64,000 bases of DNA. Origin: Bacteroidia bacterium. GTDB taxonomy: Bacteria > Bacteroidota > Bacteroidia > J057. Under the pieces are notes generated by a model. It was not told the DNA's origin. It worked only from the letters and a program-made list of their open reading frames with translations, and searched no databases. The DNA lies in NCBI GenBank assembly GCA_030430575.1, contig JAUIKF010000049.1, forward strand, positions 1 to 64,000, read 5' to 3'. Every line of letters begins with the position of its first letter. Positions within the stretch are counted from its first letter, which is position 1. The position numbers were made by a program, and so were the translations under genes. This document shows, one piece after another, positions 1 to 64,000 of the stretch.

Positions 1-133
1 GGAAAAAAGAGATAGTAGAAAAACTCTACTTTTTAAGAGCTGCTTTGCTCTCAAAAAGATGGGACAATGTCATCCAAAGGCTCGCAAATTCTATTTAATT
101 TAGGGGGACAAACCGCAACTGCGCCCTTCTTTA

Positions 134-167
134 ATTATTGCGACGGGTTTAAACCCGTCGCAATAAT
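134..167. repeat. REP-like palindrome, copy 1 (34 bp)
   Basis: A perfect 34-bp palindrome with the core TTGCGACGGGTTT/AAACCCGTCGCAA lies just upstream of the RAYT gene. The same core recurs at 674-703, 759-792 and 29661-29710, so it is a dispersed family. RAYT transposases are known to be linked to such palindromes and are thought to mobilise them. Confidence 0.9.
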
Positions 168-198
168 GAGAAATTTTAATATTTAAATTAAATAAACC

Positions 199-669
199 AT
201 GCCCTTTGTAAGAATATGGGTCCACATTGTGTGGAGCACAAAAAACAGGGAACCCCTTCTTTCAGCTAGCCTACGGCCAATAATTTTTGATCATATTCGA
301 GAAAATGCACTCAAAAAGGGGATTTTCCTTGCAGAGGTAAATGGCTATCATGACCATGTCCATTGCTTGATTTCCTTGAAACGGAATCAAACTATCGCAA
401 AAGTGGCTCAGTTGCTAAAAGGAGAATCCTCACGATGGACTAATTACGAAGGACTTGTACCGGGTAAGCTTTTTTGGCAGACAGAGTACTACGCTGCTTC
501 TGTAGGTGAATCCGAAGTGAAGCGGGTGAGAAATTATATTAGGAATCAGGAGGCTCATCATGCAAGACAGTCATTCTTTGAGGAGACAAAAGAGATGATG
601 GCTGTGCATGGGTTTGCGGTGATGGAAGATTGGGAAGATTGGGAAGATTGGGAAGAAGGATATGATTGA
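199..669 (+). CDS. REP-associated tyrosine transposase (RAYT, Y1/HUH family)
   Basis: The 156-aa product matches the IS200/IS605-like Y1 transposase family. The HUH metal-binding motif is HVH at residues 53-55 (within GYHDHVHCLIS). The likely nucleophile is Tyr113 in the conserved NYIRNQEAHH helix. These enzymes cut and rejoin single-stranded DNA at hairpins. The gene has no IS ends of its own but is flanked by 34-, 30- and 34-bp perfect palindromes, which is the RAYT/REP arrangement. The C-terminus is extended by a short acidic repeat (DWEDWEDWEE) encoded by a 9-bp tandem array. No Shine-Dalgarno sequence is evident; the ATG is the first in frame. It is probably a domesticated, single-copy transposase acting on the dispersed palindromes of this genome. 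Confidence 0.93.
   Translation: MPFVRIWVHIVWSTKNREPLLSASLRPIIFDHIRENALKKGIFLAEVNGYHDHVHCLISLKRNQTIAKVAQLLKGESSRWTNYEGLVPGKLFWQTEYYAASVGESEVKRVRNYIRNQEAHHARQSFFEETKEMMAVHGFAVMEDWEDWEDWEEGYD
625..651 (+). repeat. 9-bp tandem repeat in RAYT 3' end
   Basis: Three exact copies of GAAGATTGG sit in frame at the C-terminus of the transposase and encode the EDW repeats. Slippage here would change the tail length by whole codons without breaking the frame. Confidence 0.9.
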
Positions 670-673
670 AAAC

Positions 674-703
674 TATTGCGACGGGTTTAAACCCGTCGCA
701 ATA
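674..703. repeat. REP-like palindrome, copy 2 (30 bp)
   Basis: A perfect 30-bp palindrome starts 4 bp after the RAYT stop codon. It has the same TTGCGACGGGTTT core as the copy upstream of the gene and could also act as a transcription-terminating hairpin. Confidence 0.9.
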
Positions 704-758
704 ATAGAAATCTCTTGAAATAGAATATTATTATTTGAGGAGCCCTAATTCCTGAACA

Positions 759-792
759 ACTATTGCGACGGGTTTAAACCCGTCGCAATAGT
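759..792. repeat. REP-like palindrome, copy 3 (34 bp)
   Basis: A perfect 34-bp palindrome with the same core as copies 1 and 2. Its right flank GTGGAAAAAA is identical to that of the copy at 29661-29710, which shows that more than the hairpin core is conserved in the dispersed unit. Confidence 0.9.
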
Positions 793-830
793 GGAAAAAA
801 TACACAATTAGAAATATATACCTCCCTCCC

Positions 831-1358
831 ATGCCCCTAAAATACATCAAAACCGCCAAACAGCAGCTGGAAACCCTAGCCTACCTTTATGCTTATTGGC
901 TCATGTTAGTTGTAATTATCGTTGTTGTTGAAATATCAGGAAATACATTTGACATAGAAAAAATGCTATGGGGTACAATTCTTTTATGGGCTATTCCATC
1001 TGTCCCTACCTTGATTTTATATGCTAATTATCTTAAACAGAGCAAGATTTCGCAGATACTGATGGATGAGAAGGGGGTAGAAATAAGGACTTCTAATAGT
1101 AGGCCGACCCTAATAAATTGGCAAGACATTTCTTCATTAGAAAAAATATCCTCAACCCAAACAGGGTTAACGCCAAGGGCTCCTTGGGTCAATGGCAGGT
1201 TCTATTTCTACCGAATTACTTCCAAAGATTCCCTCCCCATCATCATTACATGTTTACTGGAGCAAGTTGAAGAAACAGGAGACACCCTGGAATCTGTTTT
1301 TGAAGAAAAGGGAATTCCTTATGTGTATAAAGAGAAGTTTTATCCCATCATTCCATGA
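831..1358 (+). CDS. Membrane protein with C-terminal PH/YcxB-like domain
   Basis: The 175-aa protein has two predicted membrane segments (about residues 17-36 and 45-66), followed by a soluble part of about 105 residues. The soluble part begins ILMDEKGVEIRTSN and continues with a tryptophan-containing WQDISSLEKI segment. This layout resembles the bacterial PH-like YcxB family: two helices, then a small beta-sandwich. No catalytic motif is visible. It stands alone between the REP palindromes and a convergent AraC gene, so context gives no function. The family call is an inference from layout and a short motif. Confidence 0.6.
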   Translation: MPLKYIKTAKQQLETLAYLYAYWLMLVVIIVVVEISGNTFDIEKMLWGTILLWAIPSVPTLILYANYLKQSKISQILMDEKGVEIRTSNSRPTLINWQDISSLEKISSTQTGLTPRAPWVNGRFYFYRITSKDSLPIIITCLLEQVEETGDTLESVFEEKGIPYVYKEKFYPIIP

Positions 1359-1386
1359 AAGACTTAACCCTTGAACCCCTTTTCCC

Positions 1387-2301
1387 CTACCCCTGCTTAA
1401 ACGTCAAATACTTCTTCGGCGTCAGCCCGTATTTCTTCTTAAAGGCTGCGATAAAGTGGCTCGAATTGTTGTACCCTATTTGGTAACCCACCTCCGCGAC
1501 TTGGTAGTCGCCAGTGTCAAGGAGCTTGCGGGCGTGGCGCATCTTGTACTCTCCAAGGTATTGATAGACGGTGGTACCGTACACGTTTTTGAAACCAGCC
1601 TTGAGCTGGTACTCATTGAGGCCCACAGCCTTGGCGAGGTCTTTGAGCGTAGGTGGATCTTTCATCTCCTTGATGATCAGGGTTTTGGCTTCGCGGATTT
1701 TCTCCGCGTGGGCGTTGCTGATCAGGAAGGGGCAAGCATCTTCATTCTTCTCGTCTTTGGTGAAATGTAAGCTGAGCGCTTCCAATACTTTTCCCCGATA
1801 ATACAAGGATTGCATGTTCTCGGGCATTTGCATGCTGAAAAACTGTTCGATCACGATGCTGAGCATGGAAGAGATACTGCCTTCAGCGTAGTATTTCTTT
1901 TCGATTCGGCTCGGATCGAGGAAGGAGAGCTGCTGGTCGCCGTCGTTGAGGAAGAGCTTATGGAGCTGGGAGACGGTGATGAAAATCGCCAATACCTTCG
2001 ATTGGGGCGCAAGCACAAGCTCGTAGGAGAGAGCATTTTCGGGGTTGTAAAACATATAGCTTTTGCCGTGACCTAGGTCAATTTTGTACCGACCACCGTG
2101 GAAGGCAAAGGAAGAAGAACCATGTTGGCAAAAATAAAACTGAATCCATTCCGTGTGGAAAGCCGCCCGAAAGGAGAGAGATTCCTCCGTTTCTGGGTTG
2201 GCGAGCTTGGCGAGTGCCATGGATTCGTCGATCTCGATATAGTCTATTCGACTTTTTGCGTTATTTTTTTTGTCAGAAGCAATCAATAGAAAGTCATTCA
2301 T
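1387..2301 (-). CDS. AraC-family transcriptional regulator
   Basis: The last ~100 residues form a typical two-helix-turn-helix AraC domain (TLKDLAKAVGLNEYQLK, then VAEVGYQIGYNNSSHFIAAF, ending FKKKYGLTPKKYL). The N-terminal ~200 residues are an effector-binding region without a clear name. I chose the ATG at 2301 (304 aa); a TTG at 2358 would add 19 poorly conserved-looking residues. The gene is divergent from the secreted HmuY-like gene at 2456, and paired GCGATA sites lie between them. This suggests it controls the haem-uptake genes to its right, possibly in response to iron or a haem-related signal. That regulatory role is inferred from position only. Confidence 0.9.
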   Translation of the reverse strand: MNDFLLIASDKKNNAKSRIDYIEIDESMALAKLANPETEESLSFRAAFHTEWIQFYFCQHGSSSFAFHGGRYKIDLGHGKSYMFYNPENALSYELVLAPQSKVLAIFITVSQLHKLFLNDGDQQLSFLDPSRIEKKYYAEGSISSMLSIVIEQFFSMQMPENMQSLYYRGKVLEALSLHFTKDEKNEDACPFLISNAHAEKIREAKTLIIKEMKDPPTLKDLAKAVGLNEYQLKAGFKNVYGTTVYQYLGEYKMRHARKLLDTGDYQVAEVGYQIGYNNSSHFIAAFKKKYGLTPKKYLTFKQG

Positions 2302-2378
2302 AAGAGAGGATGTTGTGAATAATAGCCTAAATGAACAAAAAACGCATATTTTATCCAAATTGTTTGTGCCTCATTTTA

Positions 2379-2434
2379 GCGATATTTTTAATCCGTTTGG
2401 CGATACTTATGTGCTACTTTTTGCGCTAGTTTTG
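2379..2434 (+). promoter_or_regulatory. Probable AraC direct-repeat site and TAnnTTTG promoter
   Basis: GCGATA occurs at 2379-2384 and again at 2400-2405, spaced 21 bp (two helical turns), as expected for an AraC-type dimer on direct repeats. Downstream, TAGTTTTG at 2427-2434 fits the Bacteroidota -7 consensus TAnnTTTG and lies 22 bp before the ATG at 2456. A TTTG at 2396-2399 is a little far for a -33 element, so the promoter may depend on an activator. Confidence 0.5.
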
Positions 2435-2455
2435 TCAAAAAATTAAACCTAAGCA

Positions 2456-3709
2456 ATGAAATACCTCCACATTATTGTCATCGTTGTCTTGGCAACTGTA
2501 CTTATGTTAAATAGTGCAACAGCTCAGAAGACAGTCTCTATCCTCCCAGGATATACCCACCAGACCTTTTACAGCCTTGAAAACGGCGTCGTCAAGCAGG
2601 AACCCAATGACAATTGGGACATCGCCTTCCAGATCGACGGCTTCGCCGCATCGCTCCGCATCAACTCCGCCAATGGCGTCAAGCTGCACAAAGTGCCCAA
2701 CACCGACCAGAGCGGCTGGGCTACAGTAGACACTGCTGGCATGAGCAGTTGGACGCAACGTTACAACTCCGACCAGACATGGGACGGCGGCGCTTTCAAC
2801 ATCGGAGCCGATACGGCCAATGCCTTTGACCTCGGCTGGGGCGTCTATGACCCGATTACTCACCATGTAAATGGCGATTCAGTCTTTATTCTTACCCTCA
2901 GCAATGGGGACGTGAAGAAGTTTCGCATGGACCGCCTTTCAGGAGGTGTTTACGCCTTCACCTACGCCAATATCGACGGCACATCAGAAGCCAGCAAGAC
3001 GGTAGATAAGGCTGATTTTCAGGGCAAAAACTTTGGCTATTTCTCTTTTGCTACTGAAAGCTCTCTCGATCGGGAACCTACATCAGCGGATTGGGACCTC
3101 CTGTTTACCCGCTACATCAGTCCCGTAGCACCAGGATTCTATTATGGGGTGACGGGCGTCCTGAGCAATATGGGCGTGAAAGTTTCTGAGATGCGCGGTG
3201 TAGATCCAACTTCTGTTACCATTGATGACACCGTTTCTGCGCCTTTTTCTTACAATCTCTCCACCATTGGTCACGACTGGAAGAGCTTCAATAATATGGC
3301 AGGCACTTGGTCATTTGAAGACATGCTGACCTACTTTGTCAAAAACGACTCTTCTAATGACTTTTACCAGCTCACCTTTACAGGCTTTGGCGGTGGTGCC
3401 ACTGGCGATTTTGTATTTGACCAATCGGGTTCTTCCACAGCTATTGACCCTGTTTTGGCGAATATTGAGCTGTTCCAAATAGGCCCCAACCCAGCCAGTA
3501 GCCTAGCCACTGTCCAGATTGAGCAAAAAGAACATCGTTCTTTCTCTCTGTCAATTCTCGACATGCAAGGAAGAACGATCCGTACCCAAAGCCATGCCGC
3601 TGGTACCCAGCGTGTTGCAATTAACCTTGAAGGACTTTCAAGCGGTCTTTATCTCGTGCAGTTTTCTAATGCGCAAGGAGCCATCGCGAAGCGATTGATG
3701 GTGAAGTAA
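2456..3709 (+). CDS. Secreted HmuY-like protein with T9SS sorting domain
   Basis: The 417-aa protein has a signal peptide (about residues 1-23, ending ATAQ). Two HmuY-like segments follow, with NWDIAFQIDGFAASLRIN near residue 53 and a second WDLLFTRY block near residue 211. About 80 residues of Por/T9SS C-terminal sorting domain end the chain (PNPASSLATVQI ... GLYLVQF ... KRLMVK). HmuY-family proteins bind haem and hand it to a TonB-dependent receptor. The T9SS tail predicts export across the outer membrane and release or anchoring at the surface. The next gene encodes a TonB receptor and the one after it a second HmuY-like lipoprotein, which supports a haem- or haem-like ligand-uptake locus. 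Ligand-binding residues cannot be assigned by eye. Confidence 0.85.
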   Translation: MKYLHIIVIVVLATVLMLNSATAQKTVSILPGYTHQTFYSLENGVVKQEPNDNWDIAFQIDGFAASLRINSANGVKLHKVPNTDQSGWATVDTAGMSSWTQRYNSDQTWDGGAFNIGADTANAFDLGWGVYDPITHHVNGDSVFILTLSNGDVKKFRMDRLSGGVYAFTYANIDGTSEASKTVDKADFQGKNFGYFSFATESSLDREPTSADWDLLFTRYISPVAPGFYYGVTGVLSNMGVKVSEMRGVDPTSVTIDDTVSAPFSYNLSTIGHDWKSFNNMAGTWSFEDMLTYFVKNDSSNDFYQLTFTGFGGGATGDFVFDQSGSSTAIDPVLANIELFQIGPNPASSLATVQIEQKEHRSFSLSILDMQGRTIRTQSHAAGTQRVAINLEGLSSGLYLVQFSNAQGAIAKRLMVK

Positions 3710-3713
3710 GAAA

Positions 3714-3748
3714 GTTTAGGGTTTGAAGTTTAGGGTTTAGGGTTTTGC
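3714..3748 (+). repeat. 7-bp tandem array after stop codon
   Basis: Five consecutive heptamers (GTTTAGG, GTTTGAA, GTTTAGG, GTTTAGG, GTTTTGC) begin 5 bp after the HmuY-like stop codon. Similar heptamer arrays occur at other gene ends in this window (10320-10347, 48105-48139, 56051-56085). Confidence 0.85.
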
Positions 3749-3759
3749 GGCGGGAGGAG

Positions 3760-3944
3760 ATGAAATGGGCGTGGGCAGCCTGCCCTGAGACTTCGGCGTG
3801 AGCTCAGTCGAACGCATTGCCGAAGGGACGGATAGAAGCGTTGGCATTGGTTGGCCCGTTTCGATTCCTGTCCTGAGCCGTCGCCCTGAGCTTGCCGAAG
3901 GGGCAGTCGAAGAATTTTGGTTACTTTTTTCTAAAAAAAGTAAC
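3760..3944 (-). repeat. Dispersed palindromic element, copy A (inverted)
   Basis: The right end is a 25-bp palindrome (GTTACTTTTTT...AAAAAAGTAAC, 3920-3944). To its left are segments rich in cttcggc/ctgagc motifs. Read on the minus strand it aligns with 7404-7520, including the stretch CGAAACGGGCCAACC versus cgaagcgagccaacc. The two copies are inverted relative to each other and flank the TonB receptor and the HmuY-like lipoprotein. Confidence 0.75.
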
Positions 3945-3983
3945 ATAACAAGAGAAAAAATAAGGCTAGAGAAACATAGCATT

Positions 3984-6047
3984 TTGAAAAAACTATTTTC
4001 AGCTATCAAAAAACACATCCTGTGGGGAGCACTCATGCTCCTTGCAGGATTTCCTGCTTTTGCTCAAACCCAATCTCAGGACTCGATCAATCAGACAGAC
4101 CTGGAGACGATTGTCATCACGGGACAGCATAGTGCCGTCAAGGCGGATCAGTCTACGTATCGGGTACAGATTCTGGATAAAAAGCAATGGGAAGCCCAAG
4201 GGGCCAATAATCTGGCCGATATCATGTCGGCTCAGTTGGGAGTGAATACCTTTGAAGATCCAGTCCTAGGCACAAGTGTGCAGATGCTCGGTACTTCAGG
4301 ACAAAGTGTGAAGATCATGATCGATGGCGTGCCGATGATCGGGCGCCAGGACGGGGAGCTGGACCTGAGTCAGATACAGCTTGACCAGATCGAGCGGATC
4401 GAGGTGATCGAAGGCCCCATGGCCGTGGAGTACGGCGCCAATGCCTTGGCAGGGGTGATCAATCTGATCACACGCAAAGAGAGCAAGCACCCTTGGGAAG
4501 CGCAGCTTTCCATCTATGAAGGAACGGCCCAGTCCTTTCCACAATATGGACGCAGCGAAGGGACTCACCGCTATCATGGAAATGTGGCATGGCGGAAGGG
4601 ACGCCATTCCCTTCAATTGAGCGGCGGACGCGCCTATTTTGGGGGCATTCGCACCGATAAAGCGAACCGCTTTCGAAGCTGGAGTCCCAAGCGACAAGTG
4701 AATGCCACTGCCAATTATGGGTATGCAGGCAAAAAATGGCGATTACAAGCCGGAAGCTCCGTCTTTGATGAGCGACTGATACGAATGGATTCTGCATCGG
4801 GCATTTATGTGCCGAGGGCAAGAGACGAACGGTACGATACACGTCGGCAATTGCACCAAGTTTCAATTAATTATCAACCCTCCAAGCGATTGCATTACCA
4901 AACGACGGCTGCCTATACGGCGTATCGTCGCCTCAAAAACACTTTTCAGGTAGACCTTGTCACCTTGGAAAAGCTGCAAGTGGAAGGCGGAGCGACGACG
5001 GAGTCTTTTGATGCCAAGAGCTGGCGTGGCCAGCTTTCATGGAAGGTGAAGCCCAATCATCTCTCGCTGCAAGCGGGTTATGACTTGCGCATGGACCGAG
5101 CGTGGGGAGACAAGGTGCTTGATGGTCAACAAGGGATGAATGATTATGCGTTTTTTGCTTCTGCAGAATACAAACCCACCAAAAGCATCACCTTCCGCCC
5201 TGGTCTGAGAGCAGCTATTAATTCTACTTATCCATCACCGATTACCCCTTCTATTCACCTGAAAATCAATCCATTTCCCTATTGGACGTTTCGCTTATCC
5301 TATGCAGAAGGCTTTCGTGCGCCTAGTTTGAAGGAGCTGTTTTTAGAGTTTATCGATGTTAACCACCACATCATCGGCAATCCCAATTTGCGTCCAGAAA
5401 CGTCCCGAAACATGCAGGCTTCTGCGAATTGGAAGAAATTAATCGGCAGACAGTTGGTGGCTGTGGAATTGTCGGGATTTTATAATAGGGTCAATGACCA
5501 GATTTCCCTAAGTGCAACTGGCGACAACCAATTCATTTTTTCCTATATCAACATCGACAAACACCGCAGTCTGGGCACTCAGCTCAAGCTACGCTACCGC
5601 AAGGGCAGTCTGCAAGCGCAGGCAGGTGCTGCTGTGATAGGCCGTTATAATGACCTCAATGGCTTTGAGTCTGAGCTTACGACCCAATTTAACTACGCCC
5701 TCAATACGACAGCTCAGCTGGATTATGTCTGGAAGCAGCCACGGCTGTCTTTCTCCGTGAATTACAAATACGCTGGGCCTGTGGAAGGCTTCACCAATAT
5801 CGGCGATCTCGATGCACCTGAGATCATCCCCACCCGCATCGGCGGCTATCAGCTCGCCAATGTATCAGTGGGCCGCACGTGGTTCGACGATGTCCTCAGC
5901 CTGCGACTAGGCATGCGCAATGCCTTCAACGTCACGGACGTCGCAGCTACCGCGCGGAGCTCCGCGCACAGCGGAGGAAGCGGCCAAGCATCGATTGGGA
6001 TGGGGAGGAGCGTGTTTTTGAGGGTGGATATACGGATGAAGAAGTAG
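3984..6047 (+). CDS. TonB-dependent outer-membrane receptor (HmuR-like)
   Basis: I place the start at TTG 3984, giving about 687 aa. It opens a good signal peptide (KKLFSAIKKHILWG ... FPAFAQ). The longer upstream frame runs through repeat DNA and is unlikely to be coding. After the signal comes a TonB-box-like LETIVITGQ segment. The plug domain follows (VKIMIDGVPMIGR, IERIEVIEGPMAVEYGANAL, GVINLITRK), then a 22-strand-type barrel with FRLSYAEGFRAPSLKELF and a final strand ending in FLRVDIRMKK. Such receptors import haem, iron chelates or other scarce ligands using TonB energy. HmuY-like genes on both sides argue for haem. The ATG at residue 17 of this frame is an alternative start. Confidence 0.9.
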   Translation: MKKLFSAIKKHILWGALMLLAGFPAFAQTQSQDSINQTDLETIVITGQHSAVKADQSTYRVQILDKKQWEAQGANNLADIMSAQLGVNTFEDPVLGTSVQMLGTSGQSVKIMIDGVPMIGRQDGELDLSQIQLDQIERIEVIEGPMAVEYGANALAGVINLITRKESKHPWEAQLSIYEGTAQSFPQYGRSEGTHRYHGNVAWRKGRHSLQLSGGRAYFGGIRTDKANRFRSWSPKRQVNATANYGYAGKKWRLQAGSSVFDERLIRMDSASGIYVPRARDERYDTRRQLHQVSINYQPSKRLHYQTTAAYTAYRRLKNTFQVDLVTLEKLQVEGGATTESFDAKSWRGQLSWKVKPNHLSLQAGYDLRMDRAWGDKVLDGQQGMNDYAFFASAEYKPTKSITFRPGLRAAINSTYPSPITPSIHLKINPFPYWTFRLSYAEGFRAPSLKELFLEFIDVNHHIIGNPNLRPETSRNMQASANWKKLIGRQLVAVELSGFYNRVNDQISLSATGDNQFIFSYINIDKHRSLGTQLKLRYRKGSLQAQAGAAVIGRYNDLNGFESELTTQFNYALNTTAQLDYVWKQPRLSFSVNYKYAGPVEGFTNIGDLDAPEIIPTRIGGYQLANVSVGRTWFDDVLSLRLGMRNAFNVTDVAATARSSAHSGGSGQASIGMGRSVFLRVDIRMKK

Positions 6048-6125
6048 GAAGAAAGTTCAAGAGTTCAGGGTTCGATTGTTCGAGCGTTTGGACTGCTTTG
6101 GAAATTCCTTTTAAGGAATTTGCCA

Positions 6126-6233
6126 TCATTGAGATGGGTTGAAACCCAGTCGCAATAGTTGAGAATGACAGGCAAAGAAATATTGCGACGCGACGCTCGA
6201 CTGAGCCTTGCCGAAGTCTTTAGTCCGTCGCAA
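6126..6233. repeat. Degenerate REP and a REP interrupted by a second repeat
   Basis: 6126-6158 is a worn copy of the REP palindrome (gagatgggtt / aacccagtcgcaat). At 6182-6233 a second copy has its left arm (ATTGCGACG) and right arm (CGTCGCAA) separated by about 35 bp. The spacer contains ctcgactgagccttgccgaa, the signature of another dispersed repeat family also seen at 3787-3909, 8271-8463 and 27500-27680. Confidence 0.75.
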
Positions 6234-6271
6234 AAAGGGAAAAAGAAAAAAGATTCTCATTCATAAAAATC

Positions 6272-7294
6272 ATGCATATAAAAGTATTAACATCAATAAT
6301 CGCAGTATTGCTCCTCTGCAGCTGCTTCCCTGAAGATACGCCGCTACCCCCCTACGAAGCAGACGCCTCGGTCCAGCAGCTTCAGATTCCCATGGCGACG
6401 TATGATGACGTGTTGAATGAATACACCTATAAGCATTATTTCTACCTCGATTTAAAGACGGGGACGATGCAACAAGCGGAACGCGCCAGTTGGGATTTGG
6501 GCTTTGAGACCTCCGCTGAAGGGTATCGCATTATTCTCAATACTGCTAACTATATGCAGGCCACCAACCTCGGCCCTGTGCCGTTCGACACGACCTTAAC
6601 AGAGGCAGGCGTCAAGAACTTGACCTATGAATTTGACGACCCGTCGGGGGCATGGGAGCGCAGCGCGATAGGAGAGTGGTGGGACCCCACCAAGGCGGAA
6701 GCCACAGGCGACGTATACGTCATCAACCGTGGCTACGGCCCCAGCGCCAACCTCCTGGGCTATATGAAAGTCATGTTTGAATCAGTGAACGAAACCAGTT
6801 TTCGCTTTCGATATGCCAGCCTGGATGGCTCCTTTTCCCAAACGACGACCATTACCAAAGATCCCCTCTATAACTTCAGCTTTTTCTCCTTGGATTCGGG
6901 CGAAAAAGTACAAGTACAACCGCCCAAAACCGATTGGGACATCAGTTTTTCCTATTTCTCCTACCGCTACCCAGACGGATTCCCTTACTGGCTGAGTGGG
7001 GTTCTCAACAATCGCTACCAAGTGAAAGCGGCATTTGTACAGGACACGACCATTCTATTTGAGGAACTCACACTCGCTGACACCAGTCAGGTGGAGTTTA
7101 CCACAGATTTGGACGAGATTGGATTTCAGTGGAAAGCGTACCTTTTTGGACCTCCAGCACGCTATGTGACCTATTCGTACAAGAGCTATTTTGTGCGCGA
7201 TACGGAAGGGTATTATTACAAATTACGCTTCCTGGATTTCTACAATGATCAGGGAATCAGGGGCTTTCCTACGATGGAGTATGTGCGGTTGTAG
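6272..7294 (+). CDS. HmuY-like lipoprotein
   Basis: The 340-aa protein starts with a lipoprotein signal whose lipobox is LLLCSC near residues 14-18, so it should be lipid-anchored. Two HmuY-type blocks are visible: ASWDLGFETSAEGYRIILN near residue 73 and TDWDISFSYFSYRYPDGFPYW near residue 217. The layout parallels the secreted paralogue at 2456 but lacks the T9SS tail. The likely role is a surface haem-binding partner of the preceding TonB receptor, 224 bp upstream, with REP remnants in the gap. Having one secreted and one lipid-anchored HmuY-like protein in the same locus is plausible for capture and delivery of ligand; the division of labour is an inference. Confidence 0.82.
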   Translation: MHIKVLTSIIAVLLLCSCFPEDTPLPPYEADASVQQLQIPMATYDDVLNEYTYKHYFYLDLKTGTMQQAERASWDLGFETSAEGYRIILNTANYMQATNLGPVPFDTTLTEAGVKNLTYEFDDPSGAWERSAIGEWWDPTKAEATGDVYVINRGYGPSANLLGYMKVMFESVNETSFRFRYASLDGSFSQTTTITKDPLYNFSFFSLDSGEKVQVQPPKTDWDISFSYFSYRYPDGFPYWLSGVLNNRYQVKAAFVQDTTILFEELTLADTSQVEFTTDLDEIGFQWKAYLFGPPARYVTYSYKSYFVRDTEGYYYKLRFLDFYNDQGIRGFPTMEYVRL

Positions 7295-7403
7295 GGGAAT
7301 TATGGGCTAATTAATTGAGTGATCCTTAAGCTCGCTACTAGCTATTTTTCTGAGAAAATTCTCTATTCCTCTCTTTCAATAGATGGTTTTCAGCCTTTGT
7401 GTT

Positions 7404-7520
7404 GTTACTTTTTTTAGAAAAAAGTAACCAAAAAATCGAAGCGAGCCAACCATTCCCAACGCTTCAATCCGTCCGCACACGCTCGCTTCACCCCAGCCGC
7501 ACTTACTTTCGAAGTCACCA
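7404..7520 (+). repeat. Dispersed palindromic element, copy B
   Basis: It begins with the 25-bp palindrome GTTACTTTTTTTAG...AAGTAAC (7404-7428), the exact reverse complement of 3920-3944. It continues with sequence that aligns to copy A read on the opposite strand (gagccaaccattcccaacgc, then caatccgtcc). The rest of the 7295-7553 gap holds no coding signal. Confidence 0.75.
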
Positions 7521-7553
7521 TAAATCGGCGAAATCGAATGCTTCCTCTAATTC

Positions 7554-8207
7554 CTACATACTAAACCAATCAGAAGTGAAAAGGCGAGGTGCCTTCCCCG
7601 CCATATTTTCTGGAATGAAAATATAATGAAACCTAAGGACAGCGTCCGCTTCGGATATTCTAAGCGCTTCTTCAAGGATCGTTCCGCTGCTAATGGTACA
7701 CTTCTCTCCCTTTTTTAATACACACCTTTCAAAAATGGGCCCTTTAGTAAAAAACATTGGTACATGACGATGGATATATAAATGCCCTGCTTTTTTCTTC
7801 CCTTCATAAAAGAACCGAAACTGCCCCTTAATATTCTCAATGATTAACTGACTATGGGCTAGATGCCCTATTGTTCTAAGGGAGATAGATTTTAGCGTAT
7901 CAAGATTAATCGATTTCTCATTCCGATGTCTGAAAAATGGGGTAAGTGTTCTTCTAGCAAAATAGATCGTATCCGTGGATTCCCTTTGATTGATGAAGGT
8001 TATCTCAAGTTGAATGTAGCTGGTATCTATTTTGGCGTTTGGATCATCTTGATATTCAAGCCAAAGTGCTTTTTGGCTTTCATCTGATTTAGCTGGATGT
8101 ACTTTGACAACAAAACCTGTATCCTTCCCGCCTTCATAAAAGCTTAACAATAAGCAGCATAAGGGTAGGATTAAGGCAATAGGTATTATTTTTTTCCAAT
8201 TGGGCAT
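7554..8207 (-). CDS. Hypothetical protein with N-terminal membrane anchor
   Basis: From the ATG at 8207 the product is 217 aa and starts MPNWKKIIPIALILPLCCLL, a signal-anchor or poorly cleaved signal peptide. In-frame ATGs at 8228 and a start at 8255 would lengthen it, but upstream sequence is a dispersed repeat. The rest is soluble, with many beta-type segments (YIQLEITFINQRES, YIHRHVPMFF), and should lie in the periplasm. I do not recognise a family. Dispersed repeats lie on both sides, so no operon partner is seen. Confidence 0.65.
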   Translation of the reverse strand: MPNWKKIIPIALILPLCCLLLSFYEGGKDTGFVVKVHPAKSDESQKALWLEYQDDPNAKIDTSYIQLEITFINQRESTDTIYFARRTLTPFFRHRNEKSINLDTLKSISLRTIGHLAHSQLIIENIKGQFRFFYEGKKKAGHLYIHRHVPMFFTKGPIFERCVLKKGEKCTISSGTILEEALRISEADAVLRFHYIFIPENMAGKAPRLFTSDWFSM

Positions 8208-8270
8208 GCTTTGGTGGGCATCCTTCATAAGAAGTATACATTTGAAAAGTGTCATAATCCTACAGCAAAG

Positions 8271-8463
8271 CTGTCATTTCGACCCTTGCCCTGAGCCAAG
8301 CCGAAGGGAGGGAGAAATCTAACTATGTGGTCTAGTAGCCTATTCGAGGCCTGTGGAACCCATAATGGATAACCAAAACAAAAGGGCATGTTGGATTTCT
8401 CCTCCCTTCCCTTCGGCAGGCTCAGGGCAATGCGCAAAGCCTCAGGTCGTCGAAATGACCTCT
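8271..8463. repeat. Long inverted-repeat element
   Basis: The left arm (catttcgacccttgccctga at 8271 on) and right arm (ending tcgtcgaaatgacc) are inverted. Both contain cttcggc/ccctgagc motifs, and about 75 bp of unrelated sequence lies between them. Together with short flanks this fills the 318-bp gap 8208-8525, where I see no credible gene. A short minus-strand open frame inside it is repeat translation. Confidence 0.75.
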
Positions 8464-8525
8464 TTTTTGAAATCAAAGGGTAAACTACTTTGTTGACTTA
8501 TGAAGGATGCCATTTGATGCTTAGT

Positions 8526-8711
8526 TTAAACATCTTCCAGATCATAAGGAACAGTATTCCCTTCATCTAGCTGGGCAATAGACTCGAATAACCTCTTTCT
8601 GTTAGCTTTCGTGGATAATAAATGGGCGGTTTCTTGGGAAGAATTGTTTCCCAAAAAGGGCAAGTAAGCTTTCACTTTTGCAACGAGGGAAGAGAGGGCT
8701 ACGGGCTTCAT
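8526..8711 (-). CDS. Small antitoxin-like protein without a toxin partner
   Basis: The 61-aa protein has a C-terminal [17 protein letters not shown]...DLE segment that recalls the tail of RelB/YefM/Phd-like type II antitoxins (NKERLLESI-QLNEGK...). Such antitoxins normally precede a toxin gene by a few bases. Here the sequence downstream on the same strand (8525 to 8256) is a dispersed inverted repeat with no toxin-like frame. It may be an orphan antitoxin or a remnant. It ends about 60 bp downstream of the Fic gene on the same strand, so the two could be co-transcribed. The assignment rests on a weak motif. Confidence 0.5.
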
Positions 8712-8771
8712 AAAGCGGATATATTAAAAAGTGTACACTAGAAGCAAGATAACGATTTCTGCGAAATATTT

Positions 8772-9845
8772 CTACCGCTGAATCAGCAACTCATAAAGCG
8801 GAATATTGACATAATAATTCGCCGCGCCTAGTTTTTGCTTCTTGAGCAGGCCATCTGCTGCTAATTGGTTGAGGTAGCTGGCAGCTGTAGGGCGAGATAT
8901 GTGTAGGTCCTTTGCGAGGAATTCGATTCTGGTATAGGGATGTTTAAACAAATTATTGAGCAAATCTTGGCTATAGAACTTATAGTTATCTCTGAGTCTG
9001 TGCTTGATCAGTTGCATCATATCTTTGATAGCAAGAACTAGTTTAATCGTCTCCCTCGAAGTCATTTCCACCCCTTTAATCATATACATCAACCATTCTT
9101 CCCAATTTTCGTCTGTCCTCACTTCTTGTAACAATCGATAATAATCTGCTTTATTCTTGATAATATAATTACTCAAATAAAGAATGGGCAATTCTAATAA
9201 TCCATTAAGAATCAAGTATAAAATATTGATAATGCGGCCTGTACGTCCATTTCCATCATAGAATGGGTGGATGCTTTCAAATTGATAATGGATAATGGCC
9301 ATTTTGACTAATGGATCAAAATCACTGATCGAGGGATCATTTATATACCGCTCAAGATTGGACATCAATCGGGCGATCGTGTCATAATCTTGGGGAGGGG
9401 TATAGATTGTTTCTCCCGTAATCGAGTTTTTCAAGGCGGTTCCAGGAAGTTTTCTAAAGCCTGCTTTATTCTGCTCTAAAGTCTCTTGAATCTCTAATAC
9501 AATACTATTGGTCAATATTTCCCTTTCCTTGATTCTCGCATGGCCTTTCTTTAGCGCTGAAATATAGTTTTGAACTTCTTTGGCAGCAAGCGACCCCAAA
9601 GCACTAAGATTCAGTTCAGATTTATAGAGATCATCATGAGTAGTTATAATGTTCTCTATGGCAGAACTGTCTTTGGCTTCTTGTATGCCGAGCGTATTGA
9701 TCAATATATTTTGATTGGGAATCGAGGCGGCTATTCCCTTTAACTCTGCTAGGGCAGCATGGGCGCTTGGAAGGCTTTTGAGGATAGGTTTAGTTTCAAC
9801 ATCAATCCTAAGCGGAAGTTCTTTGAGGACCCAATTTTTTTCCAT
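8772..9845 (-). CDS. Fic-family AMPylase with C-terminal winged helix
   Basis: The 357-aa protein has the full Fic active-site motif HPFYDGNGRTGR at about residues 192-203, with the catalytic His and the GNGR phosphate-binding loop intact. An N-terminal SSAIEN at about residues 59-64 matches the inhibitory-helix motif (S/T)xxxE(G/N) of class II Fic proteins, so the enzyme is probably self-inhibited. Residues ~300-357 form a winged helix-turn-helix (RIEFLAKDLHISRPTAASYLNQL). Fic enzymes transfer AMP from ATP to a protein hydroxyl. The wHTH predicts DNA binding, and four palindromic repeats lie directly upstream (9870-9998), which suggests autoregulation. The target is unknown. Confidence 0.95.
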   Translation of the reverse strand: MEKNWVLKELPLRIDVETKPILKSLPSAHAALAELKGIAASIPNQNILINTLGIQEAKDSSAIENIITTHDDLYKSELNLSALGSLAAKEVQNYISALKKGHARIKEREILTNSIVLEIQETLEQNKAGFRKLPGTALKNSITGETIYTPPQDYDTIARLMSNLERYINDPSISDFDPLVKMAIIHYQFESIHPFYDGNGRTGRIINILYLILNGLLELPILYLSNYIIKNKADYYRLLQEVRTDENWEEWLMYMIKGVEMTSRETIKLVLAIKDMMQLIKHRLRDNYKFYSQDLLNNLFKHPYTRIEFLAKDLHISRPTAASYLNQLAADGLLKKQKLGAANYYVNIPLYELLIQR

Positions 9846-9869
9846 TTTTAGGAGATAAGAAATGATGAT

Positions 9870-9998
9870 TTCCTTTACATAAAGGAATCATACTGTAAAG
9901 AAAATGCAATTTTCTTTATATAGCAAGGCTCTATTGTAAAGAAAATGCCATTTTCTTTACAATAGAATGCCAGCCTATAAAGAAAACCCGATTTCTTT
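9870..9998. promoter_or_regulatory. Four-site palindromic operator array upstream of fic
   Basis: Four inverted repeats of the type TAAAGAAAAnnnnnTTTTCTTTA lie at 9870-9887, 9896-9918, 9930-9966 (perfect over 37 bp) and 9979-9998. Their centres are 28, 41 and 40 bp apart, the last two close to four helical turns. They occupy the promoter region of the Fic-wHTH gene and are the natural candidates for its own binding sites. Confidence 0.75.
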
Positions 9999-10319
9999 TA
10001 CACATACCCGCCGCCAAAAACGTTTTGAGTTTCGAGGATAACCCCACCTACCAAATGGTCAAGAGGATGCGGATTGAACGGATTCAGCGGATGTAAGCGG
10101 ATCAGAAAAGAGTCCCCTAGTGTTCTTTCAATTTAGAAAGGTGGAGTTGAAAGTCATTTACTATTCTCAGCTTTCGATAAGTCCAAATAACTAACAAGAA
10201 ATAAAAAAGTGAAAAGGGAAGAAAAAATTAGCTATCCGTGACGGAGAAATACTTTTGACTTCCTTGTTCCTTGTTTTTTATTTTTACTTTACCTGACAAT
10301 TCAATCTTGAATAAACACT
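9999..10319. other. Non-coding gap
   Basis: I see no gene here. The stretch holds a short run of related hexamers (cggattgaacggattcagcg, then gatgtaagcggat) around 10069-10101 and otherwise AT-rich spacer. Confidence 0.6.
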
Positions 10320-10347
10320 AAAACATAGAACCTAAACCCTAGAACTC
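10320..10347 (-). repeat. 7-bp tandem array at gene end
   Basis: Four heptamers (AAAACAT, AGAACCT, AAACCCT, AGAACTC) run across the 3' end of the DUF2306 gene and contribute its last codons. They match the arrays at 48105-48139 and 56051-56085. Confidence 0.75.
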
Positions 10348-10967
10348 GAAAGCGTCACTTTCTTCCCCCGCATTGCCCACTCCACCACCAGCAGATTCGG
10401 CACCCAACAAAGCCATGCTACAGTAGGGTAAGCTACCATAAAATCCCAGCCCGAAGCAAGAAAGATCCCCAGCCATATCCTCAGTGTCACGGCGGCGAAG
10501 GTCACGGCATAGCTACGCGTCATCCACTCCTTATGAGCGGTGACATTTCCCTGGCGGATGTTGGCATAAGCCTGGTAAGTCGTGTAAAGCCACGCGAGGG
10601 CGAGGAAGAAGAAACCTGATTGGGCAACCCAACCACCTGAAGCCATGAGGGAAACAGGGATGCCGGAAATTCCTGCAAATAGGATCGCTACGATGTAGAT
10701 CTTGCCAAGGGTGCGGTGCAGGTGCTTGCGCTTCTTGCGGAGGCCCGCCAAGAACTGAAATGGCCCTAACGTCAGCGCAATGATGCCACCAGCAACGTGT
10801 ATCCAGAATGGCGCACGATAGAGGAGCCGACTGATGATCTGGTCTTCCTTTCTCCCCAAGAAGTTGAAAGAAGGATCAAGATTGAGGTAAGTGGCAGCGT
10901 ACCCGCTGACGCTGATGGCCAGCAGGGCCATGAAGGCCCAAGCGATGCGAATAAATGTCTTGTTCAT
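10332..10967 (-). CDS. DUF2306 family membrane protein
   Basis: The 211-aa protein has an N-terminal membrane segment followed by several helices. It carries the family signature HVAGGIIALTLGPFQF (near residue 56), a conserved HRTLGKIYI segment and a later HKEWMTRSYAVTFAAVTLR block. The histidines placed next to membrane helices recall small haem- or metal-binding membrane proteins, but the function of DUF2306 is not established. The gene is followed upstream by an AraC-type membrane regulator on the same strand, a common pairing that suggests a small regulator-effector unit. Confidence 0.85.
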   Translation of the reverse strand: MNKTFIRIAWAFMALLAISVSGYAATYLNLDPSFNFLGRKEDQIISRLLYRAPFWIHVAGGIIALTLGPFQFLAGLRKKRKHLHRTLGKIYIVAILFAGISGIPVSLMASGGWVAQSGFFFLALAWLYTTYQAYANIRQGNVTAHKEWMTRSYAVTFAAVTLRIWLGIFLASGWDFMVAYPTVAWLCWVPNLLVVEWAMRGKKVTLSSSRV

Positions 10968-11154
10968 AAATTGAGAAATGAGATGTTTTGCCCAAACCTA
11001 CGGAGGTGGCATCAGGAAGGCGTCTCAACGGATCGGCTGGGAGGTGCCATATCGTCGGGGAGAGGGGATGATTGCAGAATATCGATTGAAGAACAAGGAT
11101 TTATGAGGGATAAGATCTTCTTCACCTCAACAATCATCATTCCTTGTCCTGCAA

Positions 11155-12294
11155 TCATAAATCTTCCTCAATAATCCCTTTTGCATACTGCGACGGTGTC
11201 TGCCCTGTCAACTGCTTGAAGGTTCTGTTGAAGGAAGACTTGGAGTTGAAGCCGCAGTCTAGGGCGATGGCCAGGAGGGTGAGGTGCTTATTGGAAGGCT
11301 GTTTAAGGGCTTCTTGGAAGGCAGCGACGCGGTGTTGATTCACAAATTCAAAGAAGTTTTGGTTCATGCCTTCGTTGATGAGCTGGGAGAGGTGGTGGGG
11401 ACTGAGCTGGGTGCTGGCAGCAAGTTCTCCCAGCGTGAGTTGGGGGTTAAGGTAGGGCTTTTCGGTTTCCATAAAGGATTTGAGTTTATCTAAAAGCACC
11501 TCTTGATCATGGTTTTTGAGGCCAGACTTTTGATATTTACTGGAATTTGACACTTCTGTATCTAAAACAATATCTGGTGAAAACGAAAAAATGCGCCCTT
11601 GTTTGAACCCAAAATACCCTATTGCAAACACAAATATCGTCACGGCTATATAGATCAGACTTTCGCCCCGAAAAATCGGATCATTTTGTCCTCCTTGTGG
11701 TAATAGGGTTACCCCCCAGACTACCACCCAAATCAGAAACATACCGATGGCTAGATTTTGTATCCACCGTAGATCGATGTCATCCGAGTAGGAAAACAGT
11801 TTCTGGATTTGCTTTCTGTGGGAGCGAATTTGCCATAAGACATATAGTGCATAAGCTGGCCCAGTAGAAATGATTAATGCCCTAAGGACACTGGTGATTA
11901 CTGGTGGGTCATTCCACAGGATTTCTTTCATGAAGTAGAGCTTTTCCGGCCCTGTTGAACTAAAATAATCCCATGAAAAAAGATATGCCAGGACAAAGGG
12001 CAAGAAATGAAGGAAATCGTACCAATGAATCCTTGAAGGATTGCGTGTCAGGGTGAGTACATACAAAAAGAAAAAAGGACCCTCAGCTAATGGAAAAGGA
12101 AAACTCAACCCCAGCCAATGAGGATATTCAAGGTGCCACTGCGCTGCATCTCCAAAGGCCATGAACAGGTGAAGTCCGATAAACATCAACCAAGCGATCA
12201 GCACCTTATCAGAAAGGGCCTTGCCTTTTTTGCTGAGCAAGAGCACGACAAAAAAGAGCGCTTGCGCTATGCCTATGAGGAAGAAGGTGTGCAT
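11155..12294 (-). CDS. Membrane-anchored AraC-type regulator
   Basis: I chose ATG 12294 (379 aa); a TTG four codons upstream also exists. The N-terminal ~220 residues contain about seven hydrophobic helices (FFLIGIAQALFFVVLLL, then LIAWLMFIGLHLFMAF, YVLTLT, LHFLPFVLAYLFSW). The C-terminal ~100 residues are an AraC DNA-binding domain (TLGELAASTQLSPHHLSQLI; LDCGFNSKSSFNRTFKQLTG). Proteins with this layout are probably membrane-tethered sensors. It is divergent from the Crp/Fnr-type gene at 12465 and lies upstream of the DUF2306 gene, its likely target. Confidence 0.9.
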   Translation of the reverse strand: MHTFFLIGIAQALFFVVLLLSKKGKALSDKVLIAWLMFIGLHLFMAFGDAAQWHLEYPHWLGLSFPFPLAEGPFFFLYVLTLTRNPSRIHWYDFLHFLPFVLAYLFSWDYFSSTGPEKLYFMKEILWNDPPVITSVLRALIISTGPAYALYVLWQIRSHRKQIQKLFSYSDDIDLRWIQNLAIGMFLIWVVVWGVTLLPQGGQNDPIFRGESLIYIAVTIFVFAIGYFGFKQGRIFSFSPDIVLDTEVSNSSKYQKSGLKNHDQEVLLDKLKSFMETEKPYLNPQLTLGELAASTQLSPHHLSQLINEGMNQNFFEFVNQHRVAAFQEALKQPSNKHLTLLAIALDCGFNSKSSFNRTFKQLTGQTPSQYAKGIIEEDL

Positions 12295-12464
12295 TTGAAT
12301 CCCCAATTTACAGGAAAATGGGAATTATTTGACTAAAGATATCGGGGTATCATTTGACCTGACAGAGAGAAAGTATCCTTTTATCATTGTAATAGAAGAT
12401 AATAATCTGCTTTTTCCAGGAAAAATAATTGTTGAGGTAAAGGCTAGGTAATTTTAAGGGGAAT

Positions 12465-13028
12465 ATGGAGCAATTTATAGAAAACATCAAAACCAAAATT
12501 GTGATTTCTGATGCCTTACAACAGGCGATTGAAGCACATTTTATTTTCCAAACAGTGCCCGCGAATCACATGCTGGCCAAAGAAGGTCAGTACGTACAAA
12601 AATTATTTTTCCTGGAAGAAGGCACGGTCAGGTCTTTTCATTACGGCAAGGACAAAGAAGTAAACTCCTGGTTTTATATCAACCACCAGTTTTTCACTTG
12701 TTGGTATAGTTTCCAGGGCCAACAGGCTAGTTTTGAAAACCTGGAAACCCTGTCTGAAAGCACGATTTATTCGATTGATTATGCGCACTATCAACACTTG
12801 ATGAATGAGTTTCCCGAGTTTCAAAAATTAGGGAGGTTGATCGCTGAGGAACAATTGGCGTTTATTGATTATTACTCCAAAGGGTATATGTTTTTGTCCG
12901 CCAAAGAACGCTATGACCTCCTGCTTTCCTTTATCCCTGATATCGAATTACGGGTGAAGTTGGGCCATATCGCTTCCTTCTTGGGAGTGTCTCAGGAGAC
13001 ACTCAGTAGAATTCGCAGCAAAAAATAA
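12465..13028 (+). CDS. Crp/Fnr-family transcriptional regulator
   Basis: The 187-aa protein has an N-terminal cyclic-nucleotide-binding fold (residues ~10-120, with KEGQYVQKLFFLEEGTVRSF) and a short C-terminal helix-turn-helix (GHIASFLGVSQETLSRIRS). The binding pocket lacks the classical cAMP-binding RxS pattern, as is usual in the Bacteroidota versions of this family. No Cys cluster for an Fe-S centre is present. An FNR-like box lies about 2.5 kb downstream at 15509-15522, in front of the operon that contains a cytochrome-like lipoprotein, but a link is only a guess. Confidence 0.88.
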   Translation: MEQFIENIKTKIVISDALQQAIEAHFIFQTVPANHMLAKEGQYVQKLFFLEEGTVRSFHYGKDKEVNSWFYINHQFFTCWYSFQGQQASFENLETLSESTIYSIDYAHYQHLMNEFPEFQKLGRLIAEEQLAFIDYYSKGYMFLSAKERYDLLLSFIPDIELRVKLGHIASFLGVSQETLSRIRSKK

Positions 13029-13044
13029 GGCACTAGTGCTTGGA

Positions 13045-13905
13045 TTAAAACACCCGCACAAGGTTAAAACCAAAGAAGATATCCCCTTCCCACCAATTGC
13101 CTTCGGCATTGCTGATGAACCCCGGTTCGTTGGTTGACTGGGCGTTGGAGAATAGCAATTGAAATACATGTCCGCCTGTTTCTATATCTACGCCGATGGT
13201 AAATGGATCGACGAAGGCTGACTGTTCCGCCCTATTTAAATGAAGTATATAATCCATATTGAGCGATATGTGTTTATTCAACATCAGCCTTCCTCCCACT
13301 CCCATGGCGACTTGATTGTGCTGCTGGAAGTGTTCTAAGACGAGGTTTTGTCGAACAAAGGTAGGGGCAACTTCAAGGGATAGTTTGCTTGAAAATCGGC
13401 GAGAGATCAATAATTGGGAAGCATAGCTGAGCCGATCGGGATATTTCATATTGGGATATTGCTGCTTACTGAGTTGGGTATTGAGGTTTACCGTCTCATA
13501 CAGCGTAATATTGACTGGGAAAGTGCCTTGTTGTAAGGCTAGGCTCCACTTGGCAGAACCCGCGAAGGTTCGACGCAGGGACTCTCTGCTCAATCCGATT
13601 TGGAACCCTTCCCATAAGCCATACACCAATTGAATCTTGGTATTGGCATTGTCCAGTCCAAAGAAGGTACTCAGGCCATCTTTCACCGTGCCGAATCGGT
13701 GAGAGACATACATATACCAATCGCCTTTTGCCGCTACTTTGGTGGATTGCAAATTCCCAATTTTCATGGCCTTGAAGGCGGGGTAATGGGAGTCCTCTTC
13801 TGCAAGCAGCGCTTCTGCTTCGCTCAGCAAATCATCCTGAGACATCAGGGAATAAGGAAGGCATAGGAGCAGGGAAAGGGTTATATAAAATGATATGATT
13901 TTCAT
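13045..13905 (-). CDS. DUF5777 family outer-membrane barrel protein
   Basis: The 286-aa protein has a signal peptide (residues 1-22, ending SLMSQ), then FKAMKIGNLQSTKVAAKGDWYMYVSHRFG-type sequence typical of DUF5777 (here around residues 44-72). Alternating beta strands follow to a terminal FFGFNLVRVF strand, as in outer-membrane barrels. The function of the family is not known. It is the last gene of a three-gene minus-strand operon (gaps of 2 and 36 bp) with a CxxCH lipoprotein and a large lipoprotein. Related barrels often sit beside cytochrome-like or redox lipoproteins. Confidence 0.8.
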   Translation of the reverse strand: MKIISFYITLSLLLCLPYSLMSQDDLLSEAEALLAEEDSHYPAFKAMKIGNLQSTKVAAKGDWYMYVSHRFGTVKDGLSTFFGLDNANTKIQLVYGLWEGFQIGLSRESLRRTFAGSAKWSLALQQGTFPVNITLYETVNLNTQLSKQQYPNMKYPDRLSYASQLLISRRFSSKLSLEVAPTFVRQNLVLEHFQQHNQVAMGVGGRLMLNKHISLNMDYILHLNRAEQSAFVDPFTIGVDIETGGHVFQLLFSNAQSTNEPGFISNAEGNWWEGDIFFGFNLVRVF

Positions 13906-13941
13906 GAAATTCGTCTATTTAGGGGAAATGCCTTTTGAGCA

Positions 13942-14301
13942 TTACTGTTCTAGGTAGCCATCTGATACCCATTTGGCAATGATTTGCCGTTCTTCTGGGC
14001 TGATCAAGCCACTGGGCGGCATAGGCATGGATTCATTATTGATGCGATCTAGAAGTTTGCCCTCTTCAGTTTGAAATCGGGTGTTTTGATACGTGGTCAA
14101 AGAAATCCCCGCACTCGGGGCTGAGCCGCCATGACAGGTGATACAATGGGTAAACATGATGGCCTGCATGTCTGGATCATATTTGATGATCCGATTAATT
14201 GATCCACCTGAATCTGGCTCTATGATTACTGCCTTGGTACATCCAAATACGGCTAGTGCTACACATACAAGTCCTAAGGCGTTTCTTATTTTTGGGTTCA
14301 T
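13942..14301 (-). CDS. Small c-type cytochrome-like lipoprotein
   Basis: The 119-aa protein has a lipoprotein signal (lipobox AVFGC near residues 17-21) and one haem-c attachment motif, CITCH, near residue 53. It ends with MPPSGLISPEERQIIAKWV, the Met-containing loop and final helix common in mono-haem cytochrome c domains of the planctomycete/Bacteroidota type. It should be anchored at the periplasmic or outer membrane and carry one electron at a time. It sits between a large lipoprotein (2 bp upstream) and the DUF5777 barrel (36 bp downstream) in one operon. Confidence 0.88.
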   Translation of the reverse strand: MNPKIRNALGLVCVALAVFGCTKAVIIEPDSGGSINRIIKYDPDMQAIMFTHCITCHGGSAPSAGISLTTYQNTRFQTEEGKLLDRINNESMPMPPSGLISPEERQIIAKWVSDGYLEQ

Positions 14302-14303
14302 GA

Positions 14304-15473
14304 TTAATTCTGAATAGTGATGTTGTCAATAGTGATTTGCTGCTGTCCTTCAGGGATAATGGTAATGGATTGTAACGGATGGGTATAATCGCCAGCGCCA
14401 ATGATTCCATCCTCGTTCACATCTGCGGTAATATTGATGTAATAATCCCCTGGATGTAGGTAGGTGATGAGGAATTCGTCTTGCGTGCCGATGAGCTCCG
14501 AAAATAGCAGGACAGAATTAAAGGCATCCTGGCTTACAAAATAACCGCTGTTGTCAGTGAGCGGGTCCTTGGATAGGTTGATCCAAAGGGTTTTGCCCTC
14601 GATGGTAGGATTACGTTGGATGTCCACTTGTAAATAAGCCAAATACGGATGCTGGTCTATCACAAATGGGTCTCCAGACGCTTGGGCAAGAGTAAATACG
14701 TCTTGAGTGCCCGTTGAATCATAGGCCAAGTAAGTGGCAGATTTAGCTCCAGGTTCTGCATTTAGATGATTGGGATTAAATCCACTGGAAAAATCCCATG
14801 CAACTTCATTTTTAGGGAAATCATGTACAATAGCCGCTGCTTCTGCCAGACTGGTAATTCCTTTTTTCGCTTTTAAGGTCATGTGACGACTTGGAGGGAA
14901 ATTGAGCCCTAAGCGACTGGTATAGGCATAGAAGTAAAGGCTATCAGATATAAATCGAAGCTCCATCCACATCGTGTTTGTACTTCCATCAGCATCTACA
15001 AAGCGATAGAATTCTCCGTTGGCGTCTTTGCGAATGCTATCCAGCACAAAGTAACTGGTTCGATAGATGCCATTCAGCAACCCCCCATTCCTCGCCATAA
15101 TCGTGCGGGTGTCTTTGAAATCTGTTATAAAAAAGGAGGTGAACAGATTGCCCATCGTGCCGCCTTCAAAGATGCCGTGAATGTGGGAGGAAGAGATCGC
15201 CCGATAATCAAATGCAAACCAATCAAAATCTTGTCCAATAACCCGGTTCGTTCCTACCCATTGGCCTTGCATTTTGCCCAAAAACTCAAACCCCTGTTCA
15301 TGGATATTAATAGGGGCGACAGTTGAAGTATAGGTCGAATCAGGCCCCGTTGAGGGCGTTTCAGCAATGTTTCTGACTTCTTGTTCACAACTGATGGCCA
15401 GCGTTGCTAGCGCCAAGAGGCTAAAAAATTGGATTAATTTTCCCATTGTCATATTTGCGGTTATTTTATTCAT
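14304..15473 (-). CDS. Large lipoprotein with dockerin-like Ca-binding loop
   Basis: The 389-aa protein has a lipobox (TLAISC near residues 25-30) preceded by a hydrophobic signal. The middle is beta-rich and unlike any family I can name. Near the C-terminus, around residues 350-367, DVNEDGIIGAGDYTHP looks like a dockerin/EF-hand calcium loop. It is the first gene of the operon with the cytochrome-like lipoprotein and the DUF5777 barrel, and starts 36 bp downstream of an FNR-like box. A role as an extracellular redox or copper-related lipoprotein is possible but not shown. Confidence 0.75.
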   Translation of the reverse strand: MNKITANMTMGKLIQFFSLLALATLAISCEQEVRNIAETPSTGPDSTYTSTVAPINIHEQGFEFLGKMQGQWVGTNRVIGQDFDWFAFDYRAISSSHIHGIFEGGTMGNLFTSFFITDFKDTRTIMARNGGLLNGIYRTSYFVLDSIRKDANGEFYRFVDADGSTNTMWMELRFISDSLYFYAYTSRLGLNFPPSRHMTLKAKKGITSLAEAAAIVHDFPKNEVAWDFSSGFNPNHLNAEPGAKSATYLAYDSTGTQDVFTLAQASGDPFVIDQHPYLAYLQVDIQRNPTIEGKTLWINLSKDPLTDNSGYFVSQDAFNSVLLFSELIGTQDEFLITYLHPGDYYINITADVNEDGIIGAGDYTHPLQSITIIPEGQQQITIDNITIQN

Positions 15474-15508
15474 GTCTGCAAAGAAAAAGGAACTGCCGGA
15501 ATGATCTT

Positions 15509-15522
15509 TTGATCTATGTCAA
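15509..15522. promoter_or_regulatory. FNR/Crp-like box upstream of cytochrome operon
   Basis: TTGATctatGTCAA matches the FNR/NNR consensus TTGAT-N4-ATCAA with one mismatch. It sits in a larger inverted repeat (ATCTTTTGA at 15504-15512 with TCAAAAGAT at 15519-15527). Its centre is about 42 bp upstream of the ATG at 15473. Confidence 0.45.
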
Positions 15523-15676
15523 AAGATTTTCTCCCCTGGCTTCATAGGTTTGCCACATGTTTAACCATTAATGCATTAAGGCCATGAGTAATACAAGACT
15601 GATCTTCACCAGTATCTATTGATAAAACCGCCAGGCTGGGAACCCCAAAACCATTAATCTAAAAAGCTAACCAAAA

Positions 15677-16491
15677 ATGGACAATAACCGCGAAATGCCT
15701 GTGCTCCCCATCAAAGCATACACCTCTCAAGCATGGTTTGAGAAGGAACAGCAAATCATATTCGGAAATTCTTGGCAGTTTGCAGGGTTGGTGGGCGATG
15801 TGAAAGACCCTGGCGATTATATAACCGTCCAATGCGGCCTGCAAAATATCCTGATCGTCAAAGGACGAGACCAACGGCTCCGCGCTTTTCACAATCTATG
15901 CCGTCATAGAGGCACCCAATTATTGAGAGCGGTGGGGAAAAAGCAGAAGGCCCTTACCTGTCCTTATCATGACTGGACTTATGATTTGACAGGGCAACTG
16001 ATCAGTGTTCCTGAAAAAGAGACCGAATTTCCAGACCTTGAGTTGGATAAGATCTGTCTGCACAAAGCCTCCGTTGATATTTGGCGGGGGATGATCTGGG
16101 TACACCCCAAACCTGATGCGATGCCGATCAACAAATGGTTTGAAGGGTGTGAAAAACACCTGGGCCCTCATAATCCCAGCCGTCTCATCGAATATCCGGA
16201 TACCTCGTATGAAAAAGTCATCGAGGCCAATTGGAAGCTACGTTGGATGGCCAAACCCACTATCTCTCGATCAAAAGTGGAAAAACGGTTTTGCAAACCC
16301 TAAAAGAAGCCAATGCCAATCCACCCTATTCATGTGAAAGCGGCGTCTGCGCGACTTGTGTGGCAAGGATTATAGAAGGTAAAGCAAGCATGAAGTCTTG
16401 CATGGCGTTAGAAGAGGCTGATATCACCAATGGAATGATTTTGACTTGTCAGGCACTGCCGACCACTGAGAAATTGAGAATAGTTTTTTAA
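15677..16491 (+). pseudogene. Chimeric remnant: Rieske oxygenase N-terminus joined to ferredoxin C-terminus
   Basis: The first part (15677 to about 16235) encodes a Rieske domain of a ring-hydroxylating oxygenase alpha subunit (CRHRG near residue 75 and CPYHDW near residue 95, binding a 2Fe-2S cluster). It breaks off right after EANWK, where the catalytic mononuclear-iron domain should begin. From about 16236, in a different frame that runs to 16491, the sequence is the C-terminal plant-type ferredoxin domain of a PaaE-like reductase (LDGQTHYLSI, CESGVCATC, a later ILTCQA). The Rieske frame then stops at 16303. The join looks like a deletion that removed the oxygenase C-terminus and the reductase FAD/NAD domains. 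Neither part should work as the original enzyme. Confidence 0.8.
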
Positions 16492-16578
16492 GATTTCATC
16501 TTCCAGGGAGAAGAGATTGCTGAGGTAGGTATCTACTTGTGCAAAAATGGAGTGGTTTATGTTCAGTTCATCGGTAAT

Positions 16579-17163
16579 TTATGCTACACACCCAAGCTTT
16601 AGAAATAGTTCATCTGAAATGGGGTAGACTTGTTCTTCAGGAACTGCGGGAAATGTATTGCCCCGTGCCTTTGCTACCCGGCCGATTTCATGGGCAAGCG
16701 GTGTGACATCTTCAACGGAAATAATGTAATCACTTACATATTTGCGGATAACTACGCCTCGGATGCCAATCTGGATCGCCTGACGGTCGAGTCGCCTTCC
16801 CACCAAGTCCCGTTCGGGATCCCATTGATGGATGACGTCAGACTTGTCAAGCTGGCTTTTCCATTCCATTTCAGAGGGAAATACCTGTGTGTTCCAATGT
16901 GACTCGATAGATTGTTCCAAAATCTCTAGGAAGGCTTGATGGGAGAGCTTGATTTTGGCGATCGCTTGCATGCGATTTTTGGTAGCGTATTTGGTGCGGC
17001 GAAGCGTCCAGGCAAATGAAGGCTTGATCCAGCTAATTCGGTCCAGGCTAAATCCTTTCCCAAAAGTCCCTAACTTCGCTGCGATCTCTACAGTTTGTGG
17101 CTTAAATGCCTGATAGACATATATCCCTTCTTCGTCAAAATTGGCGAATACTAGCCGTTGCAT
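16579..17163 (-). CDS. DUF4291 family protein
   Basis: The 194-aa cytoplasmic protein matches DUF4291 in length and motifs. Near the start is FANFDEEGIYVYQAF. A basic block SWIKPSFAWTLRRTKYATK follows at about residues 44-63, and HQWDPERDLVGRRLDRQAIQIGIRG at about 110-136 carries the conserved Asp-Pro-Glu-Arg and Gln-Ile-Gly-x-Arg-Gly positions. The conserved basic and acidic residues suggest nucleotide or nucleic-acid chemistry, but the family has no settled role. It lies between the broken oxygenase remnant and a hypothetical secreted protein. Confidence 0.85.
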   Translation of the reverse strand: MQRLVFANFDEEGIYVYQAFKPQTVEIAAKLGTFGKGFSLDRISWIKPSFAWTLRRTKYATKNRMQAIAKIKLSHQAFLEILEQSIESHWNTQVFPSEMEWKSQLDKSDVIHQWDPERDLVGRRLDRQAIQIGIRGVVIRKYVSDYIISVEDVTPLAHEIGRVAKARGNTFPAVPEEQVYPISDELFLKLGCVA

Positions 17164-17183
17164 AGTTGTTTACTGAGGTTGTT

Positions 17184-17879
17184 TTATTTCAAAAATACCT
17201 TTTCCTCCTTCACATTCACATACTTTCCTGCCTGATATTTCCAAACGCCAGAAACGGTATACGTACGAAAATCATCTGCTTCCTCATACCATTGATAGCG
17301 GTAGCTCAGGTTATTGCTCATAGAATCCCAATTTATCTCACAAATCCATTCCTCCCCATCAGCTAAAGAGGAGGTACAGGCATTAAATTCCCAAACAATA
17401 CAAGGCTCAAGCTCAAAAGTGACCAGCGCCACTTTTTGACACCCAACTCCTTCCACAATGCGAGGGCGACCTGAGCTATTCCCAAAAATGAGGTATTGCT
17501 CTTCGGCAATTTTTAGGATACTGTCAATTCTGCCGTAAAACTTATCCGCATGTCTGAATTCAAATTCCTCCGTCTTTGGATTAAAATACCCCCAGAATAT
17601 CTCATAAAAAGGATTGCAATAAGCAGGGCCACATCCTTCCCCTTCGATATGGTAAATTCGGAAAGCGCTGTCAGGTGCGTAATATACTTGTCCATCGTCG
17701 AAAGAAACAGTTGTCTCTTCCTCGTAAAAGGCCCACAAGGAATCATTGGCATGTTGCAGGACAAGAGAGTCCATTTTCTCCATACCTACATATTGATAGA
17801 ATTCATTCACGTCAAGGTCCTGGGCGTAGGATAGGGTTGTAGTGAGGGCAGATATTAGGGTGAGGATGGTTTGATTCAT
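17184..17879 (-). CDS. Hypothetical secreted protein
   Basis: From ATG 17879 the product is 231 aa with a signal peptide (MNQTILTLISALTTT ... LSYAQ). A start at 17978 is possible, but its extra 33 residues hide the signal. The mature protein is acidic, contains several cysteines in C-x-n-C spacing (GCGPAYCNPF, EPCIVWEFNACTSS) and ends in beta-type segments. No family is recognised. It probably acts in the periplasm or outside the cell, with disulphides. Confidence 0.65.
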   Translation of the reverse strand: MNQTILTLISALTTTLSYAQDLDVNEFYQYVGMEKMDSLVLQHANDSLWAFYEEETTVSFDDGQVYYAPDSAFRIYHIEGEGCGPAYCNPFYEIFWGYFNPKTEEFEFRHADKFYGRIDSILKIAEEQYLIFGNSSGRPRIVEGVGCQKVALVTFELEPCIVWEFNACTSSLADGEEWICEINWDSMSNNLSYRYQWYEEADDFRTYTVSGVWKYQAGKYVNVKEEKVFLK

Positions 17880-18143
17880 GGGTTTGAGGAAGTTATACTT
17901 TAGACCTGATAGAAAGTCCGTTTTGACTTTTGGTCGATTTTTGAACCATATAAGGCATTTAAGGGCATATAAGGTCACAAAGCAGTTTTCTTAAATGTTC
18001 TTATATGTCTTATATGGTTTTATTCACAGGACATTTCACCCAGTCTAAAGTATAAATGCTTTGTCTAAGAAAATAAGAAAAACCACGGATTTCACAGATA
18101 TTCTCGGATTCCTTTTTCAATCTGTGCAAATCTGTAGTGAACT

Positions 18144-18935
18144 TTATTTTCTACTCAATGCCCGAATCAACGCCTCTTCCCCTTTCTTCACCGCAATAAA
18201 ATTGGGCCCGAGGAAGTCCTCATGTTTAAATTCATACTTTCTGAATTCCACGATCTTTGGGAATATTTTGCCCAAGACATACCCATGCGCTTCAAAGAAT
18301 TGGTGAAAGTCGATCAGGAGCTTTTTGGTCGTGATATTGATATAGCCATATTCAAACTGAATGGCCTTGATGTTGCCAGCTTTGATATTATCCTCAAATC
18401 CCAACAGCGCATCATACTCCGCGCCTTCTACATCGATTTTTAAAAAATCGACTTCCTTTAATCCTTGCTCCGCCATGAAGTCATCCCCGCGCATGAGGTC
18501 GATGCTGACCTTGTCAGTGGGGGCGTAAGACAGCCCTTCGATGTCGTAAATGGAGGAGTGCGTATGGGAGGAAAAAAGGTTGATCTCTTTGGTGCAGTTT
18601 TCTTTGTATAATCCTTTGTTGATCGGGATAATGCTCTCGTGTTGCTGGGTGTTTGCCTTCAATTGTTGAAAGGTGCTTTCGACGGGCTCAAGGGCGTAGA
18701 TCTTGCTGTTGGGATTGTGTTGCTGGATCATTAGGGCATATTTGCCGACATTGGCGCCGCCATCGATGATGACAGCGGGATTCATCTTTGCGATTTTTTG
18801 CAAAACCGTCACTTCCCCATTGCTGTGAATGTCGTGGTTCCTGTTTTCGTACAGGCGGTTGAGCGCCCTGCCAAAGCCTGCCAGGCCCTTGAAGAGGGCG
18901 TTATGGGAATTTCGTTTAAATGCTCGTTTTAGCAT
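18144..18935 (-). CDS. FkbM-family SAM-dependent methyltransferase
   Basis: The 263-aa protein has the SAM-binding glycine loop IDGGANVGKYALM near residue 57, an acidic ribose-binding YALEPVESTFQQL segment near residue 79, and the FkbM signature FLKIDVEGAEYDALLG near residue 163. FkbM enzymes put methyl groups on oxygen of sugars or secondary metabolites. No sugar or polyketide genes are nearby, so the substrate is unknown. Length is normal for the family. Confidence 0.93.
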   Translation of the reverse strand: MLKRAFKRNSHNALFKGLAGFGRALNRLYENRNHDIHSNGEVTVLQKIAKMNPAVIIDGGANVGKYALMIQQHNPNSKIYALEPVESTFQQLKANTQQHESIIPINKGLYKENCTKEINLFSSHTHSSIYDIEGLSYAPTDKVSIDLMRGDDFMAEQGLKEVDFLKIDVEGAEYDALLGFEDNIKAGNIKAIQFEYGYINITTKKLLIDFHQFFEAHGYVLGKIFPKIVEFRKYEFKHEDFLGPNFIAVKKGEEALIRALSRK

Positions 18936-18946
18936 GAGGGGAAGAG

Positions 18947-18986
18947 AATGATAGGATGATAGAATGATAGGATGATAGAATGAGTG
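18947..18986. repeat. 8-bp tandem repeat
   Basis: The octamer RATGATAG is repeated four times (alternating AATGATAG and GATGATAG), plus a partial fifth copy, just upstream of the FkbM gene start. The rest of this gap (19005-19080) has another set of short repeats built on aagttcaa. Confidence 0.85.
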
Positions 18987-19086
18987 AATGTAAGATGTTT
19001 TTGCGAGTAAAGTTCAAATTCAAGTGCAAACTCAAGTTCAAAAAGAAAGCATTGTGTTTGAGGTTGAATTTGAGTTTGAACTTTTC

Positions 19087-20016
19087 TTATTTCCCTGCTT
19101 TTGTCAGCCAATACAGCCTGCCGGCTGTCGTCTCTCTCAGCAAGACTTTGCCTTTAACTGGGGATGCCAGTTGTACAAGGCCCTCGCCACCGAGGTGATC
19201 TGATCGGACTTTGATCTGGATAGAATCCACACCCATGATCAAGTGATAATATTCCAGTCCAAAGGGGTGAAAACTGGTGGCAACCCGGTGGCTCATCGAT
19301 TTGTTCCCTAGCACCACATCTTCTATAAATGCAACTGCCTCTCCTTTGCCTTCTGGTAGATATTCAGCAGAAAGTGCCTGCGGCAAGTCATAGATAAATT
19401 CACTCACATAGGACTCCCGATTATTGATCCCATATACCTTTTTTCCATAATACAAGACGGTAAATCGATCTACATGAAACACGGAATCCAAGCCTTCCAG
19501 CAAGTGCTTTTTCATACGATCTCCATACAATTGATAGCGATAGGCATGGGCATCTATGGTCGTATCCGTGGCGATCTTCTCCTGTTCATGCGCAGGCAAA
19601 GTCTTGATAACGGAATCGATGTCAAAGGTTAGGATCGGCACTTTCTGGGATTTCATGCTGGGGTAGGTATAGGCAAAAAGGTTTTTCTGACCCGTATAGA
19701 TGGTGCCATCTGCCTTGACTCCCACAAACTGCTGACGCTTGATACGGGCTATTTCCTTCAACCGCCCATCGAGCAAGATCAGGTACCGGTCTTCATACTT
19801 CGATGTGTCCATGTCCGCATCCACAACATAAAAGCGATGACTTTTTCCCAGGTATTCACAGCCTTCATATGGCAACGCCTCTAACTGGAACTGGTCATCG
19901 ACCAATTCGGGAAAAAATGGCAACTCGGGGTGCTTGTCCTCGCCTGCGAGGCGGTAGCCGCAGGCAGCGAGGAGGAGGAGAAACCCAATGAAACAAATGC
20001 TCTTGAAGAGATTCAT
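19087..20016 (-). CDS. Hypothetical lipoprotein
   Basis: I chose ATG 20016 (309 aa), which directly opens a lipoprotein signal (MNLFKSICFIGFLLLLAACG, Cys at residue 19). A start at 20082 adds 22 residues before the signal. The mature part has two halves with alternating strands (YLILLDGRLKEIARIKRQQF and FTVLYYGKKVYGINN). No family was recognised. It is probably exposed at the outer membrane. Confidence 0.72.
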   Translation of the reverse strand: MNLFKSICFIGFLLLLAACGYRLAGEDKHPELPFFPELVDDQFQLEALPYEGCEYLGKSHRFYVVDADMDTSKYEDRYLILLDGRLKEIARIKRQQFVGVKADGTIYTGQKNLFAYTYPSMKSQKVPILTFDIDSVIKTLPAHEQEKIATDTTIDAHAYRYQLYGDRMKKHLLEGLDSVFHVDRFTVLYYGKKVYGINNRESYVSEFIYDLPQALSAEYLPEGKGEAVAFIEDVVLGNKSMSHRVATSFHPFGLEYYHLIMGVDSIQIKVRSDHLGGEGLVQLASPVKGKVLLRETTAGRLYWLTKAGK

Positions 20017-20134
20017 GGGTTGAAGATAGGGTTTTGAGCGGAATAGTTGGCTTTTGCGAAAAAACATAAAAAGCCCCCCCACAATAAGGGTAACCGCAAA
20101 TTCGCTTGTTTAGGTAATTATAACATCTATTACC

Positions 20135-20758
20135 ATGAAAAAACTACTGCTTAGTTTGCTGTGCCTGGGGCTGTTACCCGCCCTCTATGGCCAACCCACA
20201 CATCCTGGAGACTGGGCACTCAATGTGTCTTATTTTGGTGAAACGGGTATTCACCCGGGCCTCAAAGTGGGGCTTTCCCATACCTTATGGGAAAAGGAGA
20301 AACACCATAAACGATGGTTCAAAGGGCGCCAAAATCGTCTGGGCCCGAAGGTCAAGATGTATCAACTATTTGGCGGTGCCAATCTGGCTGTGTACAGCCA
20401 CCCAAACAACCATACGGGTGTCCTCCCCAACCTCGAAGTAGGTTGGAAGCGCATCAATATGCGCCGTGGCAGCTTCTTTGGCGCCCAATTGGGCATAGGG
20501 TATCTGCGCCGCTTCTATAATGTGGCGACTTATGAATTGGGAGAAGGGGGAGAGCCAGACAAGGTTTCTGCTGCTGGCAGAGGCATGTTTGTCCCTTCAT
20601 TTGCCTTCCTGTGGGGAAAAGACCTTTCCGTCAAAGGAAAAACGCCTATCAGTTGGCATATCAAGCCTACGGTGATGATGCTGGCCCCTTATAACCATAC
20701 CAATGTGTTTAGTTTTGCGCTGGAATTGGGCGTCTCGTATCGGCTAGGGAAAAAGTGA
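20135..20758 (+). CDS. Predicted small outer-membrane barrel protein
   Basis: The 207-aa protein has a signal peptide (MKKLLLSLLCLGLLPALYG). The mature chain has amphipathic strands with Gly/Tyr turns (WALNVSYFGETGIHPGLKVG, FFGAQLGIGYLRRFY) and a last strand FALELGVSYRLGKK, consistent with an eight-stranded barrel. A basic loop (KEKHHKRWFKGRQNRLGPK) lies near residue 53. It is followed 3 bp later by a dispersed 134-bp element. No specific function can be assigned. Confidence 0.68.
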   Translation: MKKLLLSLLCLGLLPALYGQPTHPGDWALNVSYFGETGIHPGLKVGLSHTLWEKEKHHKRWFKGRQNRLGPKVKMYQLFGGANLAVYSHPNNHTGVLPNLEVGWKRINMRRGSFFGAQLGIGYLRRFYNVATYELGEGGEPDKVSAAGRGMFVPSFAFLWGKDLSVKGKTPISWHIKPTVMMLAPYNHTNVFSFALELGVSYRLGKK

Positions 20759-20760
20759 TC

Positions 20761-20894
20761 TTTGAACCCCCGCCAAAGCCCTTGACTTTGGCGCCCCCTC
20801 AAAGAAGGGGCTTTTAGAAATAGCAAAGCTTTTGCCAACGAGCGGGTTGTTCCCCTTCCTGAGGGGGAACGGGGCTGCGCGGAGGGGGTTCAAA
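20761..20894. repeat. 134-bp element with 11-bp terminal inverted repeats
   Basis: The ends TTTGAACCCCC (20761-20771) and GGGGGTTCAAA (20884-20894) are perfect inverted repeats. Inner segments such as ccccttcctgaggggg are also self-complementary. The element has no coding capacity and looks like a small non-autonomous mobile element or REP composite between a barrel gene and a hydrolase gene. Confidence 0.75.
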
Positions 20895-20957
20895 AGGAAT
20901 AAAGGCAAAGCCTTATCAGAAGCCAACAAAATTCTTTCTTCAAAAAATCAAAAAAAC

Positions 20958-21992
20958 ATGAAAAGCACTTTCAAATATATCCTCCTCCCAAGTATCCTCT
21001 TCCTCCTCGCTGCTTGCAGCCGTCCTACCATGGACACTTATGAGCGATTTTTCTTCCGCACAGACGGCGCCGACCTCGCCGTTCAGGTAGATGGAAACCG
21101 CGATTCCAAAGTCTTTATCCTACTCATCCACGGTGGCCCTGGTGGCAGTGGGTACGAATACAACACAGGCTCCTATGCGGATCAGCTAGAGGAAAAATAC
21201 GCCATGGTCTACCTGGACCAAAGAGGTCAAGGGGCCTCTCAAGGCAAGTATGACGCTAGTACCCTGACCCTTCAGCAGTTTTCTGACGACATCTACGGCC
21301 TTGCCCAATTGCTCAAACAGAAATACGGCCAAGACATCAGCCTCTTCTTGATGGGTCATAGCTGGGGCGGCACCACGGGCACGCACGCTCTCCTCAACAC
21401 ACAGGTCCAGGACGAAATCAACGGCTGGATTGAGGTAGACGGCGCACATGACATTCCGCTGCTCAATATCGAAGCGATCAAGATGTTCCGTCAGATCGGG
21501 GCAGAAGAACTCAGTAAGGGCAATAACACCGACCGCTGGCAAGAAATCGTAGATTTTGCCAATGGGGTAGACACCACCAATATTTCTGAAGACGAAGGCG
21601 GCAGGATCAATAGCTATGGTTTTGAAGCTGAGGGCTTATTAGAAGCTATCAATGAGGGGGGAGGCGGAAATCCTAGTCATGGAATCTTGGGGCGACCACA
21701 TCTGGGCCTTGCCCATATCATCAGCAGCTCCAGCACCGCCAATGCGATCACCCCTGAGACCGAGGTGGCAGCTATGACCAGTGAGCTACATAAGATCACG
21801 GTACCCTCCCTCTTCCTTTGGGGGAAATACGATTTTGTTGTCGCGCCTGCCTTGGGCGTAAGTGCTGTGAGTCGCGTAGCTTCTCAGGACAAGGAATTGG
21901 TCATTTTTGACCATTCGGGGCATTCGCCGATGGACACAGAGCCGGAGGCGTTTGTGGCAGCGGTGGTAGGATTCGTGGAAAGGAATAAATGA
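20958..21992 (+). CDS. Alpha/beta-hydrolase lipoprotein, proline iminopeptidase-like
   Basis: From ATG 20958 the protein is 344 aa with a lipobox (LLAAC near residues 15-19); an upstream frame start lies in repeat DNA. The oxyanion-side motif HGGPGGSG begins near residue 57. The nucleophile is Ser in GHSWGG near residue 135. The acid Asp sits in GKYDFVV near residue 290 and the catalytic His in DHSGHSP near residue 322. These are the S33 peptidase/hydrolase hallmarks (HGGPGG and GxSxGG). It is likely a cell-envelope hydrolase that removes N-terminal residues from peptides or cleaves small esters. The exact substrate is not visible. Confidence 0.88.
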   Translation: MKSTFKYILLPSILFLLAACSRPTMDTYERFFFRTDGADLAVQVDGNRDSKVFILLIHGGPGGSGYEYNTGSYADQLEEKYAMVYLDQRGQGASQGKYDASTLTLQQFSDDIYGLAQLLKQKYGQDISLFLMGHSWGGTTGTHALLNTQVQDEINGWIEVDGAHDIPLLNIEAIKMFRQIGAEELSKGNNTDRWQEIVDFANGVDTTNISEDEGGRINSYGFEAEGLLEAINEGGGGNPSHGILGRPHLGLAHIISSSSTANAITPETEVAAMTSELHKITVPSLFLWGKYDFVVAPALGVSAVSRVASQDKELVIFDHSGHSPMDTEPEAFVAAVVGFVERNK

Positions 21993-22068
21993 TCACCCCC
22001 TTGACATTCACCACGGATTACTCAGATGTACACGGATTAAAAGAAGAAAATCTGTGAGATGATCAGAG

Positions 22069-22287
22069 CTATTTAAGCCTATTCACAATGCGTCCTTTTG
22101 TAAGATCTAATGGACTCATTTCCACAACCACTCTATCTCCGACCATGATTCTGACAAAACTACGTGTCAAATGACTAGATATACGGGCATGGATATTGGA
22201 TCCATCATCCAAGGTTACTTGATACATTCCATTAGATATAACGTTCGAAACGCTGCCATTTACTCTGATTGCATTTGGGTTTGCCAT
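22069..22287 (-). CDS. infA: Translation initiation factor IF-1 (divergent copy)
   Basis: The 72-aa S1/OB-fold protein has the IF-1 layout. A VNGSVSNVISNGMYQVTLDD strand pair is followed by HARISSHLTRSFVRIMVGD, in place of the usual HISGKMRMxYIKILPGD, and then VVEMSPLDLTKGRIVNRLK. IF-1 binds the ribosomal A site during initiation. In Bacteroidota infA normally sits in the spc ribosomal-protein operon. Here the gene stands alone between a hydrolase and a hypothetical gene, and the central binding segment differs from the usual form. It is more likely a second, specialised copy than the housekeeping one. Confidence 0.85.
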   Translation of the reverse strand: MANPNAIRVNGSVSNVISNGMYQVTLDDGSNIHARISSHLTRSFVRIMVGDRVVVEMSPLDLTKGRIVNRLK

Positions 22288-22350
22288 ATTGATTTTTTAA
22301 TAGGTTACTAATGTAAGAATAGGGGATTAGGAGCTACGTTAAAGGTCAGT

Positions 22351-22827
22351 TCAATATTTGAGGGATTCGTTCCCAAGATCAATGGCATTGCAAATGATTC
22401 GTTCTGTCACTTTCTCAATTTGTTGACCATTTCCGTGGTAAAACTTCTTCACCTCACATGTGCAGTCTCCTTTTTCAAGAGCCAAAGAAATAAACCTTGG
22501 CCCTCGTGTCCAATTTCCCCTACCATAGCTTGTGACTTCAAAACCTGCATTTTTTAAGGGATCATCCAATGTGAGGAAATCGTCGTTTCTGGGTTTTTCA
22601 TCTGGTCCATAGAGGTCGATAAATTCATAATTGAAGGATTGGCAAAAGTCAGTTAATAATGCTGCCATTTCACTCCTTGTCGCTTCAACAGTTCTCAATT
22701 CAGGGAGGGTATCTTGAGCTGAAAGCAATAATAAATCTGCTGATTTAAAGTATTTAGGCGAATCAATTATTGACCAACCTGAAGCTAATCCAGCCATTAA
22801 AAGCCCAATAGCTACAGAGTATTTCAT
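22351..22827 (-). CDS. Hypothetical secreted protein
   Basis: From ATG 22827 the product is 158 aa, starting MKYSVAIGLLMAGLASGWS, a signal peptide or anchor. Two cysteines (GDCTCEV) and a His-rich FYHGNGQQ segment lie toward the C-terminus. No known family. The ATG lies 14 bp after the end of the DUF1697 gene upstream on the same strand, so the two are probably co-transcribed. Confidence 0.65.
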   Translation of the reverse strand: MKYSVAIGLLMAGLASGWSIIDSPKYFKSADLLLLSAQDTLPELRTVEATRSEMAALLTDFCQSFNYEFIDLYGPDEKPRNDDFLTLDDPLKNAGFEVTSYGRGNWTRGPRFISLALEKGDCTCEVKKFYHGNGQQIEKVTERIICNAIDLGNESLKY

Positions 22828-22840
22828 TTGTTTTTTTGCT

Positions 22841-23395
22841 TCAAAAAAACAATTTCTTCTCGATCCGCAAGATTGTATTCCAATTTCTCGTCGTAATCCC
22901 CTTCCCATAAAACTTCTCCAGCACCTCCATAGCTTTGGGCGTTTTGGTGACAGAGAGGTCCAGGACACTGACGATGGTGTGGTCGATACTGGTGAGCACC
23001 TTGAAGGAGCCATCCTCGCTTTGCCAAGGAAAGGGCAAATCGGTCTCGGGAGCCTTCGGCAAAAAGGAGACATAGAACCGAAGCTCTTTGGTGAGGGCGA
23101 TGCCGTCGAAAGGATCAGCAGCCAGCAGTTTCTCGATGGTTTCTACCTTTCTGAGAATGGTGGGGATGGGAAAGCCAAAGGCTTTCTCTAGCTGGGCAGC
23201 GATCCGCTGTTCGAGGGTGACGATGTCGTCTGAAGCTGCCTCAAATAGGATATTGCCTGAATTGAGTAGTGTCACGACATTTTGGAAGCCCATGGCTTCC
23301 ATTTCTTTGCGGAGGTCAGCCATGGGTACTTTATGGTGGCCGCCGACATTGATGCCGCGGAGGAAGGCGGCGTATGGGGTTTTGCTTGAGTTCAT
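22841..23395 (-). CDS. DUF1697 domain protein
   Basis: The 184-aa cytoplasmic protein has the DUF1697 start YAAFLRGINVGGHHKVPMAD (residues 8-27) and then FQNVVTLLNSGNILFEA, which is the family core. Length is normal for the family. The fold is thought to be ferredoxin-like, with no proven function. It is probably co-transcribed with the small secreted-protein gene downstream. Confidence 0.9.
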   Translation of the reverse strand: MNSSKTPYAAFLRGINVGGHHKVPMADLRKEMEAMGFQNVVTLLNSGNILFEAASDDIVTLEQRIAAQLEKAFGFPIPTILRKVETIEKLLAADPFDGIALTKELRFYVSFLPKAPETDLPFPWQSEDGSFKVLTSIDHTIVSVLDLSVTKTPKAMEVLEKFYGKGITTRNWNTILRIEKKLFF

Positions 23396-23414
23396 AGGGT
23401 GAAATTAGACTGTA

Positions 23415-23780
23415 TTAAATATGATAACCATAGATGAAAAATGATTCGTCAAAATAATTGCCATGTTCATCTGTAATGTAAATATAGTGTCCAATTTTCC
23501 ACGCATCTTTGTCTAAGCGCGATACCATCTTGAAATTTGTATAGATCATTAGGTTGCCAATTGATTCATGATGGAAGCAGAAAGTCTGGGAATGATAGAC
23601 TATTTCGATGTCTTCAAAGCCAAATGCTCCATTTACAGCTACTTTTAGAGCTTTCTTATATTCTGCCTCTCCGTTGATACAGCTAGCTAATACTAATTCG
23701 AAGCTTTCCTTTGCCTTTTTAATAAGACTATGTTCAGTTGAATGAGCTGCTAATTGGTGTCTTATTTCTTCAAATGTCAT
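23415..23780 (-). CDS. Hypothetical cytoplasmic protein
   Basis: From ATG 23780 the product is 121 aa: a helical N-terminus (MTFEEIRHQLAAHSTEHSL), then a strand-rich C-terminal half (HHESIGNLMIYTNFKMVSRL). The frame stays open up to 24086, but that part overlaps the end of the upstream CarboxypepD-reg gene and looks like its shadow. No family recognised and no signal peptide. Confidence 0.55.
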   Translation of the reverse strand: MTFEEIRHQLAAHSTEHSLIKKAKESFELVLASCINGEAEYKKALKVAVNGAFGFEDIEIVYHSQTFCFHHESIGNLMIYTNFKMVSRLDKDAWKIGHYIYITDEHGNYFDESFFIYGYHI

Positions 23781-23886
23781 GAGGTAGTTACGATTAATAG
23801 TTTTAAAAGCACAATTCAGAACGCTGGGGCGGATTTCCGGATTGTGTGGTGGCTCTTCGCATAATCCGACCCGCAACTCAAGCACC

Positions 23887-24786
23887 TTAAGGTTTTCCCT
23901 CCCACTTAACCCGAATATCATACCCAATCCCGACATTAAACTCTTCATAATCAGCAATCCTATTATAAAAAAACAGGAAATTACAGCTCCGATAATTCCA
24001 CTCCATGCCCGTTTGTATCTGCCAATATTGGGTCCAATAGGTGGCTCTAGTATACACCTCAAAGCCCCAGGGTAGGGGATAACCAAGCCCTAGTTCATAA
24101 CCTGGATGCGATTCTGTGCCGCTATCCGTCATCTTCGATGCCATTCCAACGCCCATGAAGATAGGGGCATATCGCTCATCAATCACTACCGTCTCCAATC
24201 TGGTCAAAGCCTTAAAGCTTTTAAAATCGAAACCCGGATCTTTGAGGAAGATCTGATTGTACTGGGCCATGAGGTCCAGCCGATAAGAACTGTTTGTCAC
24301 CAATTGAGGAAACCTCAATTCAACATAGGTTTGTTTATTGCCAGAGAAATTTGTCTGATAGCCAATTTTTAGTTGTGTGACAGGTTTAAGGAAATAAGGC
24401 AACTGAAAATCAAGAAAGACGCCTGCAGGCGATTGATTGAGTCCGCCAAAATAGTTGATTCCAATAGTAGGGTAAGGAAAAAAATCGAGTCCACAAAGAT
24501 CATACAATAGGATGTCAACGGTTTGTGATTCCTTGACGACGATTTCTTGGGTCGCCATGCCAATAAAAGTGAATATAAGGATAGAATCCGATTCAGGCAT
24601 CAGCAGCTCAAACTCTCCAAGGGAATCCGTGAGAACCCCTATCGTTGTCCCTTTCACGACAACAGCGACTCCTTCTAATGGGGCTTTCCCTCTTTTTTCT
24701 CTCACTGTCCCATTTACCGCTATTTGCCCAAACGAACAACAGTAACCGAAACAGATAATGGTCCAGATGAGGTGCTTATAATTCAT
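23887..24786 (-). CDS. CarboxypepD-reg-like outer-membrane protein
   Basis: The 299-aa protein has a signal peptide (ending CSFGQ near residue 21). A CarboxypepD_reg-like domain follows: NGTVREKRGKAPLEGVAVVV, GTTIGVLTDSLGEFEL, FTFIGMATQEIVV, at residues ~24-95. After that comes a stretch of alternating strands consistent with a small outer-membrane barrel. In Bacteroidota this N-terminal beta-sandwich is usually found on TonB receptors. Here it precedes a short barrel with no TonB plug. Function unknown, probably at the cell surface. Confidence 0.75.
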   Translation of the reverse strand: MNYKHLIWTIICFGYCCSFGQIAVNGTVREKRGKAPLEGVAVVVKGTTIGVLTDSLGEFELLMPESDSILIFTFIGMATQEIVVKESQTVDILLYDLCGLDFFPYPTIGINYFGGLNQSPAGVFLDFQLPYFLKPVTQLKIGYQTNFSGNKQTYVELRFPQLVTNSSYRLDLMAQYNQIFLKDPGFDFKSFKALTRLETVVIDERYAPIFMGVGMASKMTDSGTESHPGYELGLGYPLPWGFEVYTRATYWTQYWQIQTGMEWNYRSCNFLFFYNRIADYEEFNVGIGYDIRVKWEGKP

Positions 24787-24827
24787 TGTTTAGGGATAAT
24801 AAATTAATGAAAAACGATAATTTTTTG

Positions 24828-24857
24828 TTGAATTTCGTAACTATTTGATTATGTTTG
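24828..24857 (+). promoter_or_regulatory. Bacteroidota-type promoter
   Basis: TTG at 24828-24830 and TATGTTTG at 24850-24857 are spaced 19 bp apart, matching the Bacteroidota primary sigma-factor pattern TTTG/TTG-N19-TAnnTTTG. The -7 element is about 28 bp before the ATG at 24886. Confidence 0.6.
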
Positions 24858-24885
24858 GGGTAAAGAGAATAAAATACCATTTAAT

Positions 24886-25398
24886 ATGAAGCATTTAGTA
24901 AAAATCAGTTTCCTCGCTATTGTAGTCATCCAGTTTTTGCTGATGATCAAGATGGACCCCAACTCCGCCCCTTCATTTGAGCTATTCATTATTCCCTTAC
25001 TTTTTGCTGTGTTTTTTATCTTCAACTTAGCGGTCAGAAAATCAAAGAGCTTCCAATCCTATTTTATGAGTGAATGGAATATTTTTACCTCAAAATTCAA
25101 GCAAGAGACCTTGTACGACATTCCTCAAGCCTTGATGATCGATAAGATCGCGGAAGTTATTAACCATTCCAAATTCAAGTTGGTAGATGTCGATCAATCC
25201 AAAGGGGAAATTATGGCTACTTCGTCTATGACCATGAAGTCTTGGGGAGAAAATATCTACATTGACCTAAAACCTCTTGGCGAAAAAACAGCTATGGAAT
25301 TTTGCTCAGTCACCATGTTTCAAATGACTTCTTGGGGAAAAAATGCGCAGAATTATCACCAGTTGTTGAATGACATTGAAGATGCTTTAATCATTTAA
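24886..25398 (+). CDS. Hypothetical membrane protein
   Basis: The 170-aa protein has two membrane helices (about residues 5-22 and 31-48: FLAIVVIQFLLMI and LFIIPLLFAVFFIFNLAV). A soluble domain of ~115 residues follows, with a DVDQSKGEIMATSSMTMKSW strand and a matching MEFCSVTMFQMTSWGKN strand. It looks like a small anchored beta-rich domain. No family recognised. A good promoter lies directly upstream. Confidence 0.68.
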   Translation: MKHLVKISFLAIVVIQFLLMIKMDPNSAPSFELFIIPLLFAVFFIFNLAVRKSKSFQSYFMSEWNIFTSKFKQETLYDIPQALMIDKIAEVINHSKFKLVDVDQSKGEIMATSSMTMKSWGENIYIDLKPLGEKTAMEFCSVTMFQMTSWGKNAQNYHQLLNDIEDALII

Positions 25399-25410
25399 GT
25401 GTGTAGCTTA

Positions 25411-25447
25411 GAGACGTAACAGGTTGGAAGAAAACCTGTTACGTCTC
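25411..25447. terminator. Hairpin after the membrane-protein gene
   Basis: GAGACGTAACAGGTT (25411-25425) pairs with AACCTGTTACGTCTC (25433-25447) around a 7-nt loop. It could be a transcription terminator or a REP-type repeat. Confidence 0.7.
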
Positions 25448-25458
25448 CATGCCCCCAA

Positions 25459-25492
25459 AGTCCTAACAGATTTTCTTCAATCTGTTAGGACT
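25459..25492. repeat. Second hairpin, related motif
   Basis: AGTCCTAACAGATT (25459-25472) pairs with AATCTGTTAGGACT (25479-25492). Its cctaacagatt arm resembles the neighbouring hairpin's taacaggtt arm, so the two may be relatives of one dispersed palindrome family. Confidence 0.65.
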
Positions 25493-25539
25493 TCAACCTC
25501 CCCCCATATTTTCCCACATCATCAACAATTCTTCCCCTC

Positions 25540-25749
25540 ATGCCTATAATCGTAAACCTAGATGTGATGCTGGCCAAGCGGAAAATGAAAGTCAAAGAGC
25601 TTTCAGCGGCTGTAGGCATCTCCGTCGTCAACCTCTCTATTCTCAAACAAAGCAAAGCCAAAGCGATCCGCTTTTCGACTTTGGAAGCGATCTGTGAAGC
25701 GCTGGATTGCCAGCCTGGGGATATTTTGGAATATCGGGGGGAGGAGTGA
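25540..25749 (+). CDS. Small XRE-family (Cro/CI-type) regulator
   Basis: The 69-aa protein is a single helix-turn-helix domain of the YozG type (VKELSAAVGISVVNLSILKQ, then FSTLEAICEALDCQPGDILEY). It should bind DNA as a dimer. Such mini-regulators often sit beside a DUF2975 membrane protein, but no such gene is seen here. It runs convergent with, and overlaps, a short open frame on the minus strand (25643-25885). Confidence 0.88.
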   Translation: MPIIVNLDVMLAKRKMKVKELSAAVGISVVNLSILKQSKAKAIRFSTLEAICEALDCQPGDILEYRGEE

Positions 25750-25885
25750 ATGGATTAGAGAATCGCTCTTTATAAAAAGAAATATCCATGTCAAGTATTT
25801 CTAGGATTTGAGAAATACTAATAGAAGGAGCCGCTTCAATGATTTGCAATATTCGCTCTTGTCTTAAAGTCATTGATAATTTCAT
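25643..25885 (-). pseudogene. Truncated HTH-domain gene
   Basis: The first ~40 residues (MTLRQERILQIIEAAPSISI, then SQILEILDMDISFYKE) look like the start of a winged or DeoR-like HTH. After about residue 45 the frame is the antisense shadow of the XRE gene. A strong symmetric operator-like cluster (25887-25946) lies just upstream of the ATG. This suggests that a self-regulated HTH gene once stood here and its 3' part was lost. Confidence 0.4.
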
Positions 25886-25886
25886 C

Positions 25887-25946
25887 CTATCACAAATATA
25901 CCTTTAACCTATCATAATTGATAGGTTGGATGATAAAAAATGATAG
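25887..25946. promoter_or_regulatory. Symmetric CTATCA/TGATAG operator cluster
   Basis: CTATCA occurs at 25887 and 25909, and TGATAG at 25919 and 25941, each pair 22 bp apart. The inner sites form a palindrome (AACCTATCA-taat-TGATAGGTT, 25906-25927). The cluster lies right before the ATG of the minus-strand HTH remnant and is probably its former operator. Confidence 0.6.
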
Positions 25947-25955
25947 ATTAACAAT

Positions 25956-27026
25956 CTACTCCCCCGGCACACACACTGTGTGGCAGTCTGTGCAGTACAG
26001 ACATTCCTCCTCTTCAGGATGTTCGAGGTAAATCTCCTCATAAGTCTTGAACTCTTCAAGGGTCTGGTCGACACGAGCTGAGAGAGCGCCTACGAGGGCG
26101 ATTTGTAGGCAAAAGACCGCTGTGAGGGCGATCATGGGATAGGCCCAATGGCCTTTGGGGTGGGTGAGGATGCGCTGAATGCGGCCTTTGAGCGTATGTT
26201 GACGCTTGCCTTTGAAGGGGCTGACAAGCGGAAGGCTTTGCAACTCCTTCATGCGTACCAAGAGCTGGGCATAAGCCTTGGCATTGCCAATGGTGGTGCT
26301 CCCATTACGGTCAGCGATCCACTCGCTGATCAGGTCCAGTTCCTTGCGGAAGTAATAGAATACAGGGTTCAACAACCAAAAGCACTGGATCAGGCTGAGC
26401 ACGGATTTCTCGAGCGTATTGAGCTGACGGATGTGTGACAATTCGTGGGAGATGACAGCTGCTAATTCAGCTTCACTGAGATGGCCCATCTCAGCTTGCC
26501 ATATGATGTACGGTTGGCGCAGGTAGAAGGCCCCTACCGCATGCGCTTTTTCGGGAAAAAGCAGCGTATAGCGCTGCTTGCCTTGCCAGCGATCAGCCTT
26601 CCGCGACCGAGCGACCAGCCGATGCAGGTAGCGGTATTGGAACAGAATCCGCACAAATACCAATAACAAGGCCACCAAGATCACCCAAGTGATGACTTGC
26701 TTATGTTCGAGGACAAGGTTGTAGAAGGTATTGGAACGGTAGATAACGCGGTGGGAGAAATTGGGGTTCTCACATTTGCAGAGGTGCTGGAGTTGGATCT
26801 CCTCCAGGTGCAATTGTTGGCCGAAGGCCATCTTGGGCATGAGCGCAGGCTCGTCTGCCTTAGCAGCAGGCTGAGGCGCGAAGATCGGTATGATCAAGCT
26901 ACTGATCACCACAAAATAGATGAACCACTTCTGGTGTATCGGCACGGCCTTGCGGCGTACGATGAGCACATAGGCTAGCCAGCCTATGGCAGAAAGGATC
27001 ATCGAGGTGATAAGGTAGTTGATCAT
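25956..27026 (-). CDS. M56 family (BlaR1/MecR1-like) membrane metallopeptidase
   Basis: The 356-aa protein has two or three N-terminal membrane helices, the zinc protease motif SHELSHI near residues 192-198 and the third ligand in the EWIADR segment near residue 238. A last membrane helix lies near 299-315. The C-terminal tail is short and cysteine-rich (CLYCTDCHTVC), with no penicillin-binding sensor domain. M56 proteins cleave or release a partner BlaI repressor after sensing a signal. The gene overlaps the blaI-like gene by 4 bp, so the two form an operon. The inducing signal is unknown. Confidence 0.93.
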   Translation of the reverse strand: MINYLITSMILSAIGWLAYVLIVRRKAVPIHQKWFIYFVVISSLIIPIFAPQPAAKADEPALMPKMAFGQQLHLEEIQLQHLCKCENPNFSHRVIYRSNTFYNLVLEHKQVITWVILVALLLVFVRILFQYRYLHRLVARSRKADRWQGKQRYTLLFPEKAHAVGAFYLRQPYIIWQAEMGHLSEAELAAVISHELSHIRQLNTLEKSVLSLIQCFWLLNPVFYYFRKELDLISEWIADRNGSTTIGNAKAYAQLLVRMKELQSLPLVSPFKGKRQHTLKGRIQRILTHPKGHWAYPMIALTAVFCLQIALVGALSARVDQTLEEFKTYEEIYLEHPEEEECLYCTDCHTVCVPGE

Positions 27027-27400
27027 TTGTCGGTCTCGCTGTCTTCTATAAGTTGTTTGAGTGAAGCCAAATCTTCCTTGCTGACTTCCTTTTCATCTAA
27101 CAAAGTTGAGACCAATCCTTTCATTGATCCTGCAAAAACATTGTTCAGGACGCTAGAAATATGGCGTTTCTGGTACTGTGCCTTGCTGATAGAAGGCTGA
27201 TATTGGTGACTGCGTCCATAAGCTTTGTGCGCTACAAAGCCCTTTTTCTGTAAAATGCGCACGATCGTCGACACCGTGTTATAGGCAGGGGTTTTGTCCT
27301 CCGCCCACTCATCAATGATGTCATTGACAAATGCCTTGCGCAGCCGCCAAAGGATATTCATCACTTTGAGCTCTTGGGGCGTAAGCAGGTTCTTTTCCAT
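27023..27400 (-). CDS. BlaI/MecI-family transcriptional repressor
   Basis: The 125-aa protein is a winged helix with the BlaI core: LTPQELKVMNILWRLRKAFV near the start, then TPAYNTVSTIVRILQKKGFV for the recognition and wing region, and a C-terminal dimerisation helix (STLLDEKEVSKEDLASLK). BlaI-type repressors hold down their own operon until the M56 partner is activated. A 22-bp palindrome (27421-27442) lies 21 bp upstream of the start and is the likely operator. Confidence 0.93.
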   Translation of the reverse strand: MEKNLLTPQELKVMNILWRLRKAFVNDIIDEWAEDKTPAYNTVSTIVRILQKKGFVAHKAYGRSHQYQPSISKAQYQKRHISSVLNNVFAGSMKGLVSTLLDEKEVSKEDLASLKQLIEDSETDK

Positions 27401-27420
27401 AAGAATTTTAGTTTCGCCTT

Positions 27421-27442
27421 TAAAACTAATGAATTAGTTTTA
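27421..27442. promoter_or_regulatory. Probable BlaI operator
   Basis: TAAAACTAAT-ga-ATTAGTTTTA is a perfect 22-bp inverted repeat. It sits in the promoter region of the blaI-M56 operon, 21 bp before the ATG at 27400, where an autorepressor would be expected to bind. Confidence 0.65.
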
Positions 27443-27499
27443 CAAGTGAAATTAAAATGAGGGATAAATGTGTATGAGTTATGAGAACCTGTGTCTTCG

Positions 27500-27680
27500 T
27501 CGTGAACCTTCCCTGCCTTCGACAAGCTCAGGCAACGGGAAGGTCCACAACGAAAGAGAAATCAAGATTTCTCCATAAAGCCCCTCTTTTCGCGATGGAT
27601 AGTGGGACGGCCAAGAGAGGGGCAGCGAAGGCCTTGGCCTGTAGACTGAGCTTGTCGAAGCCTGAGCGGGGTGAGTTAAA
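27500..27680. repeat. Dispersed repeat in a 329-bp gap
   Basis: The gap 27401-27729 is mainly filled by a dispersed element with inverted parts, including gccttcgacaagctcaggc (27516 on) and gactgagcttgtcgaagcc (27644 on). Its motifs match those at 3787-3909 and 8271-8463. No gene is seen. Confidence 0.6.
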
Positions 27681-27729
27681 CATAGGTTTCCCCAAAAAAG
27701 CCTTATATTAGATTCAATCCACTATAATT

Positions 27730-28536
27730 ATGCACACCCTACGCTTCCTAACAGCTTTCCTATTCCTAATCCCCCTCCTAAGCTTCTCCCAAAATGAGGA
27801 CGTCGTCGGCAAATGGAAAGGGGAGTGGTCCAACCATCAAGGGTTTTATTTCAAATTTTTGCTGGAAATGGAGGACGATGGGTTTGGGGAAATAAAAGGG
27901 GCTTTCACCTGGAAGCTGATCAAGAGTCCTCGCGCCAATGAGCAATCAAAACTAGGCCTTACAGCAGTTGAGTATTTTACGGCAACCTATGACAAAACCA
28001 CAAGAAAGCTAGTGATCAAAGGCTCCCGGAAAGACGACCCTCATTCGATCATCGGGCTAGATATCTACCACCTTACCTTATCCGAAAACGGAGAGGTCCT
28101 GGAAGGCATCACTGCTAACCACGGCACTTGGAAGGGCGTTTTTTATGGCATTCGGTCCTTGCCCAAAAAAGACAAGCTCGAAGACAAACAACAGCTACAA
28201 GGTCGCAAGATCATCACGACAAAAGAAGTCACAGTCAGGCAGCCAGAAGTGATCTTGCAGTTTTGGGACGACCGAAAAGAGGACGGAGACATCATCTCTC
28301 TCAACCTCAATGGAGAATGGATTCTGCGCAAGTACATTGTCAAAAAAACCAAAGGCGAAATCGTCCTGGACCTCATCGAAGGTGACAATTACCTCATCCT
28401 CCACGCCGAGAATCTCGGCGAACTCCCGCCCAATACCGCTGCCATTTCGGTGATCGAAAATGGGGTAGAGACGGCTACGCTGATTCTGAATTCGGATATG
28501 GGGAAAAGTGAGGGGATTAAGATTGTGAAGGAGTAG
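27730..28536 (+). CDS. Hypothetical secreted protein
   Basis: The 268-aa protein has a signal peptide (MHTLRFLTAFLFLIPLLSFS, cut near Q21). The first domain (residues ~25-150: GKWKGEWSNHQGFYFKFLLE, VEYFTATYDKTTRKLVIKG) resembles a lipocalin-like beta barrel. A second beta domain follows (VILQFWDDRKEDGDIISLNL near residue 178, then GEWILRKYIV). The second part resembles the envelope-associated domain common in Bacteroidota, where WDD...DGDxISLxLNG is a recurring motif. Function unknown. Confidence 0.7.
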   Translation: MHTLRFLTAFLFLIPLLSFSQNEDVVGKWKGEWSNHQGFYFKFLLEMEDDGFGEIKGAFTWKLIKSPRANEQSKLGLTAVEYFTATYDKTTRKLVIKGSRKDDPHSIIGLDIYHLTLSENGEVLEGITANHGTWKGVFYGIRSLPKKDKLEDKQQLQGRKIITTKEVTVRQPEVILQFWDDRKEDGDIISLNLNGEWILRKYIVKKTKGEIVLDLIEGDNYLILHAENLGELPPNTAAISVIENGVETATLILNSDMGKSEGIKIVKE

Positions 28537-28543
28537 AAGAATT

Positions 28544-29146
28544 TTATTTCGAATCTAAAGCCATGATTGCTTCACAAATTCTTAGAAATCGCAAAGATTT
28601 TTTAGGATGTCCCCGACCGACAATGTGATAATCCCTATCTGTACAGTTATTGGCCGATGGATGATACCCTTCTACTGCCCAGACTGCTCCTTCTGTCAAC
28701 CACGAAACTGTATCTTCAGTTAGGATAGTCCAGAAACAATTTTCATCAATTGTTTTTTTTAAATCAATCCACTCCCTTTCCTCAAGTAATCTTGTCTTAT
28801 GAGTGATAAGCGAATCTTTTTTATTTGATATTGGGGTTGAAACTACATATTCCTTTATGCGGATCATGGCAGATTCTCCTTTTTGCTCAACACATAATAT
28901 TTTCAAATTTCCATCAAAAGCCTTCTGTCTATAGAGTCTATAGGCAGGAACATCCAAATCGCCTAAAAGGGGTTCATCGAACCTTTTCCATAAAGCTTGT
29001 ATCCCCGTGTCATCTGGTTGACTTAAGCTATTGATAGTTGTGTCGTTTCTGTAGACCATTTCCTCATCTACCTCACAATTGCATATATATTTATCACAAC
29101 TCAAAGTGGCGTATGTGATAGCCATAATTATTAGCAGAATTCTCAT
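28544..29146 (-). CDS. Hypothetical lipoprotein
   Basis: The 200-aa protein has a short lipoprotein signal (lipobox ATLSC near residues 13-17) followed by a Cys pair (KYICNCEVDEE). The mature region contains YVVSTPISNKKDSLITHKTR and a C-terminal WAVEGYHPSANNCTDRDYHI segment. It is convergent with the preceding secreted-protein gene (7-bp gap). No family recognised; probably on the periplasmic face or cell surface. Confidence 0.68.
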   Translation of the reverse strand: MRILLIIMAITYATLSCDKYICNCEVDEEMVYRNDTTINSLSQPDDTGIQALWKRFDEPLLGDLDVPAYRLYRQKAFDGNLKILCVEQKGESAMIRIKEYVVSTPISNKKDSLITHKTRLLEEREWIDLKKTIDENCFWTILTEDTVSWLTEGAVWAVEGYHPSANNCTDRDYHIVGRGHPKKSLRFLRICEAIMALDSK

Positions 29147-29226
29147 TTTTTCTTTTTATTAAATCAATTCTGGAGATTCCAGAAGGAATTGTAAGTTTAC
29201 TTAAAAATCATTCATTGGGATTCACT

Positions 29227-29628
29227 ATGGACAAGAAGAAACCACAAATGGGTTGGGTATATTCCCCTACCGCCACCAAAGCTCAAAAAAACGCCATTTC
29301 AAAGCAGTTTGAACCGCTTGTGGAATCGCTGAAGAAGCACATTCAACCGCTACCAGAGCCTCAAGAATACAACCATTGCATTGATGTATTCAGCAAATGG
29401 AGGGGAAACTTTTTCTATATCATGCAGAAATACAAAACAGGGAAAAATAGCTATACCGATTATTTTGATACAGGCCTGGCTCGATTAGAGTTTTATGGCG
29501 AGGATCGATTTAATCTATCATATTTTAGACATACAGGAAAGTGGGAGCCTCTTTTTATGTACCAAGACATTTCTTTTGAGGAGGCGCAACAGGCAATACT
29601 GAAGGATCCTATGTTTAGTGTTTTTTAG
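29227..29628 (+). CDS. Hypothetical cytoplasmic protein
   Basis: From the ATG at 29227 the protein is 133 aa; a TTG 12 bp upstream is a weaker alternative. It has no signal peptide. The middle (FSKWRGNFFYIMQKYKTG) and C-terminal part (FNLSYFRHTGKWEPLFM, then FEEAQQAILKDPMF) resemble the general layout of DUF3024-like proteins, but the match is weak. It stands alone next to a REP palindrome. Confidence 0.6.
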   Translation: MDKKKPQMGWVYSPTATKAQKNAISKQFEPLVESLKKHIQPLPEPQEYNHCIDVFSKWRGNFFYIMQKYKTGKNSYTDYFDTGLARLEFYGEDRFNLSYFRHTGKWEPLFMYQDISFEEAQQAILKDPMFSVF

Positions 29629-29660
29629 ACTAGTTACTATTTTCGAACAAGGCGTTATAA

Positions 29661-29710
29661 TTTTTTCCACTAATGCGACGGGTTTCAACCCGTCGCATTA
29701 GTGGAAAAAA
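29661..29710. repeat. REP-like palindrome, copy 4 (50 bp)
   Basis: A 50-bp palindrome, perfect except at the central base pair, has the TAATGCGACGGGTT core and TTTTTTCCAC/GTGGAAAAAA flanks. It lies 20 bp before the exporter start codon and shows how far the repeat unit of the RAYT-type family extends. Confidence 0.9.
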
Positions 29711-29729
29711 TTGCGTAATTCGGGGACCG

Positions 29730-32024
29730 ATGTCCTACACCCCGCGAAATAGCCGACACCTCCTCCTGACAGCTGCGCTGATCAGTATCCTGATGAGCTA
29801 TTTCCTCATCACCCAGACGCGCTTTGACTACCAGATGGAAAGCCTTTTTCCCAAGAACGATCCTGAATTGGTGCACTATCAGGCGTTTCAGGATAGCTTC
29901 GCAGGCAAGGACGACTACCTCGCCTTGGGCATCTACAACCAAGACGGCCTTTTTCAACAGGGTTTCCTGCAACAACTGGAGCGCCTGACCCAGGTCCTCG
30001 ACTCTTTGCCAGCGGTCTACGAGGCAACTTCCCTCACCAACAGCCGATGGCTCAAGGTATACGACATGGGTATCCGCCATGAAGTACCTTTGATACATAT
30101 CGACCAGCCAGCGCGCTACGCCCGCGACTCTGCTTTCCTCTTTTCCCTGCCGCCTTTTCGGCACAATTTCTATAGCGATGACGGCAAGGCGACGTGTGTC
30201 TACTTGCGGATCGAGGCAGGGCTGGCCCAGACGGCGCGGGGCGACAGCCTGCTCCAACAAGTGGAATCGGCCTTACAAGCGGCTGATTTTGATGCCTTTC
30301 ACATCACTGGGCACTTGCCGTCAAACACCTCCAATGCACGAAAACTGGCGCGAGAGATGGTGCTCTTCACCGTGCTGTCAATATTATTGGTCATCGTCTT
30401 TTTGTGGGTGGCCTTCCGTGCACTGTGGGGCATTGTGATGCCGCTGGTGGTGGTGGGCCTGGCCGCGCTGTGGGCGATAGGGCTGATGGCTGCTTTTGGG
30501 GTGTCGGTGAATGTGATGACGGTGCTGCTGCCGTCGATCATGTTTGTGGTGGCGACGTCGGATGTGGTACATTTGCTGAGCAAATACCTGGGCGAGCGGC
30601 GTCAGGGGCATTCGAAAGAAGCGGCATTGGAAGTCACGGTGCGGGAGGTAGGCTTACCGACTTTCCTCACCTCCGTGACCACCGGTATCGGGCTGTTGAG
30701 CCTCTTGATCTCGGACACGGAGCCGCTCCAGCAGTTGGGCGTATTTGCCAGTGCTGGCGTCATGATCGCCTTTGTCCTGACGTATATGGTGCTGCCACCG
30801 CTGTTAGTGCTGTTTCCGCCTTCGCTGGGGGAGGAGGAGAAGTTCAAGCGCAAATCCAAGTTCAAGTTCAAGTTCAAAATTCCGAGTTATGACTTTTGGC
30901 CCAAACACTTACACCGCTTTTATTCCTTTATCCTAAAACATCCTAAATCGCTGACCGCTGCTTGTGTCTTCTTGTTCATTCTTGCGGGCATCGGTGCCAG
31001 CCAGACACGTGTCCACAACTATTTCGCCAAGGACCTCAGCGCGAAGGACGCTCAATTTGACGGTATTGAATTCTTCAATCATCATTTTGGCGGCATACGC
31101 CCTTTTGCCCTGCGCATCCATAGCCGACGCCCCACCGATCCCCTCACGGACGTGACCATGGTGCGAGAGCTGGCGAAGATTGACAGCTTTTTGTTAAGTG
31201 AATACGGGCTTAATCGGCCTTATTCCCTAGTGGGCATGCTCAAGGCGGCCCATAGTTCCCTGCATCGTGGGAAGCCCGATCACTATTTGGTTCCAGCAGA
31301 TGATGATGAACTACGGTATTTGATGGACTTGGCCCTAGCGTATGCCGACAGTAGCGCCTTGCGCAATGTCCTGGCCGATGCAAATCGCCTGACGCGCTTT
31401 ACGGGCACGGTGCCTGACTGGGGCAGTGCAGAAGCCGAACGAAAAAATGACAGCCTTATGGCCTTTGTCGCTACCCACATCGACACCGCAAGACTGGAAG
31501 TCCAAGTCGCTGGCATCGCTGAGATGATCGATCGCAGTCACGCGACGGTGACGAAGAATATGCTCAGTGGGTTGTTGTTGGCCTTGGCCATCGTTGGCTT
31601 GTTGATGGGCTTGCTGTTTCGTTCGGTGAAAATGGTATTTCTATCGCTGATTCCCAATGTATTTCCCCTGTTCCTGATTTTGGGGTTAATAGGGTTTCTG
31701 GGGATCTCGCTGAATATGGCGACGGCCATCATTTTCACCATCGCCTTCGGCATCGCGGTGGACGATACCATCCACTTTATCACCCGCCTCAAGCTGGAAC
31801 TCAGCAAAGGAAAATCCATGCCCTTGGCCTTGAAACGGACGTTTATCTCTACTGGTAAAGCTATTATCATCACTTCGCTGATCATCTCGGCTGGGTTTAT
31901 GATCCTGATGTTGTCGGACTTCACCGGAACAGTGCTGACAGGCAGTTTGATCAGCTTGACGCTGATTTTAGCGGTGGTAGCAGACTTGGTACTGCTACCC
32001 TTGCTGATGATGCGGTTTAAATGA
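29730..32024 (+). CDS. RND superfamily (MMPL-type) exporter
   Basis: I place the start at ATG 29730 (764 aa); the open frame upstream runs through the REP palindrome and is not coding. The layout is two repeats, each of a membrane helix, a large periplasmic domain and five helices. The sterol-sensing-domain-like bundles hold VVATSDVVHLLSKYL (near residue 275) and GIAVDDTIHFITRL (near residue 680), where the Asp/His residues probably relay protons. Such MMPL proteins export lipids or hopanoids. A low-complexity run of Lys-Phe repeats (KFKFKFK) near residue 375 is coded by tandem aagttc units and lies in the cytoplasmic linker between the two halves. Confidence 0.9.
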   Translation: MSYTPRNSRHLLLTAALISILMSYFLITQTRFDYQMESLFPKNDPELVHYQAFQDSFAGKDDYLALGIYNQDGLFQQGFLQQLERLTQVLDSLPAVYEATSLTNSRWLKVYDMGIRHEVPLIHIDQPARYARDSAFLFSLPPFRHNFYSDDGKATCVYLRIEAGLAQTARGDSLLQQVESALQAADFDAFHITGHLPSNTSNARKLAREMVLFTVLSILLVIVFLWVAFRALWGIVMPLVVVGLAALWAIGLMAAFGVSVNVMTVLLPSIMFVVATSDVVHLLSKYLGERRQGHSKEAALEVTVREVGLPTFLTSVTTGIGLLSLLISDTEPLQQLGVFASAGVMIAFVLTYMVLPPLLVLFPPSLGEEEKFKRKSKFKFKFKIPSYDFWPKHLHRFYSFILKHPKSLTAACVFLFILAGIGASQTRVHNYFAKDLSAKDAQFDGIEFFNHHFGGIRPFALRIHSRRPTDPLTDVTMVRELAKIDSFLLSEYGLNRPYSLVGMLKAAHSSLHRGKPDHYLVPADDDELRYLMDLALAYADSSALRNVLADANRLTRFTGTVPDWGSAEAERKNDSLMAFVATHIDTARLEVQVAGIAEMIDRSHATVTKNMLSGLLLALAIVGLLMGLLFRSVKMVFLSLIPNVFPLFLILGLIGFLGISLNMATAIIFTIAFGIAVDDTIHFITRLKLELSKGKSMPLALKRTFISTGKAIIITSLIISAGFMILMLSDFTGTVLTGSLISLTLILAVVADLVLLPLLMMRFK

Positions 32025-32086
32025 GGTTCAAGCGTTCAAAACGTTCAAGATTTTGTGATTCCTTGAACCATTGAACGCTTGAACCT
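32024..32086. terminator. Bidirectional hairpin between exporter and LytTR gene
   Basis: AGGTTCAAGCGTTCAA (32024-32039) pairs with TTGAACGCTTGAACCT (32071-32086) over a 31-nt loop. It lies between two convergent genes and probably ends both transcripts. Confidence 0.65.
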
Positions 32087-32093
32087 TCTTTGC

Positions 32094-32849
32094 TTACGAA
32101 TTGAGAAACCAGCTTTTGGCTTCGCTTTTTTTCCTTCTGGAGATGGGAACCAAGGTCTGACCTTTCATCACAAATTCAGATGTGCTTTTAATATCTGTGA
32201 CATGTATTCTGTTCACCAAATGTGATCGATGGCAGCGTAAGAATCCTTTATCGGAGAGGATTTCTTCAAAATATCCCAGGGTCTTTGAGGATAATATTTT
32301 TTTGTCATCTGATAAAAAGAGGTAGCTGTAATTTCGCTCACCTTCTATGCGGACGATGGATTTCAGGGCCATTTTCCGCTCGCCTTCATAGGTCGGTAAA
32401 AAAAATACCTGGTCTTCTACGCGTTGAGTTTGGAGGTTTTTTAATGCCTGCTCAACGTGAGTTCGGTTATTGAGGGGTGAGTTGTTTTCTTTATATCGGG
32501 AGATGGATTGGGCCAATTCGTCTGTATCAATGGGTTTAACCAAATAATCCAATGCGTTGAATCGAAAGGCTTTTATGGCATAGTGGCTGTGCGCGGTAGT
32601 AAAGATGGTTTGGAAATCGTTGAATTCAAGTTGATTGAGCATTTCAAACCCATTCATGTCTGGCATTTCAATGTCCAGAAAAACCAGTTCAGGCTGTAGG
32701 CGATTGATGAGAGATATCCCTTCTTCCCCATTCTGTGCAACGCCCAGTATGTCAATATCAGTATGATTTTCTTCTAGTAAATCTGACAGAACCGTAGCCA
32801 CAAATTTATTGTCCTCGACTATTAAGGATCGAATGTTTCTCATGAGCAT
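32094..32849 (-). CDS. LytTR-family response regulator (module 1)
   Basis: From ATG 32849 the protein is 251 aa (an ATG two codons later is equally possible). A receiver domain covers residues ~6-125, with acidic IVEDN, phosphoacceptor Asp in LVFLDIEMPDMNG and Lys in YLVKPIDTDEL. A LytTR DNA-binding domain covers ~145-250 (VRIEGERNYSYLFLSDDKKI; GFLRCHRSHLVNRIHVTDIK). LytTR proteins bind imperfect direct repeats in promoters. It is divergent from the hybrid kinase at 33020. Between them lie two ACCGCT(C/A)GATAA repeats (32928-32959), the likely binding site. The phosphate should come from that kinase via the HPt protein at 35638. Confidence 0.95.
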   Translation of the reverse strand: MLMRNIRSLIVEDNKFVATVLSDLLEENHTDIDILGVAQNGEEGISLINRLQPELVFLDIEMPDMNGFEMLNQLEFNDFQTIFTTAHSHYAIKAFRFNALDYLVKPIDTDELAQSISRYKENNSPLNNRTHVEQALKNLQTQRVEDQVFFLPTYEGERKMALKSIVRIEGERNYSYLFLSDDKKILSSKTLGYFEEILSDKGFLRCHRSHLVNRIHVTDIKSTSEFVMKGQTLVPISRRKKSEAKSWFLNS

Positions 32850-32927
32850 CTTGTTTTTTACAGAGGGTCGAATTTCTCCATACCAAAGCTGACGGCAAGA
32901 TAAATAATAATTTTGGGGCAAGGATTT

Positions 32928-32959
32928 ACCGCTCGATAATCCGGTTGACCGCTAGATAA
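32928..32959 (+). promoter_or_regulatory. Putative LytTR binding site, subtype B, upstream of kinase 1
   Basis: ACCGCTCGATAA (32928-32939) and ACCGCTAGATAA (32948-32959) are direct repeats 20 bp apart. They point toward the kinase gene, whose ATG is 61 bp downstream. The same motif in matching orientation is found before the propeller-protein gene that starts at 41294. Confidence 0.75.
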
Positions 32960-33019
32960 GTAAGCCTTTGTAAAGAAGGGGTGAGCCTGTATCTTGGAAG
33001 AAATCAGCATCTAACCTAT

Positions 33020-35617
33020 ATGAAACCTTATCAACTCCTATTGACCTTATTTTCCCTGGTCTGTCTAGGGCAAAATGTAACAGCACAGTCTCCGACAGAT
33101 TCTCTTTGGGCGATTTGGAGCGATACAGCATTGGCCGATACCACGCGAATAAGGGCAATTCATTCCCTTGCTGAAAAATTTCAACGAAAAAATCCTGATA
33201 GCGTCATCGCCCTCACCAAACGACAATTCGCCCTGGCTCAAAAAAACAACTACACCAAATCGATGGTATCGGCCCTCCTTTTCCAAGGACGCGCATACTT
33301 CAGAATTTCAGCCTATGATAGTGCGCTAACTACCTTTAAAACAGCGATAGCACTTGTCGAAGACGCGGGTATAGAGGGAGAGCGGTACGATCTATATCTG
33401 GATGCAGGTACGCTTTATGGCGTGCGCGCTGAATATAAGGAGGCAGAGAAAATGCTATTAAAAGCCTTAGCAATTATCAAAAAGGAAGATCGGAAACATC
33501 CTGAAAAGCACCTGATGGAGACATCTGACATGGCTCAGTTTTACCTGACTTTTGGGACTTGTTATTATTTCCAAGGAGACTATACCAAGTGTCTGGATAA
33601 TTATCAAAAAGCGCTTTCAACCTCCCAGGCAATCAAAGATTCCATATTTATTGGCAGTTGTTATATCAATATTGGGAATATCTATAGAGACATCAAAAAA
33701 CCTGAAAAAGCCATAGAAAACTTCTCAAAAGGGGTAGATATATGCGAAATAATAGGCGAAAAACGGATATTGGGCAGTGGACTTGAAAATCTGGGAGCCA
33801 CCTACCTTCACATTCAGGATACAGCTAAGGCGCTGGCATATTTTACTCGGAGCTTACAGCTCAGCGAAGAAATGGGGAATAAGAGTCAAATGGGCGTCAC
33901 CTCCCGCTCACTGGGCGAAATATTTTTTGATCAAGGGAATTGGGAAAAAGCATTGAATTATTATACACAAAGCCTCACTATGGCAGAAGAGGCTGGAGAT
34001 AAACGAAACCTTGCTGTCACCTTGAGCAAAATGGGGTATGTATTTGTTCAAATGGGGAATTATGACCAGGCCATTTCATATGGGCTGAGGGCTCTGCCAA
34101 TCTCCCAGAAGGCAGGTATCATTGGAGATCAACAATTGACAAGCAAAATGTTGATGGAAGCCTATCAAGCCAAAGGGAAATATCAAGAAGCCTTTGATAT
34201 GTTTCGCCTGAATGTCGAATTGCGTGATAGCTTGACGCGCGAGGAGAATCAGCGGGCAGAAATCAACTTTGAATATCAACAGCGCGCGTTGCAAGACAGT
34301 CTGGAATTTGTGCAGCGAGAAGCGATCAAAGACCTTGAAATCAAAAACCAGCGGAACTTTTCTATCGGAATAGGGATAAGCCTCCTCATCGTTATCATTT
34401 TGGCTATCATCATTTTCAACCGCCTCCGCATTACCCGTCGCCAAAAAACAGAAATTGAGACGCAACGTCAGCGCGCGGAACGCTCTGAACAATACAAACA
34501 ACAGTTCCTGGCCAATATGAGCCACGAAATCCGTACGCCCATGAATGCCATCAATGGCATGACGGATATCTTGCTACGACGCGATCCACAGGACAGACAA
34601 CGATCCTATCTCGATGCGATCAAGGAATCCTCTAAGTCCCTCCTCGTCATCCTCGATGACATACTCGACAGTGCAAAGATTGATGCTGGAAAAATCACCT
34701 TGGAGACCGTTCCTTTTTCCTTGATAAATGTCGTAGAAAATGTCCGTACCACCATGAACTTGAAGTCCGAAGAAAAAGGACTTCTGCTCAAGACAGACCT
34801 GCAAGAAGGCATCCCTCCGACCGTCATGGGCGACCCCACACGTCTGCGCCAGATTTTACTCAACTTGACCGGCAACGCCATCAAGTTCACCGAAAAAGGC
34901 TTAGTCACTATTCACCTGGAAACCCAAGAAATAGAAGAGGGGAAGGTAATGGCTACATTTTGCATATCGGATACAGGAATCGGAATCGGAGAAGACCGCC
35001 TAGAGAAGATCTTCGAGTCCTTCGAGCAGGCCTATTCCGATACGACAAGGAGGTTTGGGGGAACAGGCCTGGGCCTGAGTATTTCGAAAAAACTGACAGA
35101 AATACAGGATGGCAAAATCTGGGTAGAAAGTGAAAAAGGAAAAGGAAGCAAATTTTATGTGAGCATTCCGTTTGCCATAAGCACCCAGGAAATGGAAGCC
35201 TCAGTCCAGGCAGCCATTGCTGAAAGCGAACAAATTGCGAGTCAACTCAAAGGGATCAAAATCCTGCTGGCGGAAGACAATACCTTCAATGCGATTGTAG
35301 CACAGGAGGAGTTAGAAGACGCAATCGAAGATGCAGAAGTGGTGGTTGCGGAAAATGGCGCGATCGCGGTAGAACATATCGCCCACGGCGATTTTGACAT
35401 GGTACTCATGGATGTGCAAATGCCCGTGATGAACGGCTATGAAGCCACCGCAAAGATTCGCGCACTGAAGGACGACAAAGCCAATATTCCGATCATTGCG
35501 ATGACCGCCAATGTGATGGAAGATGAGATTGAAAGATGCTTTGCAGCAGGCATGAATGAATTTATCGGCAAACCATTTGAAGTGGATAAACTGCTGAGGA
35601 AGATTCAGTCCTTTTAA
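33020..35617 (+). CDS. TPR hybrid sensor histidine kinase (module 1)
   Basis: From ATG 33020 the protein is 865 aa. The order is: signal peptide (residues 1-23), periplasmic TPR repeats (~40-410, such as GTCYYFQGDYTKCLDNYQKA and ALNYYTQSLTMAEEAGDKRN), one membrane helix (~447-468) and a coiled coil. HisKA comes next, with phospho-His502 in FLANMSHEIRTPMNAINGM. HATPase_c follows (N box near 614, DTGIGIG near 650, FGGTGLGLSIS near 678). A C-terminal receiver holds Asp ~798 in VLMDVQMPVMNG and Lys in GKPFE. It should sense a periplasmic or surface signal through the TPRs and pass phosphate His-Asp to the HPt protein encoded 20 bp downstream, then to the divergent LytTR regulator. Confidence 0.95.
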   Translation: MKPYQLLLTLFSLVCLGQNVTAQSPTDSLWAIWSDTALADTTRIRAIHSLAEKFQRKNPDSVIALTKRQFALAQKNNYTKSMVSALLFQGRAYFRISAYDSALTTFKTAIALVEDAGIEGERYDLYLDAGTLYGVRAEYKEAEKMLLKALAIIKKEDRKHPEKHLMETSDMAQFYLTFGTCYYFQGDYTKCLDNYQKALSTSQAIKDSIFIGSCYINIGNIYRDIKKPEKAIENFSKGVDICEIIGEKRILGSGLENLGATYLHIQDTAKALAYFTRSLQLSEEMGNKSQMGVTSRSLGEIFFDQGNWEKALNYYTQSLTMAEEAGDKRNLAVTLSKMGYVFVQMGNYDQAISYGLRALPISQKAGIIGDQQLTSKMLMEAYQAKGKYQEAFDMFRLNVELRDSLTREENQRAEINFEYQQRALQDSLEFVQREAIKDLEIKNQRNFSIGIGISLLIVIILAIIIFNRLRITRRQKTEIETQRQRAERSEQYKQQFLANMSHEIRTPMNAINGMTDILLRRDPQDRQRSYLDAIKESSKSLLVILDDILDSAKIDAGKITLETVPFSLINVVENVRTTMNLKSEEKGLLLKTDLQEGIPPTVMGDPTRLRQILLNLTGNAIKFTEKGLVTIHLETQEIEEGKVMATFCISDTGIGIGEDRLEKIFESFEQAYSDTTRRFGGTGLGLSISKKLTEIQDGKIWVESEKGKGSKFYVSIPFAISTQEMEASVQAAIAESEQIASQLKGIKILLAEDNTFNAIVAQEELEDAIEDAEVVVAENGAIAVEHIAHGDFDMVLMDVQMPVMNGYEATAKIRALKDDKANIPIIAMTANVMEDEIERCFAAGMNEFIGKPFEVDKLLRKIQSF

Positions 35618-35637
35618 CCTTAAAAACTACCCTACCC

Positions 35638-35973
35638 ATGATTGATTTATCCTTTTTACACAAGTTCACAAAAGGAAATGAGACCAAGATGAAACGGTAT
35701 ATTAAATTATACCTTTCGGTAGCCCCTGAGATGCTCCAGAAGATGGGACAAAATATCCAACAGCAAGATTGGAAAGGCCTGGCGGTAAATGCCCATTCCT
35801 TCAAATCCCAAGTAGAATACATGGGCATTCATGCCTTAAAAGCGGTATTGATCAATCTGGAAAAATCTGCGAAATCGGGGGAACCTCAACATGTGGTTCC
35901 CCTTTTTAAAGAAGTCATTCAACTGCATCAGCAGGCGAAAGAATTGTTAAAGAGAGAATTAGCGACTTTGTGA
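35638..35973 (+). CDS. Free HPt phosphotransfer protein (module 1)
   Basis: The 111-aa all-helical protein has an HPt-type centre, AHSFKSQVEYMGIHAL at residues ~51-66, with the phospho-His followed by Lys three residues on and Gly near +10. It should take phosphate from the receiver of the hybrid kinase and give it to the LytTR regulator. The gene starts 20 bp after the kinase stop and is clearly in the same transcript. Length is normal for an HPt module. Its neighbour to the right is convergent. Confidence 0.88.
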   Translation: MIDLSFLHKFTKGNETKMKRYIKLYLSVAPEMLQKMGQNIQQQDWKGLAVNAHSFKSQVEYMGIHALKAVLINLEKSAKSGEPQHVVPLFKEVIQLHQQAKELLKRELATL

Positions 35974-35979
35974 CATGAT

Positions 35980-38019
35980 TTATTTTTTGATCACCTTCAC
36001 GAGTTTGCGCTCGGTCGCTGTCTTCGCCTCCAAGAAGTAAATGCCTGCGGCTATTTCGCTGGTGTTGATCGCCACTGTAGAGCCGTTGGATTCCAACGGC
36101 TCTACCGTGGCGATCACACGTCCTGTCATATCCAGCAACCTCACGGTCGCGTCACCGCCTGCCACCCCTTCCAGGCGGTAGCTTAGCTGATCCATAAAAG
36201 GATTGGGATAGGCCGTCAGTGTGAGGTCCACCATTTGAGGGGCAGTAAGCCGTGGCGGAGGAGGTGTAGGAACCACCCCATTGAGGGAGAAATTGTCATA
36301 GGAGAATACCTTCTTGCCGCCGCCAGCGCCTTTGCTAGTGGCCAGACCAGCCTCATACCGGCAAGGATAGTCAAAGGTAGTCGAACCTACATATTCCCAC
36401 ACAGTGCCCTGACGGGAATAATAGGCAATAACGTTATTGCCGGTGCGTGTCAGGCGCAGCCAGGAATTGAGCCTTCTGTTAGCCGACCTGGTGGCGACGG
36501 TGAGGGTAGGGCCATTCTCATTCGCTCTCCGAATGAGCTTTATGCCCTTTTGGCCATTGATGATAAGGGCGACATGGGGCGCGCCTGGGCCGAGGTGCTC
36601 ACGCAGCATCAGGCCAGCCTGACGGCTGCTATTATTTTGGATGCCAGTCACACGGACAATAAGATCTACATCGCCAACTGGATCAAAGCTATCAAAGTGA
36701 AAGCCATCGGCTGTTCCTTTGATGCCTTTGCCAGCGGTAGTCACGGTATAGGCACCTGGAGCGCCATTTACCGTATTGCCTACTTGCCCACTTACATCAC
36801 CGATGTCTGAGCTGGAATAGCCTTGTGGCATTGGGTCAACGGGCATTTCATAGGACCCTAAATTGTATTGACAGCGCACATTCCCGCAAATGTCATCTGT
36901 AGGAATATCTCCCCCAGGAGGCGTCCCATTTCCAAGCGCATCACTTCCTGAGAGCGGCTCAAAATAAGACTGCTCGCCACACGTAGCGACAGCCGCCAGA
37001 TTGGGGTCGGAGGTATACGTAGGCGTAGCACTACACCCATCACAATCTTCCACCAAACTGGTGGTGATGGTCATCGCTCCGCCTGATTCATCATAAATAT
37101 CATCCCCACTAGTGGGAAAGGCTGCCCCCGTATTATTGGCCACAATGGTATTGGTCAGGGTGAGCATGCCGAACGTACCAAATCCCCGAGCAATTCCTCC
37201 TCCTGACCGTTGGAGAGAGCTGATAAGTTTATTGTCTACAATGGTACAATTGATAAATTCAAATGAACTCCCCCTCCCATCCAGAAAAACCCCACCTCCT
37301 ACAGCTGATATCCTGTCGCCTCCAACTGTGTTATTATAAATCGTGCAATTGATCCATTGGGCTACAGAACCAGGTTCTTCTGCAGATACGCCCCCTGCAA
37401 ACGCCTCTGCTGTATTGCCAGAAATAGTACAGCGAATCAGTTTGAAATCGTCTGCTCCTCTATTGTTAATTCCTCCTCCAAAGTTATCTGATTCATTATC
37501 ACTGATCACACAATCTATAAAATGCACCTTACCTTTGTCGCCATCTATGTATACTCCCCCCCCATCACCTTCTGTTTCATTGTTTGAGATGCTCACCCGC
37601 TCAAAGGAGATATCCGTAGAACTAGAACAAAAAATATTCACCCCTCCACCAAGAAACGCGGGAGATGATCCACCAGTTCTGGCATTTCCATGCCGAATCG
37701 TAAGGTCCTGAAAGAGGACTGTAAGGCCTGGATTGACCATAAACACCCCGTCATCAGCCGCTGCCCGAGTGGCTGCAGCCTGTACGATGGTAGCGTTTTG
37801 GCCTTGCCCCTGGATCGTCAGGTTTTTGTCGACGAGAATGTCATCTTCTGTGTGGACAGCGTCCAGAATATCGATCACATCTCCTGAACTGGCAGCATTG
37901 ATGGCGGCTTGAATCGTGGTGTGGTCACAGCCCGAAGCACACACAGTGAGCGTCGCTGCGGAAAGAGAAAAACTAATACATGAGACAAGCGTGAGGAGTA
38001 TAAGTCCTATTTTTTTCAT
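35980..38019 (-). CDS. T9SS-secreted right-handed beta-helix protein
   Basis: The 679-aa protein has a signal peptide (residues 1-21). A right-handed parallel beta-helix of the 'choice-of-anchor Q' kind follows (~25-385: TIQAAINAASSGDVIDI, ISNNETEGDGGGVYIDG, GGINNRGADDFKLIRCTISG, NTIVANNT). A concanavalin/DUF1349-like module lies at ~405-590 (GFHFDSFDPVGDVDLIVRV, RQAGLMLREHLGPGAPHVAL). A Por sorting domain ends the chain (~600-679: YPNPFMDQLSYRL ... GIYFLEAKTATERKLVKVIK). The pre-sorting module is shared with the four RCC1 proteins and the protease in this window. A 51-nt near-perfect palindrome lies inside the sorting-domain code (36066-36116). It is probably a surface protein that binds or cleaves polysaccharide. 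Confidence 0.87.
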   Translation of the reverse strand: MKKIGLILLTLVSCISFSLSAATLTVCASGCDHTTIQAAINAASSGDVIDILDAVHTEDDILVDKNLTIQGQGQNATIVQAAATRAAADDGVFMVNPGLTVLFQDLTIRHGNARTGGSSPAFLGGGVNIFCSSSTDISFERVSISNNETEGDGGGVYIDGDKGKVHFIDCVISDNESDNFGGGINNRGADDFKLIRCTISGNTAEAFAGGVSAEEPGSVAQWINCTIYNNTVGGDRISAVGGGVFLDGRGSSFEFINCTIVDNKLISSLQRSGGGIARGFGTFGMLTLTNTIVANNTGAAFPTSGDDIYDESGGAMTITTSLVEDCDGCSATPTYTSDPNLAAVATCGEQSYFEPLSGSDALGNGTPPGGDIPTDDICGNVRCQYNLGSYEMPVDPMPQGYSSSDIGDVSGQVGNTVNGAPGAYTVTTAGKGIKGTADGFHFDSFDPVGDVDLIVRVTGIQNNSSRQAGLMLREHLGPGAPHVALIINGQKGIKLIRRANENGPTLTVATRSANRRLNSWLRLTRTGNNVIAYYSRQGTVWEYVGSTTFDYPCRYEAGLATSKGAGGGKKVFSYDNFSLNGVVPTPPPPRLTAPQMVDLTLTAYPNPFMDQLSYRLEGVAGGDATVRLLDMTGRVIATVEPLESNGSTVAINTSEIAAGIYFLEAKTATERKLVKVIKK
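36066..36116. repeat. 51-nt palindrome inside sorting-domain code
   Basis: The sequence is self-complementary over 51 nt with one mismatch (arms tagagccgttgga / tccaacggctcta plus flanks). It encodes the VEPLESNGSTVAIN region of the Por domain. The gene at 57359-61168 has a different-sequence palindrome of the same length at the equivalent place (57445-57495). Confidence 0.9.
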
Positions 38020-38206
38020 AGGGTAAAGAGGGTTTGTGAGTCTTTTTTGTGGATAAAATGGGGGTTCTAAATTAAAGCGGACAAGATACGATTTGTCGGA
38101 GTTTTAGCCAAATATCTTCAGGTTCAATTCGACATTTTTGTGTCATTTTGTATAAATTTTGGATAAGGAAATGTATATTGAGATGAATGGTTTGGGTGCA
38201 AAAGGA

Positions 38207-38228
38207 GAAACCGCCCGAAGGCGGTTTC
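38207..38228 (-). terminator. Terminator of the RCC1 gene at 38295
   Basis: GAAACCGCC-cgaa-GGCGGTTTC forms a strong GC hairpin, followed on the minus strand by a pyrimidine-rich tail. Equivalent hairpins end the next two RCC1 genes (41513-41532, 48076-48099). Confidence 0.75.
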
Positions 38229-38237
38229 ATTTTGTAA

Positions 38238-38275
38238 TTGGGGTAGGGTCACGACATGTCGTGACCCTACCCCAA
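38238..38275. repeat. 38-bp perfect palindrome downstream of RCC1 gene
   Basis: TTGGGGTAGGGTCACGACA and its complement form a perfect 38-bp palindrome between the stop codon of the 38295 gene and its terminator. The same palindrome, extended to 50 bp, follows the neighbouring RCC1 gene (41538-41587). Confidence 0.9.
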
Positions 38276-38294
38276 ATTACATTTCAAAAACGAT

Positions 38295-41294
38295 TTATCG
38301 TTTCACTACTTTCAGCGAAGCACGCTGCACGCCAGCGCTCACCTCAAGCAGGTAATTTCCTGCGGGTAAATGCTCCAGCGAGATGCGCTGCTCGATCTTG
38401 CCTTCGGCAGAAGCCCCGGTCTCATAGCCATATACCCTTTGGCCCAGCATATTGGAAAGCCTGACTTTGTAGGTTTCTCCTGGTAGCGCGTTGGAGACAT
38501 CGATAAAGAGGTCTTCACTAAACGGATTAGGATATGCCTTGAGTCGTAAATCCGTGCTCATGGCATTTTCGCCCAGCCTAGCGGCAATGCCGTTGATGGA
38601 GATGTTGTCAAAGGTCGCTTGACCTGAAGGGCCAGAAGTGGTGCTGAAAAGTACCAGATAAAGCGGACTGCTAAGCAGGTTCGGGCAAGCCATGAGTTGC
38701 GACCAGTTAACACCATCTGCGGAGATATAACCAGTGATCGTGCCTCCCAAACGGTATAGGCGTAGCCAATAAGGCTTGGTGACAGCTGTGCCTGAAGTGC
38801 TCATGGGGAATCCCCCTGTACCTGCACGCATGGTCATCATCGGCACACTGGTGCCTGTCAGCAGCATGGTCGCATGTTTGGCATTGCTAGCGAGACTCTG
38901 GCGCATCATGATGCCCGCTTGATCGTAGTAGCCATTACCCGCAGGGGTGACGTGTGCGCGGAAGTCGATAGCCTGATCCGAGTTAGGAATGGTAATCCCA
39001 CAGAAGTTATCTGCGTTCAGGTTCACATTTCCACCAGCCGACTGGATGGTGAGGCTTTGAGCCGTAGGGTCATAGTTGGTGTGGCAGCCGTTGCCATTGC
39101 CAACGCTGTTGTTGGACCAACCATTGGGCGCGGGGGTTCCAGCTTCTTGCACGGTCACGTCAAAATCACAATGTCCTACATTATTGGCCTTATCTGTGGC
39201 GGTCCAGTTGAAGGTCGTCACACCAACGGCGCAGAAACTACCGCTCAGCGGAAAGCCTGAGATCGTGATTTTGTTGGGTGAATTACAGTTATCTGTGGCT
39301 GTGAGCGCGGGAAAGGTGAAATAGTTGCCTCCGCTATAGGCTGGCACAATAATGGTTGAATCATCGGGGCAGTTACCGAAGACTGGTGCTTCGCGGTCGC
39401 GAATCTTGATGTGATAGCTGCATGTGCTGCTATTGCCAGAGGCGTCTGTGGCCGTCCAGGTCACCAAGGTTTTTCCTTTGGAGAAAACGGCTCCATCCAA
39501 GCTGTTGGATTGGGTGTAGTCATTGATAACTGTAGGCAATTGACAATTGTCAGTAACTATCGGGTCTAAGTCATTTCCAATAGCCAGGTGGTCACACATC
39601 CCTTGGTCCGTGTTCCTTATGACATTCCCTATTGGACAAGCGATGGCAGGGCCTTCGGTATCATTCACCGTGATGGTGAAGCTGCAGGAGGCAGAATTAC
39701 CCGCAGCATCAGTGACGGTGTACGTCTCTGTGTTTACCCCGAGGGTGAAGGTGCCGCCATTGCCCAGACCATTGGTCAATGCTGTAGTTGCACCTGCAAA
39801 ATTATCTGTTCCGACAGGGACGGTATAGTTGACAACTGCGGAGCAGTTGCCGGGATCATTGGGCTGGACAATGTCTTGAGGACAGGCAATGGTGGGAGCA
39901 GTGTTGTCACCAACTGTGACTGTAAACGAACAAGCGTTGGTATTCCCATTCACATCAAATGCTTCAAAAGAGAGGGTATTCCTACCAATAGGGAAATGAT
40001 AGTCTCCCTTTTGGATACCAATAGTATGACGGTAGCCAGCGAATATCTTTTCCCAGTCTGTACCCGTTCCTACTTGAACAGGGCTTCCCTGATCCGTATT
40101 GCTCCCTCCATCACCCAACTGCCCGTAGCGATCAAAGCCCCAAGCCCATAAACTGCCATCTTCCCGAATCCCATAGGATTGGTAACCGCCAGCGTCTATC
40201 GCTACCCAATTGGTGGCCGTGCCTATTTGGCTAGGGGAGCTTTGATTGACTTGGCCTGTACCATTTCCGAGTTGACCATATCGGTCGTTACCCCAAGCCC
40301 ATATCGTTCCATTGGCACGAAGTCCAAGCGAATGGGATCTGTCACTTTGTACCACCCCTGCTGCTGCTATCGCTACCCAGTCGGTTGCACTTCCTACTCT
40401 AGTAGGACTAGGTTTTGTAGAGGTATTGCCCAAGCCTAACTGACCAGAACCACCAAGGCCCCACGCCCAAAGGCTACCATCGTCTTGAATGCCAAATGAA
40501 TGGTAACCACCTGCGGATATTGCTACCCAATTGGTGGCGGTCCCTACCTGCTTAGGACTGTTTCGGTGGGGTTGACTGGGTCCATGTCCGAGTTGGCCGT
40601 GGGTATTATTGCCCCAGGACCATAAGGTCCCATCGGCCCTTAAAGCTAACACATGATAAACACCGGCAGATACTTTCACCCAATTGGTAGCGGTGCCTAT
40701 TTGTACGGGCCAATGTTGATTTGTATTACTTCCGCCATCTCCCAATTGCCCATATAAATCAGACCCCCAGGCCCTAAGGGTTCCGTCTTTACGGATACCA
40801 AGAGAAAATAAATTACCAGCAGCTACGTCAATCCATTCTATCCCAAGGGCTAAAGGGATAGGGCGATTTTTTTGAGGATTGGTCCCAGGCCCATCTCCTA
40901 TTTCACCACGAGAATCACTTCCCCATGCCCATAAAGAACCGTCCGTTTGAATTCCAAGTGAATGGGTAAATCCAGCTGCAATTGTCATCCAATTCGTAGC
41001 ACTCCCCACAGAGACAGGGCTATGTTGGTTAGCACTTCCTCCCCCAACGCCTAATCGGCCTCCGCTACCATTCCCCCATGCCCAAAGGCTTCTGGGGGGA
41101 GTGATCCCTACAGTTTGTTTGATCCCAATAAAGGCATCCGATGAAGTGGCGCAGAGATCGCTGGAGATCGTGGCCATACTTGCAGAAAGGTCTATCTCTA
41201 CCGTGAGATCAGGAAGACAAGTGATGTCTGGAGTCTGCGCAAAAAAGCTACTCCAAGCTAGGAGGCAAGTCAGAAGGCTAAATAATTTTTTCAT
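38295..41294 (-). CDS. T9SS protein with 7-blade RCC1 propeller nested in a HYR domain
   Basis: From ATG 41294 the protein is 999 aa with signal peptide (~1-20). A HYR domain opens (ITCLPDLTVEIDLSASMATI ... GIKQTVG) and is interrupted by seven RCC1 repeats (~residues 70-425; markers LWAWGN...GRLG to LWAWGF...GQLG). It then resumes with FPIGRNTLSFEAFDVNGNTN. Three more HYR-type domains follow (to ~720). Next are a DUF1349-like module (~722-905, with YYDQAGIMMRQSLA) and a Por sorting domain (906-999, YPNPFSEDLFIDV ... LLEVSAGVQRASLKVVK). RCC1 propellers bind proteins or nucleotides in eukaryotes; the ligand here is unknown. A subtype B site pair lies upstream (41467-41498). Confidence 0.92.
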   Translation of the reverse strand: MKKLFSLLTCLLAWSSFFAQTPDITCLPDLTVEIDLSASMATISSDLCATSSDAFIGIKQTVGITPPRSLWAWGNGSGGRLGVGGGSANQHSPVSVGSATNWMTIAAGFTHSLGIQTDGSLWAWGSDSRGEIGDGPGTNPQKNRPIPLALGIEWIDVAAGNLFSLGIRKDGTLRAWGSDLYGQLGDGGSNTNQHWPVQIGTATNWVKVSAGVYHVLALRADGTLWSWGNNTHGQLGHGPSQPHRNSPKQVGTATNWVAISAGGYHSFGIQDDGSLWAWGLGGSGQLGLGNTSTKPSPTRVGSATDWVAIAAAGVVQSDRSHSLGLRANGTIWAWGNDRYGQLGNGTGQVNQSSPSQIGTATNWVAIDAGGYQSYGIREDGSLWAWGFDRYGQLGDGGSNTDQGSPVQVGTGTDWEKIFAGYRHTIGIQKGDYHFPIGRNTLSFEAFDVNGNTNACSFTVTVGDNTAPTIACPQDIVQPNDPGNCSAVVNYTVPVGTDNFAGATTALTNGLGNGGTFTLGVNTETYTVTDAAGNSASCSFTITVNDTEGPAIACPIGNVIRNTDQGMCDHLAIGNDLDPIVTDNCQLPTVINDYTQSNSLDGAVFSKGKTLVTWTATDASGNSSTCSYHIKIRDREAPVFGNCPDDSTIIVPAYSGGNYFTFPALTATDNCNSPNKITISGFPLSGSFCAVGVTTFNWTATDKANNVGHCDFDVTVQEAGTPAPNGWSNNSVGNGNGCHTNYDPTAQSLTIQSAGGNVNLNADNFCGITIPNSDQAIDFRAHVTPAGNGYYDQAGIMMRQSLASNAKHATMLLTGTSVPMMTMRAGTGGFPMSTSGTAVTKPYWLRLYRLGGTITGYISADGVNWSQLMACPNLLSSPLYLVLFSTTSGPSGQATFDNISINGIAARLGENAMSTDLRLKAYPNPFSEDLFIDVSNALPGETYKVRLSNMLGQRVYGYETGASAEGKIEQRISLEHLPAGNYLLEVSAGVQRASLKVVKR

Positions 41295-41466
41295 TTTCTT
41301 GTTATTGAGCATGCACCTCACACGATCAAAATGGCCCGCGGTCCAGGTTACAGCAATCCCATCAAGCGATGGGGAATCACTAGCGCATTTTGACGAGGGT
41401 CAATTAGGTGTTATTGATTAATGATGCCTCAATATGGCAGGCGTTCCGCTTATCTCCTAGGATGAG

Positions 41467-41498
41467 TTATCTAGCGGTAGGGAGAGTTATCTAACGGT
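41467..41498 (-). promoter_or_regulatory. Putative LytTR binding site, subtype B, upstream of RCC1 gene
   Basis: TTATCTAGCGGT (41467-41478) and TTATCTAACGGT (41487-41498) are direct repeats 20 bp apart. Read on the minus strand they are ACCGCTAGATAA and ACCGTTAGATAA and point toward the gene starting at 41294 (173 bp away). Spacing and sequence match the pair at 32928-32959. The rest of the 306-bp gap 41295-41600 holds a terminator and a palindrome. Confidence 0.7.
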
Positions 41499-41512
41499 CG
41501 TTTGGTATAAAA

Positions 41513-41532
41513 AAACCGCCCAAAGGCGGTTT
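41513..41532 (-). terminator. Rho-independent terminator of the 2105-aa RCC1 gene
   Basis: AAACCGCC-caaa-GGCGGTTT, followed on the minus strand by a run of T residues, is a standard intrinsic terminator downstream of the stop at 41601. Confidence 0.85.
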
Positions 41533-41537
41533 CATTT

Positions 41538-41587
41538 TGTATTTTGGGGTAGGGTCACGACATGTCGTGACCCTACCCCAAAATACA
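41538..41587. repeat. 50-bp perfect palindrome
   Basis: The core TTGGGGTAGGGTCACGACA is the same as at 38238-38275, here self-complementary over 50 bp. It lies between the stop codon and the terminator of the 2105-aa protein gene. Confidence 0.92.
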
Positions 41588-41600
41588 TTTCAAAAACAAT

Positions 41601-44600
41601 TTATTGTTTCACCACCTTCAGCGCTTTGCGCTGCACGCCAGCACTCACCTCCAGCAGGTAAGTCCCTGCTGCCAGATGTTCCAGCGAAATTCGCTGCTCG
41701 ATCTTGCCAGTCGCCGAGGCCCCCGTCTCATACCCATAGACCCGCTGGCCCAGCATATTGGAAAGCCTGACTTGGTAGATTTCCCCTGGCAGCGCATTGT
41801 CGACTTCGATGAATAGGTTCTCGCTGAAGGGGTTAGGGTAGGCTTTGAGGTTGAGGTCTGTACTCATGGCATTATCGCCCAGCCTTGCGGCCACTCCATT
41901 GATAGAGATGTCAGTGAAAGTCGCTTGACCTGAAGGCCCAGAAGTGGTGCTGAAAAGTACCAGATAAAGAGGCGAACTCAGCAAATTTGGATAGCTCATA
42001 ATAGTTGTCCAATTCACGCCATCGGCGGAAATATAGCCTGTGATGGTGCCTCCCAAACGGTATAGGCGCAGCCAGTAAGGCTTGGTGACAGCTGTACCTG
42101 TGGTACTCATGGGGAATCCGCCTGCGCTGGCGCGCATCGTCATCATCGGCACACTGGTGCCTGTCAGCAGCATGGTGGCATGCTTGGCATTGCTGGCGAG
42201 GCTCTGGCGCATCATGATGCCTGCTTGATCGTAGAAGCCATTGCCAGGAGGGGTCACCCGTGCGCGGAAGTCGATCGCCTGATCGGAGTTGGGGATGGTG
42301 ATCCCGCAGAAGTTGTCAGCCATGAGATTGACGTTTCCACCAGCCGACTGGAGGGTGAGGCTTTGAGCCGTAGGGTCATAGTTGGTGTGGCAACCGTTGC
42401 CATTGCCGACGCTGTTGTTGGACCAACCATTGGGCGCGGGGGTTCCAGCTTCTTGTACGGTCACGTCAAAATTACAATGGCCTACATTATTGGCCTTGTC
42501 GGTGGCTGTCCAGTTGAAGGTGGTGACACCTACGGCGCAGAAGCTCCCACTCAGCGGAAAGCCTGAGATAGTGATTTTGCTGGGCGAATTGCAGTTGTCC
42601 GTGGCCGTAAGGGCCGGAAAGGTGAAATAGCTGCCGCCGCTATAGGCTGGGATGATGATGGTCGAATCATCGGGACAGTTGTCGAAGACAGGTGCCTCGC
42701 GGTCGCGAATGCGAATGTCATAGGTGCACGTAGTGCTATTGCCTGCGGCATCTGTCGCCGTCCAGGTGACGGTGGTTTTGCCTTTAGGCAAGGTAGTTCC
42801 TGCCAGGGTAGCCGTTCCTGAAAGGTCGTTGGTCGCCGTAAAGGAGCAATTGTCTGCGATAGCTGGATCGAGGTCATTGCCGACGGCAATGTGGGCGCAG
42901 GTGCCGAGGTCTGTGTTGCGCTTGATCACGGTTGTGGGGCAAGTGATGCTGGGCGAATCATTGTCCTCGACCGTTACAGTCGCTGTGCATTGGCTGCTAT
43001 TGCTGGCCATATCGCTGACCGTCAGGGTGACAGTATTGCCACCCAAATCCCCACAGCCAAAGCTGCTTTGACTGACAGAAAGGCTCACTGAGCAGTTGTC
43101 GGAAGAACCGTCGTTCACGTCATTTGCTGCAATTGTAGCAGTGCTTCCGTTAAGGCTGACGGTGGCGTCTTGGCAGGAAGCCGTCGGCGCTTCATTGTCT
43201 TCGACCGTTACAGTCGCTGTACACTGGCTGCTATTGCCATCCATATCGCTTACTGTCAGGGTGACGGTATTGCCACCTAGATCTCCACAGCCAAAGCTGC
43301 TTTGACTGACAGAAAGGCTCACTGAGCAGTTGTCGGAAGAACCGTCGTTCACGTCATTTGCTGCAATTGTAGCAGTGCTTCCGTTAAGGCTAACCGTGGC
43401 GTCTTGGCAGGAAGCCGTCGGCGCTTCGTTGTCTTCGACCGTGACGGTCGCGGTGCAAGGGCTGCTATTGCCAGCCATATCGCTGACCGTCAGGGTCACA
43501 GTATTGCCACCCAAATCCCCACAGCCAAAGCTGCTTTGACTGACAGAAAGGCTCACAGAGCAGTTGTCAGAAGAGCCATTGTCAATATCCTGAGCGGTGA
43601 TGCTTGCTGTATTGCCGTTGAGACTGACGGTCGCATCCTGGCAAATAGCCGTAGGCGCTTCATTGTCCTCAACCGTGACGGTGAAGGCGCAGGTGCTGGT
43701 ATTGCCAGCGGCGTCTGTGGCTTCGAAACTCAAGGTATGGGTGCCCGCCAGCAGGTGATAACCCTCAAATCGCAGCCCCAGGCTATGGGATGCCCCTGCC
43801 TGCATGTTTACCCAGTCGGCATCACTACCGATTTGAGCAGGGGTGTAAATAATAGAAGTCCCTGAACCATTTCCCAATTGCCCCGCTCCATCAACCCCCC
43901 AGGCCCAGCGGGTGCCATCGCTTTGGAGTCCTAAAGAATGGTTACTCCCCGCTGCTATAGCAGCCCAATCGGTGTCACTGCCTACCTTGGTAGGCATATT
44001 GGCATTGGAAGTACTGCTTCCTAGCCCTAGTAGACCACTATCATTAGATCCCCACGCCCACAGGCTGCCATCCGCCTGAAGGCCAAGAGAATGCCCCCTG
44101 CTAGCAGCTATTCCAACCCATTGGGTGCCTGATCCCACTTGCTGAGGCATTGGGGCTGAGGTGGTAGTGCCTAAGCCTAAATAGCCATCGGAGAAGAAAT
44201 CCTTTCCCCAAGCCCATAAGGTGCCATTGGCCTTAAGGGCCAGGCAATGGTTTTCACCTCCTGCCACAGCGACCCAGTTGAGGTCACTGCCCACCTGCAC
44301 AGGGCTTGCCTGATCGGGACCTGCCCCAATGCCTAGTTGGCCAGCAACATTACTTCCCCATGCCCACAGGCTGCCATCTGCACGAATGCCATAAGAGGCA
44401 CTACTGCCTGCTGAAATGGCGATCCAATCTGTAGCACTGCCAATTTTGACGGGGCTATATTGATTGCCCGTAGTACTTCCATTTCCCAGTCGTCCACTGA
44501 ATTCATCGCCCCATGCCCAGAGGCTGCTGTCTGCACGGATGCCCAGGGAATGATTCGTACCCGCCGATACGGCGATCCAGTCTGTGAAGGCTCCCACTTG

Positions 44601-47600
44601 TACGGGGGCTGTCTGGTCCATGCTGCTGCCTCCATCTCCTAGCTGACCCTCTTGGTCACTCCCCCAGGCCCAGAGGGTACTGTCGGAGCGAATGCCCAGG
44701 GAATGCGCCTCGCCTGCAGAGATGCTCACCCAATTGGAATCAAGCCCTACCTTGACAGGGCTGTGCTGGGAGGTGCTAGGCAATCCATTTCCCAATTGGC
44801 CTTTGTGGTCCCGTCCCCAGGCCCAGAGGCTCTGGGCGGGCTGGGGGCCTGCGGTCTGGCGGATATACGCGATCCCGCAGTTGTCGGAGGCGGAGGCACT
44901 CAGGTCGCTGTGGACCGTGGCGGCACAGGTGCCAGGGTCAACGTCAACTGTGAGGCTGGGCGGGCAGGTGATGGTGGGCGCTTCGGTGTCTTCGACCGTG
45001 ACGGTGAAGGCGCAGGTGCTGGTATTGCCAGCGGCGTCTGTGGCTTCGAAACTCAAGGTATGGGTGCCCGCCAGCAGGTGATAACCCTCAAATCGCAGCC
45101 CGAGGCTATGGGATGCCCCTGCCTGCATGCTTACCCAGTCGGTATCAAGGCCGATTTGAGCAGGGGTAAAAATAATAGAAGTCCCTGGAACATTTCCCAA
45201 TTGCCCCGCTCCATCAAACCCCCAGGCCCAGCGGGTGCCATCGGTTTGGAGTCCTAAAGAATGGCCCCCCCCCGCTGCTATAGCAGCCCAATCAGTGTCA
45301 CTGCCTACCTGGGTAGGCATATTGGCATTGGAAATACTGCTTCCTAGTCCTAGTCGACCTCTATCATTAGATCCCCACGCCCACAGGCTGCCATCCGCCT
45401 GAAGGCCAAGAGAATGACTCCTGCCAGCAGCTATTCCAACCCATTTGGTGCTTGATCCCACTTGCTGCGGCATTGGGGCAAAGGTGGTAGTGCCTAAGCC
45501 TAAATAGCCTTCGGGGTCGACGTCCCTTCCCCAAGCCCATAAGGTGCCATTGGCCTTAAGGGCCAGGCAATGGAAAAAACCGCCTGCCACAGCGACCCAG
45601 TTGAGGTCACTGCCCACCTGCACAGGGCTTGCCTGATCGGGACCTGCCCCAATGCCTAGTTGGCCAGCACCATTACTTCCCCATGCCCACAGGCTGCCAT
45701 TTGCACGAATGCCATAAGAGGCACTACTGCCTGCTGAAATGGCGATCCAATCTGTAGCACTGCCAATTTTGACGGGGCTATATTGATTGCCCGTAGTACT
45801 TCCATTTCCTAATTGCCCTTGTGCGTCTAATCCCCATGCCCACAGGCTGCTATCGGCACGGATGCCCAGGGAATGAAGCCTACCCGCCGATACGGCGATC
45901 CAGTCTGTGAAGGCTCCCACTTGTACGGGGGCTGTCTGGTCCATGCTGCCGCCTCCATCTCCTAGCTGACCATATTGATCACTCCCCCAGGCCCAGAGGG
46001 TACTGTCGGAGCGAATGCCCAGGGAATGCTCCTCGCCTGCAGAGATGCTCACCCAATTGGAATCAAGCCCTACCTTGACAGGGCTTTCTTGTTGGGTGCT
46101 AGGCATCCCAATTCCCAATTGGCCTTTGTGGTCCAGTCCCCAGGCCCAGAGGCTCTGGGCGGGCTGGGGGCCTGCGATCTGGCGGATATACGCGATCCCG
46201 CAGTTGTCGGAGGCGGTGGCACTCAGGTCGCTGTGGACCGTGGCGGCACAGGTGCCAGGGTCGACGTCAACTGTGAGGCTGGGCGGGCAGGTGATGGTGG
46301 GCGCTTCGGTGTCTTCAACCGTGATGGTCGCTGTGCAGTGACTGCTATTGCCGTCCATGTCACTGACCGTCAGGGTCACAGTATTTCCGCCCAAATCTCC
46401 GCAGCCAAAGCTGCTGGGGCTGACTGAAAGGCTCACAGAGCAGTTGTCAGAAGAGCCATTGTCTACCTTGCTAGCCAGCAAAGAAGCCTTTCCTGTGGCA
46501 TCCAAATAGACAGTTGCATCCTGGCAAGTAGCCGTAGGCGCTTCATTATCTTCGACGGTGACGGTGAAGGAGCAGGAAGCGGTATTTCCATTGCCATCCC
46601 TTGCCTCAAAAGTAAGCGTATTACTGCCAAGGGGGAAGGGATAACCTGCATCTTGGATTCCCAAGGAATGGTTAAATCCAGCTACAATGGCTATCCAATC
46701 GGTGGCTAAGCCCACTTGTACAGGGCTGTTTTGGTCGGTGTTGCTTCCTCCATCCCCGAGTCGCCCCTGGCCGTCGTCTCCCCACGCCCATAGGCTGCTA
46801 TCGGCCTGAATGCCCATAGAATGGTTAGCCCCAGCTATAATGACTACCCAATCGGTGGCTAAGCCTACTCGTACAGGGGTGTTTTGGTTGGTATTTGATC
46901 CTCCATCCCCGAGCTGACCAAACAGATCCCATCCCCATGCCCACAGGCTGCCATCAGCTCGAATGCCCATAGAATGGCTGGCCCCAGCTGCTATGGCTAC
47001 CCAATCCGAGGCTAAGCCCACTCGCACAGGGCTTTTTCTGTTTGTATTGCTTCCTCCATCCCCGAGCCGACCAAAACGATCGTTTCCCCACGCCCACAGG
47101 CTGCCATCGGCCCGAATGCCCATAGAATGGTGCCACCCGGCTGTAATGGCTATCCAATTGGTGGCTAAGCCTACTCGGACAGGTCTGTTTCTGTTTGTAT
47201 TACTTCCTCCATCCCCGAGCTGACCAAACTGATCGCTTCCCCACGCCCACAGGCTGCCATCGGCTCGAATGCCCATAGAATGGTCGCCCCTTGCTGAAAT
47301 GGCTATCCAATCGGTGGCGAAGCCCACTCGTACAGGGGTGCTTTTGTTTGTATTGCTTCCTCCATTCCCGAGCTGACCAAACTCATCGCTTCCCCACGCC
47401 CAAAGGCTGCCATCGGCCCGAATGCCCATAGAATGGTACCTCCCGGCTGAAATGGCTATCCAATCGGTGGCTAAGCCCACTCGTACAGGGCTGTTTTGAT
47501 CTGTATTGCTTCCTCCATCCCCGAGCTGACCAAGCTGATCGCTTCCCCACGCCCACAGGCTGCTATCGGCCCGAATGCCTAAAGAATGGCTGCCCCCTGC

Positions 47601-47918
47601 TGCAATGGCTACCCAATCGGTGGCGAAGCCCACTCGGACAGGGGTGCTTTTGTTTGTATTGCTTCCTCCATTCCCGAGCTCACCAAACTGATCGCTTCCC
47701 CACGCCCACAGGCTTCCAGTGGGCTGGACGCCGGCCGTCTGGCGGATATCCACAAAATGGTCCGATGAAGTAGCACTCAAGTCGCTCATCACGGTGGCTG
47801 TACAACCGCCAGGGTCTACATTGACGGTGATGCTAGGGGGGCACGTGATATTGGGGGTCTGAGCAAGCAAGAAATGACACCAAATCAAGGCCAAGCTGAA
47901 TAAGAAAAATCGTTTCAT
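41601..47918 (-). CDS. Giant T9SS protein with three RCC1 propellers, each nested in a HYR domain
   Basis: The 2105-aa protein has a signal peptide (MKRFFLFSLALIWCHFLLAQ). Three HYR domains are each split by exactly seven RCC1 repeats (about residues 67-427, 587-940, 1033-1386). Each opens with an ITCPPS...VDPG...ATxxSDLSA...QxAG segment and closes with TLSFEATDAAGNTSTCAFTV or similar. A HYR-like domain (459-535) follows propeller 1. After propeller 3 come three near-identical 78-residue domains (1417-1652), two more HYR domains (to ~1820), a DUF1349-like module (~1828-2013) and the Por sorting domain (2014-2105). Propellers 2 and 3 are a 1323-bp tandem duplication. Blades of propeller 1 are almost identical to each other. 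It is predicted to be surface-exposed and fast-evolving. Confidence 0.93.
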   Translation of the reverse strand: MKRFFLFSLALIWCHFLLAQTPNITCPPSITVNVDPGGCTATVMSDLSATSSDHFVDIRQTAGVQPTGSLWAWGSDQFGELGNGGSNTNKSTPVRVGFATDWVAIAAGGSHSLGIRADSSLWAWGSDQLGQLGDGGSNTDQNSPVRVGLATDWIAISAGRYHSMGIRADGSLWAWGSDEFGQLGNGGSNTNKSTPVRVGFATDWIAISARGDHSMGIRADGSLWAWGSDQFGQLGDGGSNTNRNRPVRVGLATNWIAITAGWHHSMGIRADGSLWAWGNDRFGRLGDGGSNTNRKSPVRVGLASDWVAIAAGASHSMGIRADGSLWAWGWDLFGQLGDGGSNTNQNTPVRVGLATDWVVIIAGANHSMGIQADSSLWAWGDDGQGRLGDGGSNTDQNSPVQVGLATDWIAIVAGFNHSLGIQDAGYPFPLGSNTLTFEARDGNGNTASCSFTVTVEDNEAPTATCQDATVYLDATGKASLLASKVDNGSSDNCSVSLSVSPSSFGCGDLGGNTVTLTVSDMDGNSSHCTATITVEDTEAPTITCPPSLTVDVDPGTCAATVHSDLSATASDNCGIAYIRQIAGPQPAQSLWAWGLDHKGQLGIGMPSTQQESPVKVGLDSNWVSISAGEEHSLGIRSDSTLWAWGSDQYGQLGDGGGSMDQTAPVQVGAFTDWIAVSAGRLHSLGIRADSSLWAWGLDAQGQLGNGSTTGNQYSPVKIGSATDWIAISAGSSASYGIRANGSLWAWGSNGAGQLGIGAGPDQASPVQVGSDLNWVAVAGGFFHCLALKANGTLWAWGRDVDPEGYLGLGTTTFAPMPQQVGSSTKWVGIAAGRSHSLGLQADGSLWAWGSNDRGRLGLGSSISNANMPTQVGSDTDWAAIAAGGGHSLGLQTDGTRWAWGFDGAGQLGNVPGTSIIFTPAQIGLDTDWVSMQAGASHSLGLRFEGYHLLAGTHTLSFEATDAAGNTSTCAFTVTVEDTEAPTITCPPSLTVDVDPGTCAATVHSDLSASASDNCGIAYIRQTAGPQPAQSLWAWGRDHKGQLGNGLPSTSQHSPVKVGLDSNWVSISAGEAHSLGIRSDSTLWAWGSDQEGQLGDGGSSMDQTAPVQVGAFTDWIAVSAGTNHSLGIRADSSLWAWGDEFSGRLGNGSTTGNQYSPVKIGSATDWIAISAGSSASYGIRADGSLWAWGSNVAGQLGIGAGPDQASPVQVGSDLNWVAVAGGENHCLALKANGTLWAWGKDFFSDGYLGLGTTTSAPMPQQVGSGTQWVGIAASRGHSLGLQADGSLWAWGSNDSGLLGLGSSTSNANMPTKVGSDTDWAAIAAGSNHSLGLQSDGTRWAWGVDGAGQLGNGSGTSIIYTPAQIGSDADWVNMQAGASHSLGLRFEGYHLLAGTHTLSFEATDAAGNTSTCAFTVTVEDNEAPTAICQDATVSLNGNTASITAQDIDNGSSDNCSVSLSVSQSSFGCGDLGGNTVTLTVSDMAGNSSPCTATVTVEDNEAPTASCQDATVSLNGSTATIAANDVNDGSSDNCSVSLSVSQSSFGCGDLGGNTVTLTVSDMDGNSSQCTATVTVEDNEAPTASCQDATVSLNGSTATIAANDVNDGSSDNCSVSLSVSQSSFGCGDLGGNTVTLTVSDMASNSSQCTATVTVEDNDSPSITCPTTVIKRNTDLGTCAHIAVGNDLDPAIADNCSFTATNDLSGTATLAGTTLPKGKTTVTWTATDAAGNSTTCTYDIRIRDREAPVFDNCPDDSTIIIPAYSGGSYFTFPALTATDNCNSPSKITISGFPLSGSFCAVGVTTFNWTATDKANNVGHCNFDVTVQEAGTPAPNGWSNNSVGNGNGCHTNYDPTAQSLTLQSAGGNVNLMADNFCGITIPNSDQAIDFRARVTPPGNGFYDQAGIMMRQSLASNAKHATMLLTGTSVPMMTMRASAGGFPMSTTGTAVTKPYWLRLYRLGGTITGYISADGVNWTTIMSYPNLLSSPLYLVLFSTTSGPSGQATFTDISINGVAARLGDNAMSTDLNLKAYPNPFSENLFIEVDNALPGEIYQVRLSNMLGQRVYGYETGASATGKIEQRISLEHLAAGTYLLEVSAGVQRKALKVVKQ
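42967..43668 (-). repeat. Three tandem 234-bp repeats
   Basis: The segment beginning tcgaccgttacagtcgctgt recurs at 42967, 43201 and 43435, giving a period of 234 bp (78 codons). Each unit codes one CQDATVSLNG...DNCSVSLSVSQSSFGCGD domain. The near identity implies recent expansion or gene conversion. Confidence 0.9.
43676..46321 (-). repeat. 1323-bp tandem duplication (HYR plus RCC1 propeller)
   Basis: gtgaaggcgcaggtgctggt occurs at 43681 and 45004, and acgtcaactgtgaggctggg at 44941 and 46264. Both shifts are exactly 1323 bp (441 codons). The unit holds one complete HYR domain with its nested seven-blade propeller, so a whole nested domain was copied in frame. Confidence 0.92.
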
Positions 47919-47993
47919 TACTAATTACTATTGAGGTTAATGCGAAAGAATGACCCCAACTTATGTCTTCTGCTCAGCAGCACCAAGAACCGT

Positions 47994-48066
47994 TTATCCA
48001 ACGGTAAACCATTTATCCAACGGTAAATTTTGCCGGATTTTTACCGTTTGATCAACCGTTTGATCA
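47994..48066 (-). promoter_or_regulatory. Putative LytTR binding element, subtype A, upstream of 2105-aa gene
   Basis: TTATCCAACGGT occurs at 47994 and 48013 (ACCGTTGGATAA on the minus strand, pointing to the gene start 76 bp away). ACCGTTTGATCA occurs at 48043 and 48055 in the other direction. The offsets 0/19/49/61 are identical to those of the element at 53329-53401. No plus-strand gene follows, so the right half may be a leftover of duplication. Confidence 0.78.
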
Positions 48067-48075
48067 ATGGGGATG

Positions 48076-48099
48076 AAAAAACCGCCCGAAGGCGGTTTT
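48076..48099 (-). terminator. Terminator of the 1694-aa RCC1 gene
   Basis: AAAACCGCC-cgaa-GGCGGTTTT, with a T-run on the minus strand, lies about 70 bp downstream of the stop at 48169. The sequence is nearly the same as the hairpins ending the two neighbouring RCC1 genes. Confidence 0.85.
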
Positions 48100-48104
48100 A
48101 AAAA

Positions 48105-48139
48105 GTTCTATGTTCTAGGTTCTATGTTCTAGGTTTTAA
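48105..48139 (-). repeat. 7-bp tandem array
   Basis: Five heptamers, GTTCTAT, GTTCTAG, GTTCTAT, GTTCTAG and GTTTTAA, lie between the terminator and the stop codon of the 1694-aa protein gene. A related inverted segment (tagcgcctagaactt) runs into the stop region. Confidence 0.85.
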
Positions 48140-48168
48140 GCATGAAATGCTGACTTAAAACATAGCGC

Positions 48169-51100
48169 CTAGAACTTCTGAACTTTGATTGCTTGGCGCT
48201 GCACGCCAGCGCTCACCTCTAGCAGGTAAGTCCCTGCTGGCAGTTCTGCCAGCGAGATTCGCTTTTCGATCTTGCCTTCGGCGGAAGCAGTTACCGCTTC
48301 AGCATAGACCTCCTGGCCCAACATATTTAAGAGGCTTAGTTGATAGGTTGCTTCGGGTAAAGCATTTTTCAGTTTGATAGCAAGATTGGCGTTAAAAGGA
48401 TTGGGGAAAGCATTGAGGCTTAAGTCCATTCCTTGTGAAGTATCGCCTAGCCTGGCGGCCACGCCATTGATAGAGATATGGTCAAATGTCGCCTGGCCTG
48501 AGGGGCCTGAAGTAGCGCTAAACAGCACCAAGTCGAGTGGATTGCTGAAGAAAATGGCAGAAGAGGTGACCATGGCCCAAGTACTTCCATCTGGGGAGAT
48601 GTAACCTGTGACCGTGGCGCCAGCACGATAAAGGCGGAGCCAGTAGGGCTTGCTAACGGCTGGGCGGGAACTACTAAACGTATTGCTACCTGCAACAACT
48701 CGAAAGGCCATGATGGGGATTCCTGTGCCTGTCAGCATCATGGTTGCATGTTTCTCATTAGCGGCTATATTCTGCCGCATCATGATGCCAGCCTGGTCAT
48801 AATAGCCATTTCCCGGTGGGGTCACCCGCGCACGAAAATCAATCACAGCGTCTGAGGAAGGAATATGGATGCTGCAAAAATTATCCGAAAAGGCCCCAAC
48901 GCCCCCGCCACCTGATTCGATGCGTAAATGGCCGGTAGTTGGATTCCAATTGGTGGCGCAACTGCTCGTATTCCCGACAGCACTTATAGCCCATCCATTG
49001 GGTACTGGGGCCCCTTGCTCTTCCACGGTGATGTCAAACATACAAGCACTCGTATTGCCTCTCCTATCTTCCACCGTCCAATTGACGGTAGTGGTGCCTA
49101 TGGGGAAGAAACTTCCACTTAAGGGAAAACCAGAGATGGTCAACTGATTCGGAGAATTGCAGTTATCTGTGGCTGTCAAGGCCGCCCAGGTGTGGTATGC
49201 TCCTCCCGCCCCGAAGGGGACGGTAAGGGTGGTGCCCGGAGGGCAGTTGGTGAAAAGGGGCGCTTCCCGATCGCGGATGCGTACATCGTAGCTACAGGTA
49301 CTGCTATTGCCTGAAGCGTCTGTCGCGGTCCAGTTGAGGCTTGTCCTTCCTATGGGAAGGACTGTGTTGGCCAGGGTGGCCGTGCCTGTGAGGTCGTTGG
49401 TGAGGGTAAATTGGCAATTGTCAGAAACATCCGGATCAAGGTCATCCCCATTTACGATATGGGTGCAGTTGCCTGCGTCTGCGTCTCTTCTAAGCGTAGT
49501 TGTAGGGCAAAGGAAGCTGGGGGAAATTAGGTCTTTTACGGTCACGCTCACCTGACAAGAACTAAGATTCTCGCTTGCATCCTTGACGGTCAAGTCAACA
49601 GAGACAGGTGCGGCAATAGCTGCACAAGAGAACGTATTGACGGAAAGTCCATACGTGCTAATGCCACAATTGTCAGATGAGCTGCTGCCCACATTACTTC
49701 CTTCGATGAAGGCCTCACCATTTTGATCTAGTGCAATGGTAACATTTTGACAAACGGCTGCAGGACTCTCGGTATCCTGAACTTCCACCAAAAAATGACA
49801 GGACTTCCTATTTTCCCCTTGATCTGTCACTCGCCATCTTATCTCATAAAATCGGGCCTCGGGTAAGTAGACATGATTCTGATTAAATGAGGTATTAGCA
49901 ATAATCACTTGGCCATTGGTTCCATTGGCATCAGACTCACGAACTCTAAATTCCGTTTCTATGATGCTACAGTTGTCCGAAGCTGTGGGTAGCGGAATGG
50001 TGTAGGAGGCCCCACACACGCCGGGATCGGAAACCAGGACAGCGTTGGAGGGACAGCTAATACTTGGGCGTATATTATCTTGGACTTCCACATGTGCGGT
50101 ACAAGTAGCTTGGTTACCACTATTGTCTTCTGCTGTCAAGGTCACGGTATGTGGGCTCGTAGCAATGTCGTTACAATCGAACGTATTCCGTGAGGATGAT
50201 AAGGTCACATGGCTACAAACATCATTTGAGCCATTATCTAAACTAATTGCCGCTACACTTGCATTGCCTGTCGCATCTAAGGTAATGGTGACGTCTTGGC
50301 AAATGGCCACAGGGTTGGTATTGTCTTCAACCGTAACATTTGCCATACAACTTGCCTGATTGCCATTGTTGTCCGAAACCGTCAAGACCACAGTATGTGG
50401 ATTCGCAGCCATGTCGTTGCAATCAAAGGTATTGGGAGAAAGCGAAAAGCTCACCGACCCACAATCATCATATGAACCATTGTCCACGCTATTGGCATCG
50501 ACGGTAAGGTCACCATTGGCATCTAGACTCAACGTCAGATTTTGGCAGATAGCAATTGGATTTGTCATGTCTTCAACAGTGACCATAAAGGAACAGGCAT
50601 CTGTATTTCCACTGGGGTCTATTGCCATATAACTGAGGGTATGAATGCCTACAGGAAAGCGGAAACCATCATGTTGAAGGGCAAGGGCAAAAGCATTAAA
50701 AGCGTCTGTACATTCCCAATTAAGCCCATTCCCTAATTGTGTGGGGATATTAACACCTGCTGAACTTCCAAAAAGCCTCCCCCATGTCCACAGGCTTCCA
50801 TCAGCCTTGAGACCTATCGAGTGATTCGTGGCACCACTTATTTTTATCCAATCTGTAGCTGAACCTACTTGTACAGGGGCAGTTTCCTGGCCTCCTCCAA
50901 ATCCAAGTCCAAGTTGTCCTAGATTATTTGTCCCCCAGGCCCACAGCGTGCCATCAGATTGAACCCCCAAAGAAAATTTATCCCCTGCTGAGATAGCGAT
51001 CCAATTGCCATTTAGCCCTACCTGTACAGGACTATTTTCCTGCCCTACTATTGAGCCTATTCCTAATTGGCCTTTAATATTATCTCCCCAAGCCCAGAGG

Positions 51101-53253
51101 GTACCGCTAGATTTAAGGGCTAGGCAATGGGAACCCCTACCGGTTGATATGGATAGCCAATCCGAATCACTTCCTATTTGCAGGGGTGTTCTTTGTTTCA
51201 CAACAGATTCTATCCCCAACACACCAGCAGTATTTGCTCCCCACGCCCAGAGGGTACCGTTTGAACGAATACCAAAAGAGCAAGTATTACCAGCTTCAAT
51301 ACTTATCCAATCTATAAAACCACCTACCTGAACAGGTATGTCTCGATCGGAATCAGCGCCTCCATCTCCTAATTGTCCCAATTGGTCTCTCCCCCACGCC
51401 CATAAACTGCCATCCGATCGAATACCCAATGAATGGCCCTGACCTGCTGACACTTGCACCCAGTCATTGGCCTGACCCACTTGTACAGGGCTTAACTGGT
51501 TTATATTTGTCCCCCCTATTCCCAACTGTCCATAAGTATTTTGCCCCCATGCCCACAGGGTGCCATCTGCGCGAATGCCGAGGGAATGAAGGGTGCCAGC
51601 AGACACAGAAATCCAACTGGAATCAGTTCCTATCTTTATAGGACTACTTTCAGAAGAATTCGCTATTCCATTGCCGAATACACCGTTCCCCCAAGCCCAC
51701 AAGCTTCCAACTGACTGAACGCCAGCAGGAATTTGCTTGTTTACCACATAGCTACAATTATCAGATGAAGAAACGCTCACGTCACTGTGGAGGGTCGCCA
51801 TACAGTCACCGGGATCAAGGCTGACAGTGATGTCAGGCGGGCAGGTAATGGAGGGGGCTTCAAGGTCTTCGACCGTGAGGGTGAAGGAACAAGTTGCGCT
51901 ATTTCCTCCGGGAATCCTGGCTTCAAAGGTTTGGAGATGTACGCCTTGAGGGAATTCATTTCTTTGTTGAATCCCCAGGTAATGGAATCCTCCGCTGGCG
52001 ATAGCGGACCAGTCTGTGGAGGTGCCTATCTGGGTAGCCCCTACCACTTGGGGCAAGGTACCTTGCCCAGGCTGGTTGCCACCTACTACTAGTAACTGGG
52101 TGGGACCATCTACCCCCCAGGCCCACAGTGTACCATTGGCACGGATGCCAAGGGAATACTGAGAGCCTGCTGCACAGGTTACCCAGTCAGTGTTGGTCCC
52201 TACCTGTATGGGGCTGTTTTGGGAAGAACTTACGCCTCCATCCCCCAGTTGCCCTTCAATTGCCCTGCCCCACGCCCATAGGGTTCCATCCGTCTTTATC
52301 GCTAACGTATGCTCATTGCTTGCAGTCACAAACGCCCAATTATTGGCTGTACCTACTTGTATTGGGGTGTTCTGAGAGACGACATTGCTTCCAATCCCTA
52401 ACATCCCAAACGTATTGGTCCCCCAGGCCCAAAGCGTACCATCGGCCTGGATGCCAAGAGAATGCCTTGAGCCTGCGGTGATGGAGACCCAATTGCTTGC
52501 ACTGCCCACTTGTATAGGACTATTTTGAGAGGTATTTACGGCCCCATTGCCCAGTTGTCCACTCCCATCACTTCCCCAGGCCCATAGGGTTCCATCGGCG
52601 CGAATTCCCAAAGAATGCTCTATGCCACCAGCAACTGCTACCCAATCTGTATGGATACCAATCTTAGTGGGGACGTTTTGACTCGTATTACTCCCCCCAT
52701 CTCCTAATTGTCCTTCACTGTCGTACCCCCAAGCCCACAGGCTTCCGTCGGCACGTATCCCTAATGCGTGGTTACTTCCCCCCTCTACTGTTACCCAATC
52801 ATTATAGGTCCCCACTTGCACAGGTTCCGCTTGGTCCACATTACTCCCTCCATCTCCCAATTGGCCACTAAAGTCATTGCCCCACGCCCACAGGGTCCCA
52901 TCGGAACGGATCCCCAGGGAAAATTCATATCCCGCTGCCACTTTTTTCCAATCTGTCTGCGTCCCAATATGAACCGGATTTATTTGGTCTATTAATAAAC
53001 TACCGTCCCCAACCTGGCCGGTATAGTCTCCGCCCCAGGCCCACAGCTCACGTGGCGGGACGATCCCGTCTGTTTGGCAGATTTGGGCATAATGGTCGCT
53101 TGAAGTAGCACTCAAATCGCTCATGATCGTCGCGACACATGTGCCGGGATCTAATTGTACTGTAAGGGTGGGAGGACAGGTGATTTGAGGAGCCTGAGCT
53201 AAGACAAATTGCCAGGTAAACAAAGCGAGAGAAAAGGCGAGTAATCGTTTCAT
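48169..53253 (-). CDS. Giant T9SS protein with two RCC1 propellers nested in HYR domains
   Basis: The 1694-aa protein has a signal peptide (MKRLLAFSLALFTWQFVLAQ). HYR domain 1 is split by seven RCC1 repeats (~70-428) and closes with FPQGVHLQTFEAR. HYR domain 2 is split by another seven (~518-858) and closes with FPVGIHTLSYMAIDPSGNTD. A series of HYR-like and Ig-like domains follows (~893-1410), then a DUF1349-like module (~1417-1598, YYDQAGIMMRQNIA) and a Por sorting domain (1600-1694). The seventh blade of each propeller is degenerate (VDGPTQLLVVGG; RLFGSSAG), which may be how the ring closes. The promoter region (53329-53401) is shared with the second kinase gene, divergently transcribed. 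Confidence 0.93.
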   Translation of the reverse strand: MKRLLAFSLALFTWQFVLAQAPQITCPPTLTVQLDPGTCVATIMSDLSATSSDHYAQICQTDGIVPPRELWAWGGDYTGQVGDGSLLIDQINPVHIGTQTDWKKVAAGYEFSLGIRSDGTLWAWGNDFSGQLGDGGSNVDQAEPVQVGTYNDWVTVEGGSNHALGIRADGSLWAWGYDSEGQLGDGGSNTSQNVPTKIGIHTDWVAVAGGIEHSLGIRADGTLWAWGSDGSGQLGNGAVNTSQNSPIQVGSASNWVSITAGSRHSLGIQADGTLWAWGTNTFGMLGIGSNVVSQNTPIQVGTANNWAFVTASNEHTLAIKTDGTLWAWGRAIEGQLGDGGVSSSQNSPIQVGTNTDWVTCAAGSQYSLGIRANGTLWAWGVDGPTQLLVVGGNQPGQGTLPQVVGATQIGTSTDWSAIASGGFHYLGIQQRNEFPQGVHLQTFEARIPGGNSATCSFTLTVEDLEAPSITCPPDITVSLDPGDCMATLHSDVSVSSSDNCSYVVNKQIPAGVQSVGSLWAWGNGVFGNGIANSSESSPIKIGTDSSWISVSAGTLHSLGIRADGTLWAWGQNTYGQLGIGGTNINQLSPVQVGQANDWVQVSAGQGHSLGIRSDGSLWAWGRDQLGQLGDGGADSDRDIPVQVGGFIDWISIEAGNTCSFGIRSNGTLWAWGANTAGVLGIESVVKQRTPLQIGSDSDWLSISTGRGSHCLALKSSGTLWAWGDNIKGQLGIGSIVGQENSPVQVGLNGNWIAISAGDKFSLGVQSDGTLWAWGTNNLGQLGLGFGGGQETAPVQVGSATDWIKISGATNHSIGLKADGSLWTWGRLFGSSAGVNIPTQLGNGLNWECTDAFNAFALALQHDGFRFPVGIHTLSYMAIDPSGNTDACSFMVTVEDMTNPIAICQNLTLSLDANGDLTVDANSVDNGSYDDCGSVSFSLSPNTFDCNDMAANPHTVVLTVSDNNGNQASCMANVTVEDNTNPVAICQDVTITLDATGNASVAAISLDNGSNDVCSHVTLSSSRNTFDCNDIATSPHTVTLTAEDNSGNQATCTAHVEVQDNIRPSISCPSNAVLVSDPGVCGASYTIPLPTASDNCSIIETEFRVRESDANGTNGQVIIANTSFNQNHVYLPEARFYEIRWRVTDQGENRKSCHFLVEVQDTESPAAVCQNVTIALDQNGEAFIEGSNVGSSSSDNCGISTYGLSVNTFSCAAIAAPVSVDLTVKDASENLSSCQVSVTVKDLISPSFLCPTTTLRRDADAGNCTHIVNGDDLDPDVSDNCQFTLTNDLTGTATLANTVLPIGRTSLNWTATDASGNSSTCSYDVRIRDREAPLFTNCPPGTTLTVPFGAGGAYHTWAALTATDNCNSPNQLTISGFPLSGSFFPIGTTTVNWTVEDRRGNTSACMFDITVEEQGAPVPNGWAISAVGNTSSCATNWNPTTGHLRIESGGGGVGAFSDNFCSIHIPSSDAVIDFRARVTPPGNGYYDQAGIMMRQNIAANEKHATMMLTGTGIPIMAFRVVAGSNTFSSSRPAVSKPYWLRLYRAGATVTGYISPDGSTWAMVTSSAIFFSNPLDLVLFSATSGPSGQATFDHISINGVAARLGDTSQGMDLSLNAFPNPFNANLAIKLKNALPEATYQLSLLNMLGQEVYAEAVTASAEGKIEKRISLAELPAGTYLLEVSAGVQRQAIKVQKF

Positions 53254-53328
53254 GCGAGTGGATTTTAAATAAGTTAAGCTTGCAGAAAATGGAATCTATG
53301 CCGCGCTTTCTTATTCTCCAAGAACCGT

Positions 53329-53401
53329 TTATCCAACGGTCAACCATTTATCCAACGGTAAAAAAAGGGGACATTTTACCGTTGGATCAACCGTTGGATA
53401 A
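53329..53401. promoter_or_regulatory. Divergent LytTR-type element, subtype A, between RCC1 gene and kinase 2
   Basis: TTATCCAACGGT at 53329 and 53348 points to the minus-strand RCC1 gene (start 76 bp away). ACCGTTGGATCA at 53378 and ACCGTTGGATAA at 53390 point to the kinase gene (ATG 78 bp away). The two halves form a large inverted repeat. Layout and offsets are the same as at 47994-48066. It resembles the direct-repeat sites used by LytTR regulators. Confidence 0.82.
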
Positions 53402-53478
53402 ATGGGTTTTTCCTTTCGTGGATTTATGGCTAATTTTCTCAAAACCCCAACATTTCTCTTTTAACTCCCTCACAATTG

Positions 53479-56052
53479 ATGAAAAAGCTATTTCTTTTTT
53501 TTCTCCTCCTATTTGCTTATTTCCAGCCTCAGGCCCAGTCCTATCTCGATTCCCTCTGGACGGTATGGCATACCCCTGTCATGGCCGATACCCATAGGCT
53601 GGACGCCATTCGAAAAATTTGTCAGAAAATAAAATATGGCAAGCCAGATACCTTGCTCGCCACCGCCCAGCTATATTATGATCTGGCCGATAGCCTTGAC
53701 GAGGCAAAACATAAAGGCGTGGCCTTAGGTCATTTAGCCCACTACTTCAATGTGCAAGGAGATTTCTCTCAGGCAATAAGCTACTATCAAGAAAGTTCAA
53801 GCTTCTTCGAAATGGAAGGCTACCAAAAAGGAATTGCTGGGAACCTGATCAATACAGGCAATATCTATTATAGTCAGGGGAAAAATGAAGAGGCAATTGA
53901 GCATTATCATAAAGGGATGGCCATCTGCGAAGCCATTGGAGAAAAAGGATATCTCGCAAATGCCCAACTAAACTTAGCGAATGTTTACAATACGCAGGGG
54001 AATGAAAAAGTAGGCATTGACCTATACCTAAGTGCCCTGAAGCTATATGAAGAAATGGATCACAAACGTGCCATGGTACACCTGCTTAATAGTATAGGCA
54101 GCATGTACACCAATCGAGGCAACGATTCATTGGGACTTTCCTTTTTTTTGCGGGCATTGGCGATAAAAGAGGCAGGAATGGACAAAGCCAGTCGATCTAT
54201 CCTATTGTGCAACATAGGGAAGAATTACATGAGGCGAAAGGAGTACCTTACTGCCCTGGATTACTATCAAAGAGCATTAGAAGATGCAAAAGCAGTTGAC
54301 AGTAAATCGAATGAAGCTTCCAGTCTAAGAGGAATAGGTCGAGCAAGTCTACTTCTGGGCAAGCCTGACACGGCCATTACATATTATAATCGAGCCTTAA
54401 AAATTGAGGAAGAATTTGGAGAAATAAAAGAAAAATCTACTACCCGCAATTTACTGGGAGTTGTTTATCAAAAGAAAGGGAATCACAATTCCGCCATAAA
54501 GCATGCTCGTATTTCATTGACACTTGCACAAGAGGCGGACGCCCCTCTTTATATCAGCAATGCAGCAAAAACCCTTTATAACAGCTATAAAGCCACCAAT
54601 AACTTCCAAAAAGCCCTTGAGATGTACGAACTGCACGAGGAGATGCAGGATACCCTCAAGGGCAGAGATAACGTCCAGGCCCTTATCCGCTTCGAATTTG
54701 AACAGCAGGCCCTCAAAGATAGCCTGGCCCAGGTTGAGCAAACGCTCAATATGCAAATGGCCCATCAGGCCGAACTCCACCAGAAAGACCAGACCCGAAA
54801 CATTCTGGTGGCCATAGGAATCCTGGCGCTGATCCTGGCGCTGGGGTTTTGGGCGCGCAACCGCTTTGTCCAACGCACCAATGCGCAGCTTCAGGCCGCC
54901 AAAGAGCGCGCTGAGCGCTCCGAGCGCTTCAAGGAACAGTTCCTTGCCAATATGAGCCACGAGATTCGCACCCCCATGCACGCCATCTCTGGCATGGTTA
55001 ACATCCTCAAGCGCAATGATCATCCAGCTACGCAAAATGCCTTTCTCGATGCCATGGACACGAGTGCTGATAACCTGCTGGTGCTGCTCAATGATATTCT
55101 GGATTTGTCTAAAGTAGAAGCGGGTAAATTAGAGGTAGAAACCATTCCGATGGCCCCCGCAGAGGTGGTAGACAATGTGTATCAAATTCTCCAATTCAAA
55201 GCAGCGGAAAAAGGATTAAAACTGAATTACCATATCGCTGAGGAAATCCCTCGGTATGTCATAGGCGACCCTACACGCCTCAATCAAATTCTGACAAATC
55301 TGGCGGGTAACGCTATCAAGTTCACCGAGAAGGGCGAAGTCAATATTCGCTTGAAAAGGAAAAGTGATTTCCTGCTCTTTGAGGTTCAGGATACAGGTAT
55401 CGGTATCCCAGAAGACAAGCTCCAAAACATCTTCGATGCTTTTAATCAGGCTGACCGCACTACGACCCGGAACTTTGGGGGCACGGGCCTCGGCCTCAAT
55501 ATCTCCCGCCAGCTCGTAGAGCTGCAGGGGGGAAATATATGGGCAGAAAGTGAGTTGGGCAAAGGGAGTACCTTTTTTGTTTCCCTACCGCTCATTCTGA
55601 TAGAAGGGCAAGAAGTGGCTTCTTCCGTAGTCTCAGAAGCCCAATTGGCGGAAATGACAAATGCCCTCAAGGGCATCAAAGTCCTCATCGCCGATGATAA
55701 CGAATTCAACCAAATGGTCATACAAGATGACTTAGCCTATTACATCCAAGACCCAGTCATTAAGATTGTGCCTAATGGTAAATTGGCAGTTGAGCAATTC
55801 CAACAAACGGATTATGACCTGGTCCTGATGGATATCCAAATGCCTGAAATGGATGGATATGAAGCGACTTTTGAGATTCGGGAGTGGGAGAAAAAACAGG
55901 GGCGCCCGTCCGTTCCCATCATCGCCATGACGGCGAGTGTACTTAAATCAGAGATCAATCTCTGCCTGGAAGTGGGGATGGATAACTACATCCCAAAGCC
56001 TTATAAGGTGGAGGAGCTGATCGGGACAATCTTTAAAGAAACTCAAACCTAA
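53479..56052 (+). CDS. TPR hybrid sensor histidine kinase (module 2)
   Basis: From ATG 53479 the protein is 857 aa (a TTG codon directly before it is in frame). It is a paralogue of the kinase at 33020: signal peptide (~1-20), TPR repeats (~35-400), membrane helix (ILVAIGILALILALGFWARN, ~445-465) and a coiled coil. HisKA carries phospho-His494 in MSHEIRTPMHAISGM, then HATPase_c (LAGNAIKFTEKG, DTGIGIPEDKL, FGGTGLGLNIS). A receiver domain has Asp785 in VLMDIQMPEMDG and Lys in IPKPYK. It is followed by an HPt gene and a LytTR gene on the same strand. It probably senses an envelope signal and drives the divergent propeller-protein gene and itself. Confidence 0.95.
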   Translation: MKKLFLFFLLLFAYFQPQAQSYLDSLWTVWHTPVMADTHRLDAIRKICQKIKYGKPDTLLATAQLYYDLADSLDEAKHKGVALGHLAHYFNVQGDFSQAISYYQESSSFFEMEGYQKGIAGNLINTGNIYYSQGKNEEAIEHYHKGMAICEAIGEKGYLANAQLNLANVYNTQGNEKVGIDLYLSALKLYEEMDHKRAMVHLLNSIGSMYTNRGNDSLGLSFFLRALAIKEAGMDKASRSILLCNIGKNYMRRKEYLTALDYYQRALEDAKAVDSKSNEASSLRGIGRASLLLGKPDTAITYYNRALKIEEEFGEIKEKSTTRNLLGVVYQKKGNHNSAIKHARISLTLAQEADAPLYISNAAKTLYNSYKATNNFQKALEMYELHEEMQDTLKGRDNVQALIRFEFEQQALKDSLAQVEQTLNMQMAHQAELHQKDQTRNILVAIGILALILALGFWARNRFVQRTNAQLQAAKERAERSERFKEQFLANMSHEIRTPMHAISGMVNILKRNDHPATQNAFLDAMDTSADNLLVLLNDILDLSKVEAGKLEVETIPMAPAEVVDNVYQILQFKAAEKGLKLNYHIAEEIPRYVIGDPTRLNQILTNLAGNAIKFTEKGEVNIRLKRKSDFLLFEVQDTGIGIPEDKLQNIFDAFNQADRTTTRNFGGTGLGLNISRQLVELQGGNIWAESELGKGSTFFVSLPLILIEGQEVASSVVSEAQLAEMTNALKGIKVLIADDNEFNQMVIQDDLAYYIQDPVIKIVPNGKLAVEQFQQTDYDLVLMDIQMPEMDGYEATFEIREWEKKQGRPSVPIIAMTASVLKSEINLCLEVGMDNYIPKPYKVEELIGTIFKETQT

Positions 56053-56085
56053 AACATAGAACTTAAAACATAGAACTTAAAACCT
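56051..56085 (+). repeat. 7-bp tandem array at kinase stop codon
   Basis: AAAACATAGAACTT is repeated twice (56051-56078) and followed by AAAACCT, that is five heptamers. They begin at the stop codon of kinase 2 and are the reverse complement of the array type at 48105-48139. Confidence 0.85.
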
Positions 56086-56092
56086 CTTTACC

Positions 56093-56443
56093 ATGAATAC
56101 AGTCTATATCAACCCCCAAAATGTGATCAGTATTTCCAGAGGAGATAAACAAAAAATGAAAAAGTATTTCCTCCAATTCCTGGAGCTAGTCCCACCAAGG
56201 ATGAATATGCTTAAGCAGGGGATCCGGGCCAAAGACCCCCAAATGGTGCGTCAGGTCGTGCATCAAATGAAGCCTCAGATTCAGTTTTTCGAAGTGCAGG
56301 GAATGGATGGCCCTATGACTCAGCTGCTTCAGAACTACCAAACCATGCCGTGGAAACAGATAGTTTCCTTGGTAAAGATGATGTTGTCGACTTTACAGAA
56401 GGCGTGTAAAGAGGTGAAACTCATTTTGAGAAAGGGAATTTAG
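56093..56443 (+). CDS. HPt-like phosphotransfer protein (module 2)
   Basis: The 116-aa helical protein follows kinase 2 by 40 bp. The HPt-type core VVHQMKPQIQFFEVQGM lies near residues 59-75, with a His, a Lys three residues later and a Gly at the usual distance. The sequence is more diverged than the module 1 HPt (AHSFKSQ), with Pro after Lys, so phosphotransfer activity is likely but not certain. It should link the kinase receiver to the LytTR regulator encoded 109 bp downstream. Confidence 0.8.
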   Translation: MNTVYINPQNVISISRGDKQKMKKYFLQFLELVPPRMNMLKQGIRAKDPQMVRQVVHQMKPQIQFFEVQGMDGPMTQLLQNYQTMPWKQIVSLVKMMLSTLQKACKEVKLILRKGI

Positions 56444-56552
56444 GCACAATTCAACAATATCTTTTTAAGAAGATAGATTTATTTTCTGTGTGCCTTAAAG
56501 CCTAAGATGGTTGTTTTGTACCCATTATCGAACTTTTTCCTAAATTCGGGTC

Positions 56553-57314
56553 ATGCAAGCTGAGACCATCACCTGCCTCATCATAGATGACGATCCATTT
56601 ATTCGGGAATTATTGCGAGATAAAATAGAACAATACCTGCCTGATGTGAGCATCTTAGGCACGGCGAGTAGTGGAAAAGAAGGGTTAGAAAAAATAAAGT
56701 TCCACACCCCAGAATTAGTTTTCTTGGATGTAGAAATGGATGATATGACGGGATTTGAAATGCTATCGAAATTAAAGGATATCCCCTTTCAGATCATTTT
56801 TATCACGGCCTTTAGCCATTATGCCATCAAAGCTATTCGCTTCAATGCCCTTGACTACCTCGTCAAACCCATTGACCTGGGTGAGCTCAGGTCCGCTGTC
56901 AGACGCTACAAGTCGCGCAAAAAAGAGGCGCCCAAAGCAAACCCCATCCACCAGGCCTTGATCAACCTCAAAATCCCCAATGCTTCGGATCAAACCTTAG
57001 TGCTGCACACGCAGGAAGGAGAATTGAAATTGGTCCTAAATCAGATCATTCGCATAGAAGGTGAGCGCAATTACAGTGTGATTCATCTGGGAGACGGCAA
57101 GAAAAAACTAGCAACCAAAACGCTAGGAGAAATGGAAGAGATTCTTTCAGACAAAGGTTTTTTCCGCTGCCATAAATCACATGTGATCAATATTCATCAC
57201 ATCAAATCCTTCCATACCAGCAACGTCATCCTGTTAACGGGAGATACCCCTATTCCCATCTCTCGCCGCAAGAAAGAGGCGTTTCATTCGTGGTATAATG
57301 CTGCAGCATCGTAG
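56553..57314 (+). CDS. LytTR-family response regulator (module 2)
   Basis: The 253-aa protein has a receiver domain (residues ~7-125: CLIIDDDPF, Asp in LVFLDVEMDDMTG, Lys in YLVKPIDLGEL) and a LytTR DNA-binding domain (~150-250: IRIEGERNYSVIHLGDGKKK; GFFRCHKSHVINIHHIKSF). It is a close paralogue of the module 1 regulator. Its stop codon lies inside a 40-bp REP palindrome (57305-57344), which therefore codes the last two or three residues. It is the expected output of kinase 2 and the candidate binder of the ACCGTTNGAT sites at 47994-48066 and 53329-53401. Confidence 0.95.
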   Translation: MQAETITCLIIDDDPFIRELLRDKIEQYLPDVSILGTASSGKEGLEKIKFHTPELVFLDVEMDDMTGFEMLSKLKDIPFQIIFITAFSHYAIKAIRFNALDYLVKPIDLGELRSAVRRYKSRKKEAPKANPIHQALINLKIPNASDQTLVLHTQEGELKLVLNQIIRIEGERNYSVIHLGDGKKKLATKTLGEMEEILSDKGFFRCHKSHVINIHHIKSFHTSNVILLTGDTPIPISRRKKEAFHSWYNAAAS

Positions 57315-57344
57315 AGACGCGATCAATCGCGTCTCTACGATGCT
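57305..57344. repeat. 40-bp perfect palindrome at LytTR stop codon
   Basis: AGCATCGTAGAGACGCGATC and its complement form a perfect 40-bp palindrome that overlaps the end of the LytTR gene and fills the gap to the convergent RCC1 gene. A close relative is embedded in the RCC1 gene at 57595-57634. Confidence 0.9.
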
Positions 57345-57358
57345 ACAGCATTCCGTCA

Positions 57359-60300
57359 TCACCGCTTCACGACCTTGACGCGCTTGTGGGTGTCGCCAGC
57401 ATGGACCTCCAAAAAATAAATGCCTGCGGCTATTTTGGAGGTGTTGATCACCGCTGTAGAGACGTTGGAATCCAACGTCTCTACAGCGGTGATCACGACA
57501 CGACCTGTCAGGTCCAGTAGGGACACACGATATTGTGTACCTATGCCTTCGCCTTCCAGGCGATATTCCAGGCGATCCCTAAAGGGATTGGGGTGGCATC
57601 GTAGAGATGCGATGAATTGCGTCTCTACGATGCCTGTCTTTAATGGCGAACCATTGATGGTGATATGGTCAAAGGTAGCTGTGCCCGTAGCACCGCTCGT
57701 GATGGAGAAGAGGCAGAGGTAGAGCGGATTGGTCAGGACATTGGGGTAGTTTTGGATAAATGTCCAGGAGATGCCATCTGCTGAGACGTAGCCCGAAATG
57801 ATGCCCCCAATTCGATAGAGGCGTAGCCAGTAGGGTTTACTAACAGTGGCCCCTGCGGTGGCCAAAGTAAAGCCACCTGTTGTCGTCCGTGTGCTCATGA
57901 TTGGTAAGGCTGTACCAGTGAGGGCCATGCTAGTATGTTTGCTATTGCTTGTAAGGGCTTGGCGCATCATGATGCCTGCCTGCTCGTAGTAGCCTGCGCC
58001 TGGAGGATTGACACGTGCCCGGAAGTCTATGATGGCGTCATTGCTAGGAAAGCTGACAACCGCCAGGTTATCGGATTGATTGCCAAGCGAGCCACCGCTG
58101 CTGAGGATCGTTAGGGTGCCGGTTTGGGGGTTCCAGTTGGTTTGGGCCGTGACGCCTGTACCGATGATCTGGGCGGTGCCTCCCGGTGGAGTGGGATCTC
58201 CCTCCTCGTCCACGGTCACCGTAAAGTCGCAAACGGCTGAGTTGCCAGCTCTGTCGGTGATGGTCACGGAAACTACTGTGCTCCCTAGTGGGAAAAAGCT
58301 CCCATTCAGCGGAAAGCTGGCGTATGTCAGTCTTGAAGGACTGTTGCAGTTATCTGTGGCCACAGGATTAGGCCAGGTGACATATTCGCCTGACGAGGGG
58401 AAAGGCACGGTGATATGTTGGTCAGACGGACAGTTGCTGATGACGGGGGCTTCGCGGTCACGGATTCGGATGTCATAGGTACAGGCATTGCTGTTTCCCA
58501 TCACATCTACTAATGTCCAGGTGACCGTGGTTCTGCCTTTGGGCAAAGTCGTTCCTGCTAAGGTATGGGTCCCTGAGACATCATTGACGACCAGCGCGAG
58601 CTGGCAGTGGTCGGGGATGCCAGGATCAAGGTCCTGGCAGGAAACGAGGTAACTGCAAGTGCCTCCGTTGGTATTTTGTCGGATGGTGGAAGTAGGACAA
58701 ATAAAACTTGGAATCGAATAAGGTACGGTGATGTTCGTTGAGCACGTTGTCATATTTCCGCTAGGGTCTGTGGCTTGATAAGTCAGGGTATTTGTACCAA
58801 AGGGGAATTTATAGCCTTCATTTTGAAGGCCAAGGCTGTGCCCCCCGCCCGTCTCAATGTCCACCCAATTGGTCTCAACTCCTATTTGCATCGGACTTGT
58901 TTGATCTCCTTCTTTTGCCCCATTTCCCAATTGCCCAATCGCGTCTGTTCCCCAGCTCCATAAAGTACCATTTTCTTTGATTCCCATCGTTTGTGCTTCT
59001 CCGGCAGAGACTTCTTTCCAGTCCAAATCAGTGCCTACCTGTACAGGGCTGTTTTGATTCGTATTTGTGCCTCCATCTCCCAATTCACCATTAGCATCAA
59101 AACCCCAAGCCCATAAACTTCCATCTGCTTTAATCGCAGTTGAATGATATCTCCCTGCTGAAATTTCCCTCCAGTCTGTGGCGCTGCCAATTTGGATAGG
59201 GCTTAGTTGCTTGCTAAAGGCATTCATAGGACTTCCATCTCCTAATTGGCCTCTGCCCCCACTTCCCCAGGCCCAGAGCGTGCCATCAGTTTGCAAGCCA
59301 AGAGAATGCTCGAGGCCGCCATCAATCGCTACCCAGTTGGTCACGCTTCCTACCTGAACCGGACTGCTTTGATCCATCTCGCTTCCTCCATCTCCTAAGG
59401 CCCCAAAAACATCTCTCCCCCAGGCCCATAAGGTTCCATTTGACCGAATCCCAAATGATCGAAAACTACCCGCACCAATAGCAATCCAATCAGTATCGGT
59501 CCCTATTTGGATCGGAATCACCCGATTTTCATTACTTCCACCATCTCCCAATTGGCCATTAGAATCGCTCCCCCAAGCCCAAATAGTCCCATCGGACTGT
59601 AAGGCCAATGAGTGGGCAGAGCCACAAGCTATCTCCACCCAACTAGTGCTGGAGCCGATTTGAACAGGAGCATTCTCCTCATCGTTACTTCCGCCATCTC
59701 CCAATTGGCCAGAAGTATTATGTCCCCAGGCCCAGAGGGTTCCGTCAGCTTTTATGCCCAAATTGTGATTCCCGCCAGCAGCAATTTTCATCCAATCAAT
59801 ATCCCCTTCAACGGGTAGGGGGCTGTTTTCGGACTCGTTTTCATCAGAGTTACCCACTTGCCCACTGCCATCATCTCCCCATCCCCAAAGGGCACCACTG
59901 GTGCGAATCCCTAAGGAGTGGCTTGAAAAATTCTTGCCAGTTGCAATAAACTTCCAGTCCCGATCGCATCCTACGCGTACCGGGCTGTCCTGCTGTACAT
60001 TTCCTCCCCCATCTCCCAGTTGGCCATCAAGATCTCCCCCCCAGGACCAAAGGCTTCCATCTCTCATGCCTAAGGAGAAAAAGGGTCCTCCTACAATGGT
60101 ATCCCAATCGCTTTCTAATCCTACCCTCGTTGGGATGGATTTATTTGCTTGACCTGGGCCCATGCCCAACTGTCCCTGATTGTCCAATCCCCAGGCCCAC
60201 AGACTTCCGTCTGTTTTTATCCCCATGGAGTGCCCACCCCCTGTGGCAATAATGTGCCAGGTGCTATCTGTACCAATTTGAACAGGGCTGCTTTGATCTA

Positions 60301-61168
60301 TATTTAATCCACCATCTCCTAAGCTGCCATTAGCATCCCGGCCCCAGGCCCACAAGGTCCCATCGGCTTTTAATCCTAAGGCATGTGCCCCACCCGTAGA
60401 TACAGCTACCCAATCGGTATCAGTGCCTATTTGAACAGGACTATCCTGGTTCATATCGGCTCCCCCATCTCCCAGCGCACCAAACATATCGCTTCCCCAC
60501 CCCCAAAGGGTCCCATTTGCCCGAATCCCAAATGAATGATCTTCGCTTGCAGAAATCACTTCCCAATCCGTCCAAGTGCCGATCTGTACGGGTATAAGCT
60601 GGTTCGTATTGGTACCTCCATCGCCAAGTTGTCCGACATTGTCCTCTCCCCAGGCCCACAAAGTGCCGTCGGTACGAATCCCCAGCGAATGCTGGCCTCC
60701 TGCTTGTACGATATGCCAGTCTGAATCACAGCCTATCTGTCTTGGGGAGCCATTGCGTCCCGGATAGCTGGGGTCACCCATCTGGCCTACCTGGTTGATT
60801 CCCCATCCCCATAAGGTGCCATCTTCTTTGATGCCGAGGCTATGATTAGACCCTCCTGTGACCATGCGCCAGTCTTGATCTACCCCAGCCCTGACAGGAC
60901 TGAATTGGTCTTCGAAATCTCCTCCTGCTCCCAACTGGCCAAATTCGTCCCATCCCCAGGACCAGGCGCTGTGGTCGGGTTGGATACCAGCAGTTTGGGC
61001 AATGCGGCTAAACGCGTCAGTAGAAGTCGCGCTGAGATCACTCATGACGGTAGAGACGCAGGCATTGGCGTCTAAAGTCACGGTGACGCTGGGTAAACAA
61101 GAGATAGTTTGAGCAGACAATGTGCTGCATACGCATGCAATGAGTAAAAAAATAGTAAGTTTTTTCAT
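57359..61168 (-). CDS. T9SS protein with 14 tandem RCC1 repeats nested in a HYR domain
   Basis: The 1269-aa protein has a signal peptide (~1-19). A HYR domain opens with SCLPSVTVTLDANACVSTVM ... AQTAG and is interrupted by 14 RCC1 repeats (~67-780), twice the usual seven. It closes with FPFGTNTLTYQATDPSGNMT. Two more HYR-type domains (to ~987), a DUF1349-like module (~993-1175, YYEQAGIMMRQALT) and a Por sorting domain (~1190-1269, CHPNPFRDRLEYRL ... GIYFLEVHAGDTHKRVKVVK) follow. Two REP-type palindromes lie inside the C-terminal coding part. It is convergent with the LytTR gene of module 2 and encodes the fourth nested-propeller protein of the window. Confidence 0.92.
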   Translation of the reverse strand: MKKLTIFLLIACVCSTLSAQTISCLPSVTVTLDANACVSTVMSDLSATSTDAFSRIAQTAGIQPDHSAWSWGWDEFGQLGAGGDFEDQFSPVRAGVDQDWRMVTGGSNHSLGIKEDGTLWGWGINQVGQMGDPSYPGRNGSPRQIGCDSDWHIVQAGGQHSLGIRTDGTLWAWGEDNVGQLGDGGTNTNQLIPVQIGTWTDWEVISASEDHSFGIRANGTLWGWGSDMFGALGDGGADMNQDSPVQIGTDTDWVAVSTGGAHALGLKADGTLWAWGRDANGSLGDGGLNIDQSSPVQIGTDSTWHIIATGGGHSMGIKTDGSLWAWGLDNQGQLGMGPGQANKSIPTRVGLESDWDTIVGGPFFSLGMRDGSLWSWGGDLDGQLGDGGGNVQQDSPVRVGCDRDWKFIATGKNFSSHSLGIRTSGALWGWGDDGSGQVGNSDENESENSPLPVEGDIDWMKIAAGGNHNLGIKADGTLWAWGHNTSGQLGDGGSNDEENAPVQIGSSTSWVEIACGSAHSLALQSDGTIWAWGSDSNGQLGDGGSNENRVIPIQIGTDTDWIAIGAGSFRSFGIRSNGTLWAWGRDVFGALGDGGSEMDQSSPVQVGSVTNWVAIDGGLEHSLGLQTDGTLWAWGSGGRGQLGDGSPMNAFSKQLSPIQIGSATDWREISAGRYHSTAIKADGSLWAWGFDANGELGDGGTNTNQNSPVQVGTDLDWKEVSAGEAQTMGIKENGTLWSWGTDAIGQLGNGAKEGDQTSPMQIGVETNWVDIETGGGHSLGLQNEGYKFPFGTNTLTYQATDPSGNMTTCSTNITVPYSIPSFICPTSTIRQNTNGGTCSYLVSCQDLDPGIPDHCQLALVVNDVSGTHTLAGTTLPKGRTTVTWTLVDVMGNSNACTYDIRIRDREAPVISNCPSDQHITVPFPSSGEYVTWPNPVATDNCNSPSRLTYASFPLNGSFFPLGSTVVSVTITDRAGNSAVCDFTVTVDEEGDPTPPGGTAQIIGTGVTAQTNWNPQTGTLTILSSGGSLGNQSDNLAVVSFPSNDAIIDFRARVNPPGAGYYEQAGIMMRQALTSNSKHTSMALTGTALPIMSTRTTTGGFTLATAGATVSKPYWLRLYRIGGIISGYVSADGISWTFIQNYPNVLTNPLYLCLFSITSGATGTATFDHITINGSPLKTGIVETQFIASLRCHPNPFRDRLEYRLEGEGIGTQYRVSLLDLTGRVVITAVETLDSNVSTAVINTSKIAAGIYFLEVHAGDTHKRVKVVKR
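57445..57495. repeat. 51-nt perfect palindrome inside sorting-domain code
   Basis: The sequence is self-complementary over 51 nt around a single central base (arms gtagagacgttgga / tccaacgtctctac with longer flanks). It encodes VVITAVETLDSNVSTAVIN in the Por domain, the position equivalent to the palindrome at 36066-36116. Confidence 0.92.
57595..57634. repeat. REP-type palindrome inside coding sequence
   Basis: GCATCGTAGAGATGCGATGA pairs with the following half (two wobble pairs only). It is the same family as the intergenic palindrome at 57305-57344. It codes the linker between the DUF1349-like module and the sorting domain (GIVETQFIASLRCH). Confidence 0.88.
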
Positions 61169-61251
61169 GTTGTGTGGGTTGAAATATGAAAGGTGTTTTA
61201 CTTTGAATATGTATATATGACAGGAAGGGGCAAATTGTAATCATGAATAGC

Positions 61252-61310
61252 CTAGCGTTTCTTATATTTTGGTTAATAGGATAAAAGAGTGAGTAGTTGG
61301 ACGCTAGATA
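61252..61310 (-). promoter_or_regulatory. Weak candidate subtype B half-sites
   Basis: CGCTAGATA at 61302-61310 matches the 3' part of the ACCGCTAGATAA site, and CTAGCG at 61252-61257 is an inverted half-site 50 bp away. The first ACC bases are not conserved. It lies upstream of the 57359-61168 gene. This is much weaker than the other four elements. Confidence 0.25.
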
Positions 61311-61455
61311 TTTTATTCCATTCAAAAATTTTCTATATTACGTTCTCATTTCCACAAAACCACACCGTGCTTGAAGGCTAGTTATTCCCACTTGCATAAT
61401 TCATTTATGCATTATGGGATGTTCATTTTTACATTTTAACCCACCACCACCAGTT

Positions 61456-64000
61456 ATGAAGTATTTTTCCCTGCTTCCCATTTTCTTGCTAATTCATGTC
61501 TGTATGTTTGCCCAAGTGCCTGAGAATGCACCTGGAACGCCAGCGTCCTTGGTCGCCGGGCAAGCGTCGTTTCAGTCCTTGTCCGTTTTCCAACAAGATA
61601 AGACAGAAGCTGATGTCTCCTCTCACCCCATTTTGAGCCGTGCCCTTGTCAAAGGGACTTTACTAGATGTAAAACCTAGTGTTTTAGCCACTTTCAAGGC
61701 TCAACCATCTGAAGGAATCACCCTGGATATCCCCACCATTGAAGGGACCAAATCCTTAAAGTTGGTACAAGTCCAAGTTTTTGAACCTGGCATTAAAATT
61801 CGCACTTCCAGTATGGGAGAACTCGATTTTGATCCTGGAATCCACTACCGAGGCGTGGTAGAAGGCCATGCCAATTCTATTGCAGCTATCTCCTTTGTCG
61901 GGGATGAAGTGATGGGATTTTTCAGTTCCCCCCAGATGAAAGGTAATTATGTGATCGGAAAACTCAAGGATGAAAATGCTACTCAGCATATCGTTTACAA
62001 CGAGTTAGACCTAAAAGGAACCCGCGGATTTGGTTGCTACACAGAGTTTGACGGTCAAGGCTATGAGCCTGCTGACTTGCTGCCCCAGCCACTTACAGAA
62101 ACCGCTATTGGTGGAAACTGTGTCCGGGTGTATGTGGAGGTCAATTATAATGTATATACCAACCAAGGTTCTTCGGTATCCAATGTGAATGATTTCATTG
62201 CGGGGATTTTTAACGAAGCTTTTACCCTCTATGCCAATGAGATGATCCCCATGTATATCTCTAGTATTTTCATCTGGACCTCGCCTAGTTATTTCAATGG
62301 AGGCGCAGAAAGCATGCGCGATGAGTGGCAGGATTCGCTGATGGCTGGCTGGTCTTTTGATGGGGATATTGGCCATTTGATTTCTAATCGAAGTTCAGGG
62401 GCAGGTGGGATCGCTGCAGGATTCAATGGCATCTGTCCGGGCAATCAGCATGAGTCTGTCTGTGTGACACAGACGAGTTCTTCCTTCAGTACGGTCCCTA
62501 CCTACTCTCGCCAAGTGAAAGTGGTCACCCACGAGATGGGACACCTGCTTGGTTCTCGCCATACTCATGCGTGTGTATGGAATGGAGATGATACGGTGAT
62601 CGATGGCTGTGCAGATGATGTAGAAGGCACATGCGACGATCCGCCTGTACCTCCAGGATTTATGGGAACCATCATGAGCTATTGTGATACAGATGGTGCT
62701 GCGCCCATTGATTTCAACCTAGGCTTTGGCCCACAGCCTGGCAATGTGATCCGCAATTCTGTGGCCAACGGCAATTGCCTCAATGACTGTAGCAATGCAC
62801 CAGACTGTGCGGGAAGCATCACATGCCCCGATATCAATGTCAATACTGATCCTGGCCAGTGTGATGCCAAAGTGGATTATGACATTACCTTTGGCCTTCC
62901 CTGCCCCAATGTGACCGTCACCCAAACCGATGCTACTGGCCTTACCTCTGGAGATGATTTCCCAGAAGGAATCACCAATCTATCCTATCAGGCCTGTGAC
63001 ATCTATGGCAATATCGCGAATTGTAATTTTAAGGTAACGGTCACAGACAACGAAAAGCCCAAATTCACCTGCCCTGGGGGAACCTTGATCAGAAATACCG
63101 ATCCTGGTGTGTGTACTTATACAGTGATCGGCACGGAGCTAGATCCGCTCCCCATCACTGACAACTGTGGGGTCTTGCTATACACGAATGACTATAATGG
63201 AACCAATACCCTAGGGGGCGAAGTGCTATCTAAAGGTAAAATTACGGTTAAATGGACGGCATGGGATGTCCATGGCAATATGAAGATGTGTACCTATATG
63301 ATTCGCGTTCGCGACAAGGAGGCTCCCGTGCCCGATAATTGTCCTGGCAATGCATATTACCTGGTAGATTTTTGTATTACGGGGCATGTTCACACCTGGC
63401 AGCCCATCACCTGGACAGACAATTGTACCAAACCCCACAAAATTGACACCTTCACCTTCCCGTTGAGCGGAAGCTTCTTCCCGCTGGGCCTCACACAGGT
63501 GACGGCCACTGGAGAGGATAAGGCGGGGAATGTAGGGGTTTGTAACTTTACCGTAGAAGTCGAAGAAGATTGTGATCCGTTGCCAGGTGGATTGGTCAAT
63601 GGCGATATTGGCAATACAGGAGGAGTCGTAGGAAAAACATGCTATGACGCTGCGACGAAAACCTATGAAGTCAAAGCTTCGGGAAGTGGCATCGGCAGCA
63701 ATGCCGATGGCTTTCACTTTGTTTCCAAGGCGAGCAACAGCCTCTTTATGGATGTGATCGCTCGTATCACCAAACACCCCACCAATGGCTATAATGACCG
63801 CGTAGGGGTCATGATCCGAAAAAATGGCGCCCCCAATGCAGCTAGTGTATCCACTATGCTGACAGGAGACAATAAAACCCTGATGCTCAATCGTGCCGCC
63901 ACAGGGCAGTTCACTGTGGGCGTAAATGGTCCTAATGCACCTGGAGTTCCCTATTGGGTGCGTCTGCAACGGGTAGGCCCTTCATTTACCTCCTCGGTTT
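61456..64000 (+). CDS. Secreted M12-type zinc metalloprotease with HYR domains (partial)
   Basis: The frame is open from ATG 61456 to the window edge (at least 848 aa; the 3' end is missing). It has a signal peptide (~1-22, ending MFAQ) and a propeptide-like region. The reprolysin-like catalytic domain has zinc motif HEMGHLLGSRH at residues 359-369 and a Met-turn GTIMSYC with Met ~407, so it should be an active metzincin. HYR domains follow (ITCPDINVNTDPGQCDAKVD, then FTCPGGTLIRNTDPGVCTY and DREAP-like repeats). A DUF1349-like module (GFHFVSKASNSLFMDVIARI, DRVGVMIRKNGA) comes last, as in the propeller proteins. A Por sorting domain is expected beyond the edge. TGCATAA/TTATGCA inverted arms lie upstream at 61393-61411. 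Confidence 0.92.
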   Translation, partial: MKYFSLLPIFLLIHVCMFAQVPENAPGTPASLVAGQASFQSLSVFQQDKTEADVSSHPILSRALVKGTLLDVKPSVLATFKAQPSEGITLDIPTIEGTKSLKLVQVQVFEPGIKIRTSSMGELDFDPGIHYRGVVEGHANSIAAISFVGDEVMGFFSSPQMKGNYVIGKLKDENATQHIVYNELDLKGTRGFGCYTEFDGQGYEPADLLPQPLTETAIGGNCVRVYVEVNYNVYTNQGSSVSNVNDFIAGIFNEAFTLYANEMIPMYISSIFIWTSPSYFNGGAESMRDEWQDSLMAGWSFDGDIGHLISNRSSGAGGIAAGFNGICPGNQHESVCVTQTSSSFSTVPTYSRQVKVVTHEMGHLLGSRHTHACVWNGDDTVIDGCADDVEGTCDDPPVPPGFMGTIMSYCDTDGAAPIDFNLGFGPQPGNVIRNSVANGNCLNDCSNAPDCAGSITCPDINVNTDPGQCDAKVDYDITFGLPCPNVTVTQTDATGLTSGDDFPEGITNLSYQACDIYGNIANCNFKVTVTDNEKPKFTCPGGTLIRNTDPGVCTYTVIGTELDPLPITDNCGVLLYTNDYNGTNTLGGEVLSKGKITVKWTAWDVHGNMKMCTYMIRVRDKEAPVPDNCPGNAYYLVDFCITGHVHTWQPITWTDNCTKPHKIDTFTFPLSGSFFPLGLTQVTATGEDKAGNVGVCNFTVEVEEDCDPLPGGLVNGDIGNTGGVVGKTCYDAATKTYEVKASGSGIGSNADGFHFVSKASNSLFMDVIARITKHPTNGYNDRVGVMIRKNGAPNAASVSTMLTGDNKTLMLNRAATGQFTVGVNGPNAPGVPYWVRLQRVGPSFTSSV

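Follow-up and report, generated by a model that had tools for sequence, protein, structure and literature searches.

Judged by its sequence, the product of the gene at positions 8772 to 9845 (minus strand) of the window, the whole stretch of 64,000 nucleotides analyzed here, is a class II Fic AMPylase that is intact and belongs to the SoFic antiphage family. The gene and the palindrome array in its promoter very probably form a circuit of cooperative autorepression, in which the synthesis of a toxic AMPylase would be held down by the enzyme's own winged helix. An earlier sequence-only reading of the window had proposed autoregulation by the protein's own DNA-binding domain, and the comparison of genomes lends strong support to this proposal. 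Sites that are private to one promoter, a layout that is conserved in about 110 genomes, and the covariation of the sites with the recognition helix together favor binding by the protein itself over a host regulator or a mobile repeat. We infer DNA binding, repression, and an antiphage role for this protein.

A SoFic-like class II Fic AMPylase

The gene and the parts of its product are as follows.

8772 to 9845, minus strand: SoFic-like class II Fic AMPylase gene with a C-terminal winged helix (open reading frame of 357 amino acids, ATG at 9845)
9651 to 9668, minus strand: inhibitory-helix motif SSAIEN, residues 60 to 65 (S60 xxx E64 N65), from the sequence
9234 to 9269, minus strand: Fic active-site motif HPFYDGNGRTGR, residues 193 to 204, from the sequence
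8808 to 8969, minus strand: winged-helix domain, residues 293 to 346, from the secondary structure of the AlphaFold2 model and the Pfam domain SoFic-like_C (residues 279 to 349)
8856 to 8894, minus strand: recognition helix, residues 318 to 330, from the AlphaFold2 model and covariation with the operator

Class II Fic proteins are defined by an HPFx[DE]GN[GK]R active site and an N-terminal [ST]xxxE[GN] helix, and the 357-amino-acid protein carries this motif pair in the form of HPFYDGNGRTGR and SSAIEN. Both the intact Fic active site and the inhibitory motif that had been read from the sequence were confirmed by the alignment of 48 homologues, in which S60, S61, E64, and N65 are invariant and the residues of HPFYDGNGRTGR are mostly invariant or nearly so. 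The Pfam domains Fic_N, Fic, and SoFic-like_C were each detected above their curated cut-offs, with the last scoring 68.6 bits against a cut-off of 27, and the PADLOC SoFic model matches residues 7 to 354 (E = 1.5e-119). The score against the NCBIfam equivalog model NF046030 is 378 bits, below the cut-off of 550, and the protein is therefore regarded as a SoFic homologue and not as an equivalog with the same function. The winged helix, also named in that reading, is found both by Pfam and in the AlphaFold2 model (mean pLDDT of 80.6; alignment built without plasmid sequences), which places the recognition helix at residues 318 to 330 and the wing at residues 335 to 346. This model superposes on the SoFic structures 3zcn and 3eqx over its full length in the fold search, and Shewanella SoFic is the closest solved structure by sequence search and by fold search alike.

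Four operator palindromes in a 41-bp register

The promoter contains four related palindromes, numbered from the start codon outward.

9853 to 9879: operator palindrome 1, nearest to the start codon, TGTAAAG and degenerate AGATAAG, TGTAAAGGAAATCATCATTTCTTATCT (identified by its place in the 41-bp register)
9894 to 9920: operator palindrome 2, TATAAAG and TGTAAAG (repeat search and register score)
9930 to 9966: operator palindrome 3, core 9935 to 9961, perfect over 37 bp (18+1+18; repeat search and register score)
9976 to 10002: operator palindrome 4, TGTAAAA and TATAAAG (repeat search and register score)

Read along the gene strand, the 27-bp units are TGTAAAAGAAATCGGGTTTTCTTTATA, TGTAAAGAAAATGGCATTTTCTTTACA, TATAAAGAAAATTGCATTTTCTTTACA, and TGTAAAGGAAATCATCATTTCTTATCT, spaced exactly 41 bp apart. 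The near-helical spacing and the perfect 37-bp palindrome noticed earlier both hold. The claim of four related palindromes stands in number, with the placement of one of them corrected. The candidate TTTCCTTTACATAAAGGAA (9869 to 9888), which is probably the fourth palindrome of the sequence-only reading in a slightly misplaced form, is out of the 41-bp register and was rejected, and the in-register site is TGTAAAGGAAATCATCATTTCTTATCT, composed of one good and one weak half-site. Three such sites were observed in the 64-kb window, compared with one in the best of 100 shuffles. With a position matrix derived from the half-sites of orthologues, the four-palindrome register scored 104.9 at this promoter and 34.2 at the runner-up position in the 64-kb window. 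Cooperativity is suggested by a single property of the array, its strict 41-bp register.

Conservation of the lattice in relatives

The comparison included 80 orthologues (69 to 75% identity), which come from Bacteroidota plus a small number of other phyla, and more distant homologues taken both from whole genomes and from plasmids, with the homologue searches covering one genome per species. The same array with the same spacing precedes the orthologous genes of about 110 close relatives, where the half-site is TGTAWAG. In 92 of the 107 relatives with at least 56% identity, the 180 bp upstream of the gene contain four or more half-sites, compared with 2 of 107 downstream. The 107 close homologues together have 182 inward half-site pairs with a span of 27 bp and 130 outward spacings of 21 bp, and the distance between palindrome centers is 41 bp in 78 of 99 cases. 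These spacings of 27, 21, and 41 bp mean that successive half-sites, 20 or 21 bp apart, point in opposite directions and that this step of about two DNA turns puts them all on one face. Span-27 palindromes were found upstream of 81% of the near and 63% of the far (<55% identity) homologues, compared with 6 to 7% inside genes. A clear array is absent in several of the distant homologues.

In Bacteroidota, the −7 promoter box has the consensus TAnnTTTG. This box was recognized in 64 of 83 near homologues, and its final TG doubles as the opening two bases of a half-site in 65 of 68 boxes (downstream control, 6 of 83); none was recognizable in the window's own promoter. In the orthologues, a protein bound to the half-site over the −7 box should block RNA polymerase. 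Intergenic, near-perfect inverted repeats are also what a mobile palindromic element, a transcription terminator, or an RNA hairpin array would look like. Such an origin is extremely improbable here, as neither a repeat of the array nor a second copy of its promoter occurs elsewhere in the 8.16-Mb genome, the 27- and 41-bp spacings are kept while the sequence changes, distant homologues also prefer odd-span palindromes, and the palindromes of the orthologues overlap the promoter box and the start codon.

Uniqueness in the genome and absence of a wider regulon

The genome of 8.16 Mb has a single exact copy of the 27-bp palindrome TGTAWAG-N13-CTWTACA, at the fic promoter, and TAAAGAAAA-N0-12-TTTTCTTTA is restricted to two sites of this promoter in the whole genome. 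In a search of 60 relatives, TGTAWAG-N13-CTWTACA was found in nine genomes, at fic promoters or, a few exceptions aside, as isolated matches that lack the inner A/T tracts when away from fic. A wider regulon was considered and rejected, because matches away from fic genes in the 60 relatives and 26 fic-bearing genomes are few and mostly without inner A/T tracts. Widespread occurrence of these palindromes at unrelated genes would have counted against the sequence-only reading, and the check for it was negative.

Ordinary repressors often act at promoters with several palindromes, and those seen here might accordingly be the sites of some unrelated transcription factor of the host, with fic as one of its targets among others. 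This explanation appears very unlikely, given a site that is private to one promoter in the genome. In addition, these half-sites also stand upstream of homologues in other phyla, whose host factors are different; TGTAWAG lies in front of homologues on Psychrobacter and Sphingobium plasmids (gamma- and alphaproteobacterial, respectively), so that a regulator common to these hosts is unlikely. The covariation of the site sequence with the Fic recognition helix, described below, also speaks against a host factor.

One of the exceptions among the matches away from fic is in a sister species (G001), which has a two-palindrome SoFic-type array at C46:37702-37728 without an adjacent fic gene and a broken SoFic gene elsewhere (C71:141782-142611). 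The array may be left over from a lost fic gene, or it may now control a TonB-receptor gene. Around this array are also motifs similar to an inverted repeat of the window, CCCTGAGCCAAGCCGAAGGGAGGGAGAAATC ... TCTCCTCCCTTCCCTTCGGCAGGCTCAGGG (8285 to 8440), which is a REP-like intergenic element.

Operator sequence follows the recognition helix

In homologues with <55% identity, the palindromic layout is similar and the half-site word varies by clade.

SRxTA-type helix: half-site TGTAWAG
AKRQTA helix: half-site TGTCGA
KTxG helix: half-site GGGTAA or GGGCAA
KTWQTA helix: half-site TTAGAGG
SRTTxTK helix: half-site TGTCCA
YAENTA helix: half-site TTAATGT or TTAAGGT
RQTAxRYLD helix: half-site ATGTTA
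SRSTAIRYL helix: half-site AAGTCAAA

By clade counts, the table of helix type against half-site is almost diagonal, with the weakness that the words were picked after viewing the data. An unbiased scan, which is free of this weakness, compared operator similarity with identity in each 16-residue window across 113 dereplicated homologues after the removal of core identity. The top window of the whole protein is residues 316 to 331, the recognition helix, with a partial r of 0.224 (0.126 for the second window); these window correlations are modest, and operator similarity owes much to relatedness (partial r of 0.38 for the core). Among 315 residues, S317 ranks first, P319 third, and T320 ninth in covariation with the operator. 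By both the scan and the clade table, site specificity follows the Fic protein's own recognition helix.

Gene neighborhood and other Fic genes

No neighboring gene is shared by more than six fic loci, and the homologues are located on plasmids and close to integrases, restriction genes, and toxin-antitoxin genes. The operator moves with the gene, which is what a self-contained module should show. A conserved gene for an AS1-like antitoxin was not found next to fic, and the locus thus lacks the second gene that defines a two-gene toxin-antitoxin system. A 61-amino-acid open reading frame (8526 to 8711, minus strand), 60 bp downstream of fic, has a weak Phd/YefM match (E = 0.009) below the cut-off and has no toxin partner. 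It was rejected as an antitoxin partner of fic on account of this weak match and because no relative of it lies beside other fic genes; it is possibly an orphan antitoxin remnant. On the other strand, a TonB-dependent receptor-like open reading frame (3798 to 6047, plus strand; identified by eye) is followed by an HmuY-family lipoprotein gene (6272 to 7294, plus strand; Pfam), and the two probably constitute a heme uptake locus adjoining fic.

The genome contains eight Fic genes. Among the other long, tailed ones, three have their own, different upstream inverted repeats and one has direct repeats, e.g., TTTAAGTAAATTGCAATTTACTTAAA, and TGAGCCGATTAGCATAATTAATCGGCTCA adjoining TATATTTG; no upstream repeats were found at three Fic genes of the same genome that have no C-terminal tail. 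This suggests that one cell contains several Fic circuits, each self-regulated and private with respect to the others. Across 23 Fic genes of nine genomes, an upstream palindrome (p < 0.07) was found at 9 of 15 genes with a tail of 144 to 170 residues, compared with 0 of 8 without one, a comparison that is exploratory, given the small set and a threshold chosen after the fact. The helix-turn-helix in these tails is confirmed by Pfam in some of them only.

A proposed single-gene circuit

The locus very probably represents a SoFic-family module in which one gene encodes an AMPylase that represses its own synthesis. The N-terminal Fic part would be a potentially toxic AMP-transferase restrained by its own inhibitory helix, and dimers would dock onto inverted TGTAWAG half-sites through their C-terminal winged helices. 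Owing to the 20/21-bp repeat of half-sites, the four palindromes would face one side of the DNA and could be filled cooperatively. Protein bound at the −7 box would block RNA polymerase and keep its own level low, and the loss of the protein or its titration off the array would raise synthesis. Autorepression through an operator array is apparently general in the SoFic family.

DNA binding may instead serve chiefly as an activity switch, in which binding to the operator, or to DNA in general, shifts the enzyme between AMPylation and deAMPylation, with transcriptional repression in second place. There is precedent for this in CbFic2 of Coxiella burnetii, a distant relative that is activated and dimerized by DNA via its C-terminal helix-turn-helix (PMC10628234), and the toxicity of EcSofic requires an interaction between its C-terminal domain and its AMPylase domain (PMC12249575). 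We consider such a switch a rather unlikely main function, since the sites lie on the gene's own −7 box and start region in the orthologues, which is the position of a repressor, and since a general DNA effect needs no sequence-specific private operators. DNA control of enzyme activity as in CbFic2 is possible, by analogy, alongside the favored autorepression. A bolder and unlikely extension is that the operator array serves as an antitoxin made of DNA, with promoter-parked SoFic being inactive or deAMPylating, and that the loss or degradation of host DNA during phage attack would free the enzyme and derepress the gene at once. If this were true, sensing, synthesis, and toxicity would be coupled in one gene.

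Comparison with known systems

Class II enzymes are described as making up about 80% of all Fic proteins, and their control is largely unknown (PMC9755527). SoFic is a toxin of phage defense, neither its off-state nor its trigger has been solved (PMC12249575), and as of 2023 its DNA binding had not been demonstrated experimentally (PMC10628234). SoFic and EcSofic (3eqx and 3zcn) have the same domain order and full-length fold as the window protein and are about 40% identical to it when the structures are aligned. They are dimeric, autoinhibited, and toxic on expression (PMC12249575), and an operator or self-repression is unreported for them; no report of a SoFic operator was found in a search of the open-access literature. 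A small antitoxin, AS1, is encoded downstream of EcSofic (PMC12249575) and has no conserved counterpart at the window locus. CbFic2, like the window protein, is a class II Fic with a C-terminal helix-turn-helix, and it binds DNA; random DNA was used in that study, in which DNA governed activity and dimerization and no operator was identified (PMC10628234).

The closest precedent for the regulation is CccR of Yersinia pseudotuberculosis, a proven autorepressor that acts via promoter palindromes (PMC9755527). Like the window protein, CccR is a class II Fic enzyme with a C-terminal DNA-binding domain and inverted repeats in its own promoter, and its self-repression requires dimerization (PMC9755527). 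Unlike the window protein, it is a secreted type VI effector, and its sites are one pair of 10-bp boxes with a 26-bp spacer (PMC9755527), a 10 bp-N26-10 bp geometry that is not found in the window array with its 27-bp palindromes and 41-bp period. The sequence match to 7xux, a Fic structure that was released with the same paper and is probably CccR, is also far weaker (E = 1e-11) than that to SoFic (E = 1e-79). A family-wide operator matched to the recognition helix provides a defined DNA for studies of binding, repression, phage induction, and the control of AMPylation, and the natural pairs of matched regulators and operators may reveal how winged helices shift their specificity. Relative to the CccR precedent, what stands out here is the apparent generality across the SoFic family and the matching of the operators to the recognition helix.

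Follow-up and report, generated by a model that had tools for sequence, protein, structure and literature searches.

RCC1 rings nested within split HYR domains of four putative adhesin-like proteins from a Bacteroidia bacterium

In the RTX adhesins AhLap, FrhA and MpIBP, a ligand-binding domain interrupts a beta-sandwich domain of the fibre, with both ends of the guest held together and the binding site of these split domains lying farthest from the junction (PMC12077191 and PMC10865825). RCC1-like seven-blade rings are known from HERC2 RLD2, UVR8, RCC1 and the bacterial BLIP-II, and in a Chryseobacterium giant protein (L134) such rings and complete domains follow one another along the chain. 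The initial annotation of the locus described here knew of no RCC1 ring inserted into a loop of a HYR (hyalin repeat) or other Ig-like domain. For HYR hosts, no paper was found on HYR together with RCC1 or on a HYR domain carrying a domain insertion (subscription literature was mostly outside the coverage of both searches), and a literature search for an inserted beta-propeller with a hyalin repeat gave no result. Split Ig-like hosts as such, however, had already been described in RTX adhesins.

The window analyzed is a stretch of 64,000 nucleotides (contig JAUIKF010000049.1, assembly GCA_030430575.1), in which four genes encoding RCC1 rings occupy 38295..61168 on the minus strand, with two regulatory genes interspersed on the plus strand. 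The genes at 38295-41321, 41601-47918, 48169-53253 and 57359-61168 (all minus strand) encode proteins of 1008, 2105, 1694 and 1269 residues, which carry unit 1, units 2, 3 and 4, units 5 and 6, and unit 7, respectively, a unit being one ring with its two flanks. All four proteins exceeded the Pfam cut-offs for WD40_RLD/RCC1 (PF25390/PF00415, with WD40_RLD PF25390 above its own cut-off in each), HYR and a type IX sorting tail. The tail, of type A (TIGR04183), was found at the C terminus at 30-38 bits against a cut-off of 23, and the proteins are probably located at the cell surface, judging from this sorting signal. Each also contained intact HYR domains and a DUF1349-like region that stayed below cut-off. 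In all four, a split HYR domain was the first domain past a signal-like N terminus (assigned by eye). At E 0.001, the 8.16 Mb genome yielded 53 RCC1 matches, all within these four genes on one contig, and no RCC1 match elsewhere.

The seven units displayed the same order of parts, which are given below from the N-terminal HYR half through the ring to the C-terminal half, all on the minus strand; unless otherwise noted, halves were assigned by profile and alignment and rings by Pfam and blade motif count. Unit 1 consists of 41100..41225 (alignment, with a profile match weak alone at 3.9 bits), a seven-blade ring at 40008..41099, and 39912..40007. Unit 2, whose N-terminal half at 47724..47849 comes first past the signal-like N terminus, has its seven-blade ring at 46650..47723 and its C-terminal half at 46554..46649. 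Unit 3 follows with 46164..46295, a seven-blade ring at 45090..46163, and 44994..45089, and unit 4 with 44841..44972, a seven-blade ring at 43767..44840 (blade motif count and AlphaFold2 model), and 43671..43766 (supported by the model as well). Unit 5 consists of 53059..53184 (its join falling under the Pfam cut-off, see below), a seven-blade ring at 51964..53058, and 51871..51963, and unit 6 of 51715..51849, a seven-blade ring at 50671..51714, and 50575..50670. In unit 7, an N-terminal half at 60974..61105 (junction comparison, with a profile match weak alone at 10.1 bits) and a C-terminal half at 58724..58822 (profile) enclose fourteen RCC1 blades at 58823..60973, read as two rings in series.

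The flanks of each ring behaved as complementary parts of one HYR domain. A HYR profile of 75 positions was built from intact domains of this genome, for which the HYR domains listed are a minimum, 150 of 302 candidates having been scored. N-terminal flanks matched within profile positions 1-41 and C-terminal flanks from 45-49 to 75 in all seven units, each flank alone matching one part of this profile only. Once joined, the flanks matched positions 1-75 or 2-75 at 43-79 bits in every unit, compared with 27 to 45 bits for the better single half. Scores for the N-terminal half alone, the C-terminal half alone and the join were 4, 39 and 44 bits in unit 1, 23, 45 and 71 in unit 2, 33, 40 and 79 in unit 3, 33, 40 and 78 in unit 4, 17, 27 and 43 in unit 5, 29, 39 and 74 in unit 6, and 10, 39 and 45 in unit 7.

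The curated Pfam HYR model (PF02494, cut-off 21.7 bits) gave a weaker and less uniform picture. Six distinct joins were submitted, unit 3 being omitted as near-identical to unit 4. Three reached 39.5, 42.1 and 39.0 bits and spanned nearly the full domain, two passed through their C-terminal part only (29.6 and 30.4 bits), and the join of unit 5 remained below cut-off at 14.5 bits. A full-length HYR match of the joined halves was thus recovered in seven of seven units by the genome's own profile and, nearly so, in three of six joins by Pfam, five of the six being above cut-off. Among the halves of unit 4, the C-terminal one passed the Pfam cut-off alone (27.5 bits) and the N-terminal one had no match.

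These scores leave some room for the flanks not forming one domain, in which case a short linker or a separate small domain would precede the ring and the remnant of a HYR domain would follow it. The 4 and 10 bits of the N-terminal halves of units 1 and 7 would agree with such an arrangement, as would the Pfam joins carried by their C-terminal part or falling under cut-off and the C-terminal half that passes by itself. It appears very unlikely nonetheless, given the complementary profile ranges, which recur in seven other guests of this genome in addition to the seven units, and given that intact domains align in register on either side of the ring.

This register was displayed when six units and 26 intact HYR domains were aligned without guidance. 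The long gap of the intact rows then coincided with the ring, past the QT strand and ahead of the SGxxFPxG stretch. The aligner placed a stray 2-4 residues of the intact rows inside the ring, as is possible with a short turn, and a short turn at the cut site is indeed what the 26 intact domains have, in keeping with the expectation for ordinary HYR domains. The cut site common to the seven units was confirmed as the turn after the QTAG strand, but the FPxG sequence said to follow it is replaced by LLAG in units 3 and 4. Unit 7, with its fourteen blades, entered the comparison through its N-terminal junction and through its joined halves. Since the seven units of the window are paralogues, their common cut site does not represent seven independent events. 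The ITC/ISC cysteine of the N-terminal half and the CSF-type cysteine of the C-terminal half were retained in all seven units, and the DNC cysteine was absent from four; among 180 near-full HYR domains of this genome, the first (ITC) and last (CSF) cysteines were present in 94% and 98%, respectively. Profile and alignment together therefore confirm the arrangement initially described for the four proteins (N-terminal HYR half, RCC1 blades, C-terminal half of the same HYR domain), and the reading of the flanks of each ring as one split HYR domain is well supported at the level of sequence.

Blade counts were reproduced by WxWG-type motifs, spaced mostly about 51 residues apart, with seven in the 1008-residue protein, seven, seven and seven in the 2105-residue protein, seven and seven in the 1694-residue protein and fourteen in the 1269-residue protein, i.e., seven in six insertions and fourteen in one. 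The closed seven-blade ring that these counts had suggested was complete in the AlphaFold2 model of unit 4, the one unit predicted (434 residues, 983-1416 of the 2105-residue protein, six aligned units as input, pLDDT 86, pTM 0.84). Residues 45-402 of this model matched HERC2 RLD2 best among solved structures (Z 51.8, rmsd 1.6 over 352 residues, 28% identity). As the ring is complete within these residues, neither flank is part of it, and the 44 and 32 residues remaining outside together equal one HYR domain; the host halves were modeled at block pLDDT 65-84. The fourteen blades of unit 7 probably form two rings in series. Duplication of a whole ring was considered as their source and rejected, similarity not being raised at an offset of seven (13 of 14 blades compared).

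Packing of host halves was modeled on a split HYR domain with another guest, the L040 unit, whose guest of 136 residues has no Pfam name. The AlphaFold2 alignment consisted of one relative and 40 intact HYR rows. Host segments were predicted at block pLDDT 90-98, and the guest poorly (pTM 0.47). Against solved structures, 64-73 residues spanning positions 1..214 of the model matched single Ig-like domains in all of the 50 rows listed, including staphylococcal SraP (Z 6.3) and the Aureispira grappling hook protein (Z 6.0); the Z range of 5.4-6.3 is a commonly seen level. A search by sequence for solved HYR structures returned weak Ig-like matches, the best being SraP at E 1.1e-4. The common alignment of both host segments to single Ig-like domains speaks against separate flanks, within the limits of an input containing intact HYR rows and of Z values of at most 6.3. 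Because the intact rows favour a one-domain outcome and the Z values are middling, the model indicates that the arrangement is possible, not that it occurs. In the seven units of the window, the two HYR halves are presumed to pack into one sandwich. In the L040 protein, a second P_proprotein stretch could touch the guest, the Pfam output placing the best stretch only.

Variability within the rings was concentrated at few positions. Over 56 blades, blade positions 5, 7 and 8 (after WAWG) and 39 and 40 (between AG and HSLG) were the most variable, with entropies of about 3.5 to 3.8 bits amid mostly conserved neighbours. The same five ranked highest with units 3 and 4 left out, and position 21 was nearly as variable (3.46 bits, or 3.11 without these two units). 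In a propeller, successive loops emerge on opposite faces. In the unit 4 model, the strands of the second blade cover residues 100-104, 120-126, 132-137 and 141-146, and the loops after strands 1 and 3 hold all five positions, so that these would share one face and the ring ends the other, as read from the modeled strand order and general propeller geometry.

Units 3 and 4, two copies in tandem, share 93.7% DNA identity, and their differences gathered at the same positions. Residues differed at 19 of 35 variable positions, whereas the remainder of the ring had 24 differences over 323 residues and the host halves had 2 over 76. Nonsynonymous divergence at the variable positions (pN 0.376) far exceeded the overall synonymous divergence (pS 0.075), with dN/dS of 0.33 for the host and 0.45 for the remaining ring. 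Of the 19 changed codons at variable positions, 11 had two or three bases altered, against 6 of 44 elsewhere. Three orthologous Chryseobacterium pairs with un-nested rings, their sites chosen by motif, served as control, and their variable positions changed at 0.126, 0.122 and 0.003 for silent rates of 0.220, 0.227 and 0.029, respectively. In the two diverged pairs, variable positions nevertheless changed about twice as fast as other positions, so that part of this variability is common to such rings at large, while change above the silent rate was confined, among the pairs compared, to the window pair. This excess is attributed to selection for change on one face. The variants themselves may stem from block conversion among blades, and since neighbouring changes may then have come blockwise, the statistical significance of the excess is weaker. 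A diversity-generating reverse transcriptase was rejected as the source, as the single RVT_1 match of the genome is on another contig and the changed codons were not adenine-directed by eye.

The distribution of these changes bears on what the rings do. A nested ring could be a mere spacer or part of the stalk, making the fibre longer or stiffer and binding nothing particular, and two observations would fit such a role: in the Chryseobacterium giant L134, rings and complete domains (FN3-like by eye) take turns along the chain in a spacer-like manner, and in unit 7 blades 7 and 8 follow each other without a long linker (spacing 54). A spacer would account poorly, however, for five hypervariable positions per blade amid mostly conserved neighbours or for the excess of pN over pS between units 3 and 4, and insertion through two points would set the ring beside the fibre axis and not in line with it, which makes this role unlikely. 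The rings could also attach to one another or to the matrix of their own cell, with a role in assembly and not in foreign recognition. Proximity of the four ring genes and confinement of the RCC1 matches to them would suit self-binding, yet the fast change of the variable face from one copy to the other within a single protein fits a changing outside target better, and self-binding is considered quite improbable.

The explanation judged likely is that the four genes encode adhesin-like type IX proteins with a stalk of HYR domains, seven of them split hosts, in which the ring acts as an outward recognition head for a fast-changing ligand. Under this scheme, the type IX secretion system would export the four proteins and the cell surface would retain them, HYR domains building an Ig-like stalk. 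In each of the seven hosts, the chain would form the first HYR half, exit at the turn between the QTAG and FPxG strands, fold into a complete seven-blade RCC1 ring (in one case probably two in series) and return to complete the HYR domain. With both ring ends on the face beside the host, the opposite face would point away from the stalk, bearing five hypervariable positions per blade, i.e., 35 per ring. The ring would thereby bind a putative, quickly changing ligand, for example a surface molecule of another cell.

RCC1 rings were not the only guests of split HYR domains. In this genome, a LamG-type lectin guest (PF13385) was found within a split HYR in two proteins, along with a weak DUF4082-like guest (22.0 bits, below the cut-off of 28.4) and guests in three more proteins with no Pfam name seen. 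The same-genus genome G001 contained an RCC1 ring in a split HYR at the same turn as the window units, one guest related to a guest here (57% identity over the whole unit) and another unnamed guest. In G005, from the same family, an RCC1 ring directly followed the DNC motif and was bordered by Gly/Ser-rich stretches at either end. Its joined halves scored 31.6 bits against 34.3 for the C-terminal part alone, the half-matches overlapping (1-52 and 32-75), and without a gain from joining, this case rests on the half-matches and their position. Relatives of the L040 guest were detected in three genomes besides its own, among 296 of the phylum. Two of these follow a signal-like stretch close to the N terminus, and the parts examined gave no HYR match, so that this guest can stand alone; the third (L220), not readable as an open frame, was left out of the comparison.

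An automatic split scan of chosen stretches of G000, G001 and G005 retrieved 227 intact HYR domains together with 16 splits, of which seven contained seven-blade rings. Units 1 and 7 of the window, missed for their low-scoring N-terminal halves, were added by hand to give 18 splits. With no preset cut position, all 15 splits of a position-free scan, which did not include the G005 ring and is blind to cuts very near domain ends, were cut at profile positions 29-47 of 75. The letters at the joints distinguished two cut sites, one just after DNC (most non-RCC1 guests and the G005 ring) and the other one strand later (rings of the window and of G001).

Within the order, a split HYR with an RCC1 ring was encountered in 2 of 21 other genomes, G001 and G005, both of the same family. 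Rings without HYR matches occurred in the stretches of four order members with RCC1 matches (G014, G019, G020 and G007), and the ring proteins of G044 and of G007, a member of the same family, had no HYR match within the 10 kb examined around them. Ring pieces at two contig ends of G001 had visible flanks other than HYR halves. None of 103 ORFs with at least four blades (from 79 loci among the best 80 of 283 RCC1 relatives, and four G001 loci) carried HYR halves on both sides, and one of them (L122) had weak HYR C-part matches ahead of its ring. A quick tree of 94 rings, the G005 ring not among them, loosely grouped those of the window and of the same genus with forks left open, and the number of ring insertions is thus not settled by the tree.

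Taken together, the evidence leans somewhat toward HYR being a general socket, in which two neighbouring mid-sandwich loops would have repeatedly accepted unrelated guests (RCC1 rings, probably on two occasions, as well as a LamG-type lectin, a DUF4082-like domain and several without a name). The RCC1 version would be a rapidly diversifying recognition ring with its variable face away from the stalk, as a type IX counterpart of split-domain adhesins. Profile annotation displays an RCC1 match and half a HYR domain and overlooks the nesting. If HYR is such a socket, guests between HYR halves become candidate ligand-binding domains of type IX surface proteins, emergence from a split domain already serving as such a pointer in RTX adhesins. 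The pair formed by units 3 and 4 offers 35 residues, presumably on one face, whose change can be assayed for binding.

The proteins of the window resemble RTX adhesins in their anatomy, a presumed sandwich domain discontinuous in sequence with another domain inserted, and differ from them in several respects. RTX adhesins are exported by type I secretion, whereas the window proteins carry a type IX tail; RTX repeat families were not among the matches at E 0.01 in the four proteins, and one T1SS_rpt_143 match reached 28.5 bits, far under its cut-off of 66.05. With a type IX tail and no RTX repeats, such a protein would work like an RTX adhesin without being one. Guests of RTX adhesins comprise carbohydrate-binding, RTX beta-roll, PA14, and peptide- and sugar-binding domains, in contrast with the RCC1 ring here, and FrhA places a single strand ahead of its guest whereas the HYR domains of the window are cut near mid-domain. 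The ring fold itself is that of HERC2 RLD2, UVR8, RCC1 and BLIP-II, but is held inside an Ig-like domain, unlike the end-to-end rings of Chryseobacterium L134. The host halves and many intact neighbours belong with HYR proteins (PF02494). The RCC1 ring in a split HYR domain is best seen as a variant of the split Ig-like anatomy already known from RTX adhesins.

The adhesin genes of the window, which encode HYR domains split by RCC1 rings, may be controlled by regulatory genes positioned between and adjoining them (53476-56052, 56553-57314 and 32981-35617, + strand); these encode a pair of TPR histidine kinases, each carrying a receiver domain, and one LytTR response regulator. The divergent neighbor of the adhesin genes (61414-63999, + strand) combined an M12B-type metallopeptidase and HYR domains in one protein.

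Split HYR domains also harbored guests other than RCC1 rings. A third copy of a guest for which no Pfam name was seen was found on another contig of the same genome (locus L039, contig C121, - strand), where it spanned two reading frames (ORFs 3892-5331 and 2401-3888), a break reflecting either a frameshift or an assembly fault. In another protein (L041:1003-3171, about residues 296-460), a candidate guest appeared to be located directly behind the first HYR cysteine and ahead of the VDNDPG stretch, the half-match being too short for scoring; if this placement is right, its position would be a further HYR insertion site.

In a same-genus genome (G001), RCC1 blades reached one end of contig C29 and one end of contig C57 (L196 and L197), and these ring pieces may be the two ends of a single gene split by the assembly. 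A genome of the same family (G005) encoded an RCC1 ring within a HYR domain (L198, contig C1, ORF 6158-14164, residues 1395-1843), inserted in a loop other than that used in the window and flanked at both ends by Gly/Ser-rich stretches, whereas the joints of the window units were tight. Rings of the same family as those of the window displayed an un-nested arrangement in a giant protein of Chryseobacterium shigense (L134:3628-10824), alternating with complete domains that were FN3-like by eye.
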